IMG/VR virus record: IMGVR_UViG_3300028283_000002
Span: 1-64,000 of that record
Length of the DNA stretch: 64,000 nt
Reading direction: 5' to 3' (one strand)
Source: a virus
Shown: piece after piece, positions 1-64,000 of the stretch
How positions within the stretch are numbered: the first letter of the stretch is position 1
How the letters are laid out: every line of letters starts with the position of its first letter
Program-made: the position numbers and the translations under genes
Notes under the pieces: model-generated
The model's input: only the letters and a program-made list of their open reading frames with translations
Told to the model about the DNA's origin: nothing
Database searches by the model: none

Positions 1-393
1 CCTACTTTCTTTTAGACGTAAGAACAAATATTCTCTTAATATATTCTTAGCATTAATAACCATAATCCATTCAAAATTCTTATTCCTAGCGTCAACACTT
101 GGATCTATTTGACTATAAACATCAATGGAGTGGTTCTCGTATTTAACGTCATCTAAACTTCTTAATATGTTTACTTCTGGGTGAAGCAAGTTCACGTCGT
201 AATATTGGTAATGATCGTTTTGTATATTAACCTTATCAACAACTTCCGAGTACTGAATAGATATATCGTTAACGTAAATATCGTCCTCAATATCTATGAG
301 TTTACTTCCAAAGAAACTTTTTATTTCCTTTGCTGATCTAACACCTTTTGCTGGGGTTGTTTCGTATTTTCTTATTATCAAATTACTTTTCAT
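1..393 (-). CDS. Hypothetical protein, 3' part beyond window
   Basis: An open frame of 131 codons starts with ATG at 393 and runs off the left edge without a stop, so the C terminus is missing. The product is acidic and Tyr/Asp/Asn-rich, with no signal peptide, membrane segment or motif I recognise. The start is supported by a TTAATATATA box only 5 nt upstream, the same arrangement as at several other operon heads here. It is divergent from the homing endonuclease gene at 447. Function unknown. Confidence 0.8.
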   Translation of the reverse strand, partial: MKSNLIIRKYETTPAKGVRSAKEIKSFFGSKLIDIEDDIYVNDISIQYSEVVDKVNIQNDHYQYYDVNLLHPEVNILRSLDDVKYENHSIDVYSQIDPSVDARNKNFEWIMVINAKNILREYLFLRLKESR

Positions 394-398
394 GTCTC

Positions 399-408
399 TA
401 TATATTAA
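399..408 (-). promoter_or_regulatory. Putative phage promoter box TTAATATATA
   Basis: Exact copy of the recurrent box, 5 nt upstream of the ATG at 393. If it is a -10 element, the transcript would be nearly leaderless. Confidence 0.5.
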
Positions 409-432
409 AAAATTAAACATCGAAATTAAAAA

Positions 433-442
433 TCAATATATA
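433..442 (+). promoter_or_regulatory. Putative phage promoter box (variant)
   Basis: TCAATATATA, one mismatch from the consensus, lies 4 nt before the ATG at 447 and faces away from the box at 399. Confidence 0.35.
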
Positions 443-446
443 AATT

Positions 447-1424
447 ATGAAAATTTCATTACAGGAGTTTAAAGATAGATCTGAAAAAATACATAAAGAC
501 GCTGATGGAAGACCCATTTATGATTATTCAAAGAGCGTTATAGATGGGGCACATAGTAAAGTTATAATAATTTGTAAAAGATGTGGACGGGAGTTCACAC
601 AAAGCGCGTGGCATCATTTGAATGGCTACGGATGTCGTGTGTGTAATTTAGATAATGTTAAAAAATTATTATCTTCTAACACATATGATTTTATCAAAAA
701 ATCTGAATTGGTGCATCAAAAAAAATATGACTATTCTGATGTTAATTATATTAATAGACAAATTAAAGTTACTATAAAATGTAAAAATTGCGGAACGTCA
801 TTCGAACAAACTCCATCCTCACATCTATCTGGGAGTGGTTGTCCTGTTTGTGCTAAAATTGATAGATATAAAATTAGAAAATCAACGCAGGATTTCATAA
901 ATCAAGCCGAAAATATACACCAAGATAAATTTGGAAACCCCTTATTCGATTATTCGAAATCGAACTATATAGGATCATATAAGAACATTACAATAATTTG
1001 TAAAAAGTGTGGTAGGGAATTTGTTCAAAGATCTAGTCATCATCTCAATGGTTGCGGTTGTCCTTTTTGTATAAAAAGCGACGGTGAGAAAAAATTAGAA
1101 AAATTACTATTTAATAATAAAATTAATTACATTTCTCAATATAAGTTTAAAGATTGTAAAAACATAAAACAATTACCATTTGATTTCTATTTACCAGATG
1201 AAAATATTTGTATAGAATTTGACGGTATTCAACACTTTGAGGAAAGAACTGGTATGGGAGGATACGATAGATTCGTTATTCAGAAAGTGAATGATAAAAT
1301 CAAAAATAAATACTGCTCAGATAATGGGATCACTCTTTTTAGAATAAAATATAACTCAAATTTAAATAACAAGTTTAGTGAAATTTTAGATTTTATAAAA
1401 AACAAAAAATCATATGAAATTTAA
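447..1424 (+). CDS. Homing endonuclease with zinc-ribbon repeats and EDxHD/Vsr-like nuclease domain
   Basis: Product of 325 aa. It has three repeats of about 65 residues, each with a CxxCG...H...GCxxC zinc-ribbon motif (for example ICKRCGREF...GCRVC). These are the DNA-binding repeats of many phage homing endonucleases. The C-terminal part (about residues 215-320) has PFDFYLPDENICIEFDGIQH, the Vsr/EDxHD-type endonuclease core. It overlaps the uvsW start by 11 nt, as expected for a selfish endonuclease gene lodged beside a conserved replication gene. The class is clear; the target site is unknown. Confidence 0.85.
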   Translation: MKISLQEFKDRSEKIHKDADGRPIYDYSKSVIDGAHSKVIIICKRCGREFTQSAWHHLNGYGCRVCNLDNVKKLLSSNTYDFIKKSELVHQKKYDYSDVNYINRQIKVTIKCKNCGTSFEQTPSSHLSGSGCPVCAKIDRYKIRKSTQDFINQAENIHQDKFGNPLFDYSKSNYIGSYKNITIICKKCGREFVQRSSHHLNGCGCPFCIKSDGEKKLEKLLFNNKINYISQYKFKDCKNIKQLPFDFYLPDENICIEFDGIQHFEERTGMGGYDRFVIQKVNDKIKNKYCSDNGITLFRIKYNSNLNNKFSEILDFIKNKKSYEI

Positions 1425-2976
1425 ATTAAACGAAAATAACACGAAATTAACTCTTGTAGAAGCTAATAAAGATGAATACGCACAATTGAAATTGAGTATG
1501 AGCAAGTACGTCAAAAACTATTTTTTTCAAGCTAAATATAAAATGACTAAGTGGGATGGTCGAATTAGTTATATGTCTGAGGCTGGTGTGATCAACTTCG
1601 GCCTTTGGTACGAAGCATATAAAGTATGTAAAGAATACGGATACCCATTTCAAATAGTCAACAAAGAACAATTTCCTATTGATAGAACAATAGTGAAAGA
1701 AGATGTCGAGAAATTCTGTATAGACTTCCTTAAAGACCATAAAGACGAAAAAGATCCAAATAAACCATTTACTGCCTACGATCACCAAATGGAAGCAGTG
1801 TATAAAATTCTTAAACATAAATACGGTATTATTGAAGTCGCTACATCTGGTGGTAAATCATTAATATTCTGTCTTACAGTATTCTACTATTTAAAACATA
1901 TAAATCCTAACGCTAAAATATTATTAGTTGTGCCAAGTATTGGTTTAGTTACACAGTTTTATAACGAAATTCATAATCTTAATCTTGGTTTTTACCAGGA
2001 GAATAAGAACCCTTTAGAGATAAGAATAGATGAGATCATGAGTGATAAACCAAGAAAACATTTTGGAGGTGAACCAAATATATACATTGGTGTATTCAAT
2101 AGTTTATTGAATTGGCCAGTAGAATGGTTCAGTCAATTTGATATAATATCAGTAGATGAAGGCCATTATATGAAAGCAAAGAGTTTGATTGATATTATGG
2201 AAAGAACATTCGAAACATCTAAAATTAGATTTGGTATGAGTGGTTCTTATCCAGCAGAAGGATCGGCCGAACTCTTTACTATTGAATCACTTACAGGGCC
2301 GAAACTTATAAATATTAAGGCAAAAGATTTAATGGAGAAGGGTATTATATCTAAAGTGAAGATAAAGGGGCTGATATTAAATCATAATGATAGAAGTTTT
2401 GCGGAGAACGTTTTTGCTATTAAGAGAGGCGGTAACGGTAAAAAGGCTTGGGAATTAGAAAGAAATTACGCACAGGCATCTTTACCAAGAAAGATTTTCC
2501 TAAGTAAGTTAGTTGGTAAATTTAAACAAAATTCTATTGTATTATTTCAAAATATAGCTTACGGCACTGAGTTGTACAATTATTTCAGAGATAATATACC
2601 AGGTAAAGACTTCTATTACATTGATGGAGGAACATCAAAAGATAAGAGAGAAGCCATTAGAAAAGAATTAGAGAACACAGAAGGGAATGTTAAAATTCTT
2701 GTGGGATCATTTGGCACAATGAGTACTGGTATTAACATTAAAGCTATTGTGAATCTTGTATTTGCTGATTCATTTAAGAGTGATAGAGTTGTAAGACAGA
2801 GTATTGGTAGAGCACTTAGATTACATAAGGATAAGGACAAAGCTATTATATTTGATATAGTGGATCAATTTCACCCAGACTATAAAGGGACATTGTTTCA
2901 TCATTTTCAGTCTAGGAAAAATGAAATTTATATTCCACAATCTTATCCTTACGAAGAGTTAAAATGTACTGTTTAG
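1414..2976 (+). CDS. uvsW: UvsW-like superfamily 2 helicase
   Basis: Product of 520 aa, close to T4 UvsW (about 500 aa), a DNA helicase acting on recombination intermediates, stalled forks and R-loops. Walker A is ATSGGKS (residues 143-149). A DEGH Walker B follows near 247-250, then motif III-like GMSGS, and motifs V/VI as GTMSTGINI and QSIGRALRLH. The N-terminal 100 residues match a UvsW-type accessory domain in position. The ATG overlaps the end of the homing endonuclease gene. A helicase is certain; the UvsW assignment rests on layout and size. Confidence 0.88.
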   Translation: MKFKLNENNTKLTLVEANKDEYAQLKLSMSKYVKNYFFQAKYKMTKWDGRISYMSEAGVINFGLWYEAYKVCKEYGYPFQIVNKEQFPIDRTIVKEDVEKFCIDFLKDHKDEKDPNKPFTAYDHQMEAVYKILKHKYGIIEVATSGGKSLIFCLTVFYYLKHINPNAKILLVVPSIGLVTQFYNEIHNLNLGFYQENKNPLEIRIDEIMSDKPRKHFGGEPNIYIGVFNSLLNWPVEWFSQFDIISVDEGHYMKAKSLIDIMERTFETSKIRFGMSGSYPAEGSAELFTIESLTGPKLINIKAKDLMEKGIISKVKIKGLILNHNDRSFAENVFAIKRGGNGKKAWELERNYAQASLPRKIFLSKLVGKFKQNSIVLFQNIAYGTELYNYFRDNIPGKDFYYIDGGTSKDKREAIRKELENTEGNVKILVGSFGTMSTGINIKAIVNLVFADSFKSDRVVRQSIGRALRLHKDKDKAIIFDIVDQFHPDYKGTLFHHFQSRKNEIYIPQSYPYEELKCTV

Positions 2977-3003
2977 ACCTTCTTTCCAGAATATATATGT
3001 TAC

Positions 3004-3309
3004 ATGTCTTACATATATTTAATGGAATCCATAAGAGATTACGATACAGTTTACAAGATAGGATATTCCAAAAGTCCTAATCAACGTGTTAATAACGTTC
3101 AAACAGGAAACGACGGCAACGTTAAAGTACTTTATCAATTCGCGAGTAAACACGGAAGAAAAGTTGAATCAGCTTTACATTCTTTTTATTCACATTATCA
3201 TAAAAATATGGAATGGTTCGCCCTTGATTTAAAAGCAGTTCAACAATTTTTACCAATCTGTGAAAAAACAGAAGATAACCTAGACCATTTAGAAAAGTTC
3301 AAATTTTAA
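3004..3309 (+). CDS. GIY-YIG-like T5orf172/MUG113 domain protein
   Basis: Product of 101 aa beginning MSYIYLME, with VYKIGYSKSPNQRVNNVQTG at about residues 16-35. This is the signature of the T5orf172/MUG113 branch of the GIY-YIG nuclease superfamily (YIYLM, KIG, R...N..TG), with a following helix E..LH..Y. It has the minimal size of such a domain. It may be a small nuclease or a non-catalytic DNA-binding relative. It sits 27 nt after uvsW. Confidence 0.75.
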   Translation: MSYIYLMESIRDYDTVYKIGYSKSPNQRVNNVQTGNDGNVKVLYQFASKHGRKVESALHSFYSHYHKNMEWFALDLKAVQQFLPICEKTEDNLDHLEKFKF

Positions 3310-3310
3310 T

Positions 3311-3320
3311 TTAATATATA
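3311..3320 (+). promoter_or_regulatory. Putative phage promoter box TTAATATATA
   Basis: Exact copy, 5 nt before the ATG at 3326, heading the run of tagged small genes. Confidence 0.5.
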
Positions 3321-3325
3321 GGTTT

Positions 3326-3661
3326 ATGAAGAAGATTTCTAAACTTATAGAAGAAGAATATAAATTAAATGAGATTGTTAATTCTAATGATCCTTACGGT
3401 GAAGAGGATTGGGAAGAAGATTACGATGTAATTTACGAGAGACCCGGTTTAATAGCCAAACATAGGAAAGGTGGGGGAGTTGGTGCGTGGACCTGGAATG
3501 TTAATATTCCTAATTACTGGTTGCACGTAATAGAGAAAAATCCAGAATGGGCAAACCACGCAGATAAAAAAGAATTTTATTGTGGTTTCTTGGCTGGATT
3601 CACATTAGCTGACGAGTTTTACGAAAAAATAAAAGGGTGTAGCGGTGATAAAGAAATTTAA
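3326..3661 (+). CDS. DPYGEE-tagged hypothetical protein
   Basis: Product of 111 aa with an N-terminal leader-like segment MKKISKLIEEEYKLNE. The tag DPYGEEDWEED follows at about residues 22-32, then a Trp-rich globular part. No catalytic motif was recognised. It overlaps the next gene by 17 nt. First of four consecutive genes that carry the tag near the N terminus. Confidence 0.85.
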   Translation: MKKISKLIEEEYKLNEIVNSNDPYGEEDWEEDYDVIYERPGLIAKHRKGGGVGAWTWNVNIPNYWLHVIEKNPEWANHADKKEFYCGFLAGFTLADEFYEKIKGCSGDKEI

Positions 3662-3925
3662 ATTATTCGAGTTAAATACACCAGAAGATCCTTACGGTGA
3701 GGAAGAATGGGGAAATCCAACAGGTTATTTCTATGTTTACAGACACAGAAATGACGTAGATCAACATTACGCCGAAGAATACTTTAGGACAGAAAACCCA
3801 AGAATTTACGGTAGTTATGAAGAAGCAAATAGAGCATTAGATAGAGCTTGTTTGATGATTGCGGTGAGGCAATTTTTGCTTTACTTCCTAACGGCGAAAT
3901 AAAAAGAGAAAAATTCAGAAGATGA
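3645..3925 (+). CDS. DPYGEE-tagged hypothetical protein (apparent frameshift)
   Basis: Starts with GTG (VIKKFKLFEL) inside the previous gene and carries DPYGEEEW at about residues 15-22. As given, the frame stops at 3902 with an unnatural hydrophobic tail. With one base added near 3848 the frame continues as ALFDDCGEAIFALLPNGE and ends at a TGA overlapping the next ATG (ATGA at 3922), giving about 93 aa. The coupled stop/start strongly favours the restored reading. Function unknown. Confidence 0.75.
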
Positions 3926-4418
3926 TTAAGAACTATAAATTATTTGAATTAAAAGGACACGAAGACGTTGATCCATATGGCGAGGAAGACTGGGATGTTG
4001 GTGATGACGATATTACCAGAAAGATGAGAAAAGAACTTCGTCATTATTTTAATGAGTTGTACGGTGATAAATACGACGAAAGAATTAAATTTATTGAATT
4101 TAAACCAAATGAAAATTGTTAAGCCGCTCAACCATTTTTTGTGAATCTATTTACGAAATAGTTAGTTATACAGATGAAGGAAGAAAGAATGGAACATTAG
4201 GATATATTAGTGCTAGATCCAAAATGGAAGCAAGATCGGTATATGTTCTTTGGGAAATGGTTAATAAAGTTAAACCAAGAGGAATCAGTGATATTCTTTT
4301 CACTGGTTTTTACGGGGCAGAAAATATAAGTCAAGATAAAATTGATGAGAAGATAGCCTATCACTATCAAAAATTAAGTGAACTGGAAAACATAAAAGAA
4401 ATTCTGAAAAATATGTAA
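3922..4418 (+). CDS. DPYGEE-tagged hypothetical protein (apparent frameshift)
   Basis: Starts MIKNYKLFELKGHEDVDPYGEEDW, combining the leader and the tag. The frame stops at 4122. One extra base in the A-run near 4107 joins it to the open frame that continues to 4418 (FKPNEKLLSRSTIFCES...), giving about 165 aa, close to the 162 aa of the next tagged gene. The downstream half alone has only a TTG start, so two separate genes are unlikely. Confidence 0.7.
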
Positions 4419-4437
4419 TAAAAAAATTAGTTCTACA

Positions 4438-4926
4438 ATGATAAAGAAATTTAGATTATTCGAATCAAGTCACGATGACGTTGATCCATACGGTGAAGAG
4501 ATATGGGATGATATTCAAGGATTTGAAATTAAAAAAGTTGGATTGAAAGAAGGTGGATTTTATTACTTCGCTTCATTCCACGATCAAGAGCCAGTAAATC
4601 GACCAGGTAGTATATTTCAATTTCAAGGAGTAATGGAGAATAACTATCTCCTAGCCATTGGTAAAATGTTCAACAACGGATATTCTTTTAGATTTTACCC
4701 AATGCCAGATTGGGAATGGATAGAATTAACAGAAGAAGAAAAGGAAGCGTTCTTCAATGATAAATTAGAAGTTAAAGTCTTCCATCTTTTTGCTAGAAAA
4801 GGTTTCCTTGGTAGAAGAGGTGATCCAGATGAAAACGAAGGAGAGATGAAAGATTTAAAGTTTTCTGAAATTCTTAAAATATTTAATATCACCAAAGAAG
4901 AATTCATAATGGCTAAAAATCAATAA
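4438..4926 (+). CDS. DPYGEE-tagged hypothetical protein
   Basis: Product of 162 aa. Leader MIKKFRLFESSHDD is followed at once by VDPYGEEIWDD. The rest is an alpha/beta protein with FYYFASFHDQEPVN and a Trp/Glu-rich centre, with no known domain. Its leader is almost identical to those of the two genes before it, while the bodies differ. That pattern suggests an exchangeable N-terminal sorting module on different cargoes. Confidence 0.88.
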   Translation: MIKKFRLFESSHDDVDPYGEEIWDDIQGFEIKKVGLKEGGFYYFASFHDQEPVNRPGSIFQFQGVMENNYLLAIGKMFNNGYSFRFYPMPDWEWIELTEEEKEAFFNDKLEVKVFHLFARKGFLGRRGDPDENEGEMKDLKFSEILKIFNITKEEFIMAKNQ

Positions 4927-4957
4927 TCTTTTTCCCTATTTTAGCATATATTGTTTT

Positions 4958-5302
4958 ATGGAATACAAATTAGAACCAAAACGCAAAAGCGAAGTTCAAT
5001 TTAACGGTCGTGTGGAAAGTGACGCCAATTGGGCTGTCCCATTTGTATCAAATGTTAAACAAGAATTCGACCAAAGATTCAATGAACTTAAAGAACAATA
5101 CGAACAATTAATGGATGAAGTCCATTGGAATAATATAGTCTACGGGGTTAATATTAAATTCAAACCAGTTATAGGTAAAACCTACTATTTATACAAGAAT
5201 GATAATGATTTTACTTTATCTATGATAGCTCCCTGGGAATGGAGTAAAGAGCACCTTGGCACATTTAGATTTGATCACACAGGTAAATGGGTTAAGCTAT
5301 AA
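4958..5302 (+). CDS. DUF2452-like protein
   Basis: Product of 114 aa. The C-terminal half reads FKPVIGKTYYLYKNDNDFTL followed by S.IAPWEW and a terminal GTFRFDHTGKWV. This matches my memory of DUF2452, a small family common in Bacteroidota: glycine/tyrosine strand, LY-D turn, APxEW, G.....W end. The biochemical role is unknown. It is convergent with the minus-strand gene ending at 5292 and overlaps it by 11 nt. Confidence 0.7.
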   Translation: MEYKLEPKRKSEVQFNGRVESDANWAVPFVSNVKQEFDQRFNELKEQYEQLMDEVHWNNIVYGVNIKFKPVIGKTYYLYKNDNDFTLSMIAPWEWSKEHLGTFRFDHTGKWVKL

Positions 5303-5975
5303 TTGTAATTGACGTACCACCGTCTTTTAAAGTGGCTTTAATCTCGTCATTACTCATAATATCTTTAAATATAGCGTCTTTATTCTGAACATTTTGTAAA
5401 TTCCAATCGTTACCAGCATTAGATGTTTTAAAAATATAATTCTTTCCACCCCTCTTTATTTCTATTGTCTTACTGGATAACTTATCGTAGAAATTTCTTA
5501 TATTCTCATTCACCTTATACATCTTTATTGCTTCCCATTTATTTGAACCTCTTGCTCTACTTTGAAATACAATATACTCAGGTTTTGGTTCAAGTTCGGA
5601 ATCTTCCTTTTTAAATATTAAAAAGAATTTTATATCAAGAGTCTTATCTAGAAAAGTTTCACAATCTTTTGAATATTCTATATTATTCTTTTTGAATCCT
5701 TTAGCGTCTAGTTTTTTGAGAAATTCTGGATCTTTTGAAAGAACGTCTATATCATTTATATTTTCAGAATTGAAATCAATAACGTCACCAATGAGAACTT
5801 GCTCGGCGTTGATAGATTTTAAAAGGGTTTCAGAGTCAGTAACGATGCTTTCTAATACGTTAGCATCATTAACAATTTCTTTCATTTCTAAATCTTCTTT
5901 AACAAATTTATTATACCCTTTGATTCTCATATCTGTAATTTTTTTTATCGTAGGTCTGCTGATTTTGATCTTCAT
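5292..5975 (-). CDS. Hypothetical protein
   Basis: About 227 aa from MKIKISRPTIKKITDMRIKG. An in-frame ATG also exists at 6008, but the nearer one reduces overlap with the upstream gene. The protein is Lys/Asp/Asn-rich with no membrane segment. The second half looks like a mixed alpha/beta domain with YIVFQSRARGSNKWEAIKMY. The 65-nt overlap with the gene ending at 5911 is long for this genome, so the start, or the upstream gene's end, may be wrong. Function unknown. Confidence 0.75.
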   Translation of the reverse strand: MKIKISRPTIKKITDMRIKGYNKFVKEDLEMKEIVNDANVLESIVTDSETLLKSINAEQVLIGDVIDFNSENINDIDVLSKDPEFLKKLDAKGFKKNNIEYSKDCETFLDKTLDIKFFLIFKKEDSELEPKPEYIVFQSRARGSNKWEAIKMYKVNENIRNFYDKLSSKTIEIKRGGKNYIFKTSNAGNDWNLQNVQNKDAIFKDIMSNDEIKATLKDGGTSITIIA

Positions 5976-7125
5976 CAAATTTCTCTCTTTCAAATATCTG
6001 AATATCAATCTTTCGAGCTAAAGTTAGTAGAATTTGAGATTCTTTGTAATGTTTAATTACAATACTATTATCTTCGGGTGGTACGGTAGTGTCTGCTGTT
6101 ATTTTATTTCTATGAAAATATATAATCATTTCCCATTTATCTGCTGGTCTTTTAACGTCTATTCTTAAATAAGATTTTGGTGGTTGATTGAGTTTGATTT
6201 CGGTTCTGAACCATTCTTCATTTTTTGGATGAGGTCTGTACCAAGTTAGTTTATTTTCTTTAGTTTCTTTGTAGATTTTCATCTTCAATTGGACTTCTGA
6301 TTTTTCTTTACCTTTTTCGTCTTCTTCTGTTGTTGTAGAAGTGGATGCTGGCATATCGTCATTTAACATTTTCAATCTCTCGTACTGTTCTTCTGATATG
6401 AAATCACTTTCTGGACAAACGTCACCTTCAATTTTCATAAGTCCTGTAAGAGGATTGTAGAATTCTATTTTATATGGTGTGTCTTTCTTTAATCTTCTAA
6501 TTCTATCTCCAACGTAATAAACGGTATCACCAGATTTAAATTTCTTAACAAATGAATCGTAATTACTAACAGTTGGTTTATTTGAAGCAGATCTAGACAC
6601 AGTGCCAGATTTTTTCTTTTCTTTATATTCTTCCTCTGATATAAAATCTCTATTAATCACACTAACTGGTATTTGACCCCATTCATTATTAGCAAAAATA
6701 TCAAATACGTCTGTGTTTCTATTTGCCCATAACCTGAAAGCGTGGTCGTGATCAAATTGATCGTCGTCACCGTTATAATAAACTACGTCACCATTTCTAA
6801 AATCATTCTTCTTTATTGGTGTTGCTATGCCAGATTCTTTCCAAAATTCTTTTCTTTTTCCTTCTTTATATTCAATTTCAGAAATAAAATCATCTACCGA
6901 AAAATACGGAGCTCTACCGTCTGGTAATCTAATAGAAAGACCGTAATATGATTCAGATTTTGGGCGACACTCAACAACTTTATAAGGAGTATCGTGTTTT
7001 ACCGTCGCTACTGGACCTGCTCCTTTTCCACCACCAGTTACACCAGTATAATATATAGTATCACCACGTTTAAATTTTGATTTATAAAGTGGAGTTTTAT
7101 TAGGTCTATTAGCTACAGTGGTCAT
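5911..7125 (-). CDS. Three-repeat SH3-like domain protein
   Basis: Product of 404 aa. Three repeats of about 60-75 residues start with F(K/R)xGDxxYYxG (KFKRGDTIYYTG near 18, DFRNGDVVYYNG near 106, KFKSGDTVYYVG near 192). Each ends with DFISEExYKE, with DTPYK in the middle of two. Short beta strands and glycines suggest SH3-like barrels used for binding. The last 140 residues form a separate domain with many Lys and Trp residues. It overlaps the upstream gene by 4 nt. No enzyme motif is visible. Confidence 0.85.
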   Translation of the reverse strand: MTTVANRPNKTPLYKSKFKRGDTIYYTGVTGGGKGAGPVATVKHDTPYKVVECRPKSESYYGLSIRLPDGRAPYFSVDDFISEIEYKEGKRKEFWKESGIATPIKKNDFRNGDVVYYNGDDDQFDHDHAFRLWANRNTDVFDIFANNEWGQIPVSVINRDFISEEEYKEKKKSGTVSRSASNKPTVSNYDSFVKKFKSGDTVYYVGDRIRRLKKDTPYKIEFYNPLTGLMKIEGDVCPESDFISEEQYERLKMLNDDMPASTSTTTEEDEKGKEKSEVQLKMKIYKETKENKLTWYRPHPKNEEWFRTEIKLNQPPKSYLRIDVKRPADKWEMIIYFHRNKITADTTVPPEDNSIVIKHYKESQILLTLARKIDIQIFEREKFDEDQNQQTYDKKNYRYENQRV

Positions 7126-7529
7126 TTCTTATCTGATTTTTTTCGTAGATCTGGTAATACTATTTCAAGTAGATTAGATAACTTTAATTGTCCTATCGAT
7201 ATTCTTCTACAAAATATTTCTTTTTTACCGTTTTTACTCATGTAAATATCCAAAGTGATCACATTTGAAAACATATCCTGAAACTCGTAACCAAACATTT
7301 CGTTCTCACCGTATTCATCTTCCATTAGTTGATCAGATATTTTAAAGATAGTATCTATTTTAGTTTCACCGTAATTTTTAGTTACTTTTGTATATATCAT
7401 GTCGTCTTCACCGTACCATTCAAGTTTGTTTTTCTTGGTGTCTTCCATTAAAAGATCAATAATATCACTATCAGATTTTTTAAATCTGATATCTGGACCA
7501 TTTTTAATTAATTCGGCAATTCTGGGCAT
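7122..7529 (-). CDS. Hypothetical protein
   Basis: Product of 135 aa starting MPRIAELIKNGPDIRFKKSD. Acidic, soluble, with the pattern KLEWYGEDDMIYTKV, resembling TWYRPHPKNEEWFRTE in the downstream gene (5911-7125). The two may share a domain. A TTAATATATA box lies 23 nt upstream. Function unknown. Confidence 0.82.
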   Translation of the reverse strand: MPRIAELIKNGPDIRFKKSDSDIIDLLMEDTKKNKLEWYGEDDMIYTKVTKNYGETKIDTIFKISDQLMEDEYGENEMFGYEFQDMFSNVITLDIYMSKNGKKEIFCRRISIGQLKLSNLLEIVLPDLRKKSDKK

Positions 7530-7552
7530 GAAATTTCAATTTAGTTTAAGAC

Positions 7553-7562
7553 TATATATTAA
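7553..7562 (-). promoter_or_regulatory. Putative phage promoter box TTAATATATA
   Basis: Exact copy in the gap between 7529 and 7565, 23 nt upstream of the ATG at 7529, heading the three-gene run to 5292. Confidence 0.5.
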
Positions 7563-7564
7563 AA

Positions 7565-8359
7565 CTAAATTTCAATAAAATTTATAGGAATCTCCTGATG
7601 GCAGGAAATGTTTTCAAATCCTTCAAACGGAGTTAAATCTATTTTTTTACCTGATAAAAATTGTTCATTTAAGTACTCAGCAGTTACGTTACCGTGAACG
7701 TTCTCGTTCCAATCCTGAACTTTATTCACGGGGTTATTTACTATTATAGATTTATCGTAACAAATAAGTTTTGGATGATATAAAGGATTCATAGCCATTT
7801 GAGACTCTAAAGAATTTGGACCGTCATATCTTATATTTAAAAGATAATAATAAATATCTCTACTCCTAAAGAAATGTCCATCTAAAGACATAGGATAACC
7901 GTAATCCCCAGTTTGACCTTTCCATAAAAAAACATTATTCTCATTAAATTGTGGGGGAATTTGTTTTAAGTTGGCTGCGTAACAATAAGTTAATCTCGGG
8001 TGAAGTCTTAAAGATAAAGCTAAGACGTCACCGTGAGTATCAAAGAATTTAAATTTATCGTCGTTAATGGAGAAAGGTTCTTTGAATACAATATCATCAA
8101 CAAAAAAAACAGTATATTTTTCTTTCTTATCGAAAATATTTATAAGGCAATTTTGAAATCCTATTTCGTTCTGCCATATAATATTCTTATCTGGATGAAT
8201 CTCTTTTAGTTTTTCGTAACCTTTTTCGAATTCGAAACCAACTCCTTTATATAATATTTTGATTTGGTGTTGTTCGAACTCCTTAAAATACTTTTTCATA
8301 GAACGAATAAAGAGTTCTAATTGGCAGGCTCTATTCTTACTGAAAACTATAATATTCAT
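7565..8359 (-). CDS. Putative GT-A-type glycosyltransferase
   Basis: Product of 264 aa. It opens with MNIIVFSKNRACQLELFIRS, the nucleotide-binding strand and helix typical of family 2-like glycosyltransferases. TVFFVDDIVF at about residues 83-92 is a DxD-like metal/nucleotide-sugar motif. It could glycosylate DNA, a virion protein or the host surface; the sequence does not decide. A small membrane-protein cluster lies upstream. Confidence 0.7.
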   Translation of the reverse strand: MNIIVFSKNRACQLELFIRSMKKYFKEFEQHQIKILYKGVGFEFEKGYEKLKEIHPDKNIIWQNEIGFQNCLINIFDKKEKYTVFFVDDIVFKEPFSINDDKFKFFDTHGDVLALSLRLHPRLTYCYAANLKQIPPQFNENNVFLWKGQTGDYGYPMSLDGHFFRSRDIYYYLLNIRYDGPNSLESQMAMNPLYHPKLICYDKSIIVNNPVNKVQDWNENVHGNVTAEYLNEQFLSGKKIDLTPFEGFENISCHQEIPINFIEI

Positions 8360-8410
8360 GTGTATGATTTTTTGAATTATATCACACTAAATTGTATAAG
8401 TTTATCGCTA

Positions 8411-8752
8411 TCAAGAAAAAGGTAAAGCTCCACCCATAAGATGGTACAATAACCAAGAGCCGTATGTTATAATAGCTAAAGCGTTAATTCCACCCCAGGC
8501 CATTGTGCTGAAATCTGGAACGAAATCGTCGTTTCCACTCCATAAAGTGTATTGCCAAAATGAAGGACCTTCTTTTATAGTTGGGTAACCGTAATTATAT
8601 TTCGGTCTTTTAATAAACCATATAATTCCTCTAACACTAAATATACCAAAGCATACTAGATTGATTACAATTAACATGGCTAGATAAGCCAATGGATCAG
8701 ACGGACTCGATCCCGAGTCCACCATAATCGGTAATAACATTTGTCCTAACAT
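8411..8752 (-). CDS. Small membrane protein, two predicted TM segments
   Basis: Product of 113 aa with a hydrophobic segment at about 22-46 (LAYLAMLIVINLVCFGIFSV) and another at about 87-107. A Trp/Tyr/Pro-rich loop lies between them. No family recognised. It is followed by the glycosyltransferase gene. Confidence 0.8.
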   Translation of the reverse strand: MLGQMLLPIMVDSGSSPSDPLAYLAMLIVINLVCFGIFSVRGIIWFIKRPKYNYGYPTIKEGPSFWQYTLWSGNDDFVPDFSTMAWGGINALAIITYGSWLLYHLMGGALPFS

Positions 8753-8753
8753 A

Positions 8754-9011
8754 TTAATTTGCGTTTTCTATTATCAATTTACCTGTTTCTCTCTCGGGTA
8801 CAAACCTCAAATGTTTAACATCAAAATATTTATCAAGATAAGTGAGTACAACATTAAGTTCGTTAGTATCAGCAAACATTATCTGTACGTAATCCTGCAT
8901 CTTAAAATACACAGTTATATAACCACCACCAGCCTTTTGACTGTAAAAAGTTGGAACGTAACGATGAATATTGTCAGGATCTATCCTATGATTATTAATA
9001 TTTATCATCAT
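8754..9011 (-). CDS. Hypothetical protein
   Basis: Product of 85 aa (or 84 if the second Met is used), predicted alpha/beta with YITVYFKMQDYVQIMF. It has no motif. It lies 1 nt upstream of the membrane protein gene, as part of one operon. Confidence 0.75.
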   Translation of the reverse strand: MMININNHRIDPDNIHRYVPTFYSQKAGGGYITVYFKMQDYVQIMFADTNELNVVLTYLDKYFDVKHLRFVPERETGKLIIENAN

Positions 9012-9017
9012 ATTTAA

Positions 9018-9311
9018 TTATTTAAGATTTTGTAACATTCCCATCATATCTGATTGATTAAAACCAAGATATTCATTTGTTTTCTTCATGTCTTCCTCGA
9101 GATCACGACCAAACCTGTCTTTATAATCTGTTTTCAAGTTATTGCTGAATTCCTTGGCTATCTTCAACATTTTTAACATGTTGGCAGTTGCTAGTTTTTC
9201 CTGTAGTTCCTGTAACTTAGGTGCCATAAATTCATTAAGTTCGTCAATGATTTTCTTTACCTCTGGATCTTCGATGTTTTCGAATTTTGCTTTAATTTCT
9301 TCTGGTGTCAT
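9018..9311 (-). CDS. Hypothetical helical protein
   Basis: Product of 97 aa, almost entirely amphipathic helix, Lys/Glu-rich, with a Met-rich C-terminal part (DMMGMLQNL). Possibly a small coiled-coil or chaperone-like protein. No family recognised. Confidence 0.78.
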   Translation of the reverse strand: MTPEEIKAKFENIEDPEVKKIIDELNEFMAPKLQELQEKLATANMLKMLKIAKEFSNNLKTDYKDRFGRDLEEDMKKTNEYLGFNQSDMMGMLQNLK

Positions 9312-9351
9312 TTTATTTGTTTTTTTTTAATTGTTTATAATTTTTTTATTG

Positions 9352-10211
9352 TTAACGTATAACTGGATTATATATCCCTTCATTATTCTTAACCGTATCA
9401 TCGTCCCATCTCTCTTCACCGTAAGGATCTAAAGCTGTTATTTTTCTGTTTCTTTTAATAGCCACACAGAACAAATGATTTTCTTGTTGAACTTTAAAAG
9501 TTTCTATTTCAAATCCTATTTTCTCTAATTCTTCTTTTAATTCTGTATCGTAATCCACTTCTGTTGGCTGATTAAAGAAATGGCAATATCCTCTACCTTT
9601 ATCGTCTTTCAATCCCCACACCCAACTGTCTTTATTTTCTTCCGTCATAATAAAAGACGAGAACACCATTATACCATCGTCATTCAATCTCTTAAAAGAT
9701 TTCTTCAAATAGTTAAATCTTTGCTTTTGTGAAAGATGTTGAAACACATTCATAGAATAAACTATATCTAAATCTCTAGGTATATCCTTCGGAATTTTCC
9801 AACCATCGTTCTCGTATAAATTAGAAAATCTATCTATTCTTTTATCAATATCTATGCCAAAATATTCAATTCTTGGCATTACCTTAGCACAAGTACTATG
9901 TAACCACTCAGCAAAAGCACCAAACCCGTAACCTATTTCTAATATCTTTACATTTTTACCACTATTTAAAGTGTTCTGAATTTTTGTAGCCACAGCACTT
10001 AAAGCTCCTTGTGTATAAGCGAAACTGTTATTTGCGATGTTAGCTGTGTGCTCATCTTTAACTTTTGCACCTGTTACAGCAAGAAGTTTATAACCGTCAT
10101 CTAATGTTTTCCAAAACGCCTGATTATTTTATCATCAATATTCAATGTGTAACCATCATTATAATATTTATAATAAGGGGTTAAAAAGTTCTTTCTGTTA
10201 CATTTCTTCAT
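9352..10211 (-). CDS. Class I SAM methyltransferase with C-terminal DPYGEE tag (apparent frameshift)
   Basis: The methyltransferase core reads VKILEIGYGFGAFAEWL (motif I, E.G.G), an acidic end of strand 2 (GIDID) and DIVYSMNVFQHL (motif IV). C terminus ITALDPYGEERWDDD carries the shared tag, with about 14 residues after it. The frame from 9993 has no good start. One added base near 10130 joins it to ATG 10211 (MKKCNRKNFLTPYYKYYNDG), giving about 286 aa. Substrate unknown. Confidence 0.78.
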
Positions 10212-10221
10212 TTTATTTGTT

Positions 10222-10605
10222 TTAAGTAATTAATTCTATCTTGTATATCATCAAGGCATCGCGATTAGCAGTGAAAGTTATTTTATTCATACAATCCCAC
10301 CATTTCTTGTATTCTTTATCAATTATATCTTTAGGAGCTTTTTTTATGAAACTTTCGTTATCTAATCTTTCCTCTGTTTTTTTCAAAAAATCTTTAAGAC
10401 TTTCTAACTCTTTTTTCTTTTCGTTATATTTTTCCCAGAAATTTTCTTCTATATCTTCTCTCTTATCATAATTTACGGCCATAGATCTACCACCACTCTG
10501 AAACTTTATAGTATTAGCAGTTGGAAGAGCATCGTACTCTTCTTCTGTAATATAAGTGATCTTACAGTTACAGAATTTTTCTATCATAAAATCAAATCTA
10601 TTCAC
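10222..10605 (-). CDS. Hypothetical protein
   Basis: Product of 127 aa. It has an N-terminal segment with CNCKITYITEEEYDALPTA, a central charged helix (EKKKELESLKDFLKK) and a C-terminal strand. The YITEEEYDAL element resembles small adaptor modules found in phage proteins, but no function follows. It overlaps the nucleotidyltransferase gene by 8 nt. Confidence 0.8.
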   Translation of the reverse strand: MNRFDFMIEKFCNCKITYITEEEYDALPTANTIKFQSGGRSMAVNYDKREDIEENFWEKYNEKKKELESLKDFLKKTEERLDNESFIKKAPKDIIDKEYKKWWDCMNKITFTANRDALMIYKIELIT

Positions 10606-11626
10606 CGTACTTTTTCTTAAAAGTATTGAAAAAACTAAGTATATCTTTATTAATAGTATCTTGTGACGAATTTATAATATATTCATTAAAAGGTTGCCTA
10701 GCAGTTCTAAAAGAGTCAATAAAAAATTGAAAATCCTCTTTCTTTAATTCTGGACAAAGTTTCTTAATAACGTTACCGTTAAACTTATCCTTAATACTTA
10801 CCCTATCGTTCTCCTCTTTCTGGATGGCTTCAAGTTTTTCTTTAAAATGTGATTCTGGAAAGAACTTATCTACTCTATCATATATTTCTTGCAGATTTCC
10901 GTCTTCCCTGAATTTATAATTATCTTCACCAGTCTTCAATGGCTTTACATATTCTAACCATTCTTGATAAGTCTTTCTCTTTGTGTTTCTCTCCCTATTC
11001 ATTTTATTGATACGATAAAGAGCAACACCAGCGTCACTATACCCATAAGGTTCTAGATCAGAAACATATGGATTAAAATATTTCGATTTAACTATATAAT
11101 CAAAAACTTCTTTAAGTGTATCAAATCCCTGGTGGAATTTAGCTGGGCTTAAATCTAAGAATGATAAGATTTTATCTATATTTTTCGATATGGATATATT
11201 ACCGAGTTTCTGTCCTTTTATATAGTGGTTATATGATAGTCCGTCAAATCCAAATTTAAGATGGTTATATTTAGCCAGTTGACCAATAAGATTACCAAGA
11301 TCGTTATAACTATAATAGTGAAAAGCGATATTAAAATCTTCTGGTTTTATTTTTATAAAGTCTATTTGAAAATCCTTGTAGTTAAATGATATAACAGACT
11401 CACCGTTATTATTACATTCACATCTAGCAAAAATTCTCATTAGTATATCAGTTGGCACGGTGTCTTTGATAAGGACGTCCAAATCTCCAAAGTCCTTTTT
11501 ATCTTTATAATAAAGAGGAATTTTATATTCTATCTCGTAGAATTTCATTATAGATTCGATGTTCGCTCTATATTTGTTGAATTCTATCAAAGGTAATCTT
11601 GATGTGCCAAAAAGTAATCCACCCAT
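10598..11626 (-). CDS. Putative nucleotidyltransferase
   Basis: Product of 342 aa. The sequence KKDFGDLDVLIKD (about residues 42-54), followed by FQIDFIKI near 87-94, gives the GxLD(x)D...D pattern of the Pol-beta-like nucleotidyltransferase fold with three carboxylates. The C-terminal two thirds is helical and could bind the substrate. Candidate roles include tRNA/RNA end modification or protein nucleotidylation. It lies upstream of a methyltransferase gene in the same transcript. Confidence 0.65.
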   Translation of the reverse strand: MGGLLFGTSRLPLIEFNKYRANIESIMKFYEIEYKIPLYYKDKKDFGDLDVLIKDTVPTDILMRIFARCECNNNGESVISFNYKDFQIDFIKIKPEDFNIAFHYYSYNDLGNLIGQLAKYNHLKFGFDGLSYNHYIKGQKLGNISISKNIDKILSFLDLSPAKFHQGFDTLKEVFDYIVKSKYFNPYVSDLEPYGYSDAGVALYRINKMNRERNTKRKTYQEWLEYVKPLKTGEDNYKFREDGNLQEIYDRVDKFFPESHFKEKLEAIQKEENDRVSIKDKFNGNVIKKLCPELKKEDFQFFIDSFRTARQPFNEYIINSSQDTINKDILSFFNTFKKKYGE

Positions 11627-11642
11627 TTTATTTATTTATTTT

Positions 11643-12032
11643 TTAAGGGTTATCTGTAAAACAAATTCTTCCGTCTTCTGTTAAGAAAACCCACGCTTCA
11701 AATCTATATTTATCCGAATCAAAATAGAATTCATAACATTCTTCACCACCCAATTCTTTAATACTTACGCCACCACCATCGTGCTTCAATTTTTCTGCAT
11801 TGATAGTAGCTGTAAAAGGATCATCTGGATTATTTTTCTTACTATATACAATTGGAAGTTTCCAATTTAAATATTTCACAACAATATCAAATAAATCCAT
11901 TCTTGGAAAAGTGTCCCAGTACCAGTCTTTACGTGGTACGTGTCTAGCGTGATAAAATTTCATCAAACTATTATCTTCCTTGAATTCAGTTGTTCCGATG
12001 AATTCTTTAAATTCTCTTATCAAATTATCCAT
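11643..12032 (-). CDS. Hypothetical protein
   Basis: Product of 129 aa starting MDNLIREFKEFIGTTEFKED. Soluble, alpha/beta, with an acidic C-terminal half (GGEECYEFYFDSDKYRFEAW). A TTAATATATA box 16 nt upstream supports the start. Function unknown. Confidence 0.8.
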   Translation of the reverse strand: MDNLIREFKEFIGTTEFKEDNSLMKFYHARHVPRKDWYWDTFPRMDLFDIVVKYLNWKLPIVYSKKNNPDDPFTATINAEKLKHDGGGVSIKELGGEECYEFYFDSDKYRFEAWVFLTEDGRICFTDNP

Positions 12033-12048
12033 ATCGTTTTTTTTATTC

Positions 12049-12058
12049 TATATATTAA
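12049..12058 (-). promoter_or_regulatory. Putative phage promoter box TTAATATATA
   Basis: Exact copy 16 nt before the ATG at 12032. It overlaps the restored stop codon (TAA, 12055-12057) of the upstream gene. Confidence 0.5.
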
Positions 12059-13471
12059 TCTATCCACCAGTGATCTGATCCATAATCATAATGTTCATGG
12101 TGTTCCTGTCTACTTAATTCTTGCCTACTTAATTCATCAGCCTTGTTCTAGTTCAGCTAGGATTTCTGGTCTCATTCTAACTGGATAATCTTCTGGTACT
12201 CCAGATTCAGTAGATAATTCTACTGTCTCAACAACATCTGGTATCCCAGCTGTTCCAACAACTCCAGTGTATGGATTATAACCCCAATCATAACCATTCC
12301 CAGAACTTGATCTTAGACCAGATTTTAGCTCTTCGCCTTTCTTTCTCTTCTCGGCGTATTCTTTTTTTTTAGCTTCTATAATAGTGTGATCATTATACTG
12401 ATCATACTTTTCGTTAAATATATAATCTCTTATTTCGTCACAAAGAACAGCGTGATCTTTCCAAATCCATCTATCTAATGTATAAGACCTCATAGCGTTA
12501 CCACTATATACATTCATATTCATATAATCTATATAGACTATTTCACTAGACATATGAACGTCGTGTTCCATATCACAGAAAACAAAGTAATTATACATAA
12601 GATGACCGCCCCTGTGATCACTAACGCAAATCACGTTAGTATTATCCTTTGGTGTATAATTACTTATTTTCCTTGTTTCTAAATCTAACCACTTAAAAGT
12701 ATCAAGATAAGGATATAACTCAAAATGAGACTTATCTAAAATAATATCAAATTCTTTTATAACTTCTTCGTCATTGAAAATCAAATGTTTAGGAGTAGAC
12801 CAGTTATTAAATTTCTTGTAATAACATTTATTTTCTTTAGCCCAATTGTAGAAATAGTTAATGTATAAATCATTACATACGTAAATTCTATCCATTAATC
12901 TGAAATCTGCTCCGTTCCAAAGAACTGCTCTACCCATTACTTTATCATGTTGGTCTAACATTACTAACATGTTAATCTGCTCGGGGTTTTCAACATAGAT
13001 TTGAAAGAAATTACTGGGTACACAAGCCATACAGGAACCACCGAGTGATCCTCTTCTTTCAAAATAATTAACTTGAGCGTAATATTTAGCGACATCTTCA
13101 CCTTTAACGACTTCCATACGGAAGACAGGTGGATCGACGATAGATAAGAATTGAGTAGTAAAATTTTCTAGTTCCCAATCGTGTATTTTAAAAAGTTTTT
13201 TAATAACACTACCAGGTCTAGCGTGGTAGCGTTTTTTAGGTTCCCAAAAATTTTTATCTTCTAATTCAATTTTATCAATTCTATCTTTGGTAAGATAGCT
13301 TAGGTGTCCTTTACTTGTATGGGAAAGATCGAAGTAATTAAAATTCTTTTCGGGGTGAGATAGTGTATTATCGTCTATATCTTCTTGTAAGAGAAGTCTT
13401 GCGATATCACTATTAATCTTTACTAATACGTTTTTTAACTCTGGTGTAATTATTAATTTTCTACTTGCCAT
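12055..13471 (-). CDS. SCM/GRxLxW family protein, paralog 1 (apparent frameshift near end)
   Basis: About 471 aa when one G is removed near 12138, which turns the truncated ending LEQG into ...ADELSRQELSRQEHHEHYDYGSDHWWID. The central region has GGSCMACVPSNFFQIYVENP, then a strand and MGRAVLWNGADFRLMDRIYV. This core is shared with 53398-54492 and 57453-58625, and more weakly with 60277-61245. The new C-terminal end looks like a degenerate relative of the DPYGEE tag. Function unknown; the fold may be acetyltransferase-like. Confidence 0.78.
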
Positions 13472-13474
13472 ATT

Positions 13475-13774
13475 TTAATTTATTGAAAATGCGAATGTGA
13501 CTTTTATTTTAAAATGTATTCTTATACCATATGTTCTAGGCTCAATAACAGCAGTATATGGGTAATTATCGTAAAAGAATTTTTTAATTTCTACAAATTT
13601 TGATTTTGGATAAGTTCCGTATAAATCTACTTTATTTTCGTTATATGAATATGTTTGTATTTCACAACCGAAATCTCTTAACTTCTCAAACAAAAAACCA
13701 CCTGATAACTCCATACAATTATCCCACAAGGAATAAACTCTTTTACCGTCGTTGTAGTTACAAGTGTAATTCAT
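13475..13774 (-). CDS. Hypothetical protein
   Basis: Product of 99 aa, soluble, with two Cys near the start (YTCNYNDG, WDNCMEL) and an alternating strand/helix pattern. It lies 3 nt upstream of the SCM-family gene. No family recognised. Confidence 0.75.
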   Translation of the reverse strand: MNYTCNYNDGKRVYSLWDNCMELSGGFLFEKLRDFGCEIQTYSYNENKVDLYGTYPKSKFVEIKKFFYDNYPYTAVIEPRTYGIRIHFKIKVTFAFSIN

Positions 13775-13822
13775 TAAATTGGTATTTTAACAAAATTAAC
13801 GATAATATCTCGAAAATACAAA

Positions 13823-14476
13823 TTATTTTTCATTTTTCTTAAATCCTCCTAATTGCCATATAAACATAGCGTTAAGGAGTGTTATCACCAGAGCAATCAC
13901 TAACCATAAGTACATCCAAAATCCCACTGCTCCACCCATTGACTGAGTAAATTGTTGCAAATCACTTTGAGGATGAACGTTGAAATTTAATAGTGCATCT
14001 ATAAGAGTCATTGCACCAAGGGATATTAAAACGTAATTACTGATTATAGCTAACTTCCAACTTACAATTAAAAAGAAAGCCGCAAAAATCAATAAGATTA
14101 TTGAAGAACCAACAGAATTAAATAACATAATGGCGAAAAAAGCAAAGAATAAGAATAATAAAAAAGATATTATTCTTGATACTTTATAATTAGTGAACCC
14201 AAAAAATATAAATATGTTGGCAAATATAATACTACCAAGATAACCAGCCATCGTAACAATACCCATATTTCCACCACCTGTTTGAGTAAATCCACCGCCA
14301 TCAGGCGATATTTCTATAAGAGATACATGTCCACCTGTTAACCAAGCACCTACAGCGTGTCCGCCTTCGTGTATAATAGTAACAAGATATTCAACTGGGA
14401 CCATAATAATTCCCATTCCAATAGTGTTCATAAACAGGAACAATACCGCTGATAATAATAAAACTATAAATTTCAT
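13823..14476 (-). CDS. M50-like integral membrane metalloprotease
   Basis: Product of 217 aa with about five to six hydrophobic segments. A zinc-binding HEGGH motif (residues 36-40) follows the first membrane segment, and a glycine-rich loop GGHVSLIEISPDGGGF comes next. This matches the M50B-like family, which cleaves within or near the membrane. In a phage it could act on a host membrane regulator or on one of the nearby small membrane proteins. No PDZ domain is present. Confidence 0.75.
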   Translation of the reverse strand: MKFIVLLLSAVLFLFMNTIGMGIIMVPVEYLVTIIHEGGHAVGAWLTGGHVSLIEISPDGGGFTQTGGGNMGIVTMAGYLGSIIFANIFIFFGFTNYKVSRIISFLLFLFFAFFAIMLFNSVGSSIILLIFAAFFLIVSWKLAIISNYVLISLGAMTLIDALLNFNVHPQSDLQQFTQSMGGAVGFWMYLWLVIALVITLLNAMFIWQLGGFKKNEK

Positions 14477-14479
14477 ATT

Positions 14480-14755
14480 TTAATTGTTAGGGCGTAAATA
14501 AAATCTTTTCATATCACACAATACTTGTACAAATGAACTAATATCACCAATGCACATTTTCTCATTAATCTTAACCATTGGTTGTTCACTTATACTTTGA
14601 ATGAAGTCATACATTTCTCCGGGTGTATGTTCCTTTTCTTTGAATCTAATACAATTATCTTTGACGTGTTTCTCCACTTGTGAATCAGGAGCTTTACACA
14701 ATACCTTGATGATTTCTTCCATCAACCCAACAGACGCTTCTCGTTTCTCTTTCAT
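14480..14755 (-). CDS. Hypothetical protein
   Basis: Product of 91 aa, soluble, mostly helical, with three Cys. It sits 3 nt from both neighbours, between the radical SAM and protease genes. Function unknown. Confidence 0.78.
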   Translation of the reverse strand: MKEKREASVGLMEEIIKVLCKAPDSQVEKHVKDNCIRFKEKEHTPGEMYDFIQSISEQPMVKINEKMCIGDISSFVQVLCDMKRFYLRPNN

Positions 14756-14757
14756 AA

Positions 14758-15642
14758 TTAATAAATTATATTAGTACTACTAAATCCGTTAGTTAAATTC
14801 TCGCCATCAAAATTCAAATTGATATTTATACACTCTGGCTTATAAGTGTTCTTGTAATAAACTTTTATTATTCTCTCGTAATTCTTTGGAATATAAACAT
14901 AATTGTTACACTTACAAATATCTTCGTACTTCCACTCTGTCGTCATTCTGAAATTTTCATCTAATAAATCTAACCCATTAAAATCAATAAAATTGTCTTT
15001 ACAGAAATCATTAATCGGCATAAGAGATACAAAACCTACACTCTTAATTTTCATATAGTTAGCGTACTCTAAGAACTTAAATATTTCTTCTTTACTATCA
15101 ATATAACCTTTAACCAGGTTACAAGATAAATGGAATATACTTTTCTTTCTGATATTCTTTCTAAGTTTTCTTAGGTCTTCGCTTGATATTGTTTTATTTC
15201 CAAAGATTTCGTTATTTTTATCGTCGTCGTAATGATGTCGACTAATTGAAAAGTTATCTATAATTCCTATTAAACTTTTATCTTTAAAAACTTTTTTAAG
15301 ATTAACACCGTTTGTATTAACTACTATGTAAGATCCAGGTAGGATTGTTCTAGTTTTCTTTATGATTCTACTTAATTTATCTAAATGGAGTGTTGGTTCA
15401 CCACCACTAAACGCAACCTTTTTAACTCTGACTTTATCTTCGAGTTCTTCTAGAATTTGGTAAAATTTATCTTCGTTGAATGTTTGAGCGTCGTCTTGGT
15501 ATTCACAGAATAGACATTTAGCGTTGCAACCTTTTTGTCTAACATATAGTAAAGCGTAAGGTTCTTCTACTTCTTGGGCGTCGTTTTCGAAATATTTACA
15601 GTAATGGGTACGGAGATTGATTTCTTTTCCGAATAGTTCCAT
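14758..15642 (-). CDS. Radical SAM enzyme
   Basis: Product of 294 aa. The 4Fe-4S motif is GCNAKCLFCEY (C39, C43, C46; CxxxCxxC). SGGEPTLH (about 80-87) is the SAM-binding GGE motif, and VNTNGVNL is a further strand end. The N-terminal part (LRTHYCKYFEN...YVRQKGCNAKC) recalls QueE-like and peptide-modifying enzymes. The usual SPASM cysteines are not obvious, although CKCNNYV lies near the C terminus. The substrate could be a 7-deazapurine precursor or a peptide. Confidence 0.85.
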   Translation of the reverse strand: MELFGKEINLRTHYCKYFENDAQEVEEPYALLYVRQKGCNAKCLFCEYQDDAQTFNEDKFYQILEELEDKVRVKKVAFSGGEPTLHLDKLSRIIKKTRTILPGSYIVVNTNGVNLKKVFKDKSLIGIIDNFSISRHHYDDDKNNEIFGNKTISSEDLRKLRKNIRKKSIFHLSCNLVKGYIDSKEEIFKFLEYANYMKIKSVGFVSLMPINDFCKDNFIDFNGLDLLDENFRMTTEWKYEDICKCNNYVYIPKNYERIIKVYYKNTYKPECININLNFDGENLTNGFSSTNIIY

Positions 15643-15905
15643 TAGTTCCTCCAGAATTTCTTTATTATATAACTAGCGATAAAAACGCCTAATATCGTAA
15701 AAGTCATCCATCCAATGATGGCTAAATCACGATAATAGGGATTATTTAATAAAAATACGGGTATGATTCCTATGCCAGATAAACATGAAGATAATATAAA
15801 CATTTTCTTATTCCATCTATCTTCTTGTTTACTATGAGTAGCGTTAAATGGTTTTCTTAAATAGTGCCCAAAGGCGTTATAATCGTTATTGTTTAATTTT
15901 TCCAT
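15642..15905 (-). CDS. Small membrane protein, two TM segments
   Basis: Product of 87 aa with hydrophobic stretches at about 33-49 (MFILSSCLSGIGIIPVFLL) and 58-80. A basic N-terminal region precedes them. It overlaps the radical SAM gene by 1 nt. No family recognised. Confidence 0.78.
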   Translation of the reverse strand: MEKLNNNDYNAFGHYLRKPFNATHSKQEDRWNKKMFILSSCLSGIGIIPVFLLNNPYYRDLAIIGWMTFTILGVFIASYIIKKFWRN

Positions 15906-16240
15906 TATTCAAATAATTTAAATTCTATACCGTCTGTATCTGCTGTATCTTTAATAGATAGAATAAGATTGTCTCCAAAATCATTAGAAGTACCGAAAAA
16001 TTTACTGATGGAACAATACTCTTCGGGTGATATTTCTTGGAAAGATATTTCGTCTAACAACTCCTTTCCGTTATCGTATTCAACGTAATCACCGAAACCA
16101 AGACTAACTGATATAGGTGTCTTATATTTTCTTAAAAAAGTAGAAAGATAAGTCATTTCCTTTTTGTTCATTATAACAAAACCATCAACGTCAATCTCTT
16201 CGTTCCAATTGCCTGAGTAAACCATCATAAAATTCTTCAT
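15905..16240 (-). CDS. Hypothetical protein
   Basis: Product of 111 aa from MKNFMMVYSGNWNEEIDVDG. This start is chosen because its ATG overlaps the TGA of the upstream gene (ATGA). Acidic, with FEISFQEISPEEYCSISKF-like segments; no recognised domain. Confidence 0.78.
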   Translation of the reverse strand: MKNFMMVYSGNWNEEIDVDGFVIMNKKEMTYLSTFLRKYKTPISVSLGFGDYVEYDNGKELLDEISFQEISPEEYCSISKFFGTSNDFGDNLILSIKDTADTDGIEFKLFE

Positions 16241-16524
16241 ACCATTACTTCCTCCTTTTTTATATATTTCCAAAACATGGACCTCTTTACCAATTCTTTG
16301 ATTATAATATCATCTTTTACCGTTTTCCCTTTATTTGTGAGACTTTCCTTTGTTTTTTCAAGGAATTTTTTACATTTTAAAAAAGAGTCTATAATAAAAT
16401 CATTTCTATCTTCTGACGTGTAAGTGTTACCAGTCAATTTTATTTTTACTTGTAACATTAACTGATCAATATACAAAATACATTTATTAAAAATTTCCTT
16501 ATCAGTCATACCTGTTCTATCCAT
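16237..16524 (-). CDS. Hypothetical helical protein
   Basis: Product of 95 aa, Lys-rich and helical. It overlaps the restored end of the upstream gene by 19 nt and the following gene by 4 nt. A weak likeness to sigma-factor region 2 (EDRNDFIIDSFLKCKKFLE) is not enough for an assignment. Confidence 0.75.
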   Translation of the reverse strand: MDRTGMTDKEIFNKCILYIDQLMLQVKIKLTGNTYTSEDRNDFIIDSFLKCKKFLEKTKESLTNKGKTVKDDIIIKELVKRSMFWKYIKKEEVMV

Positions 16525-16875
16525 TTATCACCAATTAGTTTGTACATCACAAAATATTTCTTATAGTAAGGAAACGTTGATCCCCACCTTCTTTCCTCAT
16601 TGAAATAAATATCTCCTTCTACTGGTTCTTTATCTACCCATTCTATATGGGCAATATTATCACCGTTAGTATCTTTATGATAAAACCATTTATCCTGTAT
16701 TGAAATCTGCTATTATTTCTTTTTTTGTTTTTATCTTAACATATTCTTGCCAAGACATTCCAATATATTCAATGTAGTCCAAGAACATACTTCTTAGTAT
16801 ATCGTAATTCAAAGCGAAATTATCAATCTCTTGAATTATATCACCAAACTCCTCTACTTGTTTGTTCTTTTCCAT
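16506..16875 (-). CDS. Hypothetical protein (apparent frameshift)
   Basis: The frame from ATG 16875 stops at 16690. Downstream to 16506 lies a clearly coding frame (DKWFYHKDTNGDNIAHIEWV...) with no ATG/GTG/TTG start. Removing one T from the TTT near 16703 joins them as KKEIIADSIQDKWFYHKD. The joined protein has about 122 aa and ends at a TGA beyond the next ATG. It has helical N-terminal and Trp/Tyr-rich C-terminal halves. Function unknown. Confidence 0.65.
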
Positions 16876-17423
16876 TATCTTAAATTTAAAACAGTTAACT
16901 GATTACCAGTGTTAGGATCAATTATAAACAAATTTAAATCATCATGTCTAAATAGTCTTACACCGACTTCATTATCTGGAGTATCCAATAATCTGAGTTC
17001 TACCACATTTTCACCTATATTTAGAGGAATTATTTTATTATATAGAATAGTTGTGGCCCAATCAATTTGTTCTTGTCCCATATCAATATCTCTAAAAACT
17101 TCCATTATAAGAGTTCTTAAAGTCATGCGTAAATGTTCCCCTTCAAATTGCCCGCGTGTACTAACTTGTCTTATTTGATCTGCTGGCACTCCATAGGGTC
17201 TTGCTTGGAACAGATCAGCATTTCCACCGTAGAACGAGCTTTTCTTTTTTGCTGAAATTCCACATCTTTCTTCAAAATAATTTTTAGATTTTGCATCTAG
17301 TGTGATAGCACCTTCTTTCATTAACTTCTGAATATAATTAGGATCACCTTTGATCAAATCAGAGACCCTAGCACCTTTATGCTTACCAAACCATAATCTA
17401 TCGTTAAACCTTACTTCTTTCAT
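16875..17423 (-). CDS. WFGKxKG-domain protein, paralog 1
   Basis: Product of 182 aa. Its first 50 residues, MKEVRFNDRLWFGKHKGARV then DLIKGDPNYIQKLMKEG, match a small domain known at the end of some DnaQ/ExoX-type exonucleases (FGKYKG.....l....Y..wl...g). The rest is a separate alpha/beta domain. The neighbour 17420-17800 has the same N-terminal domain, indicating tandem duplication. It overlaps that gene by 4 nt. Confidence 0.8.
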   Translation of the reverse strand: MKEVRFNDRLWFGKHKGARVSDLIKGDPNYIQKLMKEGAITLDAKSKNYFEERCGISAKKKSSFYGGNADLFQARPYGVPADQIRQVSTRGQFEGEHLRMTLRTLIMEVFRDIDMGQEQIDWATTILYNKIIPLNIGENVVELRLLDTPDNEVGVRLFRHDDLNLFIIDPNTGNQLTVLNLR

Positions 17424-17800
17424 TCCGCGTCATTATTTGATAAGCTTTGGTTAACATTTGCAAAATCCATATCTATCGTAATAGTTGTTCTTCCTATATT
17501 TCCACTACCATTTGATGCTACAACTGGATCGTTAAATATAGGTTCCCAGTTATTATCACTCCAATCAGAATATCTCTGTGATGTTGATGTGTAACCTCCT
17601 CCGCTACCGTAACCAGAAAAACCAGAATTATTTGATTTTGGTTTACTTACAAAATCTAATACGTTTTGATGATATGTTATCTTACCTTTGTCCAAAAGAG
17701 TATCGAGGAAGCACCTATCATACTCTAGTATGTCTTTGATAGTCCTTCCTCGATATTTACCGAACCATATCTTATCATTAAGTCTTACTTCTTTGGGCAT
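17420..17800 (-). CDS. WFGKxKG-domain protein, paralog 2
   Basis: Product of 126 aa. N-terminal domain MPKEVRLNDKIWFGKYRGRT is a paralog of the next gene's. A Ser/Gly-rich linker (about 60-90) and an acidic C-terminal part follow. Possibly a nucleic-acid-associated adaptor. It is the first gene after the sigma factor gene. Confidence 0.8.
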   Translation of the reverse strand: MPKEVRLNDKIWFGKYRGRTIKDILEYDRCFLDTLLDKGKITYHQNVLDFVSKPKSNNSGFSGYGSGGGYTSTSQRYSDWSDNNWEPIFNDPVVASNGSGNIGRTTITIDMDFANVNQSLSNNDAE

Positions 17801-17840
17801 TTTTTACATTTTAAGAAGCAAATGTAAGCAATTTTTTCCT

Positions 17841-18710
17841 TTAAGAAAAATTTCTCACACCATTTTCATTGATATTATCGAACTTTTTCTTTACTTTCTT
17901 TTGTATTAATTCTCTACCTTTCTTAATTTGAGATTTTATAGTAGATAAATTTGTTGTTGTTATATACAACCCCTGTGTAGTAGTCAACGTACTATCCACA
18001 ACAAAACTATCATTCATACCCCTTTCCCACTCTATATCATCACGTGTGATAGTTACGTTGTCTTGTGGTAATATAACTCTTTCATATTTACTTTCACCGT
18101 CCTCTGATACAAAATTGATTTTAATATCACCAGATCCAATATTTTCTAAATCCAAACTGAAAAAATCTTCTGGATTTTCTAACATCGCAGTATCTTCGTT
18201 AAGATCTAATCTTATTTCTTTCTTAATAGAGTCTGCTATATCTTTATAAGCCATGTGATTGAGTTCTCTCATCACCATTACCTTCTTATATTTATCTGGT
18301 AGATTTTCAATAACATCGTACACTATTTCACATTTCCTTTTATTCTCTTCTTCTTGTATAGAAAAATCTCCACCGTCGTCAGATTTAAGTATATTCAATA
18401 TACTTGGAGCTTCCGCTGTATCTCTTTCTAAGGATATGAAATTATATCTATGATTATCTTTCCACTCTTTAATTACAAGATTTATAGCAATCTTTGTTAA
18501 CCACGTTTTAAATAAACTCTTTTCCTTATTATATGTTTCTATTTTCTCGAGTGACTGCATAAAGGCCTGGTTAGCAAATTCTTCAGCCCTTTCCATATCA
18601 ACCCTGTAACTTTTTGCTATATACCAAGTTAATGAGGGCTTGTTTTCGTTATAATAATTTTCAAAATCGTGCCCTGTAATGTCTTTAAATAATTTTTCAT
18701 ATTTATTCAT
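17841..18710 (-). CDS. Phage sigma-70 family (ECF-like) sigma factor with insertion in region 4
   Basis: Product of 289 aa. Region 2 (about 15-90) includes AEEFANQAFMQSLEKIETYN and LFKTWLTKIAINLVI. Region 4 begins IENLPDKYKKVMVMRELNHM and AYKDIADSI (to about 163), then resumes at about 255 with LSTIKSQIKKGRELIQKKVK, the usual end of an ECF region 4. About 90 acidic, strand-forming residues are inserted at the helix-turn-helix turn. It probably directs host RNA polymerase to phage promoters. Two inverted repeats lie upstream. Confidence 0.85.
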   Translation of the reverse strand: MNKYEKLFKDITGHDFENYYNENKPSLTWYIAKSYRVDMERAEEFANQAFMQSLEKIETYNKEKSLFKTWLTKIAINLVIKEWKDNHRYNFISLERDTAEAPSILNILKSDDGGDFSIQEEENKRKCEIVYDVIENLPDKYKKVMVMRELNHMAYKDIADSIKKEIRLDLNEDTAMLENPEDFFSLDLENIGSGDIKINFVSEDGESKYERVILPQDNVTITRDDIEWERGMNDSFVVDSTLTTTQGLYITTTNLSTIKSQIKKGRELIQKKVKKKFDNINENGVRNFS

Positions 18711-18731
18711 ATTTTAGTTCTTTATTTTTGA

Positions 18732-18775
18732 TTCAATTTATATAATTGAATTCCAACGCATGAGGTAAATCATGC
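18732..18775. repeat. Two adjacent inverted repeats upstream of the sigma factor gene
   Basis: TTCAATT/AATTGAA (18732-18738 and 18744-18750) and GCATGA/TCATGC (18758-18763 and 18770-18775) lie in the 84-nt gap before the sigma gene. They could be an operator or a weak terminator for the upstream gene. Confidence 0.35.
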
Positions 18776-18794
18776 AAAATCATGATATAATAAC

Positions 18795-19229
18795 TTATAA
18801 CTTACTAATTAAATCTTTTTGTGTTTCTTTTATTCGCTCAATTTTTTTCTTATCGCCTTGTCCCTGATAAATATCATCCGGTATGTTCTCGTTGAGCACT
18901 CTATTAATATTCATTGCGTATTCAAATAATATAGAATTAGTTTCATCCATTTCAGTATAATCATATTTCAATTGCTGTAATGGTGTTGTTAAATCTACGT
19001 CGTGTTTATAAAGCCATGATATAAGTTCTGGATTACTGAATGAAACCAAACACTTCTCGTTGTGACACGGTGTTACATCATCCTTAGCATTATATTCTAT
19101 TCCACAACTCTCAATTTCATCGGCCTCATGTATTGTTTTAGTGTACTCTACACTATTATCAAACATCTCATTTAGAAATTCTTGACAGTCTTCTCTTGTT
19201 AAATCTTCTATTCGCTTCATACCGTTCAT
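18795..19229 (-). CDS. Hypothetical protein
   Basis: Product of 144 aa from ATG 19229 (MNGMKRIED; Met4 at 19220 is also possible), soluble and acidic. A TTAATATATA box lies 14 nt upstream. It contains CGIEYNAKDDVTPCHNEKC, a Cys/His cluster that might bind a metal. Function unknown. Confidence 0.8.
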   Translation of the reverse strand: MNGMKRIEDLTREDCQEFLNEMFDNSVEYTKTIHEADEIESCGIEYNAKDDVTPCHNEKCLVSFSNPELISWLYKHDVDLTTPLQQLKYDYTEMDETNSILFEYAMNINRVLNENIPDDIYQGQGDKKKIERIKETQKDLISKL

Positions 19230-19243
19230 TTTATAGTAAATGT

Positions 19244-19253
19244 TATATATTAA
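19244..19253 (-). promoter_or_regulatory. Putative phage promoter box TTAATATATA
   Basis: Exact copy 14 nt before the ATG at 19229. Confidence 0.5.
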
Positions 19254-19287
19254 TTATTTATTGTCATTTTTATCATTTTTGTCATTA

Positions 19288-19530
19288 TTAAAACCCATCC
19301 ATTACGCCTTTGTGGAAATTGTCGAAGTTTCTATATAGGTTCCAGTCATCGTGTGTACCATGGCACAGTTCTCTAGCTGCGTTAAAAGCTTGTTTAGCGT
19401 ATATCTTCATTACTTCTTTAGTGTACTCTATTTGAGTATGTTCGTGTGTATCGTACATTAGTTCGCCCCATGAATTGTATGAATGTTCATTAGCAAATTC
19501 TTTCATTATCTGTTCAGGTGTTTTTCTCAT
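19288..19530 (-). CDS. Hypothetical protein
   Basis: Product of 80 aa, helical, His-rich (DTHEHTQ, CHGTHDDW). It overlaps the upstream gene by 4 nt (ATGA). No family recognised. Confidence 0.75.
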   Translation of the reverse strand: MRKTPEQIMKEFANEHSYNSWGELMYDTHEHTQIEYTKEVMKIYAKQAFNAARELCHGTHDDWNLYRNFDNFHKGVMDGF

Positions 19531-19991
19531 ACCAATTCTGTTAATAAGGTTAGTTCTCTTTTTTTAATTTTGATTATGTCATCTAGTAATTCTACTGTGA
19601 ACATTCTGTCAGTTTTATCAAATACCCATAGATTAACATCACTCACGTGCGCAACAAAAGACCACCCCTCTTTGATCTTTATAATATCATCGGGATAGTC
19701 TTTCAATTCATAGTACCTGATAAACTCGTCAATAATTTTATCACTTAATTTTTTAATGTGAACTAGATGACAATAAGTAGTATGGCCAAAATTGAGACCA
19801 TATTCTTCTGGGTCGATATGTCTTAATTTATACTTCTTTTCAAAGTATGACAAAAAATCCAATTGTTCGTCGTGTTTTAAACACTCTTCCTCTGTATCAA
19901 AAATTGTGCCATCTTTCGATACGAAAATGTCCATTTCGACTTCTTCTTCAATCGTTTTAACGATTACTCTTCGTGTAGTTATTTTTTCCAT
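19527..19991 (-). CDS. Hypothetical protein
   Basis: Product of 154 aa starting MEKITTRRVIVKTIEEEVEM. It has the pattern FVSKDGTIFDTEEECLKHDE, a short beta-helix module seen in several phage proteins that resembles a zinc-finger-like 'DG..F....EC..HE' element. Its function is not established. No catalytic residues are evident. Confidence 0.78.
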   Translation of the reverse strand: MEKITTRRVIVKTIEEEVEMDIFVSKDGTIFDTEEECLKHDEQLDFLSYFEKKYKLRHIDPEEYGLNFGHTTYCHLVHIKKLSDKIIDEFIRYYELKDYPDDIIKIKEGWSFVAHVSDVNLWVFDKTDRMFTVELLDDIIKIKKRELTLLTELV

Positions 19992-19992
19992 A

Positions 19993-20223
19993 TTAATATT
20001 GTTCTGTTTTTCCTTTTCTTGGTCCTGATATATGATTCATCAATCTTCTATCGGAGTCTACATATACAACAATACTGGACATTTTAACTTGCTCAGATAA
20101 TTTATCAATGCTCACACCTGGTTTGAGGAACATTTTGATATTAACATCTTTTGGGTGTATTTCACGAAGGTCTGGCACGAGATCCTTTTTAAATAAGAAA
20201 AGACAGTTATTTTCGAAAATCAT
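19993..20223 (-). CDS. Hypothetical protein
   Basis: Product of 76 aa, first gene of this minus-strand run, divergent from 20348. Short alpha/beta with IVVYVDSDRRLMNH. No family recognised. Confidence 0.72.
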   Translation of the reverse strand: MIFENNCLFLFKKDLVPDLREIHPKDVNIKMFLKPGVSIDKLSEQVKMSSIVVYVDSDRRLMNHISGPRKGKTEQY

Positions 20224-20318
20224 AAATATTAGTTTTTGGATGTTTATGTAATCATTTACAAATGTAACAAAATATATCGGTCTGGCAAAATTAATTTTGA
20301 AATTTTAACATTTAAATT

Positions 20319-20328
20319 TTTATATATA
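20319..20328 (+). promoter_or_regulatory. Putative phage promoter box (TTTATATATA)
   Basis: Variant box 19 nt before the ATG at 20348, in the 124-nt divergent gap. Confidence 0.42.
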
Positions 20329-20347
20329 AGAATAAATACAGTTCTGG

Positions 20348-20902
20348 ATGGTTCAAATATCAAAATATGAAGATTTTAAGAAAATGAATCCTTTGTTTTC
20401 CAGAGAACACGATAGAATAGTTAAAAAATATAACATTGAGTTTATTTCGTTAAAGGGCGTAAAAATCCCTCTTATATGTTTATATGAAATTGTTTCCACT
20501 TTGTTTGAAAATAACGATCTAAATCTTAAAATTTCTGATGTAATATTACTAACACTTTCAGCTATAGGCCTACTCTCAAAAGAGAATAAAGACCAAGTTA
20601 AAATTTTACTAGATTTATGCAAAGATAAAAAGATTTTAGGACATTTCATATTAGTTAAAAATACGATTAAATCTTTAAAAAATTTATTAAATATCATCTT
20701 CAAAAAAGAAGGAGCTGTAATTCAGAATATTGAACAAGCTTTAAAATATAGATATTCAGTAGATGCTTTAAGTTTAGCCAATTCATATATAAGAATAGAT
20801 AGGATTAAAATAAAAGATTTTTGTTACTGGTATATAGTTGATAAACGCAGTAAAGAGTCAAAAGAATTGATTGATTATATTAACATTAACTATTATATTT
20901 GA
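20348..20902 (+). CDS. Hypothetical protein
   Basis: Product of 184 aa, mostly helical. The N terminus MVQISKYEDFKKMNPLF weakly resembles the leader family. Central hydrophobic helices (VILLTLSAIGLLS) could be membrane-active or a helical bundle. It is a lone plus gene with its own promoter box and is convergent with the gene ending at 20893. Function unknown. Confidence 0.78.
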   Translation: MVQISKYEDFKKMNPLFSREHDRIVKKYNIEFISLKGVKIPLICLYEIVSTLFENNDLNLKISDVILLTLSAIGLLSKENKDQVKILLDLCKDKKILGHFILVKNTIKSLKNLLNIIFKKEGAVIQNIEQALKYRYSVDALSLANSYIRIDRIKIKDFCYWYIVDKRSKESKELIDYININYYI

Positions 20903-21670
20903 ATCCCCAATTCATCAAAATTTGAACTACCAAAACCACCATGAGATTTTATCACTTTAAATTTAAAATCATCATCGTCAAATAAATCATCGTAAGCACC
21001 ATATAAATCAGATATAGTATAATTACCGTATTTAGATAATATCTTTTCAACAGCACTTCTTTTTATAATAAAAGTTTTATTTATCATACTATACTCTTTT
21101 AAATCAGCTATAAATTCATCCACATATTTATAAAATTTAGCGGCAAATCCTATACCTTTTAATTTTTCAAATTCATTAATATCATTATAAGTAACACCAT
21201 CCATTTTTATTTTTTCGCCTTCTATTTTAATAGATATATGATCTTTAAGAGCAAATGGTGTTCCTCTATCATTTAGTACTGGTTTTGGTTCAGCTATTAA
21301 GCCTCTAACCTTTTCAAATTCACCTATTACTAATTTATCGTTAAAAGAAGAATTAATATATGTCTTCTTATAACCAAAGTATTCCATATACTCTTCAACA
21401 ATATTAAATAGATCTTTCCCTCTTTTCTTAACAAAAGATTTATAATTAAATAATCCAAGATTTGGTTTAGTCTTTTGGTTTTCTTTTCTAGATAATCTAT
21501 CTTTAATTCTCTGTATTTCAGCCCCTATCTCGTCTTTTGTCTGAGGTATAGGTTTACCACTAACATTGAAATCTTTATAGGATTTCGTAGCTCTTGATGA
21601 TGAATAACCCCATAATCTACCAGTGTGTTTTTTAACTCTGAATGTCTCTGCTTAGTTCATTCTTGGCCAT
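20893..21670 (-). CDS. Hypothetical protein (apparent frameshift)
   Basis: The frame is open from 20893 to about 21650 but has no start before residue MEYFGYKK (21387). Starting at ATG 21670 and removing one A near 21646 gives MAKNELAETFRVKKHTGRLW, about 258 aa, with ATG overlapping the peptidase stop region. The protein is basic in the N-terminal third and ends in an acidic DDLFDDDDF stretch. No domain recognised. Confidence 0.68.
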
Positions 21671-22425
21671 AAAGGATGATTCGTGTTTCTTTGGCTGGTA
21701 CTCTTACAGTTGGTAATCCTTCCCAATTTATCTTAACTGTAGCGTTTGCTACTCTTTCAAGATAATTTAAGTTTTGAAATTCGTCTGTATTATGTTCTCT
21801 AAAACCACCACAAGATAAATTACTAACTTCTGGAATAACAGGCATAAATACTGCTGAATCAGTATAATAACCACCTGGATCAGATTTAAATTCCATTTCA
21901 TTAGATTTAAATTCAGATACTAAGGCTTCAACAAATTCTCTGGAGCAACATTGACCAGTATTCATACGTGATATAATTGATCCGTAACCTCTTCTATCAA
22001 AAGCTATACATCTATCGAATTGTTTGAACCAATCAGGTTTTTTAGAAAATATGCCTCTTGAACCTTTACAACCACCACCAGTAACTGGTTCTTCACCAAT
22101 GAAAAAATAATAACAACCAGGCACATTATGTTCTATCATATTTAACATAATAACCACACCAGCCTTATCATCTGAACCAAGAACAGTTTTACCGTCAGTT
22201 TTAACGTATTTACCGTCTTCGTAAAATACGTGATTAACTTTATCTGCTTTTCTAATAATTATCAAGATGTGAGGTGAACATTGTCTTTGTTTCACCTATT
22301 ATAATATAATAATTTCCAACTTCGTCTTTTTGAATATTTTCTGGTAAGTACGGTTCCAGCATATCTTCTTGTTTATAAGGGGTAAGATATTCCGTAATTT
22401 CTATAAATATTTTTCTAACATCCAT
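21657..22425 (-). CDS. M20/M28-like metallopeptidase (apparent frameshift)
   Basis: Two frames together form one peptidase of about 255 aa. The frame from ATG 22425 ends MFTSHLDN at 22252. The next frame continues RKADKVNHVFYEDGK, then VLGSDDKAGVVIML (second metal-site D), GEEPVTGGGCKG (catalytic/metal EE) and a late GGFREHNTDEF (His). H-x-D, D, EE and H match co-catalytic zinc aminopeptidases. One surplus base near 22262 separates the halves. Possible roles are peptide scavenging or prohead processing. Confidence 0.72.
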
Positions 22426-22447
22426 TAAGTGTGGAATTATTTTTCTT

Positions 22448-22457
22448 TATATATTAA
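22448..22457 (-). promoter_or_regulatory. Putative phage promoter box TTAATATATA
   Basis: Exact copy 22 nt before ATG 22425. It supports that upstream start for the split peptidase gene. Confidence 0.5.
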
Positions 22458-22514
22458 TTTATAAAAATAGAATTAAATAAACTTAATCTATAATGATCAT
22501 ATATAATAAGTTGT

Positions 22515-23414
22515 ATGATCAATTATTACGAACAATTCATCAAACCCAAAGAGATAATTAAAGATATTAATTATTTCTACGATCAAATAAGAGATCTTAT
22601 TTGTAACGAATTATTTGGTCAACAATTATATAATAAACGCAAAAAATTAAAAGTGGATAATTACATTGTGAATAATTATCTATCAGGTGTAAATAATACT
22701 AGACTGAGATTTAGTAACGATACGATAGTTGTAACATTCAAAGTTAGTAAATTTGAAAAAGGTAAAACTACTATCACAAAACCAATATATAGTAAGTATA
22801 ACATAGAAGGAATAACTATAAATGTAGATATAGTTATAACACCACAAGAAGAAAGAAATAAAATCATACATTCTGAAAATTCAGCTCTTAAAGAATTAAG
22901 AAAAAATATTCATATAATAAATGAATATTACGTAAAGAAATTTAGAGACGACGAAGAATCTAAATATAAGGTAATATATGATAGATTAATAAAATTAGAT
23001 AAAAGTTATTATAACGATTGGAATAGATTGATAAATTTATTAATAGAATGCACTAACCCCACATTTAACGAAACATTATACAAATTCAGAGAAATAATAG
23101 AAGGTACTAATTTTGATGTGATGATCAATGTATATAAGATGATACACCAGACACAATTTTTTCAAAAATACGCACACCATAAACAAATAAGATTTAAGAA
23201 ATTCTTAATATCATTAAGAAAAGACTGTCTTGACGAAAATGAAATATTATATTTAGGAAACAACCTAGCCAAGTGTTTCAGACACACAATAAAAGATTAT
23301 AATGATTGTATATCATTTATTGAGAATGTTATAAATCATTTCAACACAATATGTTATGTAAAGGAGACGAAAATAAATACGTTTGCGTCTAAAGTTTGGG
23401 AAAGAGATCTATAA
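22515..23414 (+). CDS. Hypothetical protein
   Basis: Product of 299 aa starting MINYYEQFIKPKEIIKDINY. Highly AT-rich, Lys/Ile/Asn/Tyr-rich and helical. The gene is isolated on the plus strand between minus-strand neighbours, and its composition is even more AT-biased than theirs. That suggests an acquired 'moron'-like gene. No domain recognised. Confidence 0.8.
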   Translation: MINYYEQFIKPKEIIKDINYFYDQIRDLICNELFGQQLYNKRKKLKVDNYIVNNYLSGVNNTRLRFSNDTIVVTFKVSKFEKGKTTITKPIYSKYNIEGITINVDIVITPQEERNKIIHSENSALKELRKNIHIINEYYVKKFRDDEESKYKVIYDRLIKLDKSYYNDWNRLINLLIECTNPTFNETLYKFREIIEGTNFDVMINVYKMIHQTQFFQKYAHHKQIRFKKFLISLRKDCLDENEILYLGNNLAKCFRHTIKDYNDCISFIENVINHFNTICYVKETKINTFASKVWERDL

Positions 23415-23529
23415 AATCTTTTTTAATTTTATTAATTACTCTTTCGAAGTGAATCTTTGTAAATTCACTCTCTTCGAATTCTAATGTCTTTTCGCTTTCA
23501 ACGTAGACACCTTCTTTCTTAATTTTCAT
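23389..23529 (-). CDS. Small hypothetical protein
   Basis: A 46-codon frame from ATG 23529 (MKIKKEGVYVESEKTLEFEE) overlaps the end of the upstream gene by 11 nt, as is usual here, and the convergent plus gene by 26 nt. Codon pattern and coupling suggest it is real. A strong hairpin lies inside it. No function is visible. Confidence 0.55.
   Translation of the reverse strand: MKIKKEGVYVESEKTLEFEESEFTKIHFERVINKIKKDFIDLFPKL
23443..23478. repeat. Imperfect inverted repeat (hairpin)
   Basis: TTCGAAGTGAAT at 23443-23454 pairs with ATTCACT...TTCGAA at 23463-23478, with a 3-nt bulge and an 8-nt loop. It lies just past the plus gene ending at 23414. It lacks a clear T-run, so its role as a terminator is uncertain. 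Confidence 0.4.
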
Positions 23530-23875
23530 TTTTGATTTCTTCTTCATCAGTCCACATATTTTTTAATATCTTGTAAGATTCTGTTAAAAACTTTTTTGGT
23601 AATAAAATCTTATCAGTGTTCTTTTTTGAATATATCCTGTAATAATCTGGATTGTCTTTAATCGTAAAATCTTTAAAATCTTGTTCAATTAATTTCTGGC
23701 AGTTCATTAGATCCCTTATAGTTGGGAAGTCCATTATTAATCCCGCTATAACGTCCATATTATTTTCTTGTTTTATAATATGTGTAAAGCATACCTGATC
23801 TTCTTCGTTTATTGAACAATCATATATGAAGTCAACGTCATTCTTATTAGTTACCTGTGAAAATATACTTATCAT
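23519..23875 (-). CDS. Hypothetical protein
   Basis: Product of 118 aa, soluble alpha/beta, starting MISIFSQVTNKNDVDFIYDC. No recognised domain. It lies downstream of the polymerase-like gene with a 15-nt gap. Confidence 0.76.
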   Translation of the reverse strand: MISIFSQVTNKNDVDFIYDCSINEEDQVCFTHIIKQENNMDVIAGLIMDFPTIRDLMNCQKLIEQDFKDFTIKDNPDYYRIYSKKNTDKILLPKKFLTESYKILKNMWTDEEEIKNEN

Positions 23876-23890
23876 ATTCTTTTTTTATTT

Positions 23891-25213
23891 TTACTCTTCA
23901 AATAATTCTTGAAATAAATCACTTAAATCATCATCCATTTCTTTTTGAGTTGGTTTACATTTAGATGCTATGTAACCTGGTTTACCTTTTTTTAGTTGAT
24001 CAGAATCTGGTCTGCAATGAAAATTCTCGTCACCGTTTCCCCACACTGGTGTTGAAGTCATAGTTTTAGTTGGTTTTTCATATTTAACTTCATCTCTACC
24101 GTCTTTACCACGTGTAGTTACTATTGTATCATATTTACTTGGATCAAAATAAATTACATTTGAAGTAGATGGTTTAACCTTAGTTAAGTCTAAACCAATT
24201 GTTTGTGCTGCTATTTTCATTGATACTGGATTTAATCCATCCATTGGCGTAACTGGTGAATCACCATCTATGGTGTGAGTTGGATATAGTTCAGAATTAT
24301 CTATTTCTCTAACGAATACTCCAGGTGATTTATATTTTCTTTCTTGGAATTCTTCTTTTCTCTTTTGTAATCTTTCGTTTTGTTCTCTTAAATTAGTAAT
24401 GATATTATGGCAACCGTGCACTTTAATTTCGTGTTCGGATATGATATAATCTTTATTATTAAAAGGAATTAAATATGCGTGAAATTCTACATCAAATGGA
24501 ATACCTATTTCAAATATTTTATTTTCTAATTGATTTCTTATCTCATCAAAAGCTGAGAAAAAGATAGTATCGTAATCAATACTAATAATGTGTTCTGGGA
24601 ATTCTTCTAAAATTGATTGTAAAATATTTCTTCCTGTTTCAGCCACAGCATCCGTGTTCCAACAAGTAAATAAAGAATGTCTAGAATTGACTGCTCCCCA
24701 AGTAAAATTAAGAAGTCTTCTTATCAATAAATCAACTCTCTCATTATTATATTTTTTAAATTCATCTTTGTTATTTAATAAGAACTTATATAGAATTGGA
24801 AACTTATCTGTGTTCCATTGAAGTTCTTGTTTGAAAAAACTCCTCTCTTCCCAATTCTCTTCACCGTAAGGATCTATATCTTTATGTGGTTTCTCTATTA
24901 AAGACAATTTTGATATAATCGTAGGATAAAAATCTTTGAAGGATAGTTCAGTAACACCCTTAAATATTCTATGCCTGTGTATTTCTTTTAATACGCTGAG
25001 TCCACCTCTGGTTGGTTCTTTTTCTGTTTTGAATTTTTTAATCTTGTATCCTGGCCACATTGTATCAAGAATGAGTTTCATTGTGTCTGTCCAGTCATCT
25101 AAAGAAAATTTAGGGGGGTTGTTGAAAGATTGTAATTTCTCGGGAGTGAGAAATTCGATAGAGTATTCGGTGCTATCCAGCAGGCGATATACATTTTCTA
25201 TTGTTAATTCCAT
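23891..25213 (-). CDS. Degenerate family B polymerase-like protein with internal DPYGEE tag and sheath-like C-terminal peptide
   Basis: Product of 440 aa. SFKDFYPTIIS (91-101) resembles polymerase B motif A (DxxSLYPSII). RRLLNFTWGAVNSRHS and the helix AVAETGRNIL (165-198) resemble motif B. ISIDYDTIFF (210-219) resembles motif C. The expected catalytic Asp of motif A is Ser, and the second Asp of motif C is Ile. DPYGEENW lies at 114-121. YKSPGVFVREIDNSELYP (294-311) resembles the start of tail sheath proteins. An inactive polymerase-derived structural protein is one reading, with moderate-to-low certainty. Confidence 0.6.
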   Translation of the reverse strand: MELTIENVYRLLDSTEYSIEFLTPEKLQSFNNPPKFSLDDWTDTMKLILDTMWPGYKIKKFKTEKEPTRGGLSVLKEIHRHRIFKGVTELSFKDFYPTIISKLSLIEKPHKDIDPYGEENWEERSFFKQELQWNTDKFPILYKFLLNNKDEFKKYNNERVDLLIRRLLNFTWGAVNSRHSLFTCWNTDAVAETGRNILQSILEEFPEHIISIDYDTIFFSAFDEIRNQLENKIFEIGIPFDVEFHAYLIPFNNKDYIISEHEIKVHGCHNIITNLREQNERLQKRKEEFQERKYKSPGVFVREIDNSELYPTHTIDGDSPVTPMDGLNPVSMKIAAQTIGLDLTKVKPSTSNVIYFDPSKYDTIVTTRGKDGRDEVKYEKPTKTMTSTPVWGNGDENFHCRPDSDQLKKGKPGYIASKCKPTQKEMDDDLSDLFQELFEE

Positions 25214-25265
25214 AGTTGAAGTTATCTTTTAAATTGTTATTGAAGTTATCTCTAAAACTTATAGG
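25214..25265 (-). repeat. Direct repeats GATAACTTCAA upstream of the polymerase-like gene
   Basis: On the minus strand, GATAACTTCAA occurs twice within about 35 nt of the ATG at 25213. A related TATAACTTCAA lies near 25335-25345. The spacing suggests an operator or a duplicated leader element. Confidence 0.45.
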
Positions 25266-25271
25266 AGTGAA

Positions 25272-25306
25272 AAGAAAAAAAGTTGAAGATTTCTCTCCAA
25301 CTTTTT
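25272..25306 (-). terminator. Hairpin with T-run, probable terminator
   Basis: Minus-strand stem AAAAAGTTGGAG / CTTCAACTTTTT with loop AGAAAT, followed by a T-run. Second of two similar hairpins in the 25214-25476 gap. Confidence 0.6.
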
Positions 25307-25356
25307 ATCGTCATGGGTGCCTAAAAGTAACATTTGAAGTTATATAACATAAAAAG

Positions 25357-25386
25357 AAAAAAGTTGATAATTTCTTATCAACTTTT
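25357..25386 (-). terminator. Hairpin with T-run, probable terminator
   Basis: Stem AAAAGTTGATAA / TTATCAACTTTT with a 4-nt loop, followed on the minus strand by a T-rich run. Its stem sequence resembles that of the hairpin at 25272. Confidence 0.65.
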
Positions 25387-25455
25387 AACCGGCCCGTTAC
25401 GTCTACCACCCTATTTAGTTTAACATGAAACAGGGAAAAATGTTTCTGACTTTCG

Positions 25456-25465
25456 TATATATTAA
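25456..25465 (-). promoter_or_regulatory. Putative phage promoter box TTAATATATA
   Basis: Exact copy just past the gene ending at 25477, facing the gene-free region with two hairpins. Confidence 0.45.
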
Positions 25466-25476
25466 AAATATAAGGC

Positions 25477-25869
25477 CTAATCTTCTAAAAATTCAGGCTT
25501 TACTATCATATCTAAAAAAGGTAATTTTTCTTCCATCGTTGTGTAAATCATCATTTTATAATTTGATTGTACACAAGGATAATCTAATCCGTATTTTTTT
25601 ATTTTACTTTCAGCTCTATCTAAATCAAATTGATCTATATTAGTAAAGGCGTCTTCACCCATTGTCTCCCACATTTCCTCGGGTGTTAATAAAACTGCTT
25701 TGTAAATATATTCTTCTGGGGCGTGATAAAAATTATCAAGAAACATAGTAGATATATCTTTTTTGAGTTTTTTTGGTAAATTTTCGTACTCGTATTCTTT
25801 ACCCACTTCAAAATCGAATTTATTACATTTCTGTAAATCTATATCATTAACTCTTCTAATTCTTGGCAT
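25477..25869 (-). CDS. Hypothetical protein
   Basis: Product of 130 aa from MPRIRRVNDIDLQKCNKFDF. This start is chosen because it follows the upstream TAA by 1 nt (TAATATG). Acidic, with EEYIYKAVLLTPEEMWETMG. The element KAVLLTPEE resembles YKAIVLTEKEFDMVGG in the tagged protein at 53004. Function unknown. Confidence 0.8.
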   Translation of the reverse strand: MPRIRRVNDIDLQKCNKFDFEVGKEYEYENLPKKLKKDISTMFLDNFYHAPEEYIYKAVLLTPEEMWETMGEDAFTNIDQFDLDRAESKIKKYGLDYPCVQSNYKMMIYTTMEEKLPFLDMIVKPEFLED

Positions 25870-25870
25870 A

Positions 25871-26272
25871 TTAGTATTTAGTTTTAATTCTTGCTCTTGT
25901 TTCTTCAACTGTTAGTTTCTGCGAATCAATATACGCTAAATCAACTTTATGTAATTTACCTTTTTCTAAATCAACTTCGTAACCGTCACAACCTCTACTC
26001 ATCATTTCTTTTGCTTCAAACCAAGCTCCTGCTCCAATTCTTTTATCTCTAAAAGGTAGATAAGCCACTATATCACATTTACTTACTAAATCTTTAAAGA
26101 AGTCCATATAACTATCTGGGTGCTCTAATCTATATTTAGCAAAGGTACTTTGATAAAAATCATCACCAGGATTGATAACTTTATCACCAAGTTCAGCTTT
26201 GATGATATTTAAAGCAGCGTCTTCTATTTCTGTTTTATATGTATTTATTGGATGTGCAAAATATACATTCAT
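25871..26272 (-). CDS. Nucleoside 2-deoxyribosyltransferase-like protein
   Basis: Product of 133 aa. MNVYFAHPIN begins the first strand with the substrate-binding loop. CDIVAYLPFRDKRIGAGAWF with EAKEM carries the conserved Glu of the family. The family includes nucleoside 2-deoxyribosyltransferases, DUF4406 proteins and related N-glycosidases acting on (deoxy)nucleotides. In a phage it may serve nucleotide salvage or breakdown of modified nucleotides. Size matches. Confidence 0.72.
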   Translation of the reverse strand: MNVYFAHPINTYKTEIEDAALNIIKAELGDKVINPGDDFYQSTFAKYRLEHPDSYMDFFKDLVSKCDIVAYLPFRDKRIGAGAWFEAKEMMSRGCDGYEVDLEKGKLHKVDLAYIDSQKLTVEETRARIKTKY

Positions 26273-26288
26273 TCATTAATATTATTTT

Positions 26289-26669
26289 TTATTCACTAAT
26301 ATCTTCTTCACCGTATGGATCTAATTCGTTTACATTTCTATTAATTGTTCTAGTCCAAGTTATTGTTGATTTTTCAGGAATAAGAAAATCCTCTTCGTGA
26401 CCGTTACTAACTCTACCAATAAAATGAAATTCATATTTTCTTTCATCTAGCACAACTTCACTAACTTTTATAGTCGCTCTGGCGTGCCATGTTCTAAGAG
26501 GCATTTTAAGATACTCAGAAACATTAACTGTTCTGCCTATCATTTCTTTTTTTAAATATTCAAATATATTATAGTAGGTTAAAAACTCATCACCCATTTC
26601 CCAAATAGATCTGGATATGGTTATATCTTCAACTGATTCTTTAACGTAAGATGAAAAATTAATGATCAT
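26289..26669 (-). CDS. Leader- and DPYGEE-tagged hypothetical protein
   Basis: Product of 126 aa from MIINFSSYVKESVEDITISR, whose ATG overlaps the stop of the upstream tagged gene. C terminus NELDPYGEEDISE has the tag without its usual Trp. The body is beta-rich with FHFIGRVSNGHEEDF. Part of four consecutive leader/tag genes. Confidence 0.85.
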   Translation of the reverse strand: MIINFSSYVKESVEDITISRSIWEMGDEFLTYYNIFEYLKKEMIGRTVNVSEYLKMPLRTWHARATIKVSEVVLDERKYEFHFIGRVSNGHEEDFLIPEKSTITWTRTINRNVNELDPYGEEDISE

Positions 26670-27135
26670 CCCAATCCTCCTCTCCGTAAGGATCATGTTT
26701 AGATACTATGACTTTTGGTTGAATAAATGTAAATTCATACATTTCTTTTGTAGATAAGATAAACAGAGAATCATCTGCTTTCACATTGATAACAATAGAA
26801 TCATCTATAATTTCTACACCGTGATTTTTACCTACCGTGACTTTATGACCAGCCTTTGCCCCAAAAACTAAGAAAGGCTCGTTTTGACTGATTAAAATGG
26901 TGCTAGTACCAATATGTCTTAATCTAATATATCTTCCACTAGATTCACATATTGCCTTGATTCTATTACCACAAGCAATTATATCTTTGTGATCTAAATT
27001 GTACAACTCTTTTAAAGACATAACCATAGGTTTATTCTTTCTTTCATCTTCTGTTTCGTGTGGGGGAAGAGCCAAAGGGGCATTCTTAAAAAGACTAGCA
27101 TCAGATTGATCGAATTGTTCGTAAGTTTTTATCAT
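26659..27135 (-). CDS. Leader- and DPYGEE-tagged hypothetical protein
   Basis: Product of 158 aa. N terminus MIKTYEQFDQSDASLF is close to the T4 capsid targeting leader, and the C terminus HDPYGEEDWDDH is the tag. The body contains VFGAKAGHKVTVGKNHGVEI, a beta-rich region. A TTTATATATA box lies 5 nt before the ATG. Function unknown. Confidence 0.87.
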   Translation of the reverse strand: MIKTYEQFDQSDASLFKNAPLALPPHETEDERKNKPMVMSLKELYNLDHKDIIACGNRIKAICESSGRYIRLRHIGTSTILISQNEPFLVFGAKAGHKVTVGKNHGVEIIDDSIVINVKADDSLFILSTKEMYEFTFIQPKVIVSKHDPYGEEDWDDH

Positions 27136-27140
27136 GATTC

Positions 27141-27150
27141 TATATATAAA
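27141..27150 (-). promoter_or_regulatory. Putative phage promoter box (TTTATATATA)
   Basis: Variant box 5 nt before the ATG at 27135. Confidence 0.42.
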
Positions 27151-27163
27151 ATTTTAATTTTAA

Positions 27164-27568
27164 TTAATCGTCCCACTCCTCTTCACCGTACGGATCTTCT
27201 ATCGTATAAATTCTTTTCGCTAACGCAACCTTAACTGGAAACTCTAAATTAACCATTATATCGGCATTTCTAATATCAAACCATATTTTGTGAATAGTTT
27301 TATTAGTGTGCCTATCGTATCTCTCGCTATATTTTATTCTCTCGACCGTAACGGTCATTGGTTCAACCATTTTAATTATTTCTCCCGATGTATCACTATA
27401 CATCCAATGAAATTGTACTATCTTATTTAAAAATAATTTATCCAGATATCTAGTAAGAAGTCCGTTATCATTTAGTTCCCACATTTCAATTGTATCAATA
27501 TAATCATCACATATTTTTAGAAGATCATACGATTTGTAACTTGAAAAATTTTCAAATATCTTAATCAT
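27164..27568 (-). CDS. Leader- and DPYGEE-tagged hypothetical protein
   Basis: Product of 134 aa from MIKIFENFSSYKSYDLL. The ATG lies inside the end of the upstream gene, where GATGATTAAG encodes both 'DD stop' and 'MIK'. C terminus IEDPYGEEEWDD. The body resembles 26289-26669 in outline: a leader, KLFLNKIVQFHW and a strand-rich end. The two may be paralogs. Confidence 0.86.
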   Translation of the reverse strand: MIKIFENFSSYKSYDLLKICDDYIDTIEMWELNDNGLLTRYLDKLFLNKIVQFHWMYSDTSGEIIKMVEPMTVTVERIKYSERYDRHTNKTIHKIWFDIRNADIMVNLEFPVKVALAKRIYTIEDPYGEEEWDD

Positions 27569-28007
27569 CCCACTCCTCCTCTCCATATGGATCTAAGGTC
27601 TTATCAACAACTATCTTTTTCCTTTCTTCTTTTAAATGTACTATTACTGGTTCTAACGGGTAAACTTCATATGTATCAATATGACCAGACACCATAAAAC
27701 TTATCGTAACATCAAAATCAAAAAAAGTAGTTACATCTACACTCAATATAACTCCAGTGATCTTCATCCCCTTCTTTTTTTCAATGTTACCTCGTGGATT
27801 TACATATTCCTCATCTTTATAAAATGTGCAAAGTTTATTTAACACTTTCCTTTTTAATATCTCTTCAAATTGTTGGCAATCAACGTAATCGTCGTCTGGA
27901 TTACAACATTTTTGACCTATATCAACAAGACTAACTTCTTCCGTGAATGGATATTCTAATAGAAGATCATCTATTTTATTTTCAAATATTTCAAATTTAG
28001 TTATCAT
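27561..28007 (-). CDS. Leader- and DPYGEE-tagged hypothetical protein
   Basis: Product of 148 aa. N terminus MITKFEIFENKIDDLL, C terminus TLDPYGEEEWDD. It contains a QKCCNPDDDYVDCQQ Cys cluster and a strand-rich middle. It has the same outline as the two following genes, so these small tagged proteins may be a diverged family. It overlaps the methyltransferase gene by 4 nt. Confidence 0.86.
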   Translation of the reverse strand: MITKFEIFENKIDDLLLEYPFTEEVSLVDIGQKCCNPDDDYVDCQQFEEILKRKVLNKLCTFYKDEEYVNPRGNIEKKKGMKITGVILSVDVTTFFDFDVTISFMVSGHIDTYEVYPLEPVIVHLKEERKKIVVDKTLDPYGEEEWDD

Positions 28008-28549
28008 AAAAAGGCTTTCATTGTGCTAGAAAAAAGTCTTGCTCTTACTCTATCTAGTACTATTTCTTTTTCTAAAAACCAACCCCAAGTATCTTTTATA
28101 TAAGGGCGTTTATGTGGACCTATAACTAATAAATTATCACTTGATTCCCCTAATGTAAATAAGAACGGTGGAAGTTTACTTTCATCTAATAAGTGTAGGG
28201 CGTAACTGCATATTACTAAAGAATAAGAACGATTACGTAACGATCCCTTCATAATATCTTCAAACTTCATACTTAAACAAGGTCTTCCTGTTTCTTTAGT
28301 ATATTCAGTAGAAAGGAAACCGTCTACAGCTTCTATATTATGTACTCCTAATTCCTCAAGAATTTTAGTTACTTCACCTTTGCCAGCAGCCAGATCAAGC
28401 ACACTAGTGAAATCTAAATCCCAATAATTATAAATATAATTAATTGTTTTTTTAATAGCTTCTTCGTGTGGGTTTTGATAATCACCAGCGTGGAAAGCGT
28501 AGAAATTTTTAACTCCGAATTTTTGATATTGATCTCTTATAGAATCCAT
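28004..28549 (-). CDS. Class I SAM-dependent methyltransferase
   Basis: Product of 181 aa. FTSVLDLAAGKGEVTKILEE is motif I, IEAVDG is the end of strand 2, and YSLVICSYALHLL is motif IV. Short, with no target-recognition domain. The substrate may be RNA, protein or a small molecule. A TTTATATATA box lies 5 nt before the ATG. It heads the run of tagged genes. Confidence 0.8.
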   Translation of the reverse strand: MDSIRDQYQKFGVKNFYAFHAGDYQNPHEEAIKKTINYIYNYWDLDFTSVLDLAAGKGEVTKILEELGVHNIEAVDGFLSTEYTKETGRPCLSMKFEDIMKGSLRNRSYSLVICSYALHLLDESKLPPFLFTLGESSDNLLVIGPHKRPYIKDTWGWFLEKEIVLDRVRARLFSSTMKAFL

Positions 28550-28554
28550 GTGAC

Positions 28555-28564
28555 TATATATAAA
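28555..28564 (-). promoter_or_regulatory. Putative phage promoter box (TTTATATATA)
   Basis: Variant box 5 nt before the ATG at 28549. Confidence 0.42.
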
Positions 28565-28581
28565 ATATTAGTCCCAGTTTT

Positions 28582-28911
28582 CTATTCATCCCAATCCTCC
28601 TCCCCGTAAGGATCTGCTTCACTAAATATAATTTTAGGTTCTTTATGACGTTTGAAATTATTATTATCAGTTGTTACTCCATTAATATCACCTGTTAATC
28701 TGTAAAAAACATCAGTATCATCGTCGTAAGTGAAAGCCTCAGCCATTTTATGGCAAGTTTTACAAAGGTTAATACCGTGAGTTTTAAGGTATTCTTTTTC
28801 GTATAATTTTTTAAATTTTTTATTTGAATGTAGAGTTACAGGAATATAGTGATGAAAAGTTGATTCCATCTCCCTACCACATATTTCACATATCCCCATA
28901 ATTATATTCAT
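28582..28911 (-). CDS. HNH-like zinc protein with C-terminal DPYGEE tag
   Basis: Product of 109 aa (or 105 from the internal ATG at 28899). CEICGREMESTFHHYIPVTL followed by INLCKTCHK is an HNH-type CxxC...HH...CxxCH arrangement that could be a small nuclease or a structural zinc fold. C terminus EADPYGEEDWDE is the tag. If head-packaged, a nuclease-like cargo would fit injection with DNA, but that is inference. Confidence 0.8.
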   Translation of the reverse strand: MNIIMGICEICGREMESTFHHYIPVTLHSNKKFKKLYEKEYLKTHGINLCKTCHKMAEAFTYDDDTDVFYRLTGDINGVTTDNNNFKRHKEPKIIFSEADPYGEEDWDE

Positions 28912-29821
28912 TTATCAATCCAACAGTTTTACTCAAAATGTATCTATTTCTACGTCTCATTTGATTCATAAGAGCACCTATTTTTTTCAACGGTTTTTTA
29001 TCTTCTTGTTTTAAATTTCTAAGAAATTGTTTAGTCCTCTCAGTTCCTATGTCTCTTAAATTTATAGTGTCTGATAAAGTTAAACACCTTCTGTAAAGTT
29101 CTTCCCTTTCTTTGTAAACGTTACTAATGAGTATTTCGTCTTTTAACGTTTGGTAATCAGGATCATCTATTTTACTAATTTCTTCTTTTAATTTTTTCAA
29201 TTTTAATAAATAACTATCATCCATAGTTTTTAACAAAATATCTAAAAATCTATCCCACTCAAAAAATGTGTTATCTTCTTTAAGAGTTTCCACGTGATTT
29301 TTTATTTTGAGAAACTCGTATCCCATTATATACATTATCTCATCAAAATAATATCTATGAACTTTATTGAATTCGTTGGTTAAATTATCGAACAATGGTG
29401 AGTCTGCTAAAAACTTATCACCTGTATCTGAAAGCGGTGAAGTTCTAGATATTATTACTATTAATCTGTAATTTTTTAATTTACCGTCGTCGCCAAGTAT
29501 TACATTACCATGTGTGTCTAACCATTCAGAAGTTGTTAATATATCACGCTCTTCAATGTTAGATATTATACAATCATCGTAATTCATTCTTTTAGTTGAT
29601 AATAATATAGAGTCGTTAGAAAAAATACCACTTTCTCTCACAAACCCCTTAGCGTTCCTACATCTTCCAAGAATGTTTTTGTAATGGAATTCGAAATTCT
29701 TATTCTCTTTAAATTTTTTAATGAAATATTTATTTAGATAATTTCTGAGCACGAAAGTATATTCGTTTGGTTTATACGCCAAACCAACATCACTTCTGTT
29801 ACAAGCTTCCCAGAAATTCAT
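28886..29821 (-). CDS. Hypothetical protein
   Basis: Product of 311 aa, starting MNFWEACNRSDVGLAYKPNE. N-terminal alpha/beta half and C-terminal long helices (residues about 200-300, Lys/Arg/Glu-rich). No motif recognised. It overlaps neighbours at both ends, so it belongs to the same transcript as the tagged genes. Confidence 0.82.
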   Translation of the reverse strand: MNFWEACNRSDVGLAYKPNEYTFVLRNYLNKYFIKKFKENKNFEFHYKNILGRCRNAKGFVRESGIFSNDSILLSTKRMNYDDCIISNIEERDILTTSEWLDTHGNVILGDDGKLKNYRLIVIISRTSPLSDTGDKFLADSPLFDNLTNEFNKVHRYYFDEIMYIMGYEFLKIKNHVETLKEDNTFFEWDRFLDILLKTMDDSYLLKLKKLKEEISKIDDPDYQTLKDEILISNVYKEREELYRRCLTLSDTINLRDIGTERTKQFLRNLKQEDKKPLKKIGALMNQMRRRNRYILSKTVGLINEYNYGDM

Positions 29822-30096
29822 CGTCCAACAAAATTAATCAAACAATATTCTTCTTCTATGTTGTTTTCTATCACAAATGATATAACATCAGCAACTTCTT
29901 GTTCTTCTAAATATCTATCACCAGCCACTACCCAAGTACAGTCTGATTCGTAATCGTCCCACGTACTGAATATAACCTGATCAAGAGGAATACCTTTATC
30001 CAAAAGAGCTTCATGAAGTTCGCTCATATCTATTTCTGAAAATTCATCTATAAATGAAAATCCATAAATTGTCGCGTTATCTGGTAATTCAGCCAT
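29818..30096 (-). CDS. Hypothetical protein
   Basis: Product of 92 aa, acidic, alpha/beta, with FSTWDDYESDCTWVVAGDRY. Coupled to both neighbours by 1-4 nt overlaps. No family recognised. Confidence 0.78.
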   Translation of the reverse strand: MAELPDNATIYGFSFIDEFSEIDMSELHEALLDKGIPLDQVIFSTWDDYESDCTWVVAGDRYLEEQEVADVISFVIENNIEEEYCLINFVGR

Positions 30097-30446
30097 TATT
30101 TTAGTCTTAAATATTTAACCCAAGCGTAGGGCTTTCTTTTCTTCAAATAATTTAATTCGTACTGATTCTTGTAAGCTTCTCTCTCAAAGGACATACAAGT
30201 ATAAGCAGTATCTTTATCTCTTATAGTTTTAATTATCAATTCAACTATATACCAAATATAAAATGGCAATATTAGCATTTCTAATTGTTGACGCCAATGT
30301 ATCTTCTCGTGGTTTAATACACATTCGTTCTTGATATCTCTTGGATCAATGTATATAGCGAAAGGACATAAAGATATACCAGTGAAAGGACCGAATATGA
30401 AACTAAATGTAAATCTAACGAATTTATTGATCGGACGTATTCTCAT
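30096..30446 (-). CDS. Bacteroidota-type HExxH membrane protein
   Basis: Product of 116 aa. LNHEKIHWRQQLEM (H46 E47 xx H50) is followed by the hydrophobic segment LILPFYIWYIVELII and later AYTCMSFEREAYKN. I recognise this arrangement (NHE.IH.RQQ...., hydrophobic segment, SFEREAY) from short uncharacterised putative metalloproteases common in Bacteroidota chromosomes. It therefore looks host-derived and supports the host assignment. Catalytic activity is unproven. Confidence 0.72.
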   Translation of the reverse strand: MRIRPINKFVRFTFSFIFGPFTGISLCPFAIYIDPRDIKNECVLNHEKIHWRQQLEMLILPFYIWYIVELIIKTIRDKDTAYTCMSFEREAYKNQYELNYLKKRKPYAWVKYLRLK

Positions 30447-30693
30447 CTTTTAAAAGATTATATTGATCATCAAGTGTACTAAAAAATCCAATTCCCATAT
30501 ATTCTTCCGTGTTCTTATTGAAGAGTCTGGCAGTATTCTTATATACTTCTATAACTACGTGATTAGTATAATATTCTTTGTATGTTCCTTGTGAGATGAA
30601 CTCAAACATATTAGATGAGAGATCATCATTGAAGAATGTCTCATCTAATGTATTAAGTGGTTCTTTCTGTTCCCAATGTCTTTGTAGTATCAT
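30424..30693 (-). CDS. Hypothetical protein
   Basis: Product of 89 aa, soluble, beta-rich middle (YYTNHVVIEVYKNTARLF). It overlaps the HExxH gene by 23 nt. Function unknown. Confidence 0.74.
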   Translation of the reverse strand: MILQRHWEQKEPLNTLDETFFNDDLSSNMFEFISQGTYKEYYTNHVVIEVYKNTARLFNKNTEEYMGIGFFSTLDDQYNLLKDENTSDQ

Positions 30694-30698
30694 ATCTT

Positions 30699-30920
30699 TT
30701 AATGACTTTCAGCGTGAATTATTCCTCTAATAAATGGTATCTCTTCAATATCACAGATTTGACCATATTCACCATTCCAAACGTATTTTAAATCACCGTC
30801 TTCAACAATATAATTATCGTCGTCTTCAATCATAAGATTAAAGAGATCTTCTTTGTTCTTGGCTAAGGCTGTAATAGTAATGGTGTCGTAACACACTTGA
30901 TAAATTTTTAGTTTTTCCAT
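30699..30920 (-). CDS. Hypothetical protein
   Basis: Product of 73 aa from MEKLKIYQVCYDTITITALA. The start follows the TAA of the upstream tag frame by 1 nt (TAATATG); a longer frame to 30959 would run through that tag antiphase. Small acidic alpha/beta protein. Confidence 0.76.
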   Translation of the reverse strand: MEKLKIYQVCYDTITITALAKNKEDLFNLMIEDDDNYIVEDGDLKYVWNGEYGQICDIEEIPFIRGIIHAESH

Positions 30921-30921
30921 A

Positions 30922-31244
30922 TTAGTCGCCCCAATTTTCTTCCCCGTAAGGGTCTTCACTATTTATTTTTATAATTCCTTTTTCTAAAAGTTTCCTTCTA
31001 TACGCCACTTTATTATTTTTATTGGTTTTTCTATAAGTTCAAAATATATTTGGAATAAAAATTCACAAACAAGAATTAAGACTAAAATTAGTATTGTAAA
31101 AACAACAAAAAATATACTAACTGGTGTATAAACAGCGATCTTAGATAATATATCCATATTCCTATTATCTTCGGGATCGGATATGTAATAAGCAGCTAAA
31201 CTACTCAGGAAATATAATAATAAAAAACCAATTAACCAAATCAT
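30922..31244 (-). CDS. Membrane protein with C-terminal DPYGEE tag (apparent frameshift)
   Basis: The frame from ATG 31244 encodes two hydrophobic segments (about 1-18 and 36-60) and stops at 30984. The -1 frame directly after reads KVAYRRKLLEKGIIKINSED and ends PYGEENWGD at 30922, with no ATG of its own. One missing base in the A-rich stretch near 31015 would fuse them to about 107 aa. This would be the only membrane protein with the tag. Alternatives are a programmed -1 shift or a 28-aa peptide from GTG. Confidence 0.55.
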
Positions 31245-31248
31245 AAAT

Positions 31249-31461
31249 TTAATTTTTAGAAATCTGGTTTATATCGTCAACTATATGTTTAATACCATTT
31301 CTCATTAATATCATCACCAACTTCGCTTTATCTTGATCGTTATCAACATTCAAATTAAAAGGAGTCTTCTCACTTATTACTGTGATAGTGTGCGGAGTAT
31401 CTCTCTTCTCTTTAAACCATCCTGAAATTGCTTTTGCTCCTGCTTCGTCTATAATTGGCAT
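31249..31461 (-). CDS. Small hypothetical protein
   Basis: Product of 70 aa, soluble, MPIIDEAGAKAISGWFKEKR. A TTAATATATA box lies 22 nt upstream, inside the end of the methyltransferase gene. No family recognised. Confidence 0.75.
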   Translation of the reverse strand: MPIIDEAGAKAISGWFKEKRDTPHTITVISEKTPFNLNVDNDQDKAKLVMILMRNGIKHIVDDINQISKN

Positions 31462-31475
31462 ACCTTATATTTATT

Positions 31476-32294
31476 TCAATAATTATATATTAATACTTCT
31501 TGTGAGTTTTTAGTGTTTTTATTTCTCGCCACCTTTTCGTAATCCCCCTCAAGTATAGTGTATTTGTAACCATCTGAAATTAACTTATCTATTATCTCTG
31601 ATCTCTTACCGTTCTTATGTTCACCTAAAACACCAGATAAAGCAAATGAGTTACCATTTTTACCAGAGTTAACAAGGTATTCATACAACTTCTTTTCTAA
31701 TTCAACAGACCAGAAAGCGTTATAACCCGCTTCTGTATTAGTGTAAGGAGGATCTGCGTAAATCATAGAAGGTTCGTACAATTTAACGTCGTAAAAATTA
31801 CCACTTCTATAATCTACTTTCTTCATATATTTTTGAATATGGTTCACAAATTCAAATACTTTCTTTTGTGTGTTATCGTTCCATCCGCGTTTACCCCAAG
31901 TCTGATTAAATCCACCCTTCTTGTTAAATCGCATCATATTGTTTGTACAAGACAACATAAGAGCCCATAAAACATCAGATCCTCCAATTTCGTTATAATG
32001 ATCTCTCAATTTATTGTACATACCTTGGTCATTTTTACAAATGGCAAGCGTTTTAACATCTTCTATGACTCCATTTGGACGAAGCATAAGTTCTCTATGT
32101 ATTCCGACTAGATCATCTATTACGTCATTGATTACGACCTCATCGTATTTATCTAAAACATTAACGTAGACAGATCCTCCACCAACGAAAAGGTCAACGA
32201 ATGTTTTCTTACTATAATCAAATAAAGGTAGTAATTGTTCCAGTAAAGGGAATTTACTACCAGTGAAATTAAACGGTGGATTTATCATCGTCAT
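31476..32294 (-). CDS. Dam-like DNA adenine methyltransferase
   Basis: Product of 272 aa. NPPFNFTGSKFPLLEQLLPL is the N-terminal SAM-binding K...P..  motif, VDLFVGGGSV is motif I and YADPPYTNTEAGYN is the DPPY catalytic motif. This is the order of class alpha (D12/Dam) enzymes. It methylates adenine in phage or host DNA, perhaps shielding it from host restriction. It overlaps the second methyltransferase gene by 26 nt. Confidence 0.88.
   Translation of the reverse strand: MTMINPPFNFTGSKFPLLEQLLPLFDYSKKTFVDLFVGGGSVYVNVLDKYDEVVINDVIDDLVGIHRELMLRPNGVIEDVKTLAICKNDQGMYNKLRDHYNEIGGSDVLWALMLSCTNNMMRFNKKGGFNQTWGKRGWNDNTQKKVFEFVNHIQKYMKKVDYRSGNFYDVKLYEPSMIYADPPYTNTEAGYNAFWSVELEKKLYEYLVNSGKNGNSFALSGVLGEHKNGKRSEIIDKLISDGYKYTILEGDYEKVARNKNTKNSQEVLIYNY
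31484..31493 (-). promoter_or_regulatory. Putative phage promoter box TTAATATATA
   Basis: Exact copy 22 nt before ATG 31461. It overlaps the codons for the last residues (VLIYNY) of the upstream methyltransferase. Confidence 0.45.
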
Positions 32295-33036
32295 AGTCTT
32301 TCTTCTTTCTCACTTTACCAGCAACTACATTATCAGTTGCTAATTTTACGTACTCCGCTGAAATATCGAAACCAATATATTTTCTACCCAATTTACTAGC
32401 CACTACAGCAGTAGTACCAATACCCATGAAAGGATCAAGTACAACGTCACCAGGTAATGTAGTAGCCATAATACAATGCTCTACTAATTCTTCTGGGAAT
32501 GGAGCTGGATGTGGAAGATTAACTTTGGGTGAAATTCTCCATATACTCTGTTGTTCAACGAGTTGTTTCTTGTAAAACTTGGGTGCTAACTTATTATCTT
32601 TTGTTAACCAATATACTAATTCATATACAGGTTGAAAGAAATATTTTGAGTTATTAACATCAGCTTTCCTGTCCCATATAATAGTTTGATATAGATTTAA
32701 TTTAGATTTACTAACCCAAACGTAAGGAGAGTATTCTGTTTTATCATATCTTCTATTCTTATGGTTATAGAAAAACGAACCACCTGGTTTTAAAACTCTC
32801 TGTATCTCATCCAGAATAGATATTTGCCACACTTGGTATTCTTCTTCTGGCATGTTATCGTCAAAACTTTCGTAAGTGATATAACCGTTCCAGTCTCCAC
32901 CTTTTTGTTTTTTTCCCTTTAAGAGTCCAAGTTTATTGTATGGCGGCGAACTTATTCCACAATCTACACTATTATCGTCTATAGATCTTAGTCCATCTAA
33001 TACGTCCATATAATATATCTTATTCGGTTCAAGCAT
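32269..33036 (-). CDS. DNA N4/N6 methyltransferase (class beta)
   Basis: Product of 255 aa. GISSPPYNK (catalytic (S/D)PPY, about 27-35) precedes DPFMGIGTTAVVASKLGRKY (SAM-binding FxGxG), the class beta order. Acts on cytosine N4 or adenine N6. Target unknown. Its ATG overlaps the stop of the LAGLIDADG remnant. Confidence 0.88.
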   Translation of the reverse strand: MLEPNKIYYMDVLDGLRSIDDNSVDCGISSPPYNKLGLLKGKKQKGGDWNGYITYESFDDNMPEEEYQVWQISILDEIQRVLKPGGSFFYNHKNRRYDKTEYSPYVWVSKSKLNLYQTIIWDRKADVNNSKYFFQPVYELVYWLTKDNKLAPKFYKKQLVEQQSIWRISPKVNLPHPAPFPEELVEHCIMATTLPGDVVLDPFMGIGTTAVVASKLGRKYIGFDISAEYVKLATDNVVAGKVRKKKDYDDDKSTV

Positions 33037-33378
33037 TTTTTAATATCCTTTCAAATTCTTCTTTTTTCCTATTCAAATATATAGTTGAATTATCATAAAA
33101 ATAATGATATATAGATTTGATATCATCTATAGTCCACCAATCAATATAACCAAATTTATTATCATTGTATTTATAAATTTTTCTCTCTTTTGTTTTATAA
33201 TTCTCCGATATAATTTGTCCGAGTGAATTTAACATATCATCTGACCCAGACACAAAATTAACTATATTTGTTTTTTGATTGGTTCTATATCACCATTCCA
33301 TTTTCTTATCTGTGATGCTGAAATAGATCCGTCTCCATCAAAATACCCTCTTATAAAATGTTTAGTATTTCTTTGATG
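33029..33378 (-). pseudogene. LAGLIDADG homing endonuclease, C-terminal remnant, frameshifted
   Basis: Minus-strand reading gives KHFIRGYFDGDGSISASQIR at about 33363-33304, the LAGLIDADG helix (GYFDGDGSI). After one missing A in the AAAAAA run near 33270 comes FVSGSDDMLNSLGQIISE, ending YHYFYDNSTIYLNRKKEEF, which is typical of the end of such endonucleases. The first domain is absent and the frame is broken, so it is probably a dead remnant. It is coupled to the methyltransferase start at 33036. Confidence 0.7.
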
Positions 33379-33581
33379 AGTTTTTTGGCTTTTATTGACA
33401 TAACTACTTGTTCTATACCAAAATCAGTATCATCTTCAACTTCTTTTATGCAATCAGTTATTGAATAGACATCGACTCCAGCGTATATTTTAACAGTATT
33501 AGGATTTTTAATCCCTCTTAGATTTTTTAGAACCTCAGATTTCTCCATCTGATATTCTTCTTTATAATTTAATTTTTCCAT
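33351..33581 (-). CDS. Hypothetical protein
   Basis: Product of 76 aa, MEKLNYKEEYQMEKSEVLKN onward (Met12 is an alternative start). Alpha/beta with VKIYAGVDVYSITDCIKEVE. Its end overlaps the LAGLIDADG remnant in another frame. Function unknown. Confidence 0.68.
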   Translation of the reverse strand: MEKLNYKEEYQMEKSEVLKNLRGIKNPNTVKIYAGVDVYSITDCIKEVEDDTDFGIEQVVMSIKAKKLIKEILNIL

Positions 33582-33585
33582 ATTT

Positions 33586-34467
33586 TTATTCTTTTGGGAT
33601 TTCTACTTTACTTACTAAAGTCATATAATTCTTGTTAATAAATGAACAGTTTGAACCAAAACGTTTGGACATTTTTTCGTCCCATCCTCTTTGTGAAAGA
33701 ATATAAATACATTCAGCTCCATCATAGAAGTTGAAGAATATATAACCTTTATCGTCAATATGTAATTTAACTTCTACAAAAGTAAATTTGATATTCTTTG
33801 AGAAGTCAACCACTTTAAATTCAACAGTATCTTCCACTTTTGAGAAGAAACCTTTAATTGGTTTTACACCAGCGTATTCGTAGGCGTAACCACATTCATT
33901 AAAACAGAAGAAACTTGCAAAATTTGATGGGGTCATGAAAGCAATGGTTTTACTTTCATTATAGAGTGGTTGCATATAAGTCTTATACCACTCAATGTCC
34001 TTGTCTTTAGAAAAAAGAAAATCTCTTATTGATTCGACATTCATGTGATGAAAGTCGAGAAAATCAAATTTATCCAACTGGTAAAAAAGGAAGTATTTAA
34101 TGTTAGAATCGAAACCTTTGATATAGTCCTCGAGTTTGAGGTCTTTGAGTTTCATAGTGCCTTGTACACTGGCGTAATTTTTAATATCAATTATGATACC
34201 AAGTAAGGCACAGAGAATATCACCACGTAACGCGGAAGCGTCTCTGATACCTACCATTTTCTCGTTCTTTTCAAGAAAGAGTTTAGCTAAATTCTTTTTG
34301 ATTGTTTTATTGTTTTCGTTATCCCCGTCTTTAGAATCGATATTGGTGAGATCGTCAATAGAAATATTGGCTTGAATTAAATCTTTTCTAAATCCTGGAT
34401 ATTTAAGGAGGTAGTACCATAACATGACTTCCCAATCCTTACCATTTTGTGTAGCATTCTTTCCCAT
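33586..34467 (-). CDS. Hypothetical protein, possible PD-(D/E)xK nuclease
   Basis: Product of 293 aa. N-terminal NGKDWEVMLWYYL supplies a helix with Glu, and RGDILCALLGIIIDIKNYAS (about 81-100) resembles a D...(D)xK nuclease core. Being next to two DNA methyltransferases makes a restriction-type nuclease thinkable. The remaining 190 residues show no motif. The nuclease reading is tentative. Confidence 0.75.
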   Translation of the reverse strand: MGKNATQNGKDWEVMLWYYLLKYPGFRKDLIQANISIDDLTNIDSKDGDNENNKTIKKNLAKLFLEKNEKMVGIRDASALRGDILCALLGIIIDIKNYASVQGTMKLKDLKLEDYIKGFDSNIKYFLFYQLDKFDFLDFHHMNVESIRDFLFSKDKDIEWYKTYMQPLYNESKTIAFMTPSNFASFFCFNECGYAYEYAGVKPIKGFFSKVEDTVEFKVVDFSKNIKFTFVEVKLHIDDKGYIFFNFYDGAECIYILSQRGWDEKMSKRFGSNCSFINKNYMTLVSKVEIPKE

Positions 34468-34530
34468 AACAGTTTTGTGTTAGTTATAACTAATACAAAT
34501 ATAATAAAAATTATTTGGAATAAAAAATTA

Positions 34531-34851
34531 TTAAGGTTTTTCTTTAGTAGCACATGTGACTTTATACCAGTCACTAACCATGTTGGGTTTAAAACACATA
34601 AAACCGCCTTTTTCTTCTAGATCTTTAACTACACCCATTGATCTATTTATATCACATTTGGAATTTTTAAAATTACCCACGTTAACTGATGAATTACCAT
34701 TATATATAGCTCCAACTGGATTTTTCATATATACTGTATCACCTATTTCAAAATCACCTGTATTTGGTTCGAAATCAGCTCTCTCTGGTGGTAATAAAGC
34801 ACCACTCGTGTACCATCTAACAGCCTCAAATTGTTTGAATTTAGTCTCCAT
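34531..34851 (-). CDS. RWYxxG-module protein
   Basis: Product of 106 aa. FEAVRWYTSGALLPPERADF followed by GDFEIGDTVYMKNP is shared in outline with 36975-37334 (RVRWYSKGQFTDEE) and 37331-37690 (AIKWYEHGKLVPDE): (R/K)WYxxGxL...E, then a strand-rich part. Probably a small binding domain. It lies directly downstream of the amidoligase-like gene. Confidence 0.78.
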   Translation of the reverse strand: METKFKQFEAVRWYTSGALLPPERADFEPNTGDFEIGDTVYMKNPVGAIYNGNSSVNVGNFKNSKCDINRSMGVVKDLEEKGGFMCFKPNMVSDWYKVTCATKEKP

Positions 34852-36193
34852 CTGTTACTATATTCTTTATATCTTCTACGTATTTATAGAGTCTCTTTTG
34901 GTAATCTTTCTCTCTATATTCTTTATTCGTCATTAAATATACAACGTAACAGAAATATAAAATCTTATCTTTGAATAATTCTTTACCAACTTCGCCACCA
35001 ACATATCTAAATTCCACGTAACCAGGACTATGATCTAATTCTACTAATTTAATACCAAACTCTTTAATATAGAAATCTTTATTGGCTTTGATTAGGTATG
35101 GGTTTAAGAAATCTTCCACTTGTTCAATATTATGAATATCTAATTTTTCTATATTTTGTTTAATATAATCTTTGTGTGTGGCTAATCTGTCCTTGTGTCT
35201 GAAACCAAGGTTCCATAGTTTTTCTTTATTTCTTGTTTTATAATCTTGTTTAATTTCACCAGTGAGGTTTCTTCTTATACCGTCAAGTAAACTTTGTGTG
35301 AATCTATTATTTGCTCTCCACATTATATCACTAAATACAAATGGTGTTCTTTGATCTCTGTTCATATCACCCATTAATACCAACCCCTTCAAAGGATTCC
35401 ATTTGATTTTTTTATCGTTAACACCAATATTAACGTGTAAAGCTGTTCTTTTCTTATCCATTTTCCAGAAATCTTGTTGATCAAATTCTTCGTAAAAATC
35501 ATCGAGTTGTTCGAAACATTCATTCAAACTCTTAATGTAAGTTTTACTTGAAAATTCAAGAATTCTCTGTTTATCCATATCCCCCTCTAATTCGTATTTG
35601 AAAGTATCTCCGTACTTAGCGTAGAATTTTGGCATATGTTCTTTGAAATTATCAACGAGATAACCCATATTCTGTCCGTAGACAAACATAGTCAAGTTCT
35701 TTAACATCAATGTAGCGATGTAATCATCTACATCAGTTTCCCAAGCTCTATTAATCTTTCTATCTGTTCTATCCTCGTCATCTGGATCAACTTTGGATAA
35801 AAGGAAATCTATAAAAAAATTAACCCAAGTCCAAGTAACATATTGTTGATGAAGTTTTTGTAAAGCTTTCTTACCTAGTTTGGCTGTTTCGTTCTCAGCA
35901 AACATCTTTTTCTCGTTTTCTTCTAATCTCTTCTTTGGTAATTTATAACTATCATCAAATCTGTAACCTATCTTACCTCTAGACATATCTAAAAGAATCT
36001 GGTCCTTAACAAAACCAAATGTCCTATTAATCTCCTCTTCTGTTTCTAGATAAGGTTCGTCGTCGAGATCGAAGTCAGCAACTAGTTCGTACTCAATGGA
36101 TAACGTGAAATGATCAGACATTGATTGAACAAAGTCCTTATCTTTTCTATTGAATTCGTTTAAGAAATTGAAATAATTGTTAAGTAAGTCCAC
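34841..36193 (-). CDS. Amidoligase-like protein (glutamine synthetase fold carboxylate-amine ligase)
   Basis: Product of 450 aa from GTG 36193, chosen because a TTTATATATA box lies 23 nt upstream; a longer frame to 36325 overlaps the previous gene. LSIEYELV (E34, E36) matches the metal-binding ExE. ALHVNIGV (251-258) matches the G.HVH-type motif, and GYVEFRYVGG (391-400) the late E.R motif of amidoligases. These enzymes join carboxylates to amines on peptides or metabolites. A glutamine amidotransferase gene lies just upstream and could supply ammonia. Confidence 0.62.
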   Translation of the reverse strand: MDLLNNYFNFLNEFNRKDKDFVQSMSDHFTLSIEYELVADFDLDDEPYLETEEEINRTFGFVKDQILLDMSRGKIGYRFDDSYKLPKKRLEENEKKMFAENETAKLGKKALQKLHQQYVTWTWVNFFIDFLLSKVDPDDEDRTDRKINRAWETDVDDYIATLMLKNLTMFVYGQNMGYLVDNFKEHMPKFYAKYGDTFKYELEGDMDKQRILEFSSKTYIKSLNECFEQLDDFYEEFDQQDFWKMDKKRTALHVNIGVNDKKIKWNPLKGLVLMGDMNRDQRTPFVFSDIMWRANNRFTQSLLDGIRRNLTGEIKQDYKTRNKEKLWNLGFRHKDRLATHKDYIKQNIEKLDIHNIEQVEDFLNPYLIKANKDFYIKEFGIKLVELDHSPGYVEFRYVGGEVGKELFKDKILYFCYVVYLMTNKEYREKDYQKRLYKYVEDIKNIVTDGD

Positions 36194-36216
36194 TTTATAT
36201 AGAAGGTTTTTTCTTC

Positions 36217-36226
36217 TATATATAAA
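36217..36226 (-). promoter_or_regulatory. Putative phage promoter box (TTTATATATA)
   Basis: Variant box 23 nt before the GTG at 36193. It supports that start for the amidoligase-like gene. Confidence 0.4.
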
Positions 36227-36245
36227 AAAAGAAAATCTAATCTTT

Positions 36246-36449
36246 TTAATCGAAGATTCTATAAAGAATTTCATCAGGTTTTCTGTCCTTACAGGTATCG
36301 TCAAGACAGTACAATCCAGATCCACCGTTATCGTATTCTATATAAACATTATGAATACTAATAACATTTTTTATTTCGCCTGTATCGCCATCAGTATCTA
36401 CTATTCTGGTGCCAATTACGATGTCTTCGGGTTTAAGTAACTCTTTCAT
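36246..36449 (-). CDS. Small SH3-like hypothetical protein
   Basis: Product of 67 aa. EDIVIGTRIVDTDGDTGEIK then VYIEYDNGGSGLY is a short all-beta pattern like a KOW/SH3 barrel. It overlaps the amidotransferase gene by 4 nt. Confidence 0.76.
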   Translation of the reverse strand: MKELLKPEDIVIGTRIVDTDGDTGEIKNVISIHNVYIEYDNGGSGLYCLDDTCKDRKPDEILYRIFD

Positions 36450-36973
36450 AATTTTGCGATTTCTTTTAGGAAAAATTCTTTAATTTTTATTGAATTATCA
36501 GTCATCTCTGGGTGTCCTTGAAAAGCAAGAATGGGTTTAGATTTGTGTCGCATAAAGGTAAGAATATTATTCTTTACTTCACCGACAAAGTTTTCTGGGA
36601 TTTTATCAAAGTAATAAGAATGGTTATAAAACATATTATAATCACCATTAACAAAATGAAAGCCTTCGTTTAATTTTCTGTTGTAATTATTTGGAAATTT
36701 ATTGTATATTAAAGTTTCGTCATAAACAAGACAAAGAATTTGAAGACCTAAACAAACTCCAAGTATAGGTTTATTAGTAATTTTCAACCACTCTTTTTCT
36801 TCTTTTATGTTATCACCAGTAATATCAATTGGTCCACCTGAAAGAACGATATAGTCGTAAGTCTCACATCTCTCAGCGTTAAAATTAGCGTAGTTCATCA
36901 CGTCACAACCTTTAAAAAGTTGGATGAGTCTACCAATGTATTTCGTGTTGTGGTTTATAATAAGTCCTGCCAT
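36446..36973 (-). CDS. Class I glutamine amidotransferase
   Basis: Product of 175 aa. LSGGPID (oxyanion strand), LGVCLGLQIL with nucleophile C74 and FQGHPEMTDN with H154 and E156 complete the class I triad. It is a stand-alone glutaminase domain, related to GuaA/CarA/TrpG partners. It lies upstream of the amidoligase-like gene with one small gene between. I infer ammonia supply to that ligase. Confidence 0.85.
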   Translation of the reverse strand: MAGLIINHNTKYIGRLIQLFKGCDVMNYANFNAERCETYDYIVLSGGPIDITGDNIKEEKEWLKITNKPILGVCLGLQILCLVYDETLIYNKFPNNYNRKLNEGFHFVNGDYNMFYNHSYYFDKIPENFVGEVKNNILTFMRHKSKPILAFQGHPEMTDNSIKIKEFFLKEIAKL

Positions 36974-36974
36974 A

Positions 36975-37334
36975 TTAAAAATAAATTATTTCTTCTGGAA
37001 AATATTGAATCAATGTTGAGTACAAATAAGCTCTACATTGTCCTTCGCCTTTATTATTAGTCAAATATATTGTTCCATTTTTTACCAAATCAAATTCTTC
37101 TTGTGAGAACTCAATATCATTACTTGATTTATGTGCTACAAAAGTACCTTTAAATGGATCATCTAATAATGTCGAATCATCTTTATTGATTACCCAGTAC
37201 CTATGTCCTTTATACGAATACATATCTGTATAAGCGTACTTCACTATTTTCAAATAAGGATCAATTTTCATTTCTTCATCTGTAAATTGACCTTTTGAGT
37301 ACCATCTAACTCTCGTTGAAGCCGCCTGTTTCAC
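36975..37334 (-). CDS. RWYxxG-module protein
   Basis: Product of 119 aa. RVRWYSKGQFTDEEMKIDPY at the start, then GHRYWVINKDDSTLLDDPFK. Tandem paralog of the gene 37331-37690, which it overlaps by 4 nt. Function unknown. Confidence 0.8.
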   Translation of the reverse strand: MKQAASTRVRWYSKGQFTDEEMKIDPYLKIVKYAYTDMYSYKGHRYWVINKDDSTLLDDPFKGTFVAHKSSNDIEFSQEEFDLVKNGTIYLTNNKGEGQCRAYLYSTLIQYFPEEIIYF

Positions 37335-37690
37335 TGGTAGAATTCTATTTTATCTTCTTCTAAAAACTTTTTTAAATCTGAATACTTCCATTTATATTCA
37401 TTATGATGGCAAGTTATCCAAACGTTATTCAATTTTATATTGATAATATCTTTATGTGTTAAAGGTTCAAATCTTTTCAGATATACATTATATCCAAATG
37501 TAATAGGATCAGTTTTACTTAAAGAATTAACTATATCAATAGTTTCACCGTTTATAACACCTATAAAAAATCTATGCCTTTCAAAAGAACGAGGATCAAA
37601 ACTTCTGACTTTTACGATAGTGAATACACCAATAGCATCAGAATTTTCATCTGGAACTAATTTACCGTGTTCATACCATTTTATTGCCAT
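37331..37690 (-). CDS. RWYxxG-module protein
   Basis: Product of 119 aa. MAIKWYEHGKLVPDENSDAI, then ERHRFFIGVINGETIDIVNS, aligning with the paralog 36975-37334 over the full length (KxVxxxDxxSxxxHRxxxxVINxx). Equal length supports tandem duplication. Confidence 0.8.
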   Translation of the reverse strand: MAIKWYEHGKLVPDENSDAIGVFTIVKVRSFDPRSFERHRFFIGVINGETIDIVNSLSKTDPITFGYNVYLKRFEPLTHKDIINIKLNNVWITCHHNEYKWKYSDLKKFLEEDKIEFYQ

Positions 37691-37897
37691 TTACTCCCAA
37701 TATTTTTCACTCAACTGTTGTAATTCACCAACATTCAATTCTTTATCAGTTATAATAAATCCATAAGTATCAGTTCCTTCTGTTTGTGGATCTTCGTAAA
37801 TGAAAAGACCAAAGTGTTCAATAGCTTTTTCAAAACCATTTATTAAACCGTTCATGTCTTTCCAGTCCGCATATACAAATTTAACGTTTTTTTCCAT
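37691..37897 (-). CDS. Small hypothetical protein
   Basis: Product of 68 aa, MEKNVKFVYADWKDMNGLIN onward. Alpha/beta, ending LNVGELQQLSEKYWE. No family recognised. Confidence 0.74.
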   Translation of the reverse strand: MEKNVKFVYADWKDMNGLINGFEKAIEHFGLFIYEDPQTEGTDTYGFIITDKELNVGELQQLSEKYWE

Positions 37898-37899
37898 AA

Positions 37900-38574
37900 T
37901 TAAACATTTTTTATTAAAATAGTTTTTATAATATCAGACACATCTTCAGCAGCGTCCGCACACTTTTCGAGAGTTTGGAATATGTCTTTATTCTTTATAA
38001 TCTCGAGAAAATTTTCATCAGCCTTGTTCTCAAATAAAGCACTCATATAAGCGTAAAATATTCTATCTGCTTCGTTCTCAAGTGAATTGAGATTGATACA
38101 AGATTGTAAAATAAGTTCCTTATTTTTACCAGCGTCTCTTAAATGAAATACAGCAACTTCAACTTCTTCTGCCATTTTACCGATAACAGTAACAAAGTTT
38201 TTGAATTCTTCACTTATCTTTTTTGGTTTTGGTTTGTACCATTGAATACGTTGACTAACAGCGTAAATGTAATCAAGTACGTCGTCCAAGTGTGAAGCTA
38301 AAGCGTGAACGTCCTCTCTATCGAAAGGAGTTAAGAATGATACATTAAGTTGTTCATATACTTTATGTGTATAGTTGTCAGCTTCACTTTCGAGTTCTTT
38401 TATCTTATTAAAAATGGCTTCTCTTTCCTGATCTGTTTTTTGGTAGATTAGATCGTTTAAAAGCTTTGACGCTTCTAAAGTGCATCTGGCTTGGTTTTCG
38501 AATAGAGGAAAGAAAGATTCGTCTTTTGGCACGAAGAATTTCAGTCCTGCGTTTATTTTATCAATTATACTCAT
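37900..38574 (-). CDS. PhoU-like DUF47 phosphate transport accessory protein
   Basis: Product of 224 aa, all helical. FFPLFENQARCTLEASKLLN, ELESEADNYTHKVYEQLN then FLTPFDREDVHALASHLDDV are the conserved segments of the DUF47/Pit accessory family, with metal-binding E..  D and DREDV motifs. In bacteria these genes sit next to PiT transporters, as here (34 nt downstream of pit). It probably regulates that transporter in the infected cell. Confidence 0.9.
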   Translation of the reverse strand: MSIIDKINAGLKFFVPKDESFFPLFENQARCTLEASKLLNDLIYQKTDQEREAIFNKIKELESEADNYTHKVYEQLNVSFLTPFDREDVHALASHLDDVLDYIYAVSQRIQWYKPKPKKISEEFKNFVTVIGKMAEEVEVAVFHLRDAGKNKELILQSCINLNSLENEADRIFYAYMSALFENKADENFLEIIKNKDIFQTLEKCADAAEDVSDIIKTILIKNV

Positions 38575-38607
38575 ATATTTTTTTATTTTTTTAATTCTTT
38601 GTTGTTT

Positions 38608-39594
38608 TTACAATATTGCGTTTAATCCTAAATAAATTAACATTCCTAATATAGCTGATATGGGTATGGTTAAAATCCAAGCCCACATAATCTTTGCTGT
38701 AACAGTCCATTTTACAGACTGTAAACCCTTTCTCAACCCAGTTCCCATAATAGCTCCAGTAATTGTGTGAGTTGTGCTCACAGGAATACCTAATTCGGTT
38801 GCTCCAAACAATGTTAAAGCACCAGCGGTTTCTGCACATACTCCCTCAAAGGGTTTAAGTTTAGCAATTTTCTGTCCCATTGTTTTAATAATTCTCCAAC
38901 CACCCATTATAGTGCCTAAAGAAATCGCAGCGTAACAAGAAAAAACTATCCACATAGCAATTGGATCAGCTTTAGTTGCGTGACCAGTAACAATCAAAGC
39001 TACCCATATAATACCCATAGACTTCTGAGCGTCATTACCACCGTGGCCCAAACTAAATAAAGAAGCTGAAGCCAATTGTAATCTTCTAAACCATTTATCA
39101 GCTTTAGTATGTGGTACATTTTTAAAAGCGTTTAATACCGCAACTGAAATAATATAAGATAATATCATACCTACAATTGGTGATATAAAAATGAAAGCCA
39201 CAATCTTTAAAAATCCACTTAACACAATAGCACCAAACCCCGCTTTAATTATAGTCGCACCAACTAATCCACCAACAAGAGTGTGAGAAGAACTAGATGG
39301 TAATCCAAGCCACCAAGTAACTAAATTCCAAATGATTGCTGCACCTAAAGCCGCAGCTATTACAGTCAAATTTATAACTTCTGCGTGTACAACACCTTTA
39401 CCCATTGTTGTAGCAACATGTAAACTGAAAATCCACACAGCAGCGAAGTTGAAAACAGCTGCCATCATAACAGCTTTAAATGGTGATAACACTTTTGTGG
39501 ACACCACTGTTGCTATAGAGTTCGCTGAGTCGTGAAAACCGTTAATGAAATCAAAAATCAGAACTAAAGCAATAACAATATAAAGAAATTCCAT
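38608..39594 (-). CDS. pit: PiT-family inorganic phosphate transporter
   Basis: Product of 328 aa with about nine to ten membrane segments. The duplicated PiT signature appears as FINGFHDSANSIATVVSTKV near 14-33 and as LGHGGNDAQKSMGI in the second half. PSSSSHTLVG and VSTTHTITGAIMG are the paired loop motifs. It uses H+ or Na+ symport at the inner membrane. A phage copy could raise phosphate uptake for DNA synthesis. It lies directly upstream of the DUF47 gene. Confidence 0.93.
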   Translation of the reverse strand: MEFLYIVIALVLIFDFINGFHDSANSIATVVSTKVLSPFKAVMMAAVFNFAAVWIFSLHVATTMGKGVVHAEVINLTVIAAALGAAIIWNLVTWWLGLPSSSSHTLVGGLVGATIIKAGFGAIVLSGFLKIVAFIFISPIVGMILSYIISVAVLNAFKNVPHTKADKWFRRLQLASASLFSLGHGGNDAQKSMGIIWVALIVTGHATKADPIAMWIVFSCYAAISLGTIMGGWRIIKTMGQKIAKLKPFEGVCAETAGALTLFGATELGIPVSTTHTITGAIMGTGLRKGLQSVKWTVTAKIMWAWILTIPISAILGMLIYLGLNAIL

Positions 39595-39597
39595 ATA

Positions 39598-40119
39598 TTA
39601 CCTTAATTTAATTTTTAAACCCATTTTATCCCTCATGTATAAAACGGCTTCTGCGTTCCCCATAGCGTCATTCAACGGGTTGTGGTCGTGTTTAGTTTTC
39701 CTAATCTGTTTCCACCTTGATTGTGCGTCTTTAGTTAACCCACAGTACAAGTCTCCAATTCTCCTTGAAGACCATCCAAATGGATTAGAGCCGTAATAAA
39801 CGTGGAAATAATAATTCATCCAAGAAGCATCATATCCATTATTATCAGATATGAGGATAGGAGGACCATCTGAATTTGCGGCCAACCAACCAGCACATTC
39901 TCTCATAACATTTTCTGGTTCATCAAAAGTCAAATGTTGATCTCTTGAAAAACCACTAATTGCTAATGCTTCCTGAATATAGAAATCTGATATGGGTTTA
40001 AGTTTCCCATAAAATGTTCTATCTAATTTTGGTTCTATAAGAACTATACCAAAACAGACCATAGAGTTTTTCCCTATGATTGGACCGTCTGATTCTACGT
40101 CGATCGAGATGTATGACAT
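39598..40119 (-). CDS. DEDDh 3'-5' exonuclease
   Basis: Product of 173 aa. SYISIDVESDGP supplies the first D-x-E, a central LISDNNGYDASW segment supplies a D, and HDHNPLNDAMGNAEAV gives the H...D end. This is the order of the DnaQ/RNase T-like DEDDh fold. Size fits a stand-alone exonuclease for RNA or DNA ends. Confidence 0.82.
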   Translation of the reverse strand: MSYISIDVESDGPIIGKNSMVCFGIVLIEPKLDRTFYGKLKPISDFYIQEALAISGFSRDQHLTFDEPENVMRECAGWLAANSDGPPILISDNNGYDASWMNYYFHVYYGSNPFGWSSRRIGDLYCGLTKDAQSRWKQIRKTKHDHNPLNDAMGNAEAVLYMRDKMGLKIKLR

Positions 40120-40154
40120 ATTTAATTTTTTAAATTTATTTACAAATATAGTTA

Positions 40155-41102
40155 TTATTTTTCATTGAAAAAATAATTTTCATTTAAATAATTTTTGAAC
40201 TGAACTTCAATCATTATCCCTTTTTTATTATTAGCCCATCTTGAACATATAGATAAGTTTTCTATTTTTCCTACATTTTTTGGATCTATATTATTAGAAA
40301 ACCCGTAAAATACACTTATTTTATGATCTACTGATGGATAATTTTCATTATTATAATCAAGATTCTTGTCTAATTTCATTTGGGTATAATAACATTTACC
40401 ATCCCAAGCGCCAAAAAGTTTTTTCTTATGTTTTTTTGTTTCATTCCAAACTTTTCTGCTATAGATTTCGAAATCTGTTTTTAATTCCAGTGGTATCCAT
40501 TCTTTCAATCTTTCTTTTAGAAGTCTATATTCTCTACTAGTTGAATAATTGTATACTCCATATTTTTCAAAAATTGTTTGAGTTCTCTTATCTTTAAATT
40601 CTTTATATTTAGATGGATTGTCGACGTTATATTTTTTTAAACAAGTTTCTTTAACTCTATTTTTACATTCTTCCGTTTTTGTGTAATTATCTACACCATG
40701 ATTTTTCAAACATGTAATCGTCTTTTGTAATTTTATTTGTTTGGATTTTGAGATGTTTGTGACTCCATAAATTTTTAAACATGTATTTTTTGCTGATTCT
40801 CTATTATTAAAATTTTCATCATCATATTTTAACTTTTTTGTAATTCTAGATTTATTTATTGTTAGTGGATCACTACAGCTGCAATCATAACTACAATGTT
40901 TAGAATATCCATTTTTAAATGAAATATATTTAGTTAATTTTCCACAATATTCGCATATATCTTCATTTTGTTTTTTGAAATACTTATCGTAATATTCTTT
41001 AGATTTAATATTGTGTATTTTAGCTAGATGTAATCTAAAAAAAGATTGTTCTCCTTTCACGTTAAATTCACCGCCGCAAATTCTACATTCTGTTTTTATC
41101 AT
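40155..41102 (-). CDS. HNH homing endonuclease with KYGVxN repeats
   Basis: Product of 315 aa. An N-terminal C2H2-like element (CRICGGEF...H) and CEYCGKLTKY zinc knuckle come first. Four repeats of type CLKKYNVDNPSKYKEFKDK (about 105-200) follow, which I recognise from phage endonucleases as DNA-binding repeats. The C-terminal HNH-like core is YPSVDHKISVFYGFSNN with NLSICSRWANNKKG. A promoter box lies 15 nt upstream, so it is probably an independently expressed mobile gene. Confidence 0.83.
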   Translation of the reverse strand: MIKTECRICGGEFNVKGEQSFFRLHLAKIHNIKSKEYYDKYFKKQNEDICEYCGKLTKYISFKNGYSKHCSYDCSCSDPLTINKSRITKKLKYDDENFNNRESAKNTCLKIYGVTNISKSKQIKLQKTITCLKNHGVDNYTKTEECKNRVKETCLKKYNVDNPSKYKEFKDKRTQTIFEKYGVYNYSTSREYRLLKERLKEWIPLELKTDFEIYSRKVWNETKKHKKKLFGAWDGKCYYTQMKLDKNLDYNNENYPSVDHKISVFYGFSNNIDPKNVGKIENLSICSRWANNKKGIMIEVQFKNYLNENYFFNEK

Positions 41103-41117
41103 ATTTTCTTTTAATTT

Positions 41118-41127
41118 TATATATTAA
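41118..41127 (-). promoter_or_regulatory. Putative phage promoter box TTAATATATA
   Basis: Exact copy 15 nt before ATG 41102. Confidence 0.5.
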
Positions 41128-41177
41128 AAGAAAATGATGGTTTATTTCCAATTTTACTATATCAACAGACATAAAAC

Positions 41178-41594
41178 TTATTTTATTACGTCACCAACTT
41201 GATAATTAGCTAATGTAACATCATCAATGGTAACAATTTTACCTTTTCTATCTTTTACTTTTATAACCTGACCATACCTTCCACCTTTACCGATAACTGT
41301 AACTGGTGATTTCAACCTCATTAAAGTTTTATCTATTGCTCTAAATGTTGGTCTAATCTCTGGAACTATAACAGTGCCAGGGATAACAGAACTTAAAGAA
41401 TTATCTCTACAAGTATAGGTAATTCCGTTTCCATCTCTCACCTTATATACGCGATTTCCGTTAATGTTTGGAGCCGATCTCGAAACGAGAGTAACAGGCG
41501 GAGTTAATCTATTTACTGTATCATCAATTGTAATGTATTTACTACAAGACGATAAAGTTAGCAACGCTACAAATAATACAAATAATTTTTTCAT
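41178..41594 (-). CDS. Putative lipoprotein
   Basis: Product of 138 aa. The signal peptide MKKLFVLFVALLTLSSC has a lipobox LSSC with Cys17. The mature part contains two repeats of about 55 residues, each with I(D/)xTxxRLxxPVTxxx then VxxxxG...T, suggesting a duplicated beta domain. It would be anchored in the host envelope. Superinfection exclusion is a common role for phage lipoproteins, but nothing proves it here. Confidence 0.82.
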   Translation of the reverse strand: MKKLFVLFVALLTLSSCSKYITIDDTVNRLTPPVTLVSRSAPNINGNRVYKVRDGNGITYTCRDNSLSSVIPGTVIVPEIRPTFRAIDKTLMRLKSPVTVIGKGGRYGQVIKVKDRKGKIVTIDDVTLANYQVGDVIK

Positions 41595-41599
41595 GTTTT

Positions 41600-41944
41600 T
41601 TATTTATTAAATGATATCGTATCTTTTATCGAATAGGTTGGTTTAATTGAGTCCTCTATTTTAGCTCCCAATTTAGGAAGTTCAAGGTTGTGAGCAATTG
41701 TGTAGAAATAACCATTGTCTGTATAAATATTATCAACTATCCACTTTTGGGATCTTTCCACCATAGCGTTATTAACACTATCACATACTAACTGAACAGC
41801 AGTTTGTTTATCACGATTGATTTTATCTTTAATAAGAAATACTGAAAGAAAGACAAATGCTACTCCACATATAGTCAATAAGATAATTGTAGCAATACAT
41901 TTGAATCTCTGGTACATTGTTTTTGGGAAATACAATTGACTCAT
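41600..41944 (-). CDS. Single-pass membrane protein
   Basis: Product of 114 aa. One hydrophobic segment at about 16-36 (ATIILLTICGVAFVFLSVFL) is preceded by basic residues, then an extracytoplasmic part of about 78 residues. It lies between the lipoprotein gene and a Cys-rich small gene. Confidence 0.8.
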   Translation of the reverse strand: MSQLYFPKTMYQRFKCIATIILLTICGVAFVFLSVFLIKDKINRDKQTAVQLVCDSVNNAMVERSQKWIVDNIYTDNGYFYTIAHNLELPKLGAKIEDSIKPTYSIKDTISFNK

Positions 41945-42192
41945 GCTAAAGCAAGTTTAAAAGGTGAATAATTAAAATTGAATAACCAAGAAAGAAGTCG
42001 CCTACTACCCTCATCGTCCTTTTTCTCTAAAGCATTTTCCATTCTTTCTACAATAATATCAAGTTTGAAATTATCACAGTAAAGATTGTAAACGTCTGAG
42101 ATTTTAGATCTTAAAACAGCACACATGTTATCTTTCTTTGGTCTGATGTAAATACAATGATTACAGTTCTTTTTCTTGAAATCGCTCATCAT
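41941..42192 (-). CDS. Cys-rich hypothetical protein
   Basis: Product of 83 aa. CNHCIYIRPKKDNMCAVLRS with a further YCDNF gives a possible four-Cys metal site. It overlaps the membrane protein gene by 4 nt. Function unknown. Confidence 0.78.
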   Translation of the reverse strand: MMSDFKKKNCNHCIYIRPKKDNMCAVLRSKISDVYNLYCDNFKLDIIVERMENALEKKDDEGSRRLLSWLFNFNYSPFKLALA

Positions 42193-42222
42193 TTTCTACA
42201 TAAATTATTTTTAGTTCGACAC

Positions 42223-42232
42223 TATATATAAA
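42223..42232 (-). promoter_or_regulatory. Putative phage promoter box (TTTATATATA)
   Basis: Variant box 30 nt before ATG 42192, immediately after the long inverted repeat terminator. Confidence 0.4.
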
Positions 42233-42279
42233 CAAAAATCTTCTTACTTTTCAAATACAAAAGTAAGAAGATTTTTGTT
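42231..42279. terminator. Long perfect inverted repeat, bidirectional terminator
   Basis: AACAAAAATCTTCTTACTTTT (first 20 of 21 nt: positions 42231-42250) pairs perfectly with 42259-42279 around a 7-nt loop. A/T-runs flank it on both sides. It ends the structural gene at 42301. Confidence 0.8.
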
Positions 42280-42300
42280 AAAATAAAAATAAAATTGGAA

Positions 42301-43749
42301 TTAACTCTTCAAATTGAAACTAAAATAGCTCCACTCTGGATGTTGTCCAAAAGAGTAAAAGTCAAAACTCAAATTAATACCAGATATATCATCATCTGAG
42401 TATTCAAAGTTAGTTAGTGTGTTCTTGTTTATTACCAAATTAATACCAACTTCACTTTCTTGGGGTGTTCTACCTATAATGACTGTATCACCAAGATCGT
42501 TATTAGCAACTAAATCGAAATTGAAACTGTCTAATGTTTTGTTATATTTGAAAGTTTTACCATCTTTTCTCCATTGACCACTTGATGCTTCAACTATAAG
42601 ATCAATGTTTTTCTTTGATGCTAAAACGAATGTAGCTGGTCCTCTTCTATTTTTAACATGTATATAATTAGAAATCATCGATATTCTATTACATATTTTA
42701 GAGAATGAATCTTTAGTTCTAGTATCAGAAGATAAATCAGCAACTAATTCTGATTTGAGATGAGTCTTCGAATCTTCAATATTCTTATCAGATAATTCAT
42801 GTACCTTTTTAACAAATTCATCGTTTATAAAATCTTTTATTCCAATTTCAATTCTTTTATCAGCCAACGGTATAAATCTTTCTTTCATTCTACCCACAGC
42901 ATTAAATAATTTAACTTCTATTGTAGGTGTAGATACATTTACTAAATCATCTGGGAATTTATTTATTGGATCACTGGCGGCTACCGAATCCCCTTCATTT
43001 AATACAAAATCTAAATAAGCAGCGTTAAATTTATTATCACTAATAGAATAAACACCATATAAACCAAGTTTTTGTAAATCTTTAGCGATTGGAGGCATAT
43101 CATTCACCACTTGCTCTTTACTTTTTTCAATGATGGTTTTAGTTAGTTCCTTACCAACGTATTCGTTGCCAAAATTATTTACAAATTTATCTATACTGTT
43201 TTCGTAATATTTATCACCAGCCAGTTGTGTTCTCTTTGTTTCAATTTTCTTCCTAGATAATTCATCGTGATATTTTTGATCAAATACAAACTTATTTCCA
43301 TCAAATTGATTCCATATATTCTTTTTTGCTATTTCATCCATTTCTTCTAAAACTTGATCACCACTCATCATTGGTGATCTTCCCATTTTTTCATAATCGG
43401 GTATCTGATTGAAACAGGAAACAAAATCCTTACTCTTTTCTTTTGGTTTATTTAAAGAATCTAAAACACAATCTCTACCAGGACTATCTACGCAATTTTC
43501 TATTATCATTTTTCTCAGATCTTCAGCCAGGTAATCTTTATGTGGCTTCTCACCAGGTTTAACTGTTTTCTTACTTCTATCAGAATAATCAACTTCTGTT
43601 ACACTACAATCTGGTTCTAACTGGTAACTTTTTACACAAGAAGGGTTATTTTTCAATATTCTGGCTGTTAATTCATTCAACTCAGATATATCTTTCTTAT
43701 ACTGTTCAAAATTAGTCTCATCTATTTCGTAACTACTTACTTTTCCCAT
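42301..43749 (-). CDS. Putative structural protein with gp23-like capsid segment
   Basis: Product of 482 aa. Residues about 360-383 (IHVKNRRGPATFVLASKKNI) resemble the T4 gp23/gp24 segment (TGRGAGNFIIASRNVV). The later GRTPQESEVGINLVINKN matches gp23's YKGANEMDAGIYYAPYV in position. The N-terminal half is charged and Cys-containing, unlike gp23. It is followed by a strong terminator. A capsid-related role is suggested, not shown. Confidence 0.6.
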   Translation of the reverse strand: MGKVSSYEIDETNFEQYKKDISELNELTARILKNNPSCVKSYQLEPDCSVTEVDYSDRSKKTVKPGEKPHKDYLAEDLRKMIIENCVDSPGRDCVLDSLNKPKEKSKDFVSCFNQIPDYEKMGRSPMMSGDQVLEEMDEIAKKNIWNQFDGNKFVFDQKYHDELSRKKIETKRTQLAGDKYYENSIDKFVNNFGNEYVGKELTKTIIEKSKEQVVNDMPPIAKDLQKLGLYGVYSISDNKFNAAYLDFVLNEGDSVAASDPINKFPDDLVNVSTPTIEVKLFNAVGRMKERFIPLADKRIEIGIKDFINDEFVKKVHELSDKNIEDSKTHLKSELVADLSSDTRTKDSFSKICNRISMISNYIHVKNRRGPATFVLASKKNIDLIVEASSGQWRKDGKTFKYNKTLDSFNFDLVANNDLGDTVIIGRTPQESEVGINLVINKNTLTNFEYSDDDISGINLSFDFYSFGQHPEWSYFSFNLKS

Positions 43750-43769
43750 AATCTTAATTTATTTTTACG

Positions 43770-43779
43770 TATATATAAA
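43770..43779 (-). promoter_or_regulatory. Putative phage promoter box (TTTATATATA)
   Basis: Variant box 20 nt before ATG 43749. Confidence 0.42.
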
Positions 43780-43817
43780 GAACATTATGTCATAAATGTT
43801 AAAAATGATATTTATTT

Positions 43818-44720
43818 TTAACCTAAGATGCCGTCACCAATTATTTTTACACTTTTGACTTTTGAAAGAATATTACTACCTCCAAAATTTTTGAATATAG
43901 TGGCTGGATCTTCTGTTAATATAAACATAGGATCGCTATCAACGAATTTAACTTTACATATTACTCTGTGTAAATTCCCTGTTGTTTCTTTAACCACTTT
44001 TTTCTCTTCCACTTTTTCTTTTGGTTGTTCAACTGGTTGTTCTTCTTTATTTTTTTTCTTTTTCTTATCAATAATTTCGATCATTAGGTTATCAAATTTG
44101 ATAGGTTTTTCATTAATTCTATGTAATCCTATATTAATTCCCAATCCAAAAGAACATTTATTACTTTCGATATATTCTTTGAATTTATTTATATCATTGT
44201 TAAAGAAAAATACTAAATTTTGTCTATTGAAACTAAAAACTGGAAAATCTTCTTTATCAAAGTATTCAAAAAATAAATCACAATCCCCTATGTTTATGTA
44301 TATAGGTCTTCTTTTTTCACCCGACGATACTAACTTGTCTTTAAATAATCTTCTCTCTCTTTCGTCACTAGGTGCCAATTTTAAAAATATATTTGGATCT
44401 TCCTCATCTTCAATGTCTTCGTATTTCTTCGCTTGTGAAGTGAATGACTCAGCTTCTTTATTTAAGAAAAAATTGAAATTTTTCATTGCCTCGTTTAATG
44501 ACGCTATGTCCTCTATTTTTTCTTTTAGATCTTTTTCTGTGTAAATTTTATCTGAGACTGGTTTTAAGTTTCTTAAATCTTCCAAAATAGATTTTTCATT
44601 ATTGGATAAATCTCTTACTATCGTATTTTGAGATTCAAATTCTTTTAAAATCTCATCTGTGTCTTTTTCAATTTTATCAATTTTTGCTTCAACACTATTT
44701 GGTTTTACTCTCTTTTTCAT
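43818..44720 (-). CDS. Hypothetical protein, coiled coil plus charged linker
   Basis: Product of 300 aa. Residues 1-105 form a Lys/Glu-rich coiled coil. A globular centre (about 130-215) follows, then a low-complexity KKKKKNKEEQPVEQPKEKVE linker and a C-terminal beta domain. Neighbouring structural-type genes hint at a virion or scaffold role. No family recognised. Confidence 0.8.
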   Translation of the reverse strand: MKKRVKPNSVEAKIDKIEKDTDEILKEFESQNTIVRDLSNNEKSILEDLRNLKPVSDKIYTEKDLKEKIEDIASLNEAMKNFNFFLNKEAESFTSQAKKYEDIEDEEDPNIFLKLAPSDERERRLFKDKLVSSGEKRRPIYINIGDCDLFFEYFDKEDFPVFSFNRQNLVFFFNNDINKFKEYIESNKCSFGLGINIGLHRINEKPIKFDNLMIEIIDKKKKKNKEEQPVEQPKEKVEEKKVVKETTGNLHRVICKVKFVDSDPMFILTEDPATIFKNFGGSNILSKVKSVKIIGDGILG

Positions 44721-44742
44721 AATAATCTGATTATTTTTCTAT

Positions 44743-44752
44743 TATATATTAA
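44743..44752 (-). promoter_or_regulatory. Putative phage promoter box TTAATATATA
   Basis: Exact copy 22 nt before ATG 44720. Confidence 0.5.
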
Positions 44753-44802
44753 TAGAAAAATGTCAAAAATGTTAAAAATGATATAGTTAATATTTAGGGC
44801 GT

Positions 44803-44840
44803 AAAAAAGTGCAGCAATCTGTGACCGCTAGCACTTTTGT
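44803..44840. terminator. Terminator-like hairpin
   Basis: AAAAAAGTGC ... GCACTTTTGT encloses an 18-nt GC-richer insert that can pair further (TAGC/GCTG). It lies just after the gene ending at 44856 on the minus strand and is preceded by T's in that direction. Confidence 0.55.
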
Positions 44841-44855
44841 TTAGCGATGATACGC

Positions 44856-45125
44856 TTAGGCTTCAGTTATTGACGTAACTAATGCGTCATACCCGAAGTA
44901 GTTTGTCCAGTATGTTGTTCCTGATACGAGTTGATAACAATTCATCAATCTTCCACCGTCGTTTGACCAGTGTCCAGCGTCTTGTGTATATGAAGCAGGT
45001 GTTCCATAACCTTTATCTGTGCAAAACTGAGTAACTGTAGCTTGGTCTGCTCTGAGTGGAAGGTCACTGAAATACCAACTTCCATATGAAGATGTGATTG
45101 TTAATCCTGTTGTAATTACTGACAT
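44856..45125 (-). CDS. Small virion-like protein
   Basis: Product of 89 aa: Thr/Ser/Gly/Tyr/Trp-rich, almost no Lys, with GHWSNDGGRLMNCYQLVSGT. The composition differs sharply from neighbours and is typical of secreted or virion-surface beta proteins such as decoration or fibre domains. It has its own terminator and an 85-nt leader, suggesting strong independent expression. No family recognised. Confidence 0.78.
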   Translation of the reverse strand: MSVITTGLTITSSYGSWYFSDLPLRADQATVTQFCTDKGYGTPASYTQDAGHWSNDGGRLMNCYQLVSGTTYWTNYFGYDALVTSITEA

Positions 45126-45210
45126 AATTTTATATTTTATTTTTTCATTGTATGGCTTACGTACAATTGGCTCAAGAAATGAGATTTATTCCGTCTCTGA
45201 TTCGAAATAA

Positions 45211-45705
45211 TTATCTCTTCCAGTTCTTGAAGTTTTTAACTGTTTCCTGAACGCCTTCGCCTTCTTCGTCATCGATGATTTCATCACCATCCATGATTTC
45301 ATCGTCGTCAATATCGTCAACGATTTCTTCGTCATCGTCATCTAGATCAACTTCTTCCCCTTCTTCGTCGCCTTCGAAACCATCAAAATAATCTTCGATG
45401 AATTCTTGTACTTCTTCTGGTTCTTCACCATCTTCGATGATTTGATCAATCAAAGCTTTCAGTTGTTCTTGCCAATCTGAGTCTTCGATTCCATCACCTT
45501 CGTCTTCAACCTCTTCTATATCGTCATCGATAATTTCATCATCTTCAATGATTTCATCGTCATCGAGAAGTTCGTCTTCGTCTTGAATATATTTCTTTTC
45601 AAGAACATCAACACCTATTTCTGTTCTTTTCGTTTTCTTTGGTTCTTTAGCTTTCCAGCTTTTATCAAAATCAGAGAAACTTAATAAATTTTGTACTTTT
45701 TCCAT
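45211..45705 (-). CDS. Highly acidic prohead-core-like protein
   Basis: Product of 164 aa. N terminus MEKVQNLLSFSDFDKSWKAK is leader-like, followed by repeats of D/E/I (DDDEIIEDDEIIDDDIEE type) over about 110 residues, and a short basic end VKNFKNWKR. Small acidic internal core proteins of T4 (such as gp67) have this character and are cleaved by the prohead protease. Assignment is by analogy in composition only. Confidence 0.8.
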   Translation of the reverse strand: MEKVQNLLSFSDFDKSWKAKEPKKTKRTEIGVDVLEKKYIQDEDELLDDDEIIEDDEIIDDDIEEVEDEGDGIEDSDWQEQLKALIDQIIEDGEEPEEVQEFIEDYFDGFEGDEEGEEVDLDDDDEEIVDDIDDDEIMDGDEIIDDEEGEGVQETVKNFKNWKR

Positions 45706-45721
45706 TTTTATTTTTTTATTT

Positions 45722-46156
45722 TTATATTAACCCATATGAATAGGCTAAAGCATTGATTTTTTCTTCATTTGGTATCTTAATACCATTAATGACTTCTTCT
45801 TTATCATCTGGATTCGACCAATCCAAATATCCGTTATATATTAATTCACATAAGTCTTTTTCTGGCATTTCTAAATATAATGATAAATTATATAAACTTG
45901 ATATAGCTTGTTCGAATTTATAATCTCCATCTTTCTGTGGAAATGGTTGTGTTAACTCATTCACCTTATCTAAACAAACAGGTCTATCTGGTTTTGGTTT
46001 AGGTTTAGATGGTGGTCCTAATGGGCGTCCAGGTTTACCAGGTCTTCCTGGTAATGGTCTTTGTGGTCCAATTCTTCTAGGCCCACCTATATTTCTAATA
46101 CCCTCACTCTTCATTCCAGAAGCTACAAATTGATCGTATGATTGTATGTTTCCCAT
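45722..46156 (-). CDS. Leader-bearing protein with Pro/Gly-rich linker
   Basis: Product of 144 aa from MGNIQSYDQFVASGMKSEGI, chosen because a TTAATATATA box lies 22 nt upstream and the longer frame to 46309 runs through it. Leader, then PLPGRPGKPGRPLGPPSKPK linker (about 33-55), then a helical C-terminal domain with EKDLCELIYNGYLDW. Probably a structural or head-associated protein. Confidence 0.78.
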   Translation of the reverse strand: MGNIQSYDQFVASGMKSEGIRNIGGPRRIGPQRPLPGRPGKPGRPLGPPSKPKPKPDRPVCLDKVNELTQPFPQKDGDYKFEQAISSLYNLSLYLEMPEKDLCELIYNGYLDWSNPDDKEEVINGIKIPNEEKINALAYSYGLI

Positions 46157-46178
46157 TAATAAGACACTATTTTTTATG

Positions 46179-46188
46179 TATATATTAA
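46179..46188 (-). promoter_or_regulatory. Putative phage promoter box TTAATATATA
   Basis: Exact copy 22 nt before ATG 46156. Confidence 0.5.
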
Positions 46189-46242
46189 ACTTTTTTTCTT
46201 GTTTTTTGCGGGCATAAAATGGAATAAAAAGACATTTTTGTT

Positions 46243-46252
46243 TTAATATATA
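46243..46252 (+). promoter_or_regulatory. Putative phage promoter box TTAATATATA
   Basis: Exact copy 15 nt before ATG 46268, heading the RHH/HNH pair. Confidence 0.5.
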
Positions 46253-46267
46253 AAAATAAAAGTTACA

Positions 46268-46411
46268 ATGGAAACAACGAAAAACATTAAAATATGTGAA
46301 GATATTCACAGAGAACTGAAAATATATTGTGCAATTAATGGTTTTAAAATAAACGACTTCGTGGAAGAATTAATTTTAAAAAATATTAAAAAACATGAAG
46401 AAAGAAATTAA
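46268..46411 (+). CDS. Ribbon-helix-helix (Arc/CopG-like) protein
   Basis: Product of 47 aa: METTKNIKICEDIHRELKIY, then C-A-I-N-G-F-K and a helix FVEELILKNIK. This is the strand-helix-helix pattern of Arc/CopG DNA-binding proteins (I.I.ed.H.eLK.y....g..i..fve.li). It overlaps the HNH endonuclease gene by 17 nt. The second homing gene in this window with an RHH partner is at 63230. It probably regulates the endonuclease. Confidence 0.72.
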   Translation: METTKNIKICEDIHRELKIYCAINGFKINDFVEELILKNIKKHEERN

Positions 46412-46976
46412 ATTGGGAACAAAATTTGGATCATTAACAGTTATAAAATATTTAGGATCTATAAAATATCAAAATTCTTATTTATGTGAATGTGATTGTG
46501 GGAAAGATCGAAAAGTTAGTTTAACTCATTTATTAAACGGAATTGTTGAGCACTGTGGATGTAGAAACTTTTTAAACGTTCACGGTAATAAAAAATACAA
46601 CGAAACAGAATCAAGTTATAGGGCGAAAGCTTCCAATTACAGAGCTATCGCTAAAATTAGAAAACTGGAATTTACACTAACTACTTTAGATGTGATAGAA
46701 TTATTAAAAGGAAATTGTTTTTATTGCGGTAAGGTGCCATCAAATGAATTTAATGTTTTATTAAATAGGCGCAATACTTATTACGTGAACGATATTGATA
46801 AATATAATATATTATACAATGGTATAGATAGAATAGATAATAATATTGGATATGTGAAAAATAATGTAGTTTCATGTTGCGATCAATGCAATACAGCTAA
46901 ATTGGATAACACAATAGAAGAATTTAAAAATTGGATTAAAAGAGTTTACGAAAATCTAATTGATAATAAATCATAA
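46395..46976 (+). CDS. HNH homing endonuclease
   Basis: Product of 193 aa. N-terminal CECDCGKDRKVSLTHLLNG zinc/DNA-binding module, central CFYCGKVPSNEF, then NGIDRIDNNIGYVKNNVVSC and CDQCNTAKL. This is the zinc-HNH core with D/N and Cys pairs seen in phage endonucleases. It lies in a plus-strand island between minus-strand genes, consistent with recent insertion. Confidence 0.87.
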   Translation: MKKEIKLGTKFGSLTVIKYLGSIKYQNSYLCECDCGKDRKVSLTHLLNGIVEHCGCRNFLNVHGNKKYNETESSYRAKASNYRAIAKIRKLEFTLTTLDVIELLKGNCFYCGKVPSNEFNVLLNRRNTYYVNDIDKYNILYNGIDRIDNNIGYVKNNVVSCCDQCNTAKLDNTIEEFKNWIKRVYENLIDNKS

Positions 46977-47147
46977 ATTATTCCAATCTTTATTTAGTTT
47001 AATAACATCGTTACATAGTATAAACTTACCAAAAAATAATATCCAATATTCTTCCATACGTCTAAAATCCAATCTCCAACGATCTTCTTTTAGATATATG
47101 ATAGTCCATTTAGACCAGAATATCCAATATTTTTTGTCTCCGTTCAT
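46971..47147 (-). CDS. Small basic hypothetical protein
   Basis: Product of 58 aa from MNGDKKYWIFWSKWTIIYLK, rich in Trp, Lys and Arg. It lies 1 nt after the stop of the upstream gene. It has a hydrophobic stretch but no clear membrane segment. No family recognised. Confidence 0.6.
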   Translation of the reverse strand: MNGDKKYWIFWSKWTIIYLKEDRWRLDFRRMEEYWILFFGKFILCNDVIKLNKDWNNL

Positions 47148-47148
47148 A

Positions 47149-47313
47149 TCATCCAAAAATCCAAAACCCTAACCCTATAAATAATATAAATATAATAATA
47201 ACTAGTATTACTGCAACAGGGGTGAATTCTTCTAATTCTTTATCTGTTCCGTAAAAATTGAACATCATCATGTTTTTCAATTTTTCACCGTCTTCACCGT
47301 CAAACCATCCCAT
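47149..47313 (-). CDS. Small single-pass membrane protein
   Basis: A 54-codon frame: MGWFDGEDGEKLKNMMMFNF, then a C-terminal hydrophobic segment (VAVILVIIIFILFIGLGFW). Its TGA precedes the next ATG by 1 nt and its ATG follows the previous stop closely. Typical small phage membrane protein. Confidence 0.68.
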   Translation of the reverse strand: MGWFDGEDGEKLKNMMMFNFYGTDKELEEFTPVAVILVIIIFILFIGLGFWIFG

Positions 47314-47314
47314 A

Positions 47315-47515
47315 TTAAATAAATATTTTTAATATTAAGTAAACACCTAATGATATTCCAGTATAATGAAACCATAATCTCATCCAATTAAATTGGAGAA
47401 CTTTTGGTATTTCTCTACCTTTCTTTATATAAAGAGCTAACTCTTGTGTAAAAAACATAGCAACCATAAAAAGTAACATACCAGTACAACTGATTATAGT
47501 GAAAAGAGTTTCCAT
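47315..47515 (-). CDS. Small membrane protein, two TM segments
   Basis: Product of 66 aa with hydrophobic segments at about 4-22 and 46-64 and a basic loop. Adjacent to another small membrane gene. A holin-like role is possible by shape only. Confidence 0.72.
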   Translation of the reverse strand: METLFTIISCTGMLLFMVAMFFTQELALYIKKGREIPKVLQFNWMRLWFHYTGISLGVYLILKIFI

Positions 47516-47516
47516 A

Positions 47517-48179
47517 TTACATATCTTTAATTTGTTCTAAATCATCGTCACTTGGATAATACTCCACTAATACCCTAACAATACCTGAAAATTCAGAAGG
47601 TACTTTATTCTTATTTTCAAATGTTAGTAATTCAGACATATCCCTATCTAAATCAAACATATCTTCAAATCCGTAATAATCTTTCTCGAAAAGTAAAACT
47701 CCCTGATTACTGGTTTGCTGTTCCATTATTTTTAAAAGAACATCAGATTTATCACCAATTACCTTTTTAGCTAATTCGATTTTATCTTGACCAAATGTTT
47801 CATCAAAAGCAACTCTTTTATCTTTATTTTCAAAAGAAACTACTGTCTTTTTAGATTCAAGTTTTTCTTTCAATAACTCTTTTTTGGTCATTTTTAACCT
47901 TTTGTAATCAATAGGAATTTTTGTTTCAAAATACTTATCTAAAATATCAGATGCGTAGTACTCTTTAATAGTCATTCCAAATTGGTTCTCAATGAGAAAT
48001 TCAAAAATTTCTTCTCTTACACAAGTATCACCAAATCCCCACTGCAAAGCCTCGCCCTGTAAGTGGTCTGGTAAACAGTTAAAAAATTCTAATCCTTGTG
48101 TATCAAATGGAAGGTCATCTAAATAGATGCCTTTATCACCATCTAGTATTTTCTCAAATTGTTCTTCTGTGAATATCAT
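47517..48179 (-). CDS. Hypothetical protein
   Basis: Product of 220 aa, acidic, helical. It starts MIFTEEQFEKILDGDKGIYL. No known domain. ATG overlaps the TGA of the upstream gene. Confidence 0.8.
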   Translation of the reverse strand: MIFTEEQFEKILDGDKGIYLDDLPFDTQGLEFFNCLPDHLQGEALQWGFGDTCVREEIFEFLIENQFGMTIKEYYASDILDKYFETKIPIDYKRLKMTKKELLKEKLESKKTVVSFENKDKRVAFDETFGQDKIELAKKVIGDKSDVLLKIMEQQTSNQGVLLFEKDYYGFEDMFDLDRDMSELLTFENKNKVPSEFSGIVRVLVEYYPSDDDLEQIKDM

Positions 48180-48381
48180 ACTTCTCTTACATTTCTTGGT
48201 GGAACAGTATAAAAGTCTCCGTATTCGTCAACTAAATAAGCCATGCCACCTTTGGTTAATTTGACTATTGTTAATTCTGTTTTATTATCTTTTGTGGAAA
48301 TAATTTTCCTTAATCCACCACGTCTCCAGTGACGTAAACTTTATGACCAATGTTTTCTTTTATAAAATCGTGGTTTTTCAT
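48176..48381 (-). CDS. Small hypothetical protein (apparent frameshift)
   Basis: ATG 48381 (MKNHDFIKENIGHKVYVTGD) stops early at about 48313. The next frame, GGLRKIISTKDNKTELTIVK onward to REV at 48176, is clearly coding. One missing base near 48320 gives a 68-aa SH3-like small protein whose TGA overlaps the next ATG (ATGA) and whose ATG overlaps the previous TGA. Both couplings support one gene. Confidence 0.65.
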
Positions 48382-48617
48382 TTTGAGTGATGTGTTTTAT
48401 TAGCACTAATATAAATAAATTCCAAAATTGAAAATAAATGAACTGTTATAAATTGTAACTCCCCCTCACCATTTTCAAGAAAGGATATTTTATATCTATC
48501 TCTAGATAAGGTATCGACTTCTGTTATTTGTGGGTTAACAACTCCCTCTTTAAAAACCAAATAGTCTTTAAGTAATACTCCGCTTAAGGAGTTAGAAAAT
48601 GTTTGTATGTTTAACAT
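48378..48617 (-). CDS. Hypothetical protein
   Basis: Product of 79 aa, beta-rich (DRYKISFLENGEGELQFITV). Overlaps both neighbours by 4-7 nt. Function unknown. Confidence 0.75.
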   Translation of the reverse strand: MLNIQTFSNSLSGVLLKDYLVFKEGVVNPQITEVDTLSRDRYKISFLENGEGELQFITVHLFSILEFIYISANKTHHSK

Positions 48618-48829
48618 ATTTCTTCAAATTTTAAATTATCAACTTCCTGTTTAGCAATATCGTGCTTATCAAACCTTCTAACTTCACCGTCGCCAGTTTT
48701 CATATAACCCCAACCGTACCAACGATGTTTCATAATAGCAAAATACCACGTGTTATAATGTTTATACTTCACGATCTTGTACAAGTTTTCTTCTCCCTTG
48801 TCTTTATTTTTGTATAGAAAATTCAACAT
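48611..48829 (-). CDS. Hypothetical protein
   Basis: Product of 72 aa, Tyr/Trp/Lys-rich: KYKHYNTWYFAIMKHRWYGW. Possibly a small beta domain. No family recognised. Confidence 0.75.
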   Translation of the reverse strand: MLNFLYKNKDKGEENLYKIVKYKHYNTWYFAIMKHRWYGWGYMKTGDGEVRRFDKHDIAKQEVDNLKFEEIC

Positions 48830-48830
48830 A

Positions 48831-49598
48831 TTATTTGCTTTCGTTAAATTCTTTTTCCGTTACTTTCATTATAGGTACAAATAAATCGTACCCGTTATCC
48901 ATTTCAAAATGGTTAATATCTTCTTCAAATACTTCACCAAACTTATGACGCCAATAAATAAAAACTTGTTTATCTGCGTGCCATTGAGCCACATCAGCGT
49001 TTCTACACTCCCCAAAATAACACCCACCGTCAACTAAATCTTTTAATGGAATTGCCCCAGCTTTAACTAATCTTGGAGCGTAAAAATTATCCATAAGAGC
49101 TTTATCACAACGAGGAGGAAGTGGAATATGTTGCTTTCCATTTTTAACATCTTCCTTATCAAATGGTTTAAGATTATTCCAAAAATCAAGATGATCTCTT
49201 CTAGTTTTAGTTATAGCGTCAACAAAAACTTGTGGTAAATAAACATTATCAAAATGTATAAATTGCTTGAACATAGGGGCAATTGCACATGGATCATATC
49301 CAGCTAAACCACAACCAATTGGAGTGACCATAAAAGTAAGTTCTGGATGTTCTCTTACGAACAACACAAACTTTTTAACTGCATCGTGTATGAAATCTAT
49401 TCTAAGTCTTTTAATACCTTCGTCTTTAGTTGGGATAGCGTAAGTTTGACCCATAATACCTTCGCCTTGTCCGTAGGCAGCTCCCCATTTCACAGCTTGT
49501 TTAGCTGCACCCTTTCCGTGCCTACCCGCAGTGTTCGATCCAAACACAAATACCTCATTATCTTTTAGATCTGTTATTTTTTCAGGTGTGATTTTCAT
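48831..49598 (-). CDS. A1S_2505-like / macro-domain-like protein
   Basis: Product of 255 aa. NEVFVFGSNTAGRHGKGAAK, GQTYAIPTKD, and later FMVTPIGCGLAGYDPCAIAP are the phosphate-binding glycine loops of a macro-domain-like fold found in phage A1S_2505-type proteins. About 100 further residues form a C-terminal extension. Such proteins may bind or process ADP-ribose-type ligands, which would fit an anti-defence or NAD-related role. Confidence 0.75.
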   Translation of the reverse strand: MKITPEKITDLKDNEVFVFGSNTAGRHGKGAAKQAVKWGAAYGQGEGIMGQTYAIPTKDEGIKRLRIDFIHDAVKKFVLFVREHPELTFMVTPIGCGLAGYDPCAIAPMFKQFIHFDNVYLPQVFVDAITKTRRDHLDFWNNLKPFDKEDVKNGKQHIPLPPRCDKALMDNFYAPRLVKAGAIPLKDLVDGGCYFGECRNADVAQWHADKQVFIYWRHKFGEVFEEDINHFEMDNGYDLFVPIMKVTEKEFNESK

Positions 49599-50380
49599 AG
49601 TACTCCGATCTCTTTCAATTTCTTATTATCGTATATTTCAATATTTATATCTTTATATTTTTCTATAAACTTATCATACTTAATTTTAGCATCTTCTCTC
49701 CACCATCCTTTTATTTCAATGTATTTATTATCGTCTATTAAATAGAAGTCTGGCGTGTATGTTTCATTATCGTTTATTGAAAAGGGTTTAATTTCATATC
49801 CCCATTTTATTTTATTTCTATCAAGGTATTCAGCAAATTTAATTTCCCATGAGCTTCTCATCCATATTTTTTCTTCGTTTAAGATATACCACTGACCCTT
49901 CCCGTGATATGACTTTCCATAAAAATTACTATCCTCACCTTTTCTAACATTCAATTTTGATTTTTCTCTCATCTTTTCCAAACTATCCTCTGTGTGTTTT
50001 TTCCCATGAAAGGGGTTACCGTCACCTGAGAATTTTATACTCAATGTTTTTTTAACATCATCTGGACATTTAGTTCCAGTTCTAGCTTTTCTAATAGCGT
50101 CTTTAACATATTGAGGTCTCTCTTTCCCTTCTAATGGGTGTTTATGAGTTTTATGCCATTCCACTAATTTTTTATTTCTAATATCTTTATTCACATTAGC
50201 ATTTACTTCATTGGAACATTGTAAACATAAATTTATTCTTTTGGCATCTCTATATTTTTTTTCAACAACAATCCCACATTTATTACATTTCCATATTACT
50301 AATTTACAACTACACGGTTTTAAATCTTTTATATCGTATCCATATTCATCTAATGTTTCATTTTCTAAAATTTTTCCCAT
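49595..50380 (-). CDS. Homing endonuclease with NUMOD3 repeats and PD-(D/E)xK domain
   Basis: Product of 261 aa. Zinc knuckle CKLVIWKCNKCG and LCLQCS at the start. NUMOD3-type motifs GDGNPFHGKKHTEDSLEKMR and GEDSNFYGKSYHGKG come in the middle. A C-terminal nuclease core SSWEIKFAEYLDRN ... YTPDFYLIDDNKYIEIKGWW (D...ExK) closes it. It overlaps the previous gene by 4 nt, so it sits inside an operon but has its own box upstream. Confidence 0.87.
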   Translation of the reverse strand: MGKILENETLDEYGYDIKDLKPCSCKLVIWKCNKCGIVVEKKYRDAKRINLCLQCSNEVNANVNKDIRNKKLVEWHKTHKHPLEGKERPQYVKDAIRKARTGTKCPDDVKKTLSIKFSGDGNPFHGKKHTEDSLEKMREKSKLNVRKGEDSNFYGKSYHGKGQWYILNEEKIWMRSSWEIKFAEYLDRNKIKWGYEIKPFSINDNETYTPDFYLIDDNKYIEIKGWWREDAKIKYDKFIEKYKDINIEIYDNKKLKEIGVL

Positions 50381-50400
50381 ATTATTTTTATATTTTTATG

Positions 50401-50410
50401 TATATATAAA
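50401..50410 (-). promoter_or_regulatory. Putative phage promoter box (TTTATATATA)
   Basis: Variant box 20 nt before ATG 50380. Confidence 0.42.
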
Positions 50411-50442
50411 AATAATTCAGTCACATTACTTCCAAATACAAA

Positions 50443-50631
50443 TTATATACCTTTCCCCATTCTTACTAATTCGTCATAAATTGGTTTAATCTTTCCAGTT
50501 TCCCAAATGGTCATAGGTTTACATCCCATAGGAATGCTCTCAGTATTTAACCACATGTTGAAGTTTTGAAGATTTCCAAAAACCTCTTTTCCTTTTTTAA
50601 TAGTGATAGGTTTTGTTACTTTTGCTTTCAT
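50443..50631 (-). CDS. Small hypothetical protein
   Basis: Product of 62 aa, basic, MKAKVTKPITIKKGKEVFGN. Overlaps the upstream gene by 4 nt. No family recognised. Confidence 0.7.
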   Translation of the reverse strand: MKAKVTKPITIKKGKEVFGNLQNFNMWLNTESIPMGCKPMTIWETGKIKPIYDELVRMGKGI

Positions 50632-50831
50632 TCGTGTTCGAATATAGTGTCCACTTTATCTGTAATTACCAAATCAAATCCTTCAAACTCGCTTGGTATA
50701 TCACCAATATCATTAACATCTTTTACTTGAATGGCTATTGCTAGTTTACCGTTATACTTTTCAAAATAAATATTTTGAATGTTTTTATTATGATTAAATA
50801 AATTCCTTAATTTTTCTATTACTCCTACCAT
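50628..50831 (-). CDS. Small hypothetical protein
   Basis: Product of 67 aa from MVGVIEKLRNLFNHNKNIQN. This start follows the upstream TAA directly (TAATATG). Alpha/beta with KLAIAIQVKDVNDIGDIPSE. Function unknown. Confidence 0.74.
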   Translation of the reverse strand: MVGVIEKLRNLFNHNKNIQNIYFEKYNGKLAIAIQVKDVNDIGDIPSEFEGFDLVITDKVDTIFEHE

Positions 50832-50832
50832 A

Positions 50833-51072
50833 TTACAATTTATTATTTTTTCTAATTTTTTTAACAATAAAATATGTTGGTACAATCATACCTATAATAT
50901 AAATTATAATCGCTAATGTCGAACTATACTGTTGAACCTCTCTTGCTATAACTATTGCCACAATAGCAATTGAAAACATAATAGGAAGAAACATAACTTT
51001 CTTGTCCCTAAAAGCAATTATTAAAAAAGATAGGCATATTAAACCACCTATTATAAATAAAACATTCAACAT
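50833..51072 (-). CDS. Small membrane protein, three TM segments
   Basis: Product of 79 aa with hydrophobic segments at about 2-20, 27-45 and 51-70 and a basic C terminus KKIRKNNKL. First gene of its run, divergent from the polymerase-like gene at 51173. Confidence 0.76.
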   Translation of the reverse strand: MLNVLFIIGGLICLSFLIIAFRDKKVMFLPIMFSIAIVAIVIAREVQQYSSTLAIIIYIIGMIVPTYFIVKKIRKNNKL

Positions 51073-51172
51073 CGCAATATTTTTATTCTAAATACAAAGA
51101 TAAATATATTTTTTCGAATTAAAAACTTTATCAGTAAAAAAATATAGAACCACAAAAAGAATAATATCCCCA

Positions 51173-52366
51173 ATGGGTTCTACAAAATACTTATATCAAT
51201 TTATACCAGATAAGTTTGAATATCTCACTAAAACCAAAGTAATTGAATTCAAGGAAGTTAATCTCAAAACAGCTTACCTTATTAATATAATTCACGAACT
51301 CATTCTTAAATTTTATTTTTCTAATAGAAACTATATTGATCTTGAACCAAATGAAGATATAAAATTTAATCTTTGGAGCTCTATCTTACGTAAGAAGTAC
51401 GGAATGCACTACAATATTTACATGGAATATCTTGTAAATATTGGTTTTATATCTATGACTTCTGATTATTACGTTGGTAAGAAAGCCAAGACATATAAGA
51501 TAAACCCATTTGAGATAAATACTATAAAGAAAGTAAAAACTAACGACACCATACTAGCCAAGAAAAGCACTAAAGAATATTTAATGCAATCAATTACAAG
51601 CTATTGTAACAGCCCAATTAATCCAAAGATAAGAAAGAAACTCGTTGACGACCTTTATCACGTTCAAATAGATTACGAAAAATCTATTAATCTACTCAAC
51701 GACTTAAAGAAGAACGGTAAAATAGAAATTAATAAATTTTATAAAAATCTTCATAGTGTTGAAAGTATTAAATCCAATAACCTATTTTTCAAATTTGACG
51801 AGTACGGTAGATTCCATACGAACTTCACAATTCTTAAAAGAGAAATAAGACAAAATTTCTTAAAGATTGATAACGAAGAAATTGTAGAGATTGATATTGG
51901 CAACTCACAACCTTTATTCTTAGCCTTATTATTACAAGAAGAAATGCAACCAGATGATCCAGAAATCAATAATTACATATGGTTGGCAAGACAAGGATTA
52001 TTTTACGAACACATATTAAATAATTTCACCAACTTAACTAGGAGTGATGTTAAACTATTAACCTACAAAGTATTATTTGGTCATAACGGTATAAACTCAA
52101 CAGAAAATAAAATATTTCAAAGTTTATTTCCAAAAATATATGACTATATAATTGAATATAAGAAGGTTAATGATAATTATAAATCAATGGCGCATATACT
52201 TCAAAAGATGGAGAGTGATTTCATATTTGGTAAAGTTGTAACTGAGATATATGATAAGATACCAGGTATAAGGTTATTCACTGTACATGACTCAATTTTA
52301 TTTCCTATTAAATACGAGAAGCAGGTGAGAGAAATATTTGAAAGAAATAAGAAGGAAATATTTTAA
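51173..52366 (+). CDS. Palm-only family A polymerase-like protein
   Basis: Product of 397 aa. IVEIDIGNSQPLFLALLL (238-254) fits motif A, with D241. TRSDVKLLTYKVLFGHNG (289-306) fits motif B (R...K......G), and LFTVHDSILF (369-378) fits motif C (HD). These appear in PolA order in the second half. No 3'-5' or 5'-3' exonuclease domain is visible. The N-terminal 200 residues may bind DNA or act as a primase-like part. I recall similar proteins in Bacteroidota mobile elements. DNA or RNA polymerase activity is inferred. Confidence 0.62.
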   Translation: MGSTKYLYQFIPDKFEYLTKTKVIEFKEVNLKTAYLINIIHELILKFYFSNRNYIDLEPNEDIKFNLWSSILRKKYGMHYNIYMEYLVNIGFISMTSDYYVGKKAKTYKINPFEINTIKKVKTNDTILAKKSTKEYLMQSITSYCNSPINPKIRKKLVDDLYHVQIDYEKSINLLNDLKKNGKIEINKFYKNLHSVESIKSNNLFFKFDEYGRFHTNFTILKREIRQNFLKIDNEEIVEIDIGNSQPLFLALLLQEEMQPDDPEINNYIWLARQGLFYEHILNNFTNLTRSDVKLLTYKVLFGHNGINSTENKIFQSLFPKIYDYIIEYKKVNDNYKSMAHILQKMESDFIFGKVVTEIYDKIPGIRLFTVHDSILFPIKYEKQVREIFERNKKEIF

Positions 52367-53007
52367 TCATCATCCCATTCTTCTTCACCGTATGGATCGA
52401 AAGGATTTATTCCTCCAATGATCTTTATTGGTTTTCTATGATCTATGTAGAAAGATTTACCGTCTTCTGTATAAATTTTTAACAGATCTCCTTGATGAAT
52501 AGCATCCAGTGAAATTGTAATTTTTACTGGAACACATTTAGCTATTTTTTTAATATTTGGATTAGAAGCATTAAAATTCGATAAAGCATCAGCGTTTTTA
52601 CTTCCTGTAAAAGTAATTTCTTTTCCAAAATATTTCTCAAATTCTTTCATAAACGTATCTATGAAAAAGAATCTACCTGTTGGTGATATATCAAAATATA
52701 CACTATGTCTTCTATCACTTGATCTAACTAAATAAGGTGTACAGTATTGACTTTCACTGGCTCTGTGATATATTACGTCTTCAACATTCATTATAGCGTT
52801 ATGAGAAGTACTCATATTACATTTAAAAGTTTCAGACATGAAGTTATTTGTGTGGAAAGACACTATTCTACCAACAAGATGGTCTCTGAAAATTTCAGCC
52901 ATTTTTTCACCAGCTTCAGTATCAATTCTTCTAATATCATCAGAGAAACTAATAACTTTATCAGTTTTCATAGCCTCATTTAAAAAATTATTGAATTTAG
53001 TTCTCAT
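52363..53007 (-). CDS. Leader- and DPYGEE-tagged hypothetical protein
   Basis: Product of 214 aa from MRTKFNNFLNEAMKTDKVIS, whose ATG overlaps the stop of the upstream tagged gene. C terminus NPFDPYGEEEWDDD. The body has a beta-rich domain with VSFHTNNFMSETFKCNM and a later KVPVKITISL-type strand. It is convergent with the polymerase-like gene. Confidence 0.85.
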   Translation of the reverse strand: MRTKFNNFLNEAMKTDKVISFSDDIRRIDTEAGEKMAEIFRDHLVGRIVSFHTNNFMSETFKCNMSTSHNAIMNVEDVIYHRASESQYCTPYLVRSSDRRHSVYFDISPTGRFFFIDTFMKEFEKYFGKEITFTGSKNADALSNFNASNPNIKKIAKCVPVKITISLDAIHQGDLLKIYTEDGKSFYIDHRKPIKIIGGINPFDPYGEEEWDDD

Positions 53008-53351
53008 TTTTCCCAAACTTCTTCACCGTAAGGATCTAACTCAGAGTGAGGATTAATTTTTCTTTTCTTTTTAATTTCAATAGCCTCTTTGTACGTCTTT
53101 GGACATTCACCTCCAACCATATCAAACTCTTTTTCTGTTAATACTATCGCTTTATAAGTATATCCTAAAGCAAATATAGCGTCTTTGGCTGATAGATTAT
53201 GGTTTTGACGTTTTAATTTACCGTCAACATACATACCAATCCAATCACCGTCTGTACTTTCTACAAATCTTATAACTGGATCTGGTCTTTCATAAGAAGA
53301 TTCATCACTTAGATTTACACCTATTGCTTCATTAAATTTTTTAATTTTCAT
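53004..53351 (-). CDS. Leader- and DPYGEE-tagged hypothetical protein
   Basis: Product of 115 aa. N terminus MKIKKFNEAIGVNLSDE, C terminus ELDPYGEEVWEK. The body includes YKAIVLTEKEFDMVGGECPK. A near-consensus TAATATATA box lies 5 nt before the ATG. Function unknown. Confidence 0.85.
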   Translation of the reverse strand: MKIKKFNEAIGVNLSDESSYERPDPVIRFVESTDGDWIGMYVDGKLKRQNHNLSAKDAIFALGYTYKAIVLTEKEFDMVGGECPKTYKEAIEIKKKRKINPHSELDPYGEEVWEK

Positions 53352-53356
53352 ACTCT

Positions 53357-53366
53357 TATATATTAT
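53357..53366 (-). promoter_or_regulatory. Putative phage promoter box (ATAATATATA)
   Basis: One mismatch from the consensus, 5 nt before ATG 53351. Back-to-back with the box at 53383. Confidence 0.4.
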
Positions 53367-53382
53367 TTTTTAAATTGAAGTT

Positions 53383-53392
53383 TTAATATATA
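53383..53392 (+). promoter_or_regulatory. Putative phage promoter box TTAATATATA
   Basis: Exact copy 5 nt before ATG 53398. Confidence 0.5.
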
Positions 53393-53397
53393 GTTTT

Positions 53398-54492
53398 ATG
53401 ATTAAAGATTATTTAAAGTTTAACGAATCCACAAAACCTATATGGTATTACGATAGAATCATAGCTCACGGAGGGCTTAGATTTTGGGGCGACGACGGAC
53501 AGTATAACGTAGACATAGAAGGTCAAACTGGTAGGGTTGCTTCTATTAAAGGGGGTGGGTATAAGATGGTTGGAATAGTCTTTGATAATTATTTTTTTAA
53601 CCAACTCACAGACTTAGATAAGATTTTAAAATTTAAAAGAGGTTTATGGGTAGGTATGGATCAACTTGAAAAAGTTGTAATTGAAAAACCAAAAATAGAA
53701 AGAAGACCACTATCTTTTTCAGATAAAGCTAAAAAGGTCATTGAATATTGTGAATACGTAGATTGCCCATTATTCCTAGATATAGATTATATAGATATTA
53801 CTGAAAAGAACGACACTGTATCTTATATAACAAGAGATAGATTAGAAAGATTGAGTTACGACGATGATCAATGGGATAATAATTTAAGACAAGAAATGAA
53901 GGTTAGTAAACTAATCATGATGATAACACCCTATACTAATCAAGTTAGTTTAGAAAAGAAAGTAAATTTATTTAAATCTGCACATAACTCTATTATTACA
54001 AATAAAGCAACTTTTAAAATAGTAAAAGGTGACGAAATAGGTAAATGGTATAACGAAGACTCTTATCAAGAAGGAACAGGACAATTAAACAAATCTTGTA
54101 TGAGAGATAAAATGGACAGACTATCAGTTTATTATACCAATCCAGATAAAATAAGTATGTTAATATTATTAAACGAAGACAATAAACTAGTTGGTAGAGC
54201 ACTTGTTTGGAAAGTAGATGAGCCAGAAGGTGTTACCTATATGGATAGAACATATACAGTATATTCAGAAGACGTGCATAGATTTGAAGACTACGCTAGA
54301 CAACACGGTTGGAAATATTTTGAAATGTATAGATATACAGGAATGAAAGTATATTTTGATTACGATTTGGGGTCAGACGAAGAAAACCCCTACATGGACA
54401 CATTTACAAATTATTACTCTGATATTAAATGTTTAACAAATAAATATATTGATGGGCATCAAGATGAGTTAATAGACTTTACATACGTATAA
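53398..54492 (+). CDS. SCM/GRxLxW family protein with leader, paralog 2
   Basis: Product of 364 aa. Leader MIKDYLKFNESTKPIW, then about 190 variable residues. The family core KSCMRDKMDRLSVYYTNPDK, MLILLNEDNKLVGRALVW and YMDRTYTVYSEDVHRFEDYA comes at about 245-305. A C-terminal YMDTFTNYYSD follows, shared with 57453-58625. Paralogs are at 12055, 57453 and, more distantly, 60277. Function unknown. Confidence 0.84.
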   Translation: MIKDYLKFNESTKPIWYYDRIIAHGGLRFWGDDGQYNVDIEGQTGRVASIKGGGYKMVGIVFDNYFFNQLTDLDKILKFKRGLWVGMDQLEKVVIEKPKIERRPLSFSDKAKKVIEYCEYVDCPLFLDIDYIDITEKNDTVSYITRDRLERLSYDDDQWDNNLRQEMKVSKLIMMITPYTNQVSLEKKVNLFKSAHNSIITNKATFKIVKGDEIGKWYNEDSYQEGTGQLNKSCMRDKMDRLSVYYTNPDKISMLILLNEDNKLVGRALVWKVDEPEGVTYMDRTYTVYSEDVHRFEDYARQHGWKYFEMYRYTGMKVYFDYDLGSDEENPYMDTFTNYYSDIKCLTNKYIDGHQDELIDFTYV

Positions 54493-54499
54493 TAAAATA

Positions 54500-54509
54500 T
54501 TTATATATA
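54500..54509 (+). promoter_or_regulatory. Putative phage promoter box (TTTATATATA)
   Basis: Variant box 7 nt before ATG 54517. Confidence 0.42.
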
Positions 54510-54516
54510 GAAGACA

Positions 54517-55938
54517 ATGGAAAATATGTTAAAATATCAAGAATTTATAAATGAGTCTAAGATAGACTCCACTTACGCTGATAACGAGAATAAGCATAGA
54601 TTATTATTTTCTGAAACTATAAGTAAAGATTTTTCTGAAAGGAGAAACGAATTTCCTCTATTTTATCAATTCTATTTAGATTCTGACGTATTTTACGGTC
54701 TTAGATTTATTACAGATAATGATGATATAGATAGAATTGTAGATGATTACGAAAATATTAGATTCACTCTACTTCTATCTAGATCTTATAGAGATACAGA
54801 AGACGAACTCCCTGGTGATCATAAACACCTTTTAACATACGAAGGCGGTAGATTTAATCTTTCACAAATTATAGAAAATAAAGAAAATTATTATTTTTAT
54901 AAAATAGTTGAAGGGCCTAGAAATAATAATATACCGAATTGGGATGAAGCTGTTGATTTTGAACAAATTAACGAAAAGAGATGGATATTTGTTATAAGAA
55001 AAGAATCGACTTGTTCTTTGGTTAAAACTGAATCAAGAGAGAGTAGTGGCACTTGGGCTGAAAGACATTTATCTAAATTGTATGGTTGGAAAGAAGATCC
55101 AAAAAAAATAAAATTAAATTTCACTTATAACGGTGCTGCTATTACAAGGGCTAATGGTTTAATAAATACAGTTTTTAATTCGACTGATGCTGATATATTT
55201 GAAATAGAAGATAATCCAGAAACTTGTTTCAAATACGATCTAGTTATGCCGGATGGTAAAAAAATAGAAGTGAAAAAATATAATATAAAAGAAATTTGGA
55301 AAAATAACGCACCTGTTCCTATCTTACTAGCTCAACAAATTAGAATGGCTAGTAGAGAAACACTTGTTAAAATTGTGAGAATGTACAGAGATTTATTAGA
55401 AGAAGACACACCCGAATATGACGCAGTAAATGATTTAGTAGAAATGCAACCAAGAGAACTTCAAGATTATTTCGATGTTAGAAAACAACCAGGCGGAAGA
55501 TTAAATCCAATATGTACAACTATAAAAGCCTATTATAATTCAAGAATAAGAAGACTTGTGGAAAAATTTAACGCGATGAACCAAAATCTTTGGATGCAAG
55601 GCATTTACGGTATTTATTTTTGCGATGAAGATAGAACTACTAGAAAAAGAGATTTCCTTGTTAAAGTTGGTGAAAACGGTGTTAGGAATTTCAATTATTT
55701 CTGGAGAGAATTTAATAGTTGGTTGGGGTTCAACGAATTAAAATTATTTATGACTGTAAAAGGTGAAGCGTGGGAATACATCTTATCTGAATGGGACACT
55801 TTTGTTAGGACTTTTCAAGTAGAGAATCACGAAGAATATCTTGCTGATATTGAAAATGGTGAAATAGATATAGATGATAAGACGTATAAATATAACGATA
55901 TGGATCACTATTGGGTAGAAGAGCCAAAAGAAGATTAA
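54517..55938 (+). CDS. Leader-bearing hypothetical protein
   Basis: Product of 473 aa. N terminus MENMLKYQEFINESKIDSTY contains YQEFINE, very close to YQEFIAE of T4 internal proteins. The middle (about 160-250) resembles a restriction-like strand pattern with YDLVMPDGKKIEVKKYN (D...ExK), so a nuclease is possible. The C terminus MDHYWVEEPKED is acidic, with a Trp like the tag. If packaged, it would be injected cargo. Confidence 0.82.
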   Translation: MENMLKYQEFINESKIDSTYADNENKHRLLFSETISKDFSERRNEFPLFYQFYLDSDVFYGLRFITDNDDIDRIVDDYENIRFTLLLSRSYRDTEDELPGDHKHLLTYEGGRFNLSQIIENKENYYFYKIVEGPRNNNIPNWDEAVDFEQINEKRWIFVIRKESTCSLVKTESRESSGTWAERHLSKLYGWKEDPKKIKLNFTYNGAAITRANGLINTVFNSTDADIFEIEDNPETCFKYDLVMPDGKKIEVKKYNIKEIWKNNAPVPILLAQQIRMASRETLVKIVRMYRDLLEEDTPEYDAVNDLVEMQPRELQDYFDVRKQPGGRLNPICTTIKAYYNSRIRRLVEKFNAMNQNLWMQGIYGIYFCDEDRTTRKRDFLVKVGENGVRNFNYFWREFNSWLGFNELKLFMTVKGEAWEYILSEWDTFVRTFQVENHEEYLADIENGEIDIDDKTYKYNDMDHYWVEEPKED

Positions 55939-57102
55939 TTACAAATACATATCATTACTTACCTGGTTAACATTACTTGTATTTCTTACTTGAAAATTAG
56001 TATTTGCTGATATAAAACCAGAACCAACTGGGCTTCTTATTGGTTTATAAGGAGATATAATATCAGAATTCTTTATAGTGGCATCAGGAGCACCTCTAGC
56101 CACACTTCCCTCAACGTCAAAACTAACTAGATAAGTATTATTAGGATAAACTTTTAATATTTTAACAGGAGCTGGTTCACCTGTTAGATTGTGGGTGATC
56201 ATAACATAATCGTCTTTAATTGGATCAAATCTTTTTTCGTAGAGTTGATAACTCATAACGTGATTAAACCCTTCATTTCTTGCGTTTTCCATAGCTCTTA
56301 TCCTTCCTTTTATTGTCTCTATTTCGTTCGAGAGAGTTTCGTAATCTTTTGTACCTTTTTTGGTTCTTGCCAGTGTAGCCTCGTAACCTTCGAGTGTTTG
56401 TCTTAGTAGAGCAAGTCTTCTTAATCTATTTTGAATTGGATCTTTTTCTGCTTGTTGATTGGGTCTCGCTGCTCTCCTAGCTCTTGGTGGTGCTTGATAA
56501 TTGTAATCTTTATCTTTTGAAGAAGACTGTTTTTTCTCTGGTCTTGTTTTAGCTTTACCACTTTGGATGAATGGATAAACTGTATCTAAAATAAATATTT
56601 TAAAATCTGCGTAATTTAATCCAGATACCTTGTAATCGTAATCTTTTTCACCATATTTTATATTAACATGAAAAACAGGCATACGGATAGTATTATCGAA
56701 AGTGACCACAAAATCTAAATTCACGTGACTTATATGTAAATTATCACATTCTATTTTTATATAATTACGATTAGGAATAGATAGATAACAGTCTCTATAA
56801 TTCCTATATATGAATTGAACAACAGCGTTCCAAGTATCTTGAAATTCTTGTTTTTGTCTTTCTTCTTCTTGTTTTTGTCTTTCTTCTCTTTCTTCGGTCT
56901 CTCTTCTCTGTCTTTCAGCTCTTTCTTCTCTTTCTCTTTTTTCTTTTTCTGCTTTTTCTTTAGCCATTTTTTCTTTAGTTCTCAAAGAAGGTTCACCCTT
57001 GATATCTTTACCAGTGGCAACTTCGTAATCTAAAAAATTTCTCATCCATTTTGGACTTCTATAAATCGCTTCATTCGCCTTCTGGTTTCTCATTCTTACC
57101 AC
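55939..57102 (-). CDS. Coiled-coil protein
   Basis: Product of 387 aa. N terminus MVRMRNQKANEAIYRSPKWM is followed by a long Lys/Glu/Arg-rich coiled coil (about 45-95). A globular domain follows, then a Pro/Arg-rich linker near 210, a second coiled coil (about 225-275) and a C-terminal SH3-like part with DDYVMITHNLTGEPAPVKIL. A head-internal or virion structural role is plausible. Confidence 0.82.
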   Translation of the reverse strand: MVRMRNQKANEAIYRSPKWMRNFLDYEVATGKDIKGEPSLRTKEKMAKEKAEKEKREREERAERQRRETEEREERQKQEEERQKQEFQDTWNAVVQFIYRNYRDCYLSIPNRNYIKIECDNLHISHVNLDFVVTFDNTIRMPVFHVNIKYGEKDYDYKVSGLNYADFKIFILDTVYPFIQSGKAKTRPEKKQSSSKDKDYNYQAPPRARRAARPNQQAEKDPIQNRLRRLALLRQTLEGYEATLARTKKGTKDYETLSNEIETIKGRIRAMENARNEGFNHVMSYQLYEKRFDPIKDDYVMITHNLTGEPAPVKILKVYPNNTYLVSFDVEGSVARGAPDATIKNSDIISPYKPIRSPVGSGFISANTNFQVRNTSNVNQVSNDMYL

Positions 57103-57460
57103 TAATTATTTTTATGCCATATTTATCTGCCCAATCATATATCTTATCTAAATATGGTAATATATTCTTCTCATTCTTTTCCTTTACCAACTTAACCAAA
57201 TCATTCCAACACTCTTTACCTATACCAACTAAATTATCTTTCTTACCAAGTAAAGCGTCTTTATATTTTTTAATGAACTCATTTACGTTCTTATCCTGCG
57301 AATATTTATTCCAAATATCAGTAACATCATACTCTAGTTCCCAATTAACTTCTTGAACGTCAAAATCATCCATAGAGTCTTCAATGGTAAGAGTAGATTG
57401 TTCGTTAACAAAGTCTTTGTAACTAGTTTTTATCATGTGTCTATAATTCTTTTTAGTCAT
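57071..57460 (-). CDS. Leader-bearing hypothetical protein
   Basis: Product of 129 aa from ATG 57460, overlapping the stop of the upstream gene. The leader MIKTSYKDFVNEQSTL begins at Met9, which may be the true start. The rest is acidic and helical with DVTDIWNKYSQDKNVNEFIK. It overlaps the next gene by 32 nt. Confidence 0.8.
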   Translation of the reverse strand: MTKKNYRHMIKTSYKDFVNEQSTLTIEDSMDDFDVQEVNWELEYDVTDIWNKYSQDKNVNEFIKKYKDALLGKKDNLVGIGKECWNDLVKLVKEKNEKNILPYLDKIYDWADKYGIKIISGKNEKPEGE

Positions 57461-58625
57461 GGTCTACGTAATTATAATATTGAAATGATTTCGCTTTATA
57501 ATCTATATTCAAAGCGTCTGGTGTTAATAATTGGTTTGTATCTCTATTAAAATATTTGAAAGTGTCCATAAAAGGATTGTTTTGAGGAACACCGTAATCT
57601 CTTTTCACAGTAACTCTCTTCACACCGTTACGATCTCTTACCCAAGGACCTATCATATTATTCTTTTTACAATATTCAACCATCTTTAGTTCACTTGTAT
57701 TATCTACTGAATAAATCCTATCCATGTAAACAGTACCGTCATCTAATTTCCAAATAAGTACTCTAGCCATCAACATCCCCTTATCATCTGTTAATATACC
57801 CATTGCGCATTTATCTGGATTTTCACAATAAATATCAAATCTTTTTTGCGATCTAGATGATCTCATACAAGAACCACCGATAGATCCTTGATGACCAGTT
57901 TCGCCTTTTCCGTAGGTAGTGCCAAGGTACCATTTTCTTATGTCCTCACCAACAACTACTTTCAAATTATCTTCTACGTTCTTTATTGTTTTTTCCCACA
58001 ATAATTTAAATTGGGGAATAAGTGCGTCTATTTCTTTATCAGTTAGATCTGGATCTAATTTTCTGAAAAATTTACCAATTTTCATAGTTTGTCTAAAACT
58101 GGCTTTATATGGATCTACTGCTTTATTTTTAATTTCTGATTTGAATTTGGATATAGGTACAAAAGAAATTAAATCACTTTTTTCAAAATCAACATTAACA
58201 AAACAAATATCGATATATTTTTTCTTTATTTTAAATTTTAGTTCAGCCAGAATATCTTTAATAAATTTACTACAATCAAATTCGACTAGATTTCCTCTAA
58301 GAAAATCTTTAGCTTCTTCTGGTGTAATTTTTATAAGACTTCTGCCTTGACTTTTTGTGATAGTAAATGTATCTGTAAGTCTATATTTATGATAAGGCAT
58401 CCATTGATAATCCCTTAATTTATTTTCTGGATCATCTGGTTTTTGTACTTTGATAGTATAAAAAGTTATTTTATCAACATCTGTAATAGTTTCAACTATA
58501 GCTAGTTTACCGTTAAGTTGTTGAACGCCACGAAAATTCTTATCACAGATAACGTAGTCACCCTCTTTTATCTCTTCCTTTTTAACTGCTTCATTCAAAA
58601 CTAAAAACTCATCATATTTGATCAT
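57453..58625 (-). CDS. SCM/GRxLxW family protein with leader, paralog 3
   Basis: Product of 390 aa. Leader MIKYDEFLVLNEAVKKEE is followed by a GDYVICDKNFRG beta domain (about 20-95). The family core GGSCMRSSRSQKRFDIYCEN, MLMARVLIWKLDDGTVYMDR and NNPFMDTFKYFNRD comes at about 255-370. It shares its domain order with 53398-54492. Function unknown. Confidence 0.84.
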   Translation of the reverse strand: MIKYDEFLVLNEAVKKEEIKEGDYVICDKNFRGVQQLNGKLAIVETITDVDKITFYTIKVQKPDDPENKLRDYQWMPYHKYRLTDTFTITKSQGRSLIKITPEEAKDFLRGNLVEFDCSKFIKDILAELKFKIKKKYIDICFVNVDFEKSDLISFVPISKFKSEIKNKAVDPYKASFRQTMKIGKFFRKLDPDLTDKEIDALIPQFKLLWEKTIKNVEDNLKVVVGEDIRKWYLGTTYGKGETGHQGSIGGSCMRSSRSQKRFDIYCENPDKCAMGILTDDKGMLMARVLIWKLDDGTVYMDRIYSVDNTSELKMVEYCKKNNMIGPWVRDRNGVKRVTVKRDYGVPQNNPFMDTFKYFNRDTNQLLTPDALNIDYKAKSFQYYNYVDHD

Positions 58626-58643
58626 TAATTAGTTAATTCTTTT

Positions 58644-59369
58644 TTACCATTTATCTCCTGGCCCATCTGGTCCATCTGAATCATATGCGCCGTATGCACC
58701 GTATGGAGCAACTATTCTTTTCTTCTTCTCTTCTCTTTCTTTCTTTTCTTCTCTTTCTCTTATCTCAATTGATTTTCTAGCCGTTTCTTCAGCTAATTTT
58801 CTTTCTTTTGCCAACGCAATAGCACCCCCATCAGGATCTAAATCAATACCCATTACGTCTTTAGCACTTTTCATTTTCTTAATAATTTCTGGTTCAGGTT
58901 CAGCTTTTTGAATAGGAGCTATTCCGTCTTTTAATTCAAACCTATTTGGTGAAAAGTAATATTGGTTTCCGTTTTCAGCTAGTCTGTGACCTATATCGAT
59001 ATTAAGTTTATCGTTAACGTCAAGAACTTTGAAATATTTATAAGTTACTAAAAAATCAATACAATCTGGTGGCATAGTCTTACTTGGTTTAGGATCTATA
59101 CAAACGATCTTATCTCCAACCTTAAAGATTTTCTTATCCTTTGGTTTCTTTTTCTTGCCACCTTTAATCATATCGTGGGCAGCTTGTAAATCCCAACCAC
59201 AATCAGAAAGAGCTTCTTCGGCCATATCTTCGTCGATGTTACAAGCTCTACTAAGCTTAGCAATTTTATCTCTACGTGAAGCAGATTTTGTTGAAGATGG
59301 AGAAGGCGAAGGACCTTCAGCTCCACACTCTTCGTATAATTTTTTGTAACCATAAATATTACTTTTCAT
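58644..59369 (-). CDS. Leader-bearing protein with UBA-like domain
   Basis: Product of 241 aa. N terminus MKSNIYGYKKLYEECGAEGP, then KLSRACNIDEDMAEEALSDC with GWDLQAAHDMI (about 38-69). This has the three-helix pattern of UBA/EF-Ts N-terminal domains. A beta domain (about 77-150) and an E/K/R-rich helix (about 180-220) follow. The C-terminal YGAYGAYDSDGPDGPGDKW is Gly/Asp/Trp-rich like a diverged tag. A promoter box lies upstream. Confidence 0.75.
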   Translation of the reverse strand: MKSNIYGYKKLYEECGAEGPSPSPSSTKSASRRDKIAKLSRACNIDEDMAEEALSDCGWDLQAAHDMIKGGKKKKPKDKKIFKVGDKIVCIDPKPSKTMPPDCIDFLVTYKYFKVLDVNDKLNIDIGHRLAENGNQYYFSPNRFELKDGIAPIQKAEPEPEIIKKMKSAKDVMGIDLDPDGGAIALAKERKLAEETARKSIEIREREEKKEREEKKKRIVAPYGAYGAYDSDGPDGPGDKW

Positions 59370-59397
59370 ATCTTTTCAATTTTATTTTTATTAACTC

Positions 59398-59407
59398 TAT
59401 ATATTAA
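59398..59407 (-). promoter_or_regulatory. Putative phage promoter box TTAATATATA
   Basis: Exact copy 28 nt before ATG 59369. Confidence 0.5.
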
Positions 59408-59410
59408 AAT

Positions 59411-60280
59411 TTATTCCCATACATATAATCCATTTCCCCAATTCCTGGAATTTAATCCACACTTTCTACAAATCCAACCTCCACCATGTTCTCTTTCCAC
59501 CTTTGATTTTTTGTTACATTTAGGACAAGTATATATTTGAGTATCATCGTTATAAAAATCACTCAAAGGTAAAACCCCAGCGTCTAAAGGATTATTATAG
59601 TCTTCTAAAGGTCCATCAAAACCAAACACCTCATGGTCTGTGTCGTCAAATTCTTCTCCAAAAGAACAAACGTGCTTATCTCCTAAAATTTTCCCAATAA
59701 ATTTATTTTGACCGTACCTGTTATTATTAGCACGCCACTCAGCTAACAATTCATCACCTCTAGCCATTTGTTGGTGATATAGTTCTATCTCTCTATCCCA
59801 TCTACCTGGTTGCCTTGCTAACTCTCTATCATCCCAAATCTCTTCCCCGTATGGATCTAGTTCTCCCCTTGGATCACCAGCTTTATATTTAGTATTTTCA
59901 TCAACCTCCCACAACTCTTCACCGTAAGGATCTAGATATGGGTCAAAAATTTGTTTAATAGAGGACATCACTTCTATTTTATCGTTAAATGAAATGGAAG
60001 TGAAATTTTGATCTTGTGGGTTCTTTGTAGAAAATAATTTAAAATAATCTCTATTTGGCCAAACAACTACTCTCATTGGTACGATGTTTGTATTCTTAAC
60101 TCTTCCTCTAAAATCTTTTTGTACTATATTTAATCTTCTACCTAATAACATTTTTTTAAATTGAGGTATAGCTCTCTTTCTATCGTTGGCGCATTGTAAC
60201 AACACTTCATTGAAAGAAAAAACGTCCCCAATTTTAACTGTAACAGCTTCATTTATATATGTAGAAAAATTAGTTATCAT
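59411..60280 (-). CDS. Leader protein with two DPYGEE tags and a C-terminal zinc ribbon
   Basis: Product of 289 aa. Leader MITNFSTYINEAVTVKIGDV is followed by a beta domain to about 110. Two tags come next, LDPYGEELWEVD and GELDPYGEEIWDD, about 34 residues apart in the middle of the protein. The C-terminal part ends with TCPKCNKKSK ... GWICRKCGLN, a four-Cys zinc ribbon. It looks like a tagged protein fused to a further domain, or tandem tag duplication. Overlaps 60277 by 4 nt. Confidence 0.86.
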   Translation of the reverse strand: MITNFSTYINEAVTVKIGDVFSFNEVLLQCANDRKRAIPQFKKMLLGRRLNIVQKDFRGRVKNTNIVPMRVVVWPNRDYFKLFSTKNPQDQNFTSISFNDKIEVMSSIKQIFDPYLDPYGEELWEVDENTKYKAGDPRGELDPYGEEIWDDRELARQPGRWDREIELYHQQMARGDELLAEWRANNNRYGQNKFIGKILGDKHVCSFGEEFDDTDHEVFGFDGPLEDYNNPLDAGVLPLSDFYNDDTQIYTCPKCNKKSKVEREHGGGWICRKCGLNSRNWGNGLYVWE

Positions 60281-61245
60281 GCTAGTTCAAAAAATTCTTT
60301 TATAACAGATTTTTTAAGTTTTACTCCACCCTTATCGTCTTCGTCATTTTTACCACCTTTAAACCTCTTAGCTAAAATATTTATATCACCTACCATAGTT
60401 ACAATATAAACTAAATGTGTTGCACTTTTTGGTCTAATTCTATCACCTTCTTCTAAATCTTTTGTCCAGTCATCGTCCTCTTCCTCTGGTTGTACAACTT
60501 TAGTAAAATCATCAGCACTTTTTATAACTCCTTGATGATCAGCCCATGTTTTATAATCATATTTAACATATTTCTTTCTCGGTGAAAATCTATAAGCCGA
60601 ATTAAATTCTACTCCTGTTTTACCAAAATCTCTTTCCAATACTTCAAGTATATATCTCTTTGGTTCAAAATTTGCGAGTGCCTTTAACTCTGGTGAAACT
60701 TGTAAATGATCAATAGGTGGAAATAGAGGGAAATCAGCTCTTTCTACACCCATAACCCAAAATCTTGGTATAGTGTGATCTCTTGCCCCGTCTCTAAGAG
60801 GTTCTCTATCTGTGTAGATTATACCACTACCATATTTCTTTAAAACAGATTTGTATATAGCTTCTTGTGGTATCGGCATATGGGAACCGTAATAACCGTA
60901 AAGATATTTAACTTCGTCACCTTTCTTAATAGGTACAGTGAATTCTTCGTCATTTATCATAGACTCACCTTTGTAAAACATTCTTCTTCCCCATATCTTG
61001 CCCTCATTGTTATAACAGACAAAACAAGATATATTTTTGGTGTTCATTGTGTAGAAATCAAATGATTCTGGAGTATTTTCATCACCTGATCCAAAACCAA
61101 CTTCTTCAAAGAAACGCCAATTTTGACCTCCACCGAAAGAATTCTTCACATTGAAGTTAGCACAAGAGTAACCGAAATCTTTTGCTAGATAGTTTCCGTC
61201 GTATGCCATCATTATATCTTTACCTACTAATTCTTTTACTTTCAT
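60277..61245 (-). CDS. Distant SCM/GRxLxW family protein
   Basis: Product of 322 aa. FYTMNTKNISCFVCYNNEGK, IWGRRMFYKGESMINDEEFT matches the core of the three larger paralogs (Y..N...I......N..GK..GR....), without the SCM motif. The C-terminal part has an EEEDDDWTKDLEEGDRIRPK acidic stretch and a strand-rich end. It is followed by the double-tagged gene. Confidence 0.75.
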   Translation of the reverse strand: MKVKELVGKDIMMAYDGNYLAKDFGYSCANFNVKNSFGGGQNWRFFEEVGFGSGDENTPESFDFYTMNTKNISCFVCYNNEGKIWGRRMFYKGESMINDEEFTVPIKKGDEVKYLYGYYGSHMPIPQEAIYKSVLKKYGSGIIYTDREPLRDGARDHTIPRFWVMGVERADFPLFPPIDHLQVSPELKALANFEPKRYILEVLERDFGKTGVEFNSAYRFSPRKKYVKYDYKTWADHQGVIKSADDFTKVVQPEEEDDDWTKDLEEGDRIRPKSATHLVYIVTMVGDINILAKRFKGGKNDEDDKGGVKLKKSVIKEFFELA

Positions 61246-61261
61246 ATTTTTATTTTATTTT

Positions 61262-61573
61262 TTATTCATCTTCCCATACTTCTTCACCATATGGATCTAA
61301 TTCTCCTCTTGGGTTTCCACCGATATCTTCGAACGCGGATCTAAGTTCATTTAGAATAGTAAACAAAGCGTTCGAAAAATCACCAATAGTAACGTTTTCA
61401 ATTATTTTTTTACTATCGTGTTTAGAAAGCTCTTTTTTAGTTTCATCCCTCAATGATCTCAATATGTTGATTATATCAGTTTTAGAAATCCAAATATCGC
61501 CATCGATCTCTTTCCATTTACTAGATCTCAACCCTTTATGTTCATCAGATTCGTTAAATCTTTTAATTCTCAT
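61262..61573 (-). CDS. Leader- and DPYGEE-tagged hypothetical protein
   Basis: Product of 103 aa. N terminus MRIKRFNESDEHKGLRS, helical middle, C terminus NPRGELDPYGEEVWEDE. The stretch PRGELDPYGEE is identical to that before the second tag in 59411-60280, indicating common origin of that end. A TTTATATATA box lies upstream. Confidence 0.86.
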   Translation of the reverse strand: MRIKRFNESDEHKGLRSSKWKEIDGDIWISKTDIINILRSLRDETKKELSKHDSKKIIENVTIGDFSNALFTILNELRSAFEDIGGNPRGELDPYGEEVWEDE

Positions 61574-61600
61574 AAATAAAAAAGTTTTATTTTATACCGC

Positions 61601-61610
61601 TATATATAAA
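61601..61610 (-). promoter_or_regulatory. Putative phage promoter box (TTTATATATA)
   Basis: Variant box 27 nt before ATG 61573, just after the rtcB terminator hairpin. Confidence 0.4.
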
Positions 61611-61646
61611 ATAAAAATCCCAGACTTTCGATCTGGGATTTTTATT
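61608..61646. terminator. Terminator hairpin downstream of rtcB
   Basis: AAATAAAAATCCCAGA / TCTGGGATTTTTATTT around a CTTTCGA loop, with T-runs on both strands. It ends at the rtcB stop codon region. Confidence 0.75.
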
Positions 61647-63115
61647 TATGACTTACCTCTTATTGTTCTTAATATCTTTCGATCTTTTCTAAATTTTTTA
61701 TTATCTACAAAATCATCATCGCCTATTTGACGTTTCTTTTCTTTTTCATTCTTTCTCATATCTTTAAAATTTTCATTTTCAGATGATTTTATATTTAATA
61801 TTGGTTTAATTCTATCTATGATAATAGCTGTTGGACCAATAGCTTTTTCAATCATTTTAGGATCTTTATAAACTCTTGGACTCTCATCCAATGTTGATTT
61901 ACATACAGAAGTTGAAACTATGTTTTTCATATCAAATTTGAATCTTTCTAAATCTAATGTTCTGTTTGCTTGTCCTCTGCTCATAATTCTACCAGCTCCA
62001 TGATTTGCTGAAAAATTCCATTCGGGGTTAGATTTACCTTCACATATTAACATACCATCCTTCATAGAAAGTGGAATAATCATTCTTTGTCCAATGTACG
62101 ACGTTATGGCCCCTTTACGGATAATCATATTTTCTTCTTCAAAATTTATATAGTTATGAATAGATTCAATTCTTTCCTCTTCTTTCAAAGATAAGGCTTC
62201 AAGTATTCTATTTATAATAGTTTCTCTATTAAATTTAGAATAAAATTGAGCAAAAATCATATCCGTAAAATAATCTATAGCATATTGACCTTCTAAATAT
62301 TCAGAGCCATTCATATTAGTTTCAAAATCAATATCCAATTCTTTCTTGATATCTTTAATCTTGAAATCAATATCTATTTTTGGAAAATTCCTTTTAATAT
62401 CTTCTATTTTTTCTTTTAAAATTACTCTTCTCTTGTATTCGAGATTTTCTTTGGCTATTTTCATATGATATTCACATATCATTTTTCCGAAATTTCTAGA
62501 ACCAGTATGAACAGTGATCCAAAAAGTTTTATAAGTATCTGATAATCCAATCTCTAGATAATGATTGCCGGACCCGAGCGTTCCTATACCAAATTCAGCA
62601 TTTTGTCTCATTCCAATTTGTTTGCATTTTTCAATGAACCAATCGTATGTAAATTCAATTGAAGTATAATTGGTATTAAATTTTTTATTATAACATAGAA
62701 TAAATTTCTTAGATTGATCATTAGTTTCTTTCCAATTAAAATTTTCCTCAAAATAATTAGATGGAACAGAACTTCTATCCATGATATTATTCCCCATAGG
62801 TATAATTTTTCTAATTTTTTCATTAATTTTTAAAAGTTCATCTCTGTTAGTCGTGAGAATTTTACCTACATTAACAGATAAAACTGAACATCCAATGTCT
62901 ACGCCGATCCAAGCTGGGGATAATTTTTCACCTAATTCTATGGTCATTCCGATCACAGCATTCCCCGCACCTGCGTGAACGTCTGGCATTACTACTATTT
63001 TACAACCCCTTGTCGCAATATTACTCACGATATTGTAAATCTGTTTCAATGCAGATTCTTCAACATCATCTATCATAATCTTAGCAGTTGTGTATTTTCC
63101 CTTAATTTCTAACAT
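61646..63115 (-). CDS. rtcB: RtcB-type RNA ligase
   Basis: Product of 489 aa from MLEIKGKYTTAKIM; the ATG at 63136 would add seven residues. VVMPDVHAGAGNAVIGMTI, AWIGVDIGCSVLSVN, GTLGSGNHYLEIG, TVHTGSRNFGK and SANHGAGRIMSRGQA are RtcB motifs with Mn-binding Cys/His and the guanylylated His. The reaction joins 2',3'-cyclic phosphate or 3'-phosphate to 5'-OH RNA ends. It could repair tRNAs cut by host anticodon nucleases. Confidence 0.93.
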   Translation of the reverse strand: MLEIKGKYTTAKIMIDDVEESALKQIYNIVSNIATRGCKIVVMPDVHAGAGNAVIGMTIELGEKLSPAWIGVDIGCSVLSVNVGKILTTNRDELLKINEKIRKIIPMGNNIMDRSSVPSNYFEENFNWKETNDQSKKFILCYNKKFNTNYTSIEFTYDWFIEKCKQIGMRQNAEFGIGTLGSGNHYLEIGLSDTYKTFWITVHTGSRNFGKMICEYHMKIAKENLEYKRRVILKEKIEDIKRNFPKIDIDFKIKDIKKELDIDFETNMNGSEYLEGQYAIDYFTDMIFAQFYSKFNRETIINRILEALSLKEEERIESIHNYINFEEENMIIRKGAITSYIGQRMIIPLSMKDGMLICEGKSNPEWNFSANHGAGRIMSRGQANRTLDLERFKFDMKNIVSTSVCKSTLDESPRVYKDPKMIEKAIGPTAIIIDRIKPILNIKSSENENFKDMRKNEKEKKRQIGDDDFVDNKKFRKDRKILRTIRGKS

Positions 63116-63194
63116 AATTTTTATGTATTTATACAAAATTACAACACTTCTTCAAATAAAAAAAATAAAAACTGAAAAAAATGATATTTTTCTA

Positions 63195-63204
63195 TTTATA
63201 TATA
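63195..63204 (+). promoter_or_regulatory. Putative phage promoter box (TTTATATATA)
   Basis: Variant box 25 nt before ATG 63230. Confidence 0.4.
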
Positions 63205-63229
63205 ATGTAATACAAAATAAGACAAAATT

Positions 63230-63391
63230 ATGACAAAACAAGAAAGAAAAATGATAAGTTTTAGACTTCACGCAGATTTATATGAATTTATTAAAAAAAA
63301 TTCAGAAATTGATTATGCGTCGATTTCTAGATATATTATAAATTTGATAATAGAAGATAAAAAAAATAAAGAAAAAAATGAAAAGAATTAA
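63230..63391 (+). CDS. Ribbon-helix-helix (Arc/CopG-like) protein
   Basis: Product of 53 aa. MISFRLHADLYEFIKKNSEI then SISRYIINLIIEDKKN is the strand-helix-turn-helix pattern of RHH regulators. The preceding residues are basic. It overlaps the downstream homing endonuclease gene by 14 nt, as in the pair at 46268-46976. Confidence 0.75.
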   Translation: MTKQERKMISFRLHADLYEFIKKNSEIDYASISRYIINLIIEDKKNKEKNEKN

Positions 63392-64000
63392 AAAACCTAA
63401 TGGATATTGGTCCTTTGAAAGATGTCAAAAAGAGGCCTTAAAATATAATACCAGAAAAGAATTTTTTCTAAAAAACTCAGGGTGTTATGATAAATCTATT
63501 AAACAGGGTTGGATGGAACAAATATGTGGACACATGGTCATGGGTAGTGTTTTTTGGACTAAAGAAAAATGTCAAGAAGAATCCTTGAAATACAAAACTA
63601 GAAATGAATTTAGATTAAATAGTTTGGCTTACGCTTCATCATTAAGAAACAAATGGTTAGATGAAATTTGTTCACACATGTCAGAAATTAGGAAACCGAC
63701 TGGGTATTGGACAAAAGAAAGATGTAAAGAAGTAGCAGAAAAATGTGATTCAAAAATAGAATTCAATAGAAAATATAGAGGAGCATATTTATCTTCATGT
63801 AAAAATAATTGGTTAAATGAGATTTGTTCAAATATGATAGGACCAAACAGGAAAAATAAAAAATGGTTGATATATTCCTTTATAATTTTAGATAAATATG
63901 TATATATTGGATTAACAAGTGATGAAAAATCGAGAAATCACTTTCATTTAACTAATAAAAAAAGTGCAGTTTATCAATTCACAACAGAAAATAAAATTGA
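63378..64000 (+). CDS. GIY-YIG homing endonuclease with GYW repeats (partial, right edge)
   Basis: At least 207 codons, cut by the window end. Three repeats of about 47-50 residues, each GYW(T/S)xERCxEEAxKYxTRxEF ... WLDEICSHM (starts at about 8, 56 and 104), are DNA-binding repeats of phage GIY-YIG enzymes. LIYSFIILDKYVYIGLTSDE (about 163-182) begins the catalytic domain. Its remainder lies beyond position 64000. Confidence 0.82.
   Translation, partial: MKRIKKPNGYWSFERCQKEALKYNTRKEFFLKNSGCYDKSIKQGWMEQICGHMVMGSVFWTKEKCQEESLKYKTRNEFRLNSLAYASSLRNKWLDEICSHMSEIRKPTGYWTKERCKEVAEKCDSKIEFNRKYRGAYLSSCKNNWLNEICSNMIGPNRKNKKWLIYSFIILDKYVYIGLTSDEKSRNHFHLTNKKSAVYQFTTENKI

Follow-up and report, generated by a model that had tools for sequence, protein, structure and literature searches.

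One group among the largest bacterial viruses described bears a common eight-residue peptide on dozens of otherwise unrelated proteins, shortened versions of their own shell parts among them, a pattern suggestive of an address label for viral proteins. The peptide was followed up in the window, i.e., positions 1 to 64,000 of the IMG/VR record IMGVR_UViG_3300028283_000002 (152,665 bases in full), and in a related 735-kb megaphage, LR756501, which served as the comparison genome. The evidence set out below supports a portable peptide that is under protein-level selection on unrelated proteins.

A common peptide on unrelated proteins

Within the window, the hexamer DPYGEE occurs in 17 copies in 16 reading frames, all of them at the places listed in the earlier note, and residue 8 is tryptophan in 16 of the 17, the frame 26289-26696 having isoleucine. 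The full record holds 36 copies and LR756501 holds 109, which lie on 94 of its 994 called proteins (about a tenth), and single proteins have as many as four, which in one instance flank known domains; W8 is present in 103 of these 109. Chance or composition as the origin is ruled out by three results: the full record read backwards contains no DPYGEE, composition predicts 0.009 occurrences in one LR756501 ORF set in which 91 proteins have it, and only four one-substitution variants occur in all six frames of LR756501.

The earlier view that ordinary domain homology does not account for the peptide proved correct. In a phmmer comparison, the 94 tagged proteins of LR756501 fell into 92 families, which for this genome rules out a homologous domain as well as recent copies of one gene, the latter having been named as a finding that would speak against the idea. 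Three neighbours in the window (26289, 27164, and 27561) share 23-44% identity, leader and tag included, and may have a common body; phmmer linked none of their LR756501 counterparts.

Codon changes between the record and its LR756501 orthologues point to selection on the peptide itself, with 44 synonymous and 2 nonsynonymous changes in the octamer versus 967 and 704 elsewhere. Both nonsynonymous changes affect the free seventh position, and tag status is the same in 206 of 208 orthologue pairs. The tag codons are skewed relative to genome usage, CCT being preferred over CCA in all nine genomes listed, and TAC is strongly skewed in LR756501 (0.72 vs. 0.36) and little in the genomes G001 and G017. 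Such a skew is expected if the copies come from common DNA, and could also have other causes. A DNA repeat as such is ruled out, since the codons vary synonymously; the skew still points to old copying. A selfish coding element, which spreads as DNA and is functionless for the phage, would agree with the common ancestry that the skew suggests, but is very improbable in view of the seven constrained positions, where the record and LR756501 differ by 37 synonymous changes and by no nonsynonymous ones, the scarcity of variants, and the preferred C-terminal position.

Flavours of D-P-[YFL]-[GNSD]-E-[ED]-x-W occur on other contigs, with coexistence within one contig, and flavour is associated with site (F3, 11 C-terminal and 5 other; N, S, or D at position 4, 2 and 23; p 8e-5, with four copies counted in both rows). 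Absence from related phages, which the earlier note had held to weigh against its proposal, is seen in part: all seven named relatives lack the tag, and other IMG/VR contigs have it. In a scan of bacterial genomes, the same octamer was found in 14 stretches of Lactobacillales, identified by eye as the enolase loop EIISIEDPYGEEDW; the octamer is identical, but it belongs to one conserved domain, and enolase mimicry was rejected in favor of coincidence.

Placement, leaders, and promoter motifs

Table 1. Tagged reading frames and putative promoter motifs in the window
Feature	Position	Strand	Basis or remark
Tagged protein, tag near N-terminus	3326..3661; octamer 3389-3412	+	Late-type motif at 3312 (+)
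Tagged protein, tag preceded by CTS-like leader VIKKFKLFE	3645..3902; tag 3687-3710	+	Leader resemblance by eye
Tagged protein, tag preceded by CTS-like leader MIKNYKLFE	3922..4122; tag 3970-3993	+	Leader by eye
Tagged protein, tag preceded by CTS-like leader MIKKFRLFE	4438..4926; tag 4483-4506	+	Leader by eye
Methyltransferase-like protein, tag ~20 residues before end	9352..9993; tag 9406-9429	-	Pfam PF13489, 6.7e-8
Internal-tag protein	23891..25213; tag 24851-24874	-	Tag in sequence
Major capsid protein-like segment of 23891 frame	aa 326-365, about 24119-24238	-	MCP profile, iE 8.2e-9
Leader protein, C-terminal tag with I replacing W	26289..26696; tag 26298-26321	-	Start probably 26669
Leader protein, C-terminal tag	26659..27135; tag 26671-26694	-	Sequence
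Leader protein, C-terminal tag	27164..27586; tag 27173-27196	-	Start probably 27568
Leader protein, C-terminal tag	27561..28007; tag 27570-27593	-	Sequence
Apparently leaderless HNH-like protein, C-terminal tag	28582..28911; tag 28591-28614	-	PF01844, E 0.0019, below cut-off
Tag octamer, frameshifted copy of small protein with hydrophobic N-terminal half	30931..30954	-	LR756501 homologue
Leader protein (MRTKFNNFLNEA), C-terminal tag	52363..53016; tag 52375-52398	-	Sequence
Leader protein (MKIKKFNEA), C-terminal tag	53004..53351; tag 53013-53036	-	Sequence
Leader protein (MITNFSTYINEA), two internal tags	59411..60280; tags 59834-59857, 59909-59932	-	Sequence
Zinc-ribbon-like end of 59411..60280 protein		-	PF01780, 8.2e-5
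Leader protein (MRIKRFNES), C-terminal tag	61262..61573; tag 61274-61297	-	Sequence
Late-type promoter motif TWATATATA, precedes tagged genes 3326-4926	3312..3320	+	Putative function
Late-type promoter motif inside 26289-28549 cluster	27141..27149	-	Putative function
Late-type promoter motif, precedes 61262 and genes after	61601..61609	-	Putative function
Early-type motif TAnnTTTG with T-run, upstream of 28582-30960 genes, their strand	34496..34503	-	Would drive these genes

The N-terminal, C-terminal, and internal placements described earlier for the window stand, except that the tag of 9352-9993 lies about 20 residues from the end. At 30922 the octamer is present, but the gene is not intact in the window, being frameshifted relative to a 79-aa LR756501 homologue, and the polymerase-like stretch of the 23891 protein is an impression, with no Pfam match at 0.01. 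A late-type motif at 31492 (-) falls between the early-type motif at 34496 and the 28582-30960 genes.

The tagged proteins of LR756501 divide by tag site into 44 C-terminal, 26 internal, and 24 N-terminal. The preference for free ends proposed earlier holds for the C-terminus, with 42 of 109 tags no more than 15 residues from the end versus 12.0 expected, but not for the first 45 residues, which hold 24 of 109 versus 33.8 expected uniformly. In one usable structure prediction, the tagged tail is of low confidence (residues 137-171, pLDDT <50), as disordered tails are, but the five models differ widely; the model of window protein 27164 was poor throughout and was set aside.

Placement also bears on proteolysis. 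The tag could be a prohead-protease cleavage site, cut after the first glutamate ([YFL]-[GNSD]-E|[ED]). The sites of such proteases in T4-like and giant phages have an x-Glu core after a hydrophobic residue; in the tag, E5 is fixed while positions 3 and 4 vary, in agreement with this hydrophobic-x-Glu pattern, and the scaffold repeats and MCP of LR756501 read YIAE and EYAE, respectively (sites assigned by eye). T4 and giant-phage proteases cut after Glu, and few other determinants are reported in the available text (PMC9026906), whereas D1, P2, and W8 of the tag are nearly as fixed as E5. Furthermore, cleavage of extreme C-terminal tags would free very short peptides, early calls occur among the tagged genes, and the portal, protease-scaffold, MCP, and sheath of LR756501 lack the tag; cleavage is thus quite improbable. 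More generally, of the functions suggested earlier, docking or sorting is the best class of explanation, while protease recognition fits poorly because tags occur at the very ends of proteins and some tagged genes belong to early-type operons.

Many tagged proteins have a T4-type capsid-targeting leader (MIKKFxxFxE-like) behind late-type promoter motifs. In LR756501, the leader is found in 43 of 94 tagged versus 151 of 900 untagged proteins (OR 4.2, p 1.3e-9). By exact motifs, the leader-bearing tagged genes comprise 41 late, 1 early, and 1 without a call, and the leaderless ones, most of which encode small proteins that end in the tag, comprise 20 late, 16 early, and 15 without a call (late against early, p 9e-6). 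Untagged genes with a leader likewise tend to have the late motif (123 late, 12 early, 16 without a call), so the link is not special to the tag. The early motif is a weak marker, with 77 of 202 copies intergenic compared with 245 of 289 for the late motif. A looser late-promoter score, which passed 418 intergenic and 271 coding sites, was replaced by the exact motifs; a fragment cluster at 552-556 kb of LR756501 was late by the looser score and has no call by exact motifs.

The enrichment of leaders among tagged proteins would fit a second packaging signal, with the tag retaining proteins within the core of the prohead or along the inside of its shell, in the manner of encapsulin cargo-loading peptides and the T4 capsid-targeting sequence, and tagged fragments of MCP, protease, scaffold, and portal serving as head anchors. 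In addition, the internal proteins of T4 are described, in the portions of the literature available, as diverse cargoes with the targeting peptide alone in common (PMC3012670, PMC9026906). However, the 16 early calls among leaderless tagged genes, the tagging of tail-sheath fragments and of proteins judged by eye to be membrane-bound, the redundancy of a tag plus a leader, and three relatives that have leaders without the tag make this reading unlikely.

Head and tail protein fragments

Fragments of head and tail proteins are found among 28 of 284 tagged versus 17 of 1,960 untagged proteins, and derive from MCP, prohead protease, scaffold, portal, and tail sheath. Of nine such tagged proteins checked in LR756501, two are late, one is early, and six have no call; two score as leader-bearing. 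A fold search with a capsid-fragment model against two libraries yielded nothing at E ≤0.001; in the viral fold library, a T4-like capsid protein ranked third (E 0.36).

These fragments may conceivably represent a decoy library, although we regard this as doubtful: mini-proteins stitched from conserved pieces of the phage's own capsid protein, portal, prohead protease (with an altered active-site region), scaffold, and tail sheath, of which many bear the tag and some lie in early-type operons. If so, the decoys would occupy the host sensors for those parts or interfere with assembly in rival phages, and the tag would recruit them to a common effector. Dominant-negative-like fragments would also need removal, which would fit a turnover mark by which a phage or host protease clears accessory and decoy proteins before assembly. 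Such a degron would suit the C-terminal, linker, and post-leader sites of the tag, and in LR756501 the genes for a Clp-type AAA+ unfoldase and for an Hsp70 each adjoin a tagged gene. It is nevertheless improbable, as late leader-bearing proteins would be destroyed when needed and the protease partner is only hypothetical.

A possible docking tag and its relation to known systems

The explanation we favor, while holding it tentatively and at somewhat less than even confidence, is a portable docking tag by which accessory proteins would be brought, early in infection, to a single common partner of phage origin. D-P-[YFL]-[GNSD]-E-[ED]-x-W-[DEN] would be a short linear docking motif in tails and linkers, generally disordered, that was apparently copied between genes as DNA and then held by protein-level selection. 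A T4-type leader behind late-type promoters leads one to expect packaging and injection, and the leader-bearing tagged proteins would thus be packaged and then injected. The leaderless set, which includes cut-down head and tail proteins and lies partly in early-type operons, would join it, so that both sets would be present upon infection of a new cell, and the tag would most likely recruit both to one phage-encoded partner acting at that point. The promoter timing, injection, docking, and the partner are inferred. A search for this reader among genes that tagged contigs have and relatives lack gave no convincing candidate; it covered contigs that are fragments and only 400 kb of each of three relatives. 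Docking motifs need not be this invariant, a single strict reader would not predict flavours that coexist in one contig, and the 20 leaderless tagged genes called late also count against this explanation.

Several known systems resemble the tag in part. Like the T4 capsid-targeting sequence (CTS), which the MIKKFxxFxE leader resembles, it is a short peptide common to diverse, unrelated phage accessory proteins, but the CTS, which directs foreign proteins into the head, is N-terminal (about the first 10 residues) and removed by the protease, whereas the tag is mostly C-terminal or internal, can follow a leader, and also occurs on leaderless proteins. It differs from prohead protease sites in its extra fixed residues and C-terminal placement. 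Encapsulins are not known to have many cargoes; their cargo-loading peptides, which bind the inner face of an HK97-fold shell, are likewise portable and cargo-selecting in the accounts available, whereas the tag is on 94 proteins in one genome, with internal and multiple copies. Import into the phage nucleus of Chimalliviridae also directs, in the same partial accounts, certain phage proteins selectively into a single compartment, but the head genes in the present case are T4-like. In the literature text available to the search, judged by titles and the openings of abstracts, no described system of such a phage tag was found, DPYGEE appeared only in yeast-peptide work, and nothing on capsid decoys was found; the partial texts on T4, the Gol peptide, and encapsulins served as background only.

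One peptide on about a tenth of the proteins of a phage points to a shared reader and to a principle of sorting that the literature searches did not find described for phages. It also offers a handle on nearly a hundred mostly uncharacterized proteins at once, because one synthetic peptide could fish the reader. Moreover, the tagged head and tail fragments suggest a connection, accessible to experiment, with decoys directed at host immunity or at rival phages.

A short peptide on unrelated proteins

All 17 copies of DPYGEE that the earlier note had placed in 16 reading frames of the window are present at the positions it gave. The window makes up the opening 64 kb of a 152,665-base virus record, itself a fragment, in which the hexamer occurs 36 times and its reversed form never. 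The closest named genome, the megaphage LR756501 (735,411 bases; 88.2% identity across 87% of a 21-kb query, over which LR756503 matches it identically), carries 109 copies of this tag in 94 of the 994 genes called by a custom script, 103 of the copies with W at residue 8, and four one-substitution variants of the hexamer in all six frames. In an unbiased peptide count DPYGEE ranks first by a wide margin, with 91 LR756501 proteins against 0.009 occurrences expected. The proteins are indeed unrelated in body rather than linked by domain homology, since, with the N-terminal 14 residues and every tag masked, the 94 fall into 92 families. The supposed preference for free ends holds at the C-terminus (42 of 109 copies within 15 residues of the end vs 12.0 expected) but not at the N-terminus (24 vs 33.8).

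Our leading, still tentative reading is that the peptide acts as a portable motif for docking, which recruits accessory proteins to a common phage partner; comparing gene presence between tagged contigs, which are fragments, and 400 kb of each of three relatives yielded no convincing candidate for this partner. A mark for turnover is improbable, and a protease site slightly more so; what probability remains falls to something other than the readings named in this text.

A family scan covering part of the tagged proteins gave matches for the methyltransferase named in the earlier note, for a tRNA nucleotidyltransferase joined to a deaminase and for an acetyltransferase, and the HNH-like protein keeps its likeness with a match below the cut-off. 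These and other genes are listed in the table. Two window proteins there belong to a family with 18 LR756501 members, several with leaders resembling capsid-targeting sequences, which also occurs in relatives; Pfam gave no match for it, and among PHROGs a single family of unknown function matched weakly.

Coordinates of tagged proteins, head genes and other genes
Sequence	Position	Feature	Remarks
Window	1414-2976	UvsW-type helicase	
Window	9352	methyltransferase	tagged
Window	23891-25213	tagged protein carrying a capsid-protein segment	
Window	28582	HNH-like protein	tagged
Window	30900-31260	small protein with hydrophobic half	tagged; frameshifted, real or assembly error; LR756501 copy intact
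Window	42301-43749	482-aa protein, gp23-like stretch	PF07068, just below cut-off
Window	53398-54492	member of 18-member family	91% identical to LR756501 counterpart
Window	57453-58625	member of 18-member family	97% identical to LR756501 counterpart
Window	61646-63136	RtcB-type RNA ligase	
LR756501	5558-9517	Hsp70 adjoining tagged protein	weak DnaJ-zinc-finger match in the latter
LR756501	71969-73795	portal	PF07230, 1.1e-69
LR756501	73913-76336	S77-type protease fused to scaffold-like stretch	repeated YxEYIAE
LR756501	76340-78166	gp23-like capsid protein	
LR756501	154863-158564	tRNA nucleotidyltransferase joined to deaminase	four tags
LR756501	159126-159989	acetyltransferase	tagged
LR756501	276342-276899 (minus)	mini capsid protein	untagged; no PHROG match
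LR756501	352240-354745	Clp-type AAA+ unfoldase adjoining small protein	latter tagged

Conservation, range and variants

The 208 reciprocal best pairs between the window's record and LR756501 comprise 29 tagged in both, 177 in neither and two discordant. Across pairs, 194 octamer (DPYGEE-x-W) codons are unchanged, 44 synonymous and two nonsynonymous (both at position 7), against 967 synonymous and 704 nonsynonymous changes elsewhere in the same genes. Codon use in the tag departs from genome usage, with CCT in excess in 9 of the 9 genomes listed and TAC strongly so in LR756501 (0.72 vs 0.36) and little in two contigs, a skew which suggests that the copies descended from common DNA; that the tag is itself a selfish element seems very improbable.

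The expectation that related phages share the tag was borne out in other IMG/VR contigs but in none of seven named relatives: LR745206, LR756502, LR756504 (major capsid proteins 49-52% identical in these three), LR756500, Lak-B1, PTm1 and PAU contain neither the tag nor a looser pattern. The IMG/VR scan gave, by our own tally of its listing, 55 tag stretches across 26 contigs, and 17 contigs searched whole, all tagged because they were chosen from that scan, hold 1 to 35 copies each, two having a single one. A bacterial genome scan found the octamer in 35 stretches: 14 are Lactobacillales enolase (judged by eye), three near-identical freshwater Bacteroidetes contigs encode a small protein with the tag at its end, and the remaining 18 include one that looks enolase-like. 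A paper reporting a 735-kb genome, probably LR756501 to judge by its length, assigns its largest genomes to the Mahaphage clade, with Bacteroidetes as predicted hosts (PMC7162821).

Variants in 13 stretches of 12 contigs comprise DPYGEE (171), DPLGEE (16), DPYNEE (13), DPFGEE (12), DPYDEE (6), DPYSEE (4) and others (8). Copies with F as third residue lie mostly at C-termini (11 vs 5 elsewhere) and those with N, S or D as fourth mostly at other sites (23 vs 2 C-terminal), a contrast with p 8e-5 in which four copies are counted in both rows.

Head and tail fragments among the tagged proteins

A number of proteins with the tag consist of parts of head or tail proteins. Taken over all genomes, such parts cover a large share of the capsid protein (profile positions 2-45, 78-134, 133-283, 300-373, 394-499 and 500-549), and others contain the protease domain, scaffold repeats, sheath ends or portal pieces, the last reordered around a tag; chimaeras also exist, such as protease piece, capsid piece, tag, capsid piece, tag. 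Three copies resembling the protease have an altered Ser-Ser pair (RP, RS, RP) in what we take to be the active-site region, and two of the three lack the presumably catalytic His. A modelled capsid fragment has a mean pLDDT of 68.5, its tagged tail lying below 50.

In the tagged lineage, 28 of 284 proteins with the tag are fragments, against 17 of 1,960 without it (OR 12.5, p 3e-15, orthologues between genomes not being independent), and in LR756501 alone the counts are 7 of 92 and 10 of 898 (p 4e-4); full-length copies were excluded from the untagged set, and the broad motif used, D-P-[YFL]-[GNSD]-E-[ED]-x-W, loses two of the 94 LR756501 proteins. Untagged fragments also occur in 400 kb each of LR745206 (5), LR756502 (4) and LR756504 (1), so fragments are independent of the tag. 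Eight genes for such fragments, of which three lack the tag, have a pooled dN/dS of 0.16 vs 0.12 for other untagged genes, which indicates that they are under selection. Untagged mini capsid proteins encoded in pieces of LR745206 and LR756502, like the one of LR756501, join conserved segments of the major capsid protein and omit the rest, and the 482-aa window protein is perhaps a second capsid-type protein. That structural fragments act as decoys, occupying host sensors or spoiling rival phage assembly, is a doubtful idea; it concerns the fragments and can coexist with docking.

Leaders and predicted timing

Many tagged proteins begin with a leader like MIKKFxxFxE, and a leader profile set at 2% background matches 43 of the 94 LR756501 genes with a tag and 151 of the 900 without. 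The head genes of this genome are T4-like, and in T4, according to PMC9026906, internal proteins bear a 10-residue capsid-targeting sequence in which residues 4 and 7 mainly serve targeting and 8 and 10 processing; PMC3012670 and PMC9391042 describe it on diverse defence-countering proteins. That the tag itself is a packaging signal we consider unlikely. Tagless relatives bear leaders of their own (MKHLKxYKIFES, MKYLKLYEDFSE), and in three LR756504 proteins a MKYLKLYEDFS-like leader leads straight into DWDDEE or DWDEEE with an acidic stretch, which is possibly what the tag grew from.

Two motifs stand out upstream of genes. TWATATATA, the presumed late motif, is intergenic in 245 of 289 genome copies and is reached by operon walks from 19 of 19 large genes, taken as structural mostly by size; TAnnTTTG with a T-run, presumably a host-type early promoter, is intergenic in 77 of 202. 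By these motif-based predictions, tagged genes with a leader are 41 late, one early and one neither, and those without 20, 16 and 15 (late against early, p 9e-6), an association of leader with late class present in untagged genes too; nine tagged fragment genes of LR756501 are two late, one early and six neither. Judging from leader and promoter motifs, leader-bearing tagged proteins would be injected and leaderless ones made early, so that both sets may act at the onset of infection.

Follow-up and report, generated by a model that had tools for sequence, protein, structure and literature searches.

Amidoligases of the PF12224 family have been described in phages of the LUZ24/tf type, where the gene lies in a cluster with a PF14395 COOH-NH2 ligase, a class II glutamine amidotransferase (GATase), an ATP-grasp protein and GGCT (PMC3890496). 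Cell-wall modification and superinfection exclusion were proposed by Iyer et al. (2009), in the form in which PMC10580990 gives that proposal. A PF12224 protein, gp196, is also encoded near the portal gene of the Agrobacterium jumbo phage Atu_ph07, for which the account in PMC6102473 gives 131 virion proteins. The internal protein IPIII of T4 begins with a 10-residue capsid-targeting sequence (CTS), in which residues 4 and 7 target the protein and residues 8 and 10 direct cutting; gp21 cleaves after L/I-X-E, and the enzyme Alt is ejected (PMC9026906). The head of the giant phage SPN3US holds a large mass of ejected proteins, according to the account in PMC7411985.

The window analyzed here is a stretch of 64,000 bases and belongs to a virus record of 152,665 bases (G000) that is itself a fragment. 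The list of open reading frames with their translations showed a tightly packed run of genes on the minus strand, encoding, along the direction of transcription, a 68-aa protein, two proteins of the RWYxxG type, a class I GATase, a 67-aa protein, a 450-aa amidoligase-like protein and a third RWYxxG protein (Table 1). The locus resembles the LUZ24/tf cluster in that a phage amidoligase lies near a GATase, but the GATase is of class II there and of class I here. Moreover, the ten window neighbors scanned gave no match to the LUZ24-type partners (ATP-grasp, PF14395 and GGCT), and only the class I GATase was found among them. Atu_ph07 gp196 is like the window family in fold class and motif order, with ~23% identity over the aligned core, whereas it is without the strict T4-type tag that the window amidoligase has at its N terminus. 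With the T4 internal proteins and Alt, the window amidoligase shares an N-terminal tag of the form aromatic-xx-aromatic-[IL]-x-E (PMC9026906), and a gp21-type protease and T4-type head genes are found in relatives of the window phage. The known enzyme cargo of T4 is an ADP-ribosyltransferase, while the cargo predicted here is an amidoligase. Huge phages also have a second family of amidoligases (L026, L027 and L028; 422 IMG/VR loci), which has a domain homologous to the window family but a different N terminus, with the strict tag in none of the three amidoligases named, and which is further distinguished by C-terminal pentapeptide repeats and tail-side gene neighbors.

Table 1. Features of the amidoligase locus (window coordinates).
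Feature	Coordinates	Strand	Basis
450-aa GS-fold amidoligase (PF12224-related)	34841..36193	-	AF2/Foldseek, gp196 profile match, dN/dS 0.019
Class I glutamine amidotransferase, stand-alone, C74/H154/E156	36446..36973	-	PF00117 3.2e-20, dN/dS 0.020
67-aa protein between GATase and amidoligase	36246..36449	-	No family match
106-aa protein, tag-like METKFKQFEA then VRWYTSG	34531..34851	-	No convincing family match
119-aa RWYxxG protein	36975..37334	-	ORF and motif
119-aa KWYxxG protein	37331..37690	-	ORF and motif
Capsid-targeting-like tag, residues 1-13, MDLLNNYFNFLNE from GTG start	36155..36193	-	[FYW]xx[FYW][ILMV]xE match
Motif 1, E34-x-E36	36086..36094	-	At least 90% conserved, 22 relatives
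Motif 2, GDMDKQRILEFSSKTY, RxxE213...T218	35537..35584	-	E213 invariant, 22 relatives
Motif 3, T250xxH253xN255IG257	35423..35446	-	T, H, N and G invariant, 22 relatives
Motif 4, YVEFRYVGG, residues 392-400	34994..35020	-	Y392, E394, F395, R396 and G399 invariant

The 450-aa protein is almost certainly an amidoligase homologue. An earlier note, made from the sequence, had recognized three amidoligase-like elements in it, and four motifs are present and in order; the order ExE / vE / HxNxG / EFR is that of the LUZ24 and tf amidoligases. To compare the family, a 22-row alignment (A5) was used, with relatives from IMG/VR and from huge-phage records. Across the 22 relatives there are 14 invariant columns, among them E213, T250, H253, N255, G257, Y392, E394-R396 and G399, and the ExE pair, whose loss among homologues would have spoken against the assignment, is conserved in at least 90% of them. 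An AF2 model built from A5 (pLDDT 79, pTM 0.79) was searched with Foldseek against BFVD, a collection of predicted viral proteins, where the best matches (3.7e-11 for the first, ranging to 2.6e-7, probability 1.00) are, for the most part among those that carry a name, phage 'Amidoligase enzyme' entries, so that the predicted fold agrees with the earlier assignment. The same model gave no significant fold match in the PDB (best E 0.013). That best match, to HMG-CoA reductases, was taken as chance (TM 0.14), and glutamine synthetase was returned at E 0.33 and TM 0.2. Because the search of solved structures gave nothing significant, the call of a glutamine synthetase (GS) fold rests on the family link.

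This link runs through intermediates. Scans of the window protein against Pfam (including PF12224), PHROGs and NCBIfam gave no convincing match, and no family member tested reached the curated PF12224 cut-off of 22 bits, the best E-value in the family being 0.0028 (2 of 22 members) and L137 scoring 16.5 bits. L137 did match PHROG 7469 'amidoligase enzyme' at 1.7e-4. Profile A5, by comparison, matched Atu_ph07 gp196 (AUZ94978) at 98.4% and 7.7e-15, and the second huge-phage family at 98.3% and 2.2e-14. Since both of these reach PF12224 (gp196 with 30.2 bits and one member of the second family with 26.8 bits), homology is well supported, and the PF12224 relationship suggested by the earlier note holds through gp196 but not in a direct profile search. 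An hhalign comparison of the family with two-sequence LUZ24 profiles was not significant, and bacterial genome contigs, searched by pattern, yielded no relative.

The closest relative of the record is LR756501, of 735,411 bases, with 97.7% identity across the amidoligase. The amidoligase reading frame opens at 36325, and translation likely starts at the GTG at 36193, as this is the first usable start codon in the 98%-identical relative L002. Compared with L002, the amidoligase and the GATase have the lowest dN/dS ratios among nine neighborhood genes tested, the others ranging from 0.046 to 0.124; constraint of this strength indicates that both are real genes. The 67-aa protein has a homologue only in L002 among the loci compared. 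Judged by its motifs and by purifying selection, the amidoligase homologue is probably an active ligase. Its carrier is best explained as a huge, Mahaphage-like phage of the T4 type; the Mahaphages are a clade with Bacteroidetes as predicted hosts (PMC7162821).

The core of the N-terminal tag, YFNFLNE, spans residues 7-13, with a predicted cut after E13, and residues 1-12 have pLDDT <50 in the AF2 model. The strict tag is present in roughly half of the full-length members of the family, including those of the window and L002, with variants such as YSNFLNE in L002, YTNYINE in L025, YYQFINE in L038 and YIHFINE in L043. The other half or so has a short or divergent tag only, for example MKHLVKFSLFEE, MLILEF or FSLFEE. 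Of the 220 ORFs of G000, 12 carry an N-terminal strict tag, against a mean of 1.0 and a maximum of 6 in 1000 shuffles and 1.4 cases expected from the interior density, an enrichment that is somewhat optimistic because the strict pattern was set after sequences had been seen. A looser first pattern, later replaced by the T4-based one, had been less enriched, with 21 cases for a shuffle mean of 6.9 and a maximum of 18. In addition, 18 ORFs have an [ILMVF]NE that ends at residues 9-22, with 5.8 expected. The tagged proteins of G000, at least 12 by the strict pattern, include those at window positions 52363-53016, 54517-55938, 57071-57460 and 59411-60280; those scanned showed no known function except for a zinc-ribbon-like end in the last of these.

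The genomic position of the amidoligase was compared across relatives. At 12 loci, a set that includes near-duplicates, no more than about 6 kb separates it from the large terminase gene (TerL), and a ClpS-like protein and other shared neighbors accompany it. A T4-type capsid protein gp23 (PF07068) and a head maturation protease (PHROG 207, 6e-28) are encoded in the relatives W01-W03, and a T4-type portal gp20 (PF07230) was confirmed in W02. The gp21-type head protease was detected in 15 of 18 records tested and was not found in the 152-kb G000 fragment. In the relatives, the N-terminal part of the capsid protein, before the capsid domain, reads HQINE|NAY or HQMNE|NVG, where the bar marks the putative cut site. 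Given the T4-type tag, the head genes and protease, and this match to the capsid site, what the earlier note had called a Glu-rich tag is probably a packaging signal rather than a substrate. As separate observations, the ClpS-like adaptor beside TerL lies at 14113-14394 in L003 (PF02617) and at 13587-13868 in L004, and the 735-kb phage W01 encodes a second gp21-like head protease, a small one of 178 aa (L129 1429-1965).

Taken jointly, an amidoligase that is packaged into the phage head is a reasonably likely reading. The enzyme would enter the prohead core by means of its N-terminal tag, which would be cut after E13, and it would then be ejected into the host along with the DNA. Once in the cell, it would activate a carboxylate with ATP and couple it with an amine of a target from host or phage. 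For ejection itself, which is suggested by analogy to T4 Alt and the internal proteins, our judgment leans slightly in favor; the route has precedent in that SPN3US ejects head proteins and T4 ejects Alt. We know of no amidoligase-type carboxylate chemistry among ejected phage proteins. More tentative is the wider proposal that huge phages have a conserved class of head-packaged amidoligases, which may be delivered into the host along with the DNA and there covalently alter carboxylates of host proteins or of precursors of the cell wall. The kind of amidoligase is already known, and what is likely new is its setting as head cargo.

The enzyme could instead act within the prohead, where it would link proteins of the capsid, core or scaffold through isopeptide or amide bonds at maturation, and would then not be an effector in the host. 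The tag, the position near TerL in the 12 loci and the co-occurrence with the head protease would all be expected of such an enzyme. W01, however, has two amidoligase copies, the window amidoligase corresponding to the diverged second copy away from TerL, and an enzyme dedicated to assembly would not usually have an additional, diverged copy apart from the head genes. Furthermore, T4 heads, to our knowledge, mature without any amidoligase-like enzyme. We consider a prohead role unlikely and, because of the second copy in W01, prefer action in the host cell, a preference that does not settle the matter.

The GATase was described in the earlier note as a complete class I enzyme that, together with the amidoligase, might form a peptide-modification locus. 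Completeness was borne out, with a PF00117 score of 73 bits (cut-off 22.8) and a catalytic triad that can be read from the sequence as C74 in GVCLGLQ and H154/E156 in GHPE. In a two-part modification enzyme, the GATase would free ammonia from glutamine and the amidoligase would use it to amidate a peptide or metabolite. The arrangement of the two genes fits this, as they lie near each other on the same strand, with a single 67-aa gene between them and a stop/start overlap; both also have lower dN/dS ratios than any other gene tested, and PF12224 proteins are paired with a GATase in LUZ24 and tf, although one of a different class from that in the window. The pairing itself did not survive comparison with relatives. 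The GATase lies beside the amidoligase only in the window record and in the 98%-identical 735-kb phage, and it is missing next to the amidoligase in the relatives L003 and L004. PF00117 is absent from the two complete amidoligase-bearing genomes of 642 and 635 kb, and it was found in none of 23 amidoligase-bearing IMG/VR records, including ones of 476, 211, 195 and 173 kb, most of which are fragments, so that absence is not proof for each record. L031, which is the nearest of the independent relatives (branch support 100/99), has no GATase in its 24-kb contig either. These results indicate that the pair is seen in one lineage only. A supply of ammonia to the amidoligase by the neighboring GATase, in this one lineage, is accordingly improbable, and a two-part modification enzyme is unlikely as well.

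The three RWYxxG-module proteins flanking these genes do exist as described, but their proposed role as substrates or adaptors was rejected because the motif is scattered, occurring in positionally unrelated proteins and once as a C-terminal tail with no amidoligase anywhere near. The longer form RWYxxGKL recurs in otherwise different proteins (G000 72291-72821, 73619-74176 and 99602-99970; L025 2250-2450), in which it is internal or near the C terminus; three of these four are tagged.

Rather than directing packaging, the tag might be some other shared N terminus, for instance a translation-linked one, or, as the earlier note had speculated, the actual substrate of the amidoligase. Many tagged proteins are indeed encoded outside recognized head gene blocks. 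Nevertheless, the tag matches the residues that matter in the T4 CTS, it ends in [ILM]NE like the capsid propeptide region, and the amidoligase bears it too, which makes such an explanation quite unlikely. Finally, that the amidoligase-like protein is structural, having kept the fold and lost catalysis, is very improbable. In its favor, no activity is known for any member, and in the second family a pentapeptide-repeat domain is present and the gene neighbors are on the tail side; against it, the active-site-type motifs are the most conserved positions.

With the tag read as a probable packaging signal, the idea of a peptide-modification locus becomes a testable claim, namely that a short tag marks which of the many uncharacterized proteins of huge phages travel in the head, and that the proteins so marked include one enzyme that forms amide bonds and is conserved close to the terminase. 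Should this be true, sequence alone would suffice to draw up a list of candidate injected proteins for the largest phages, and one could then look for their targets. Further observations concern other genes in these stretches. DHH-family-like proteins with the strict tag are encoded in L027 (3809-6085) and L028 (4635-6626), and glutamine synthetase genes (PF00120, PF03951) share a stretch with the amidoligase in two huge phages, at L003 296-1393 and L004 3543-4619. In the window, genes for a PhoU-like protein and a PHO4/Pit-type phosphate transporter adjoin each other at 37900-39594.
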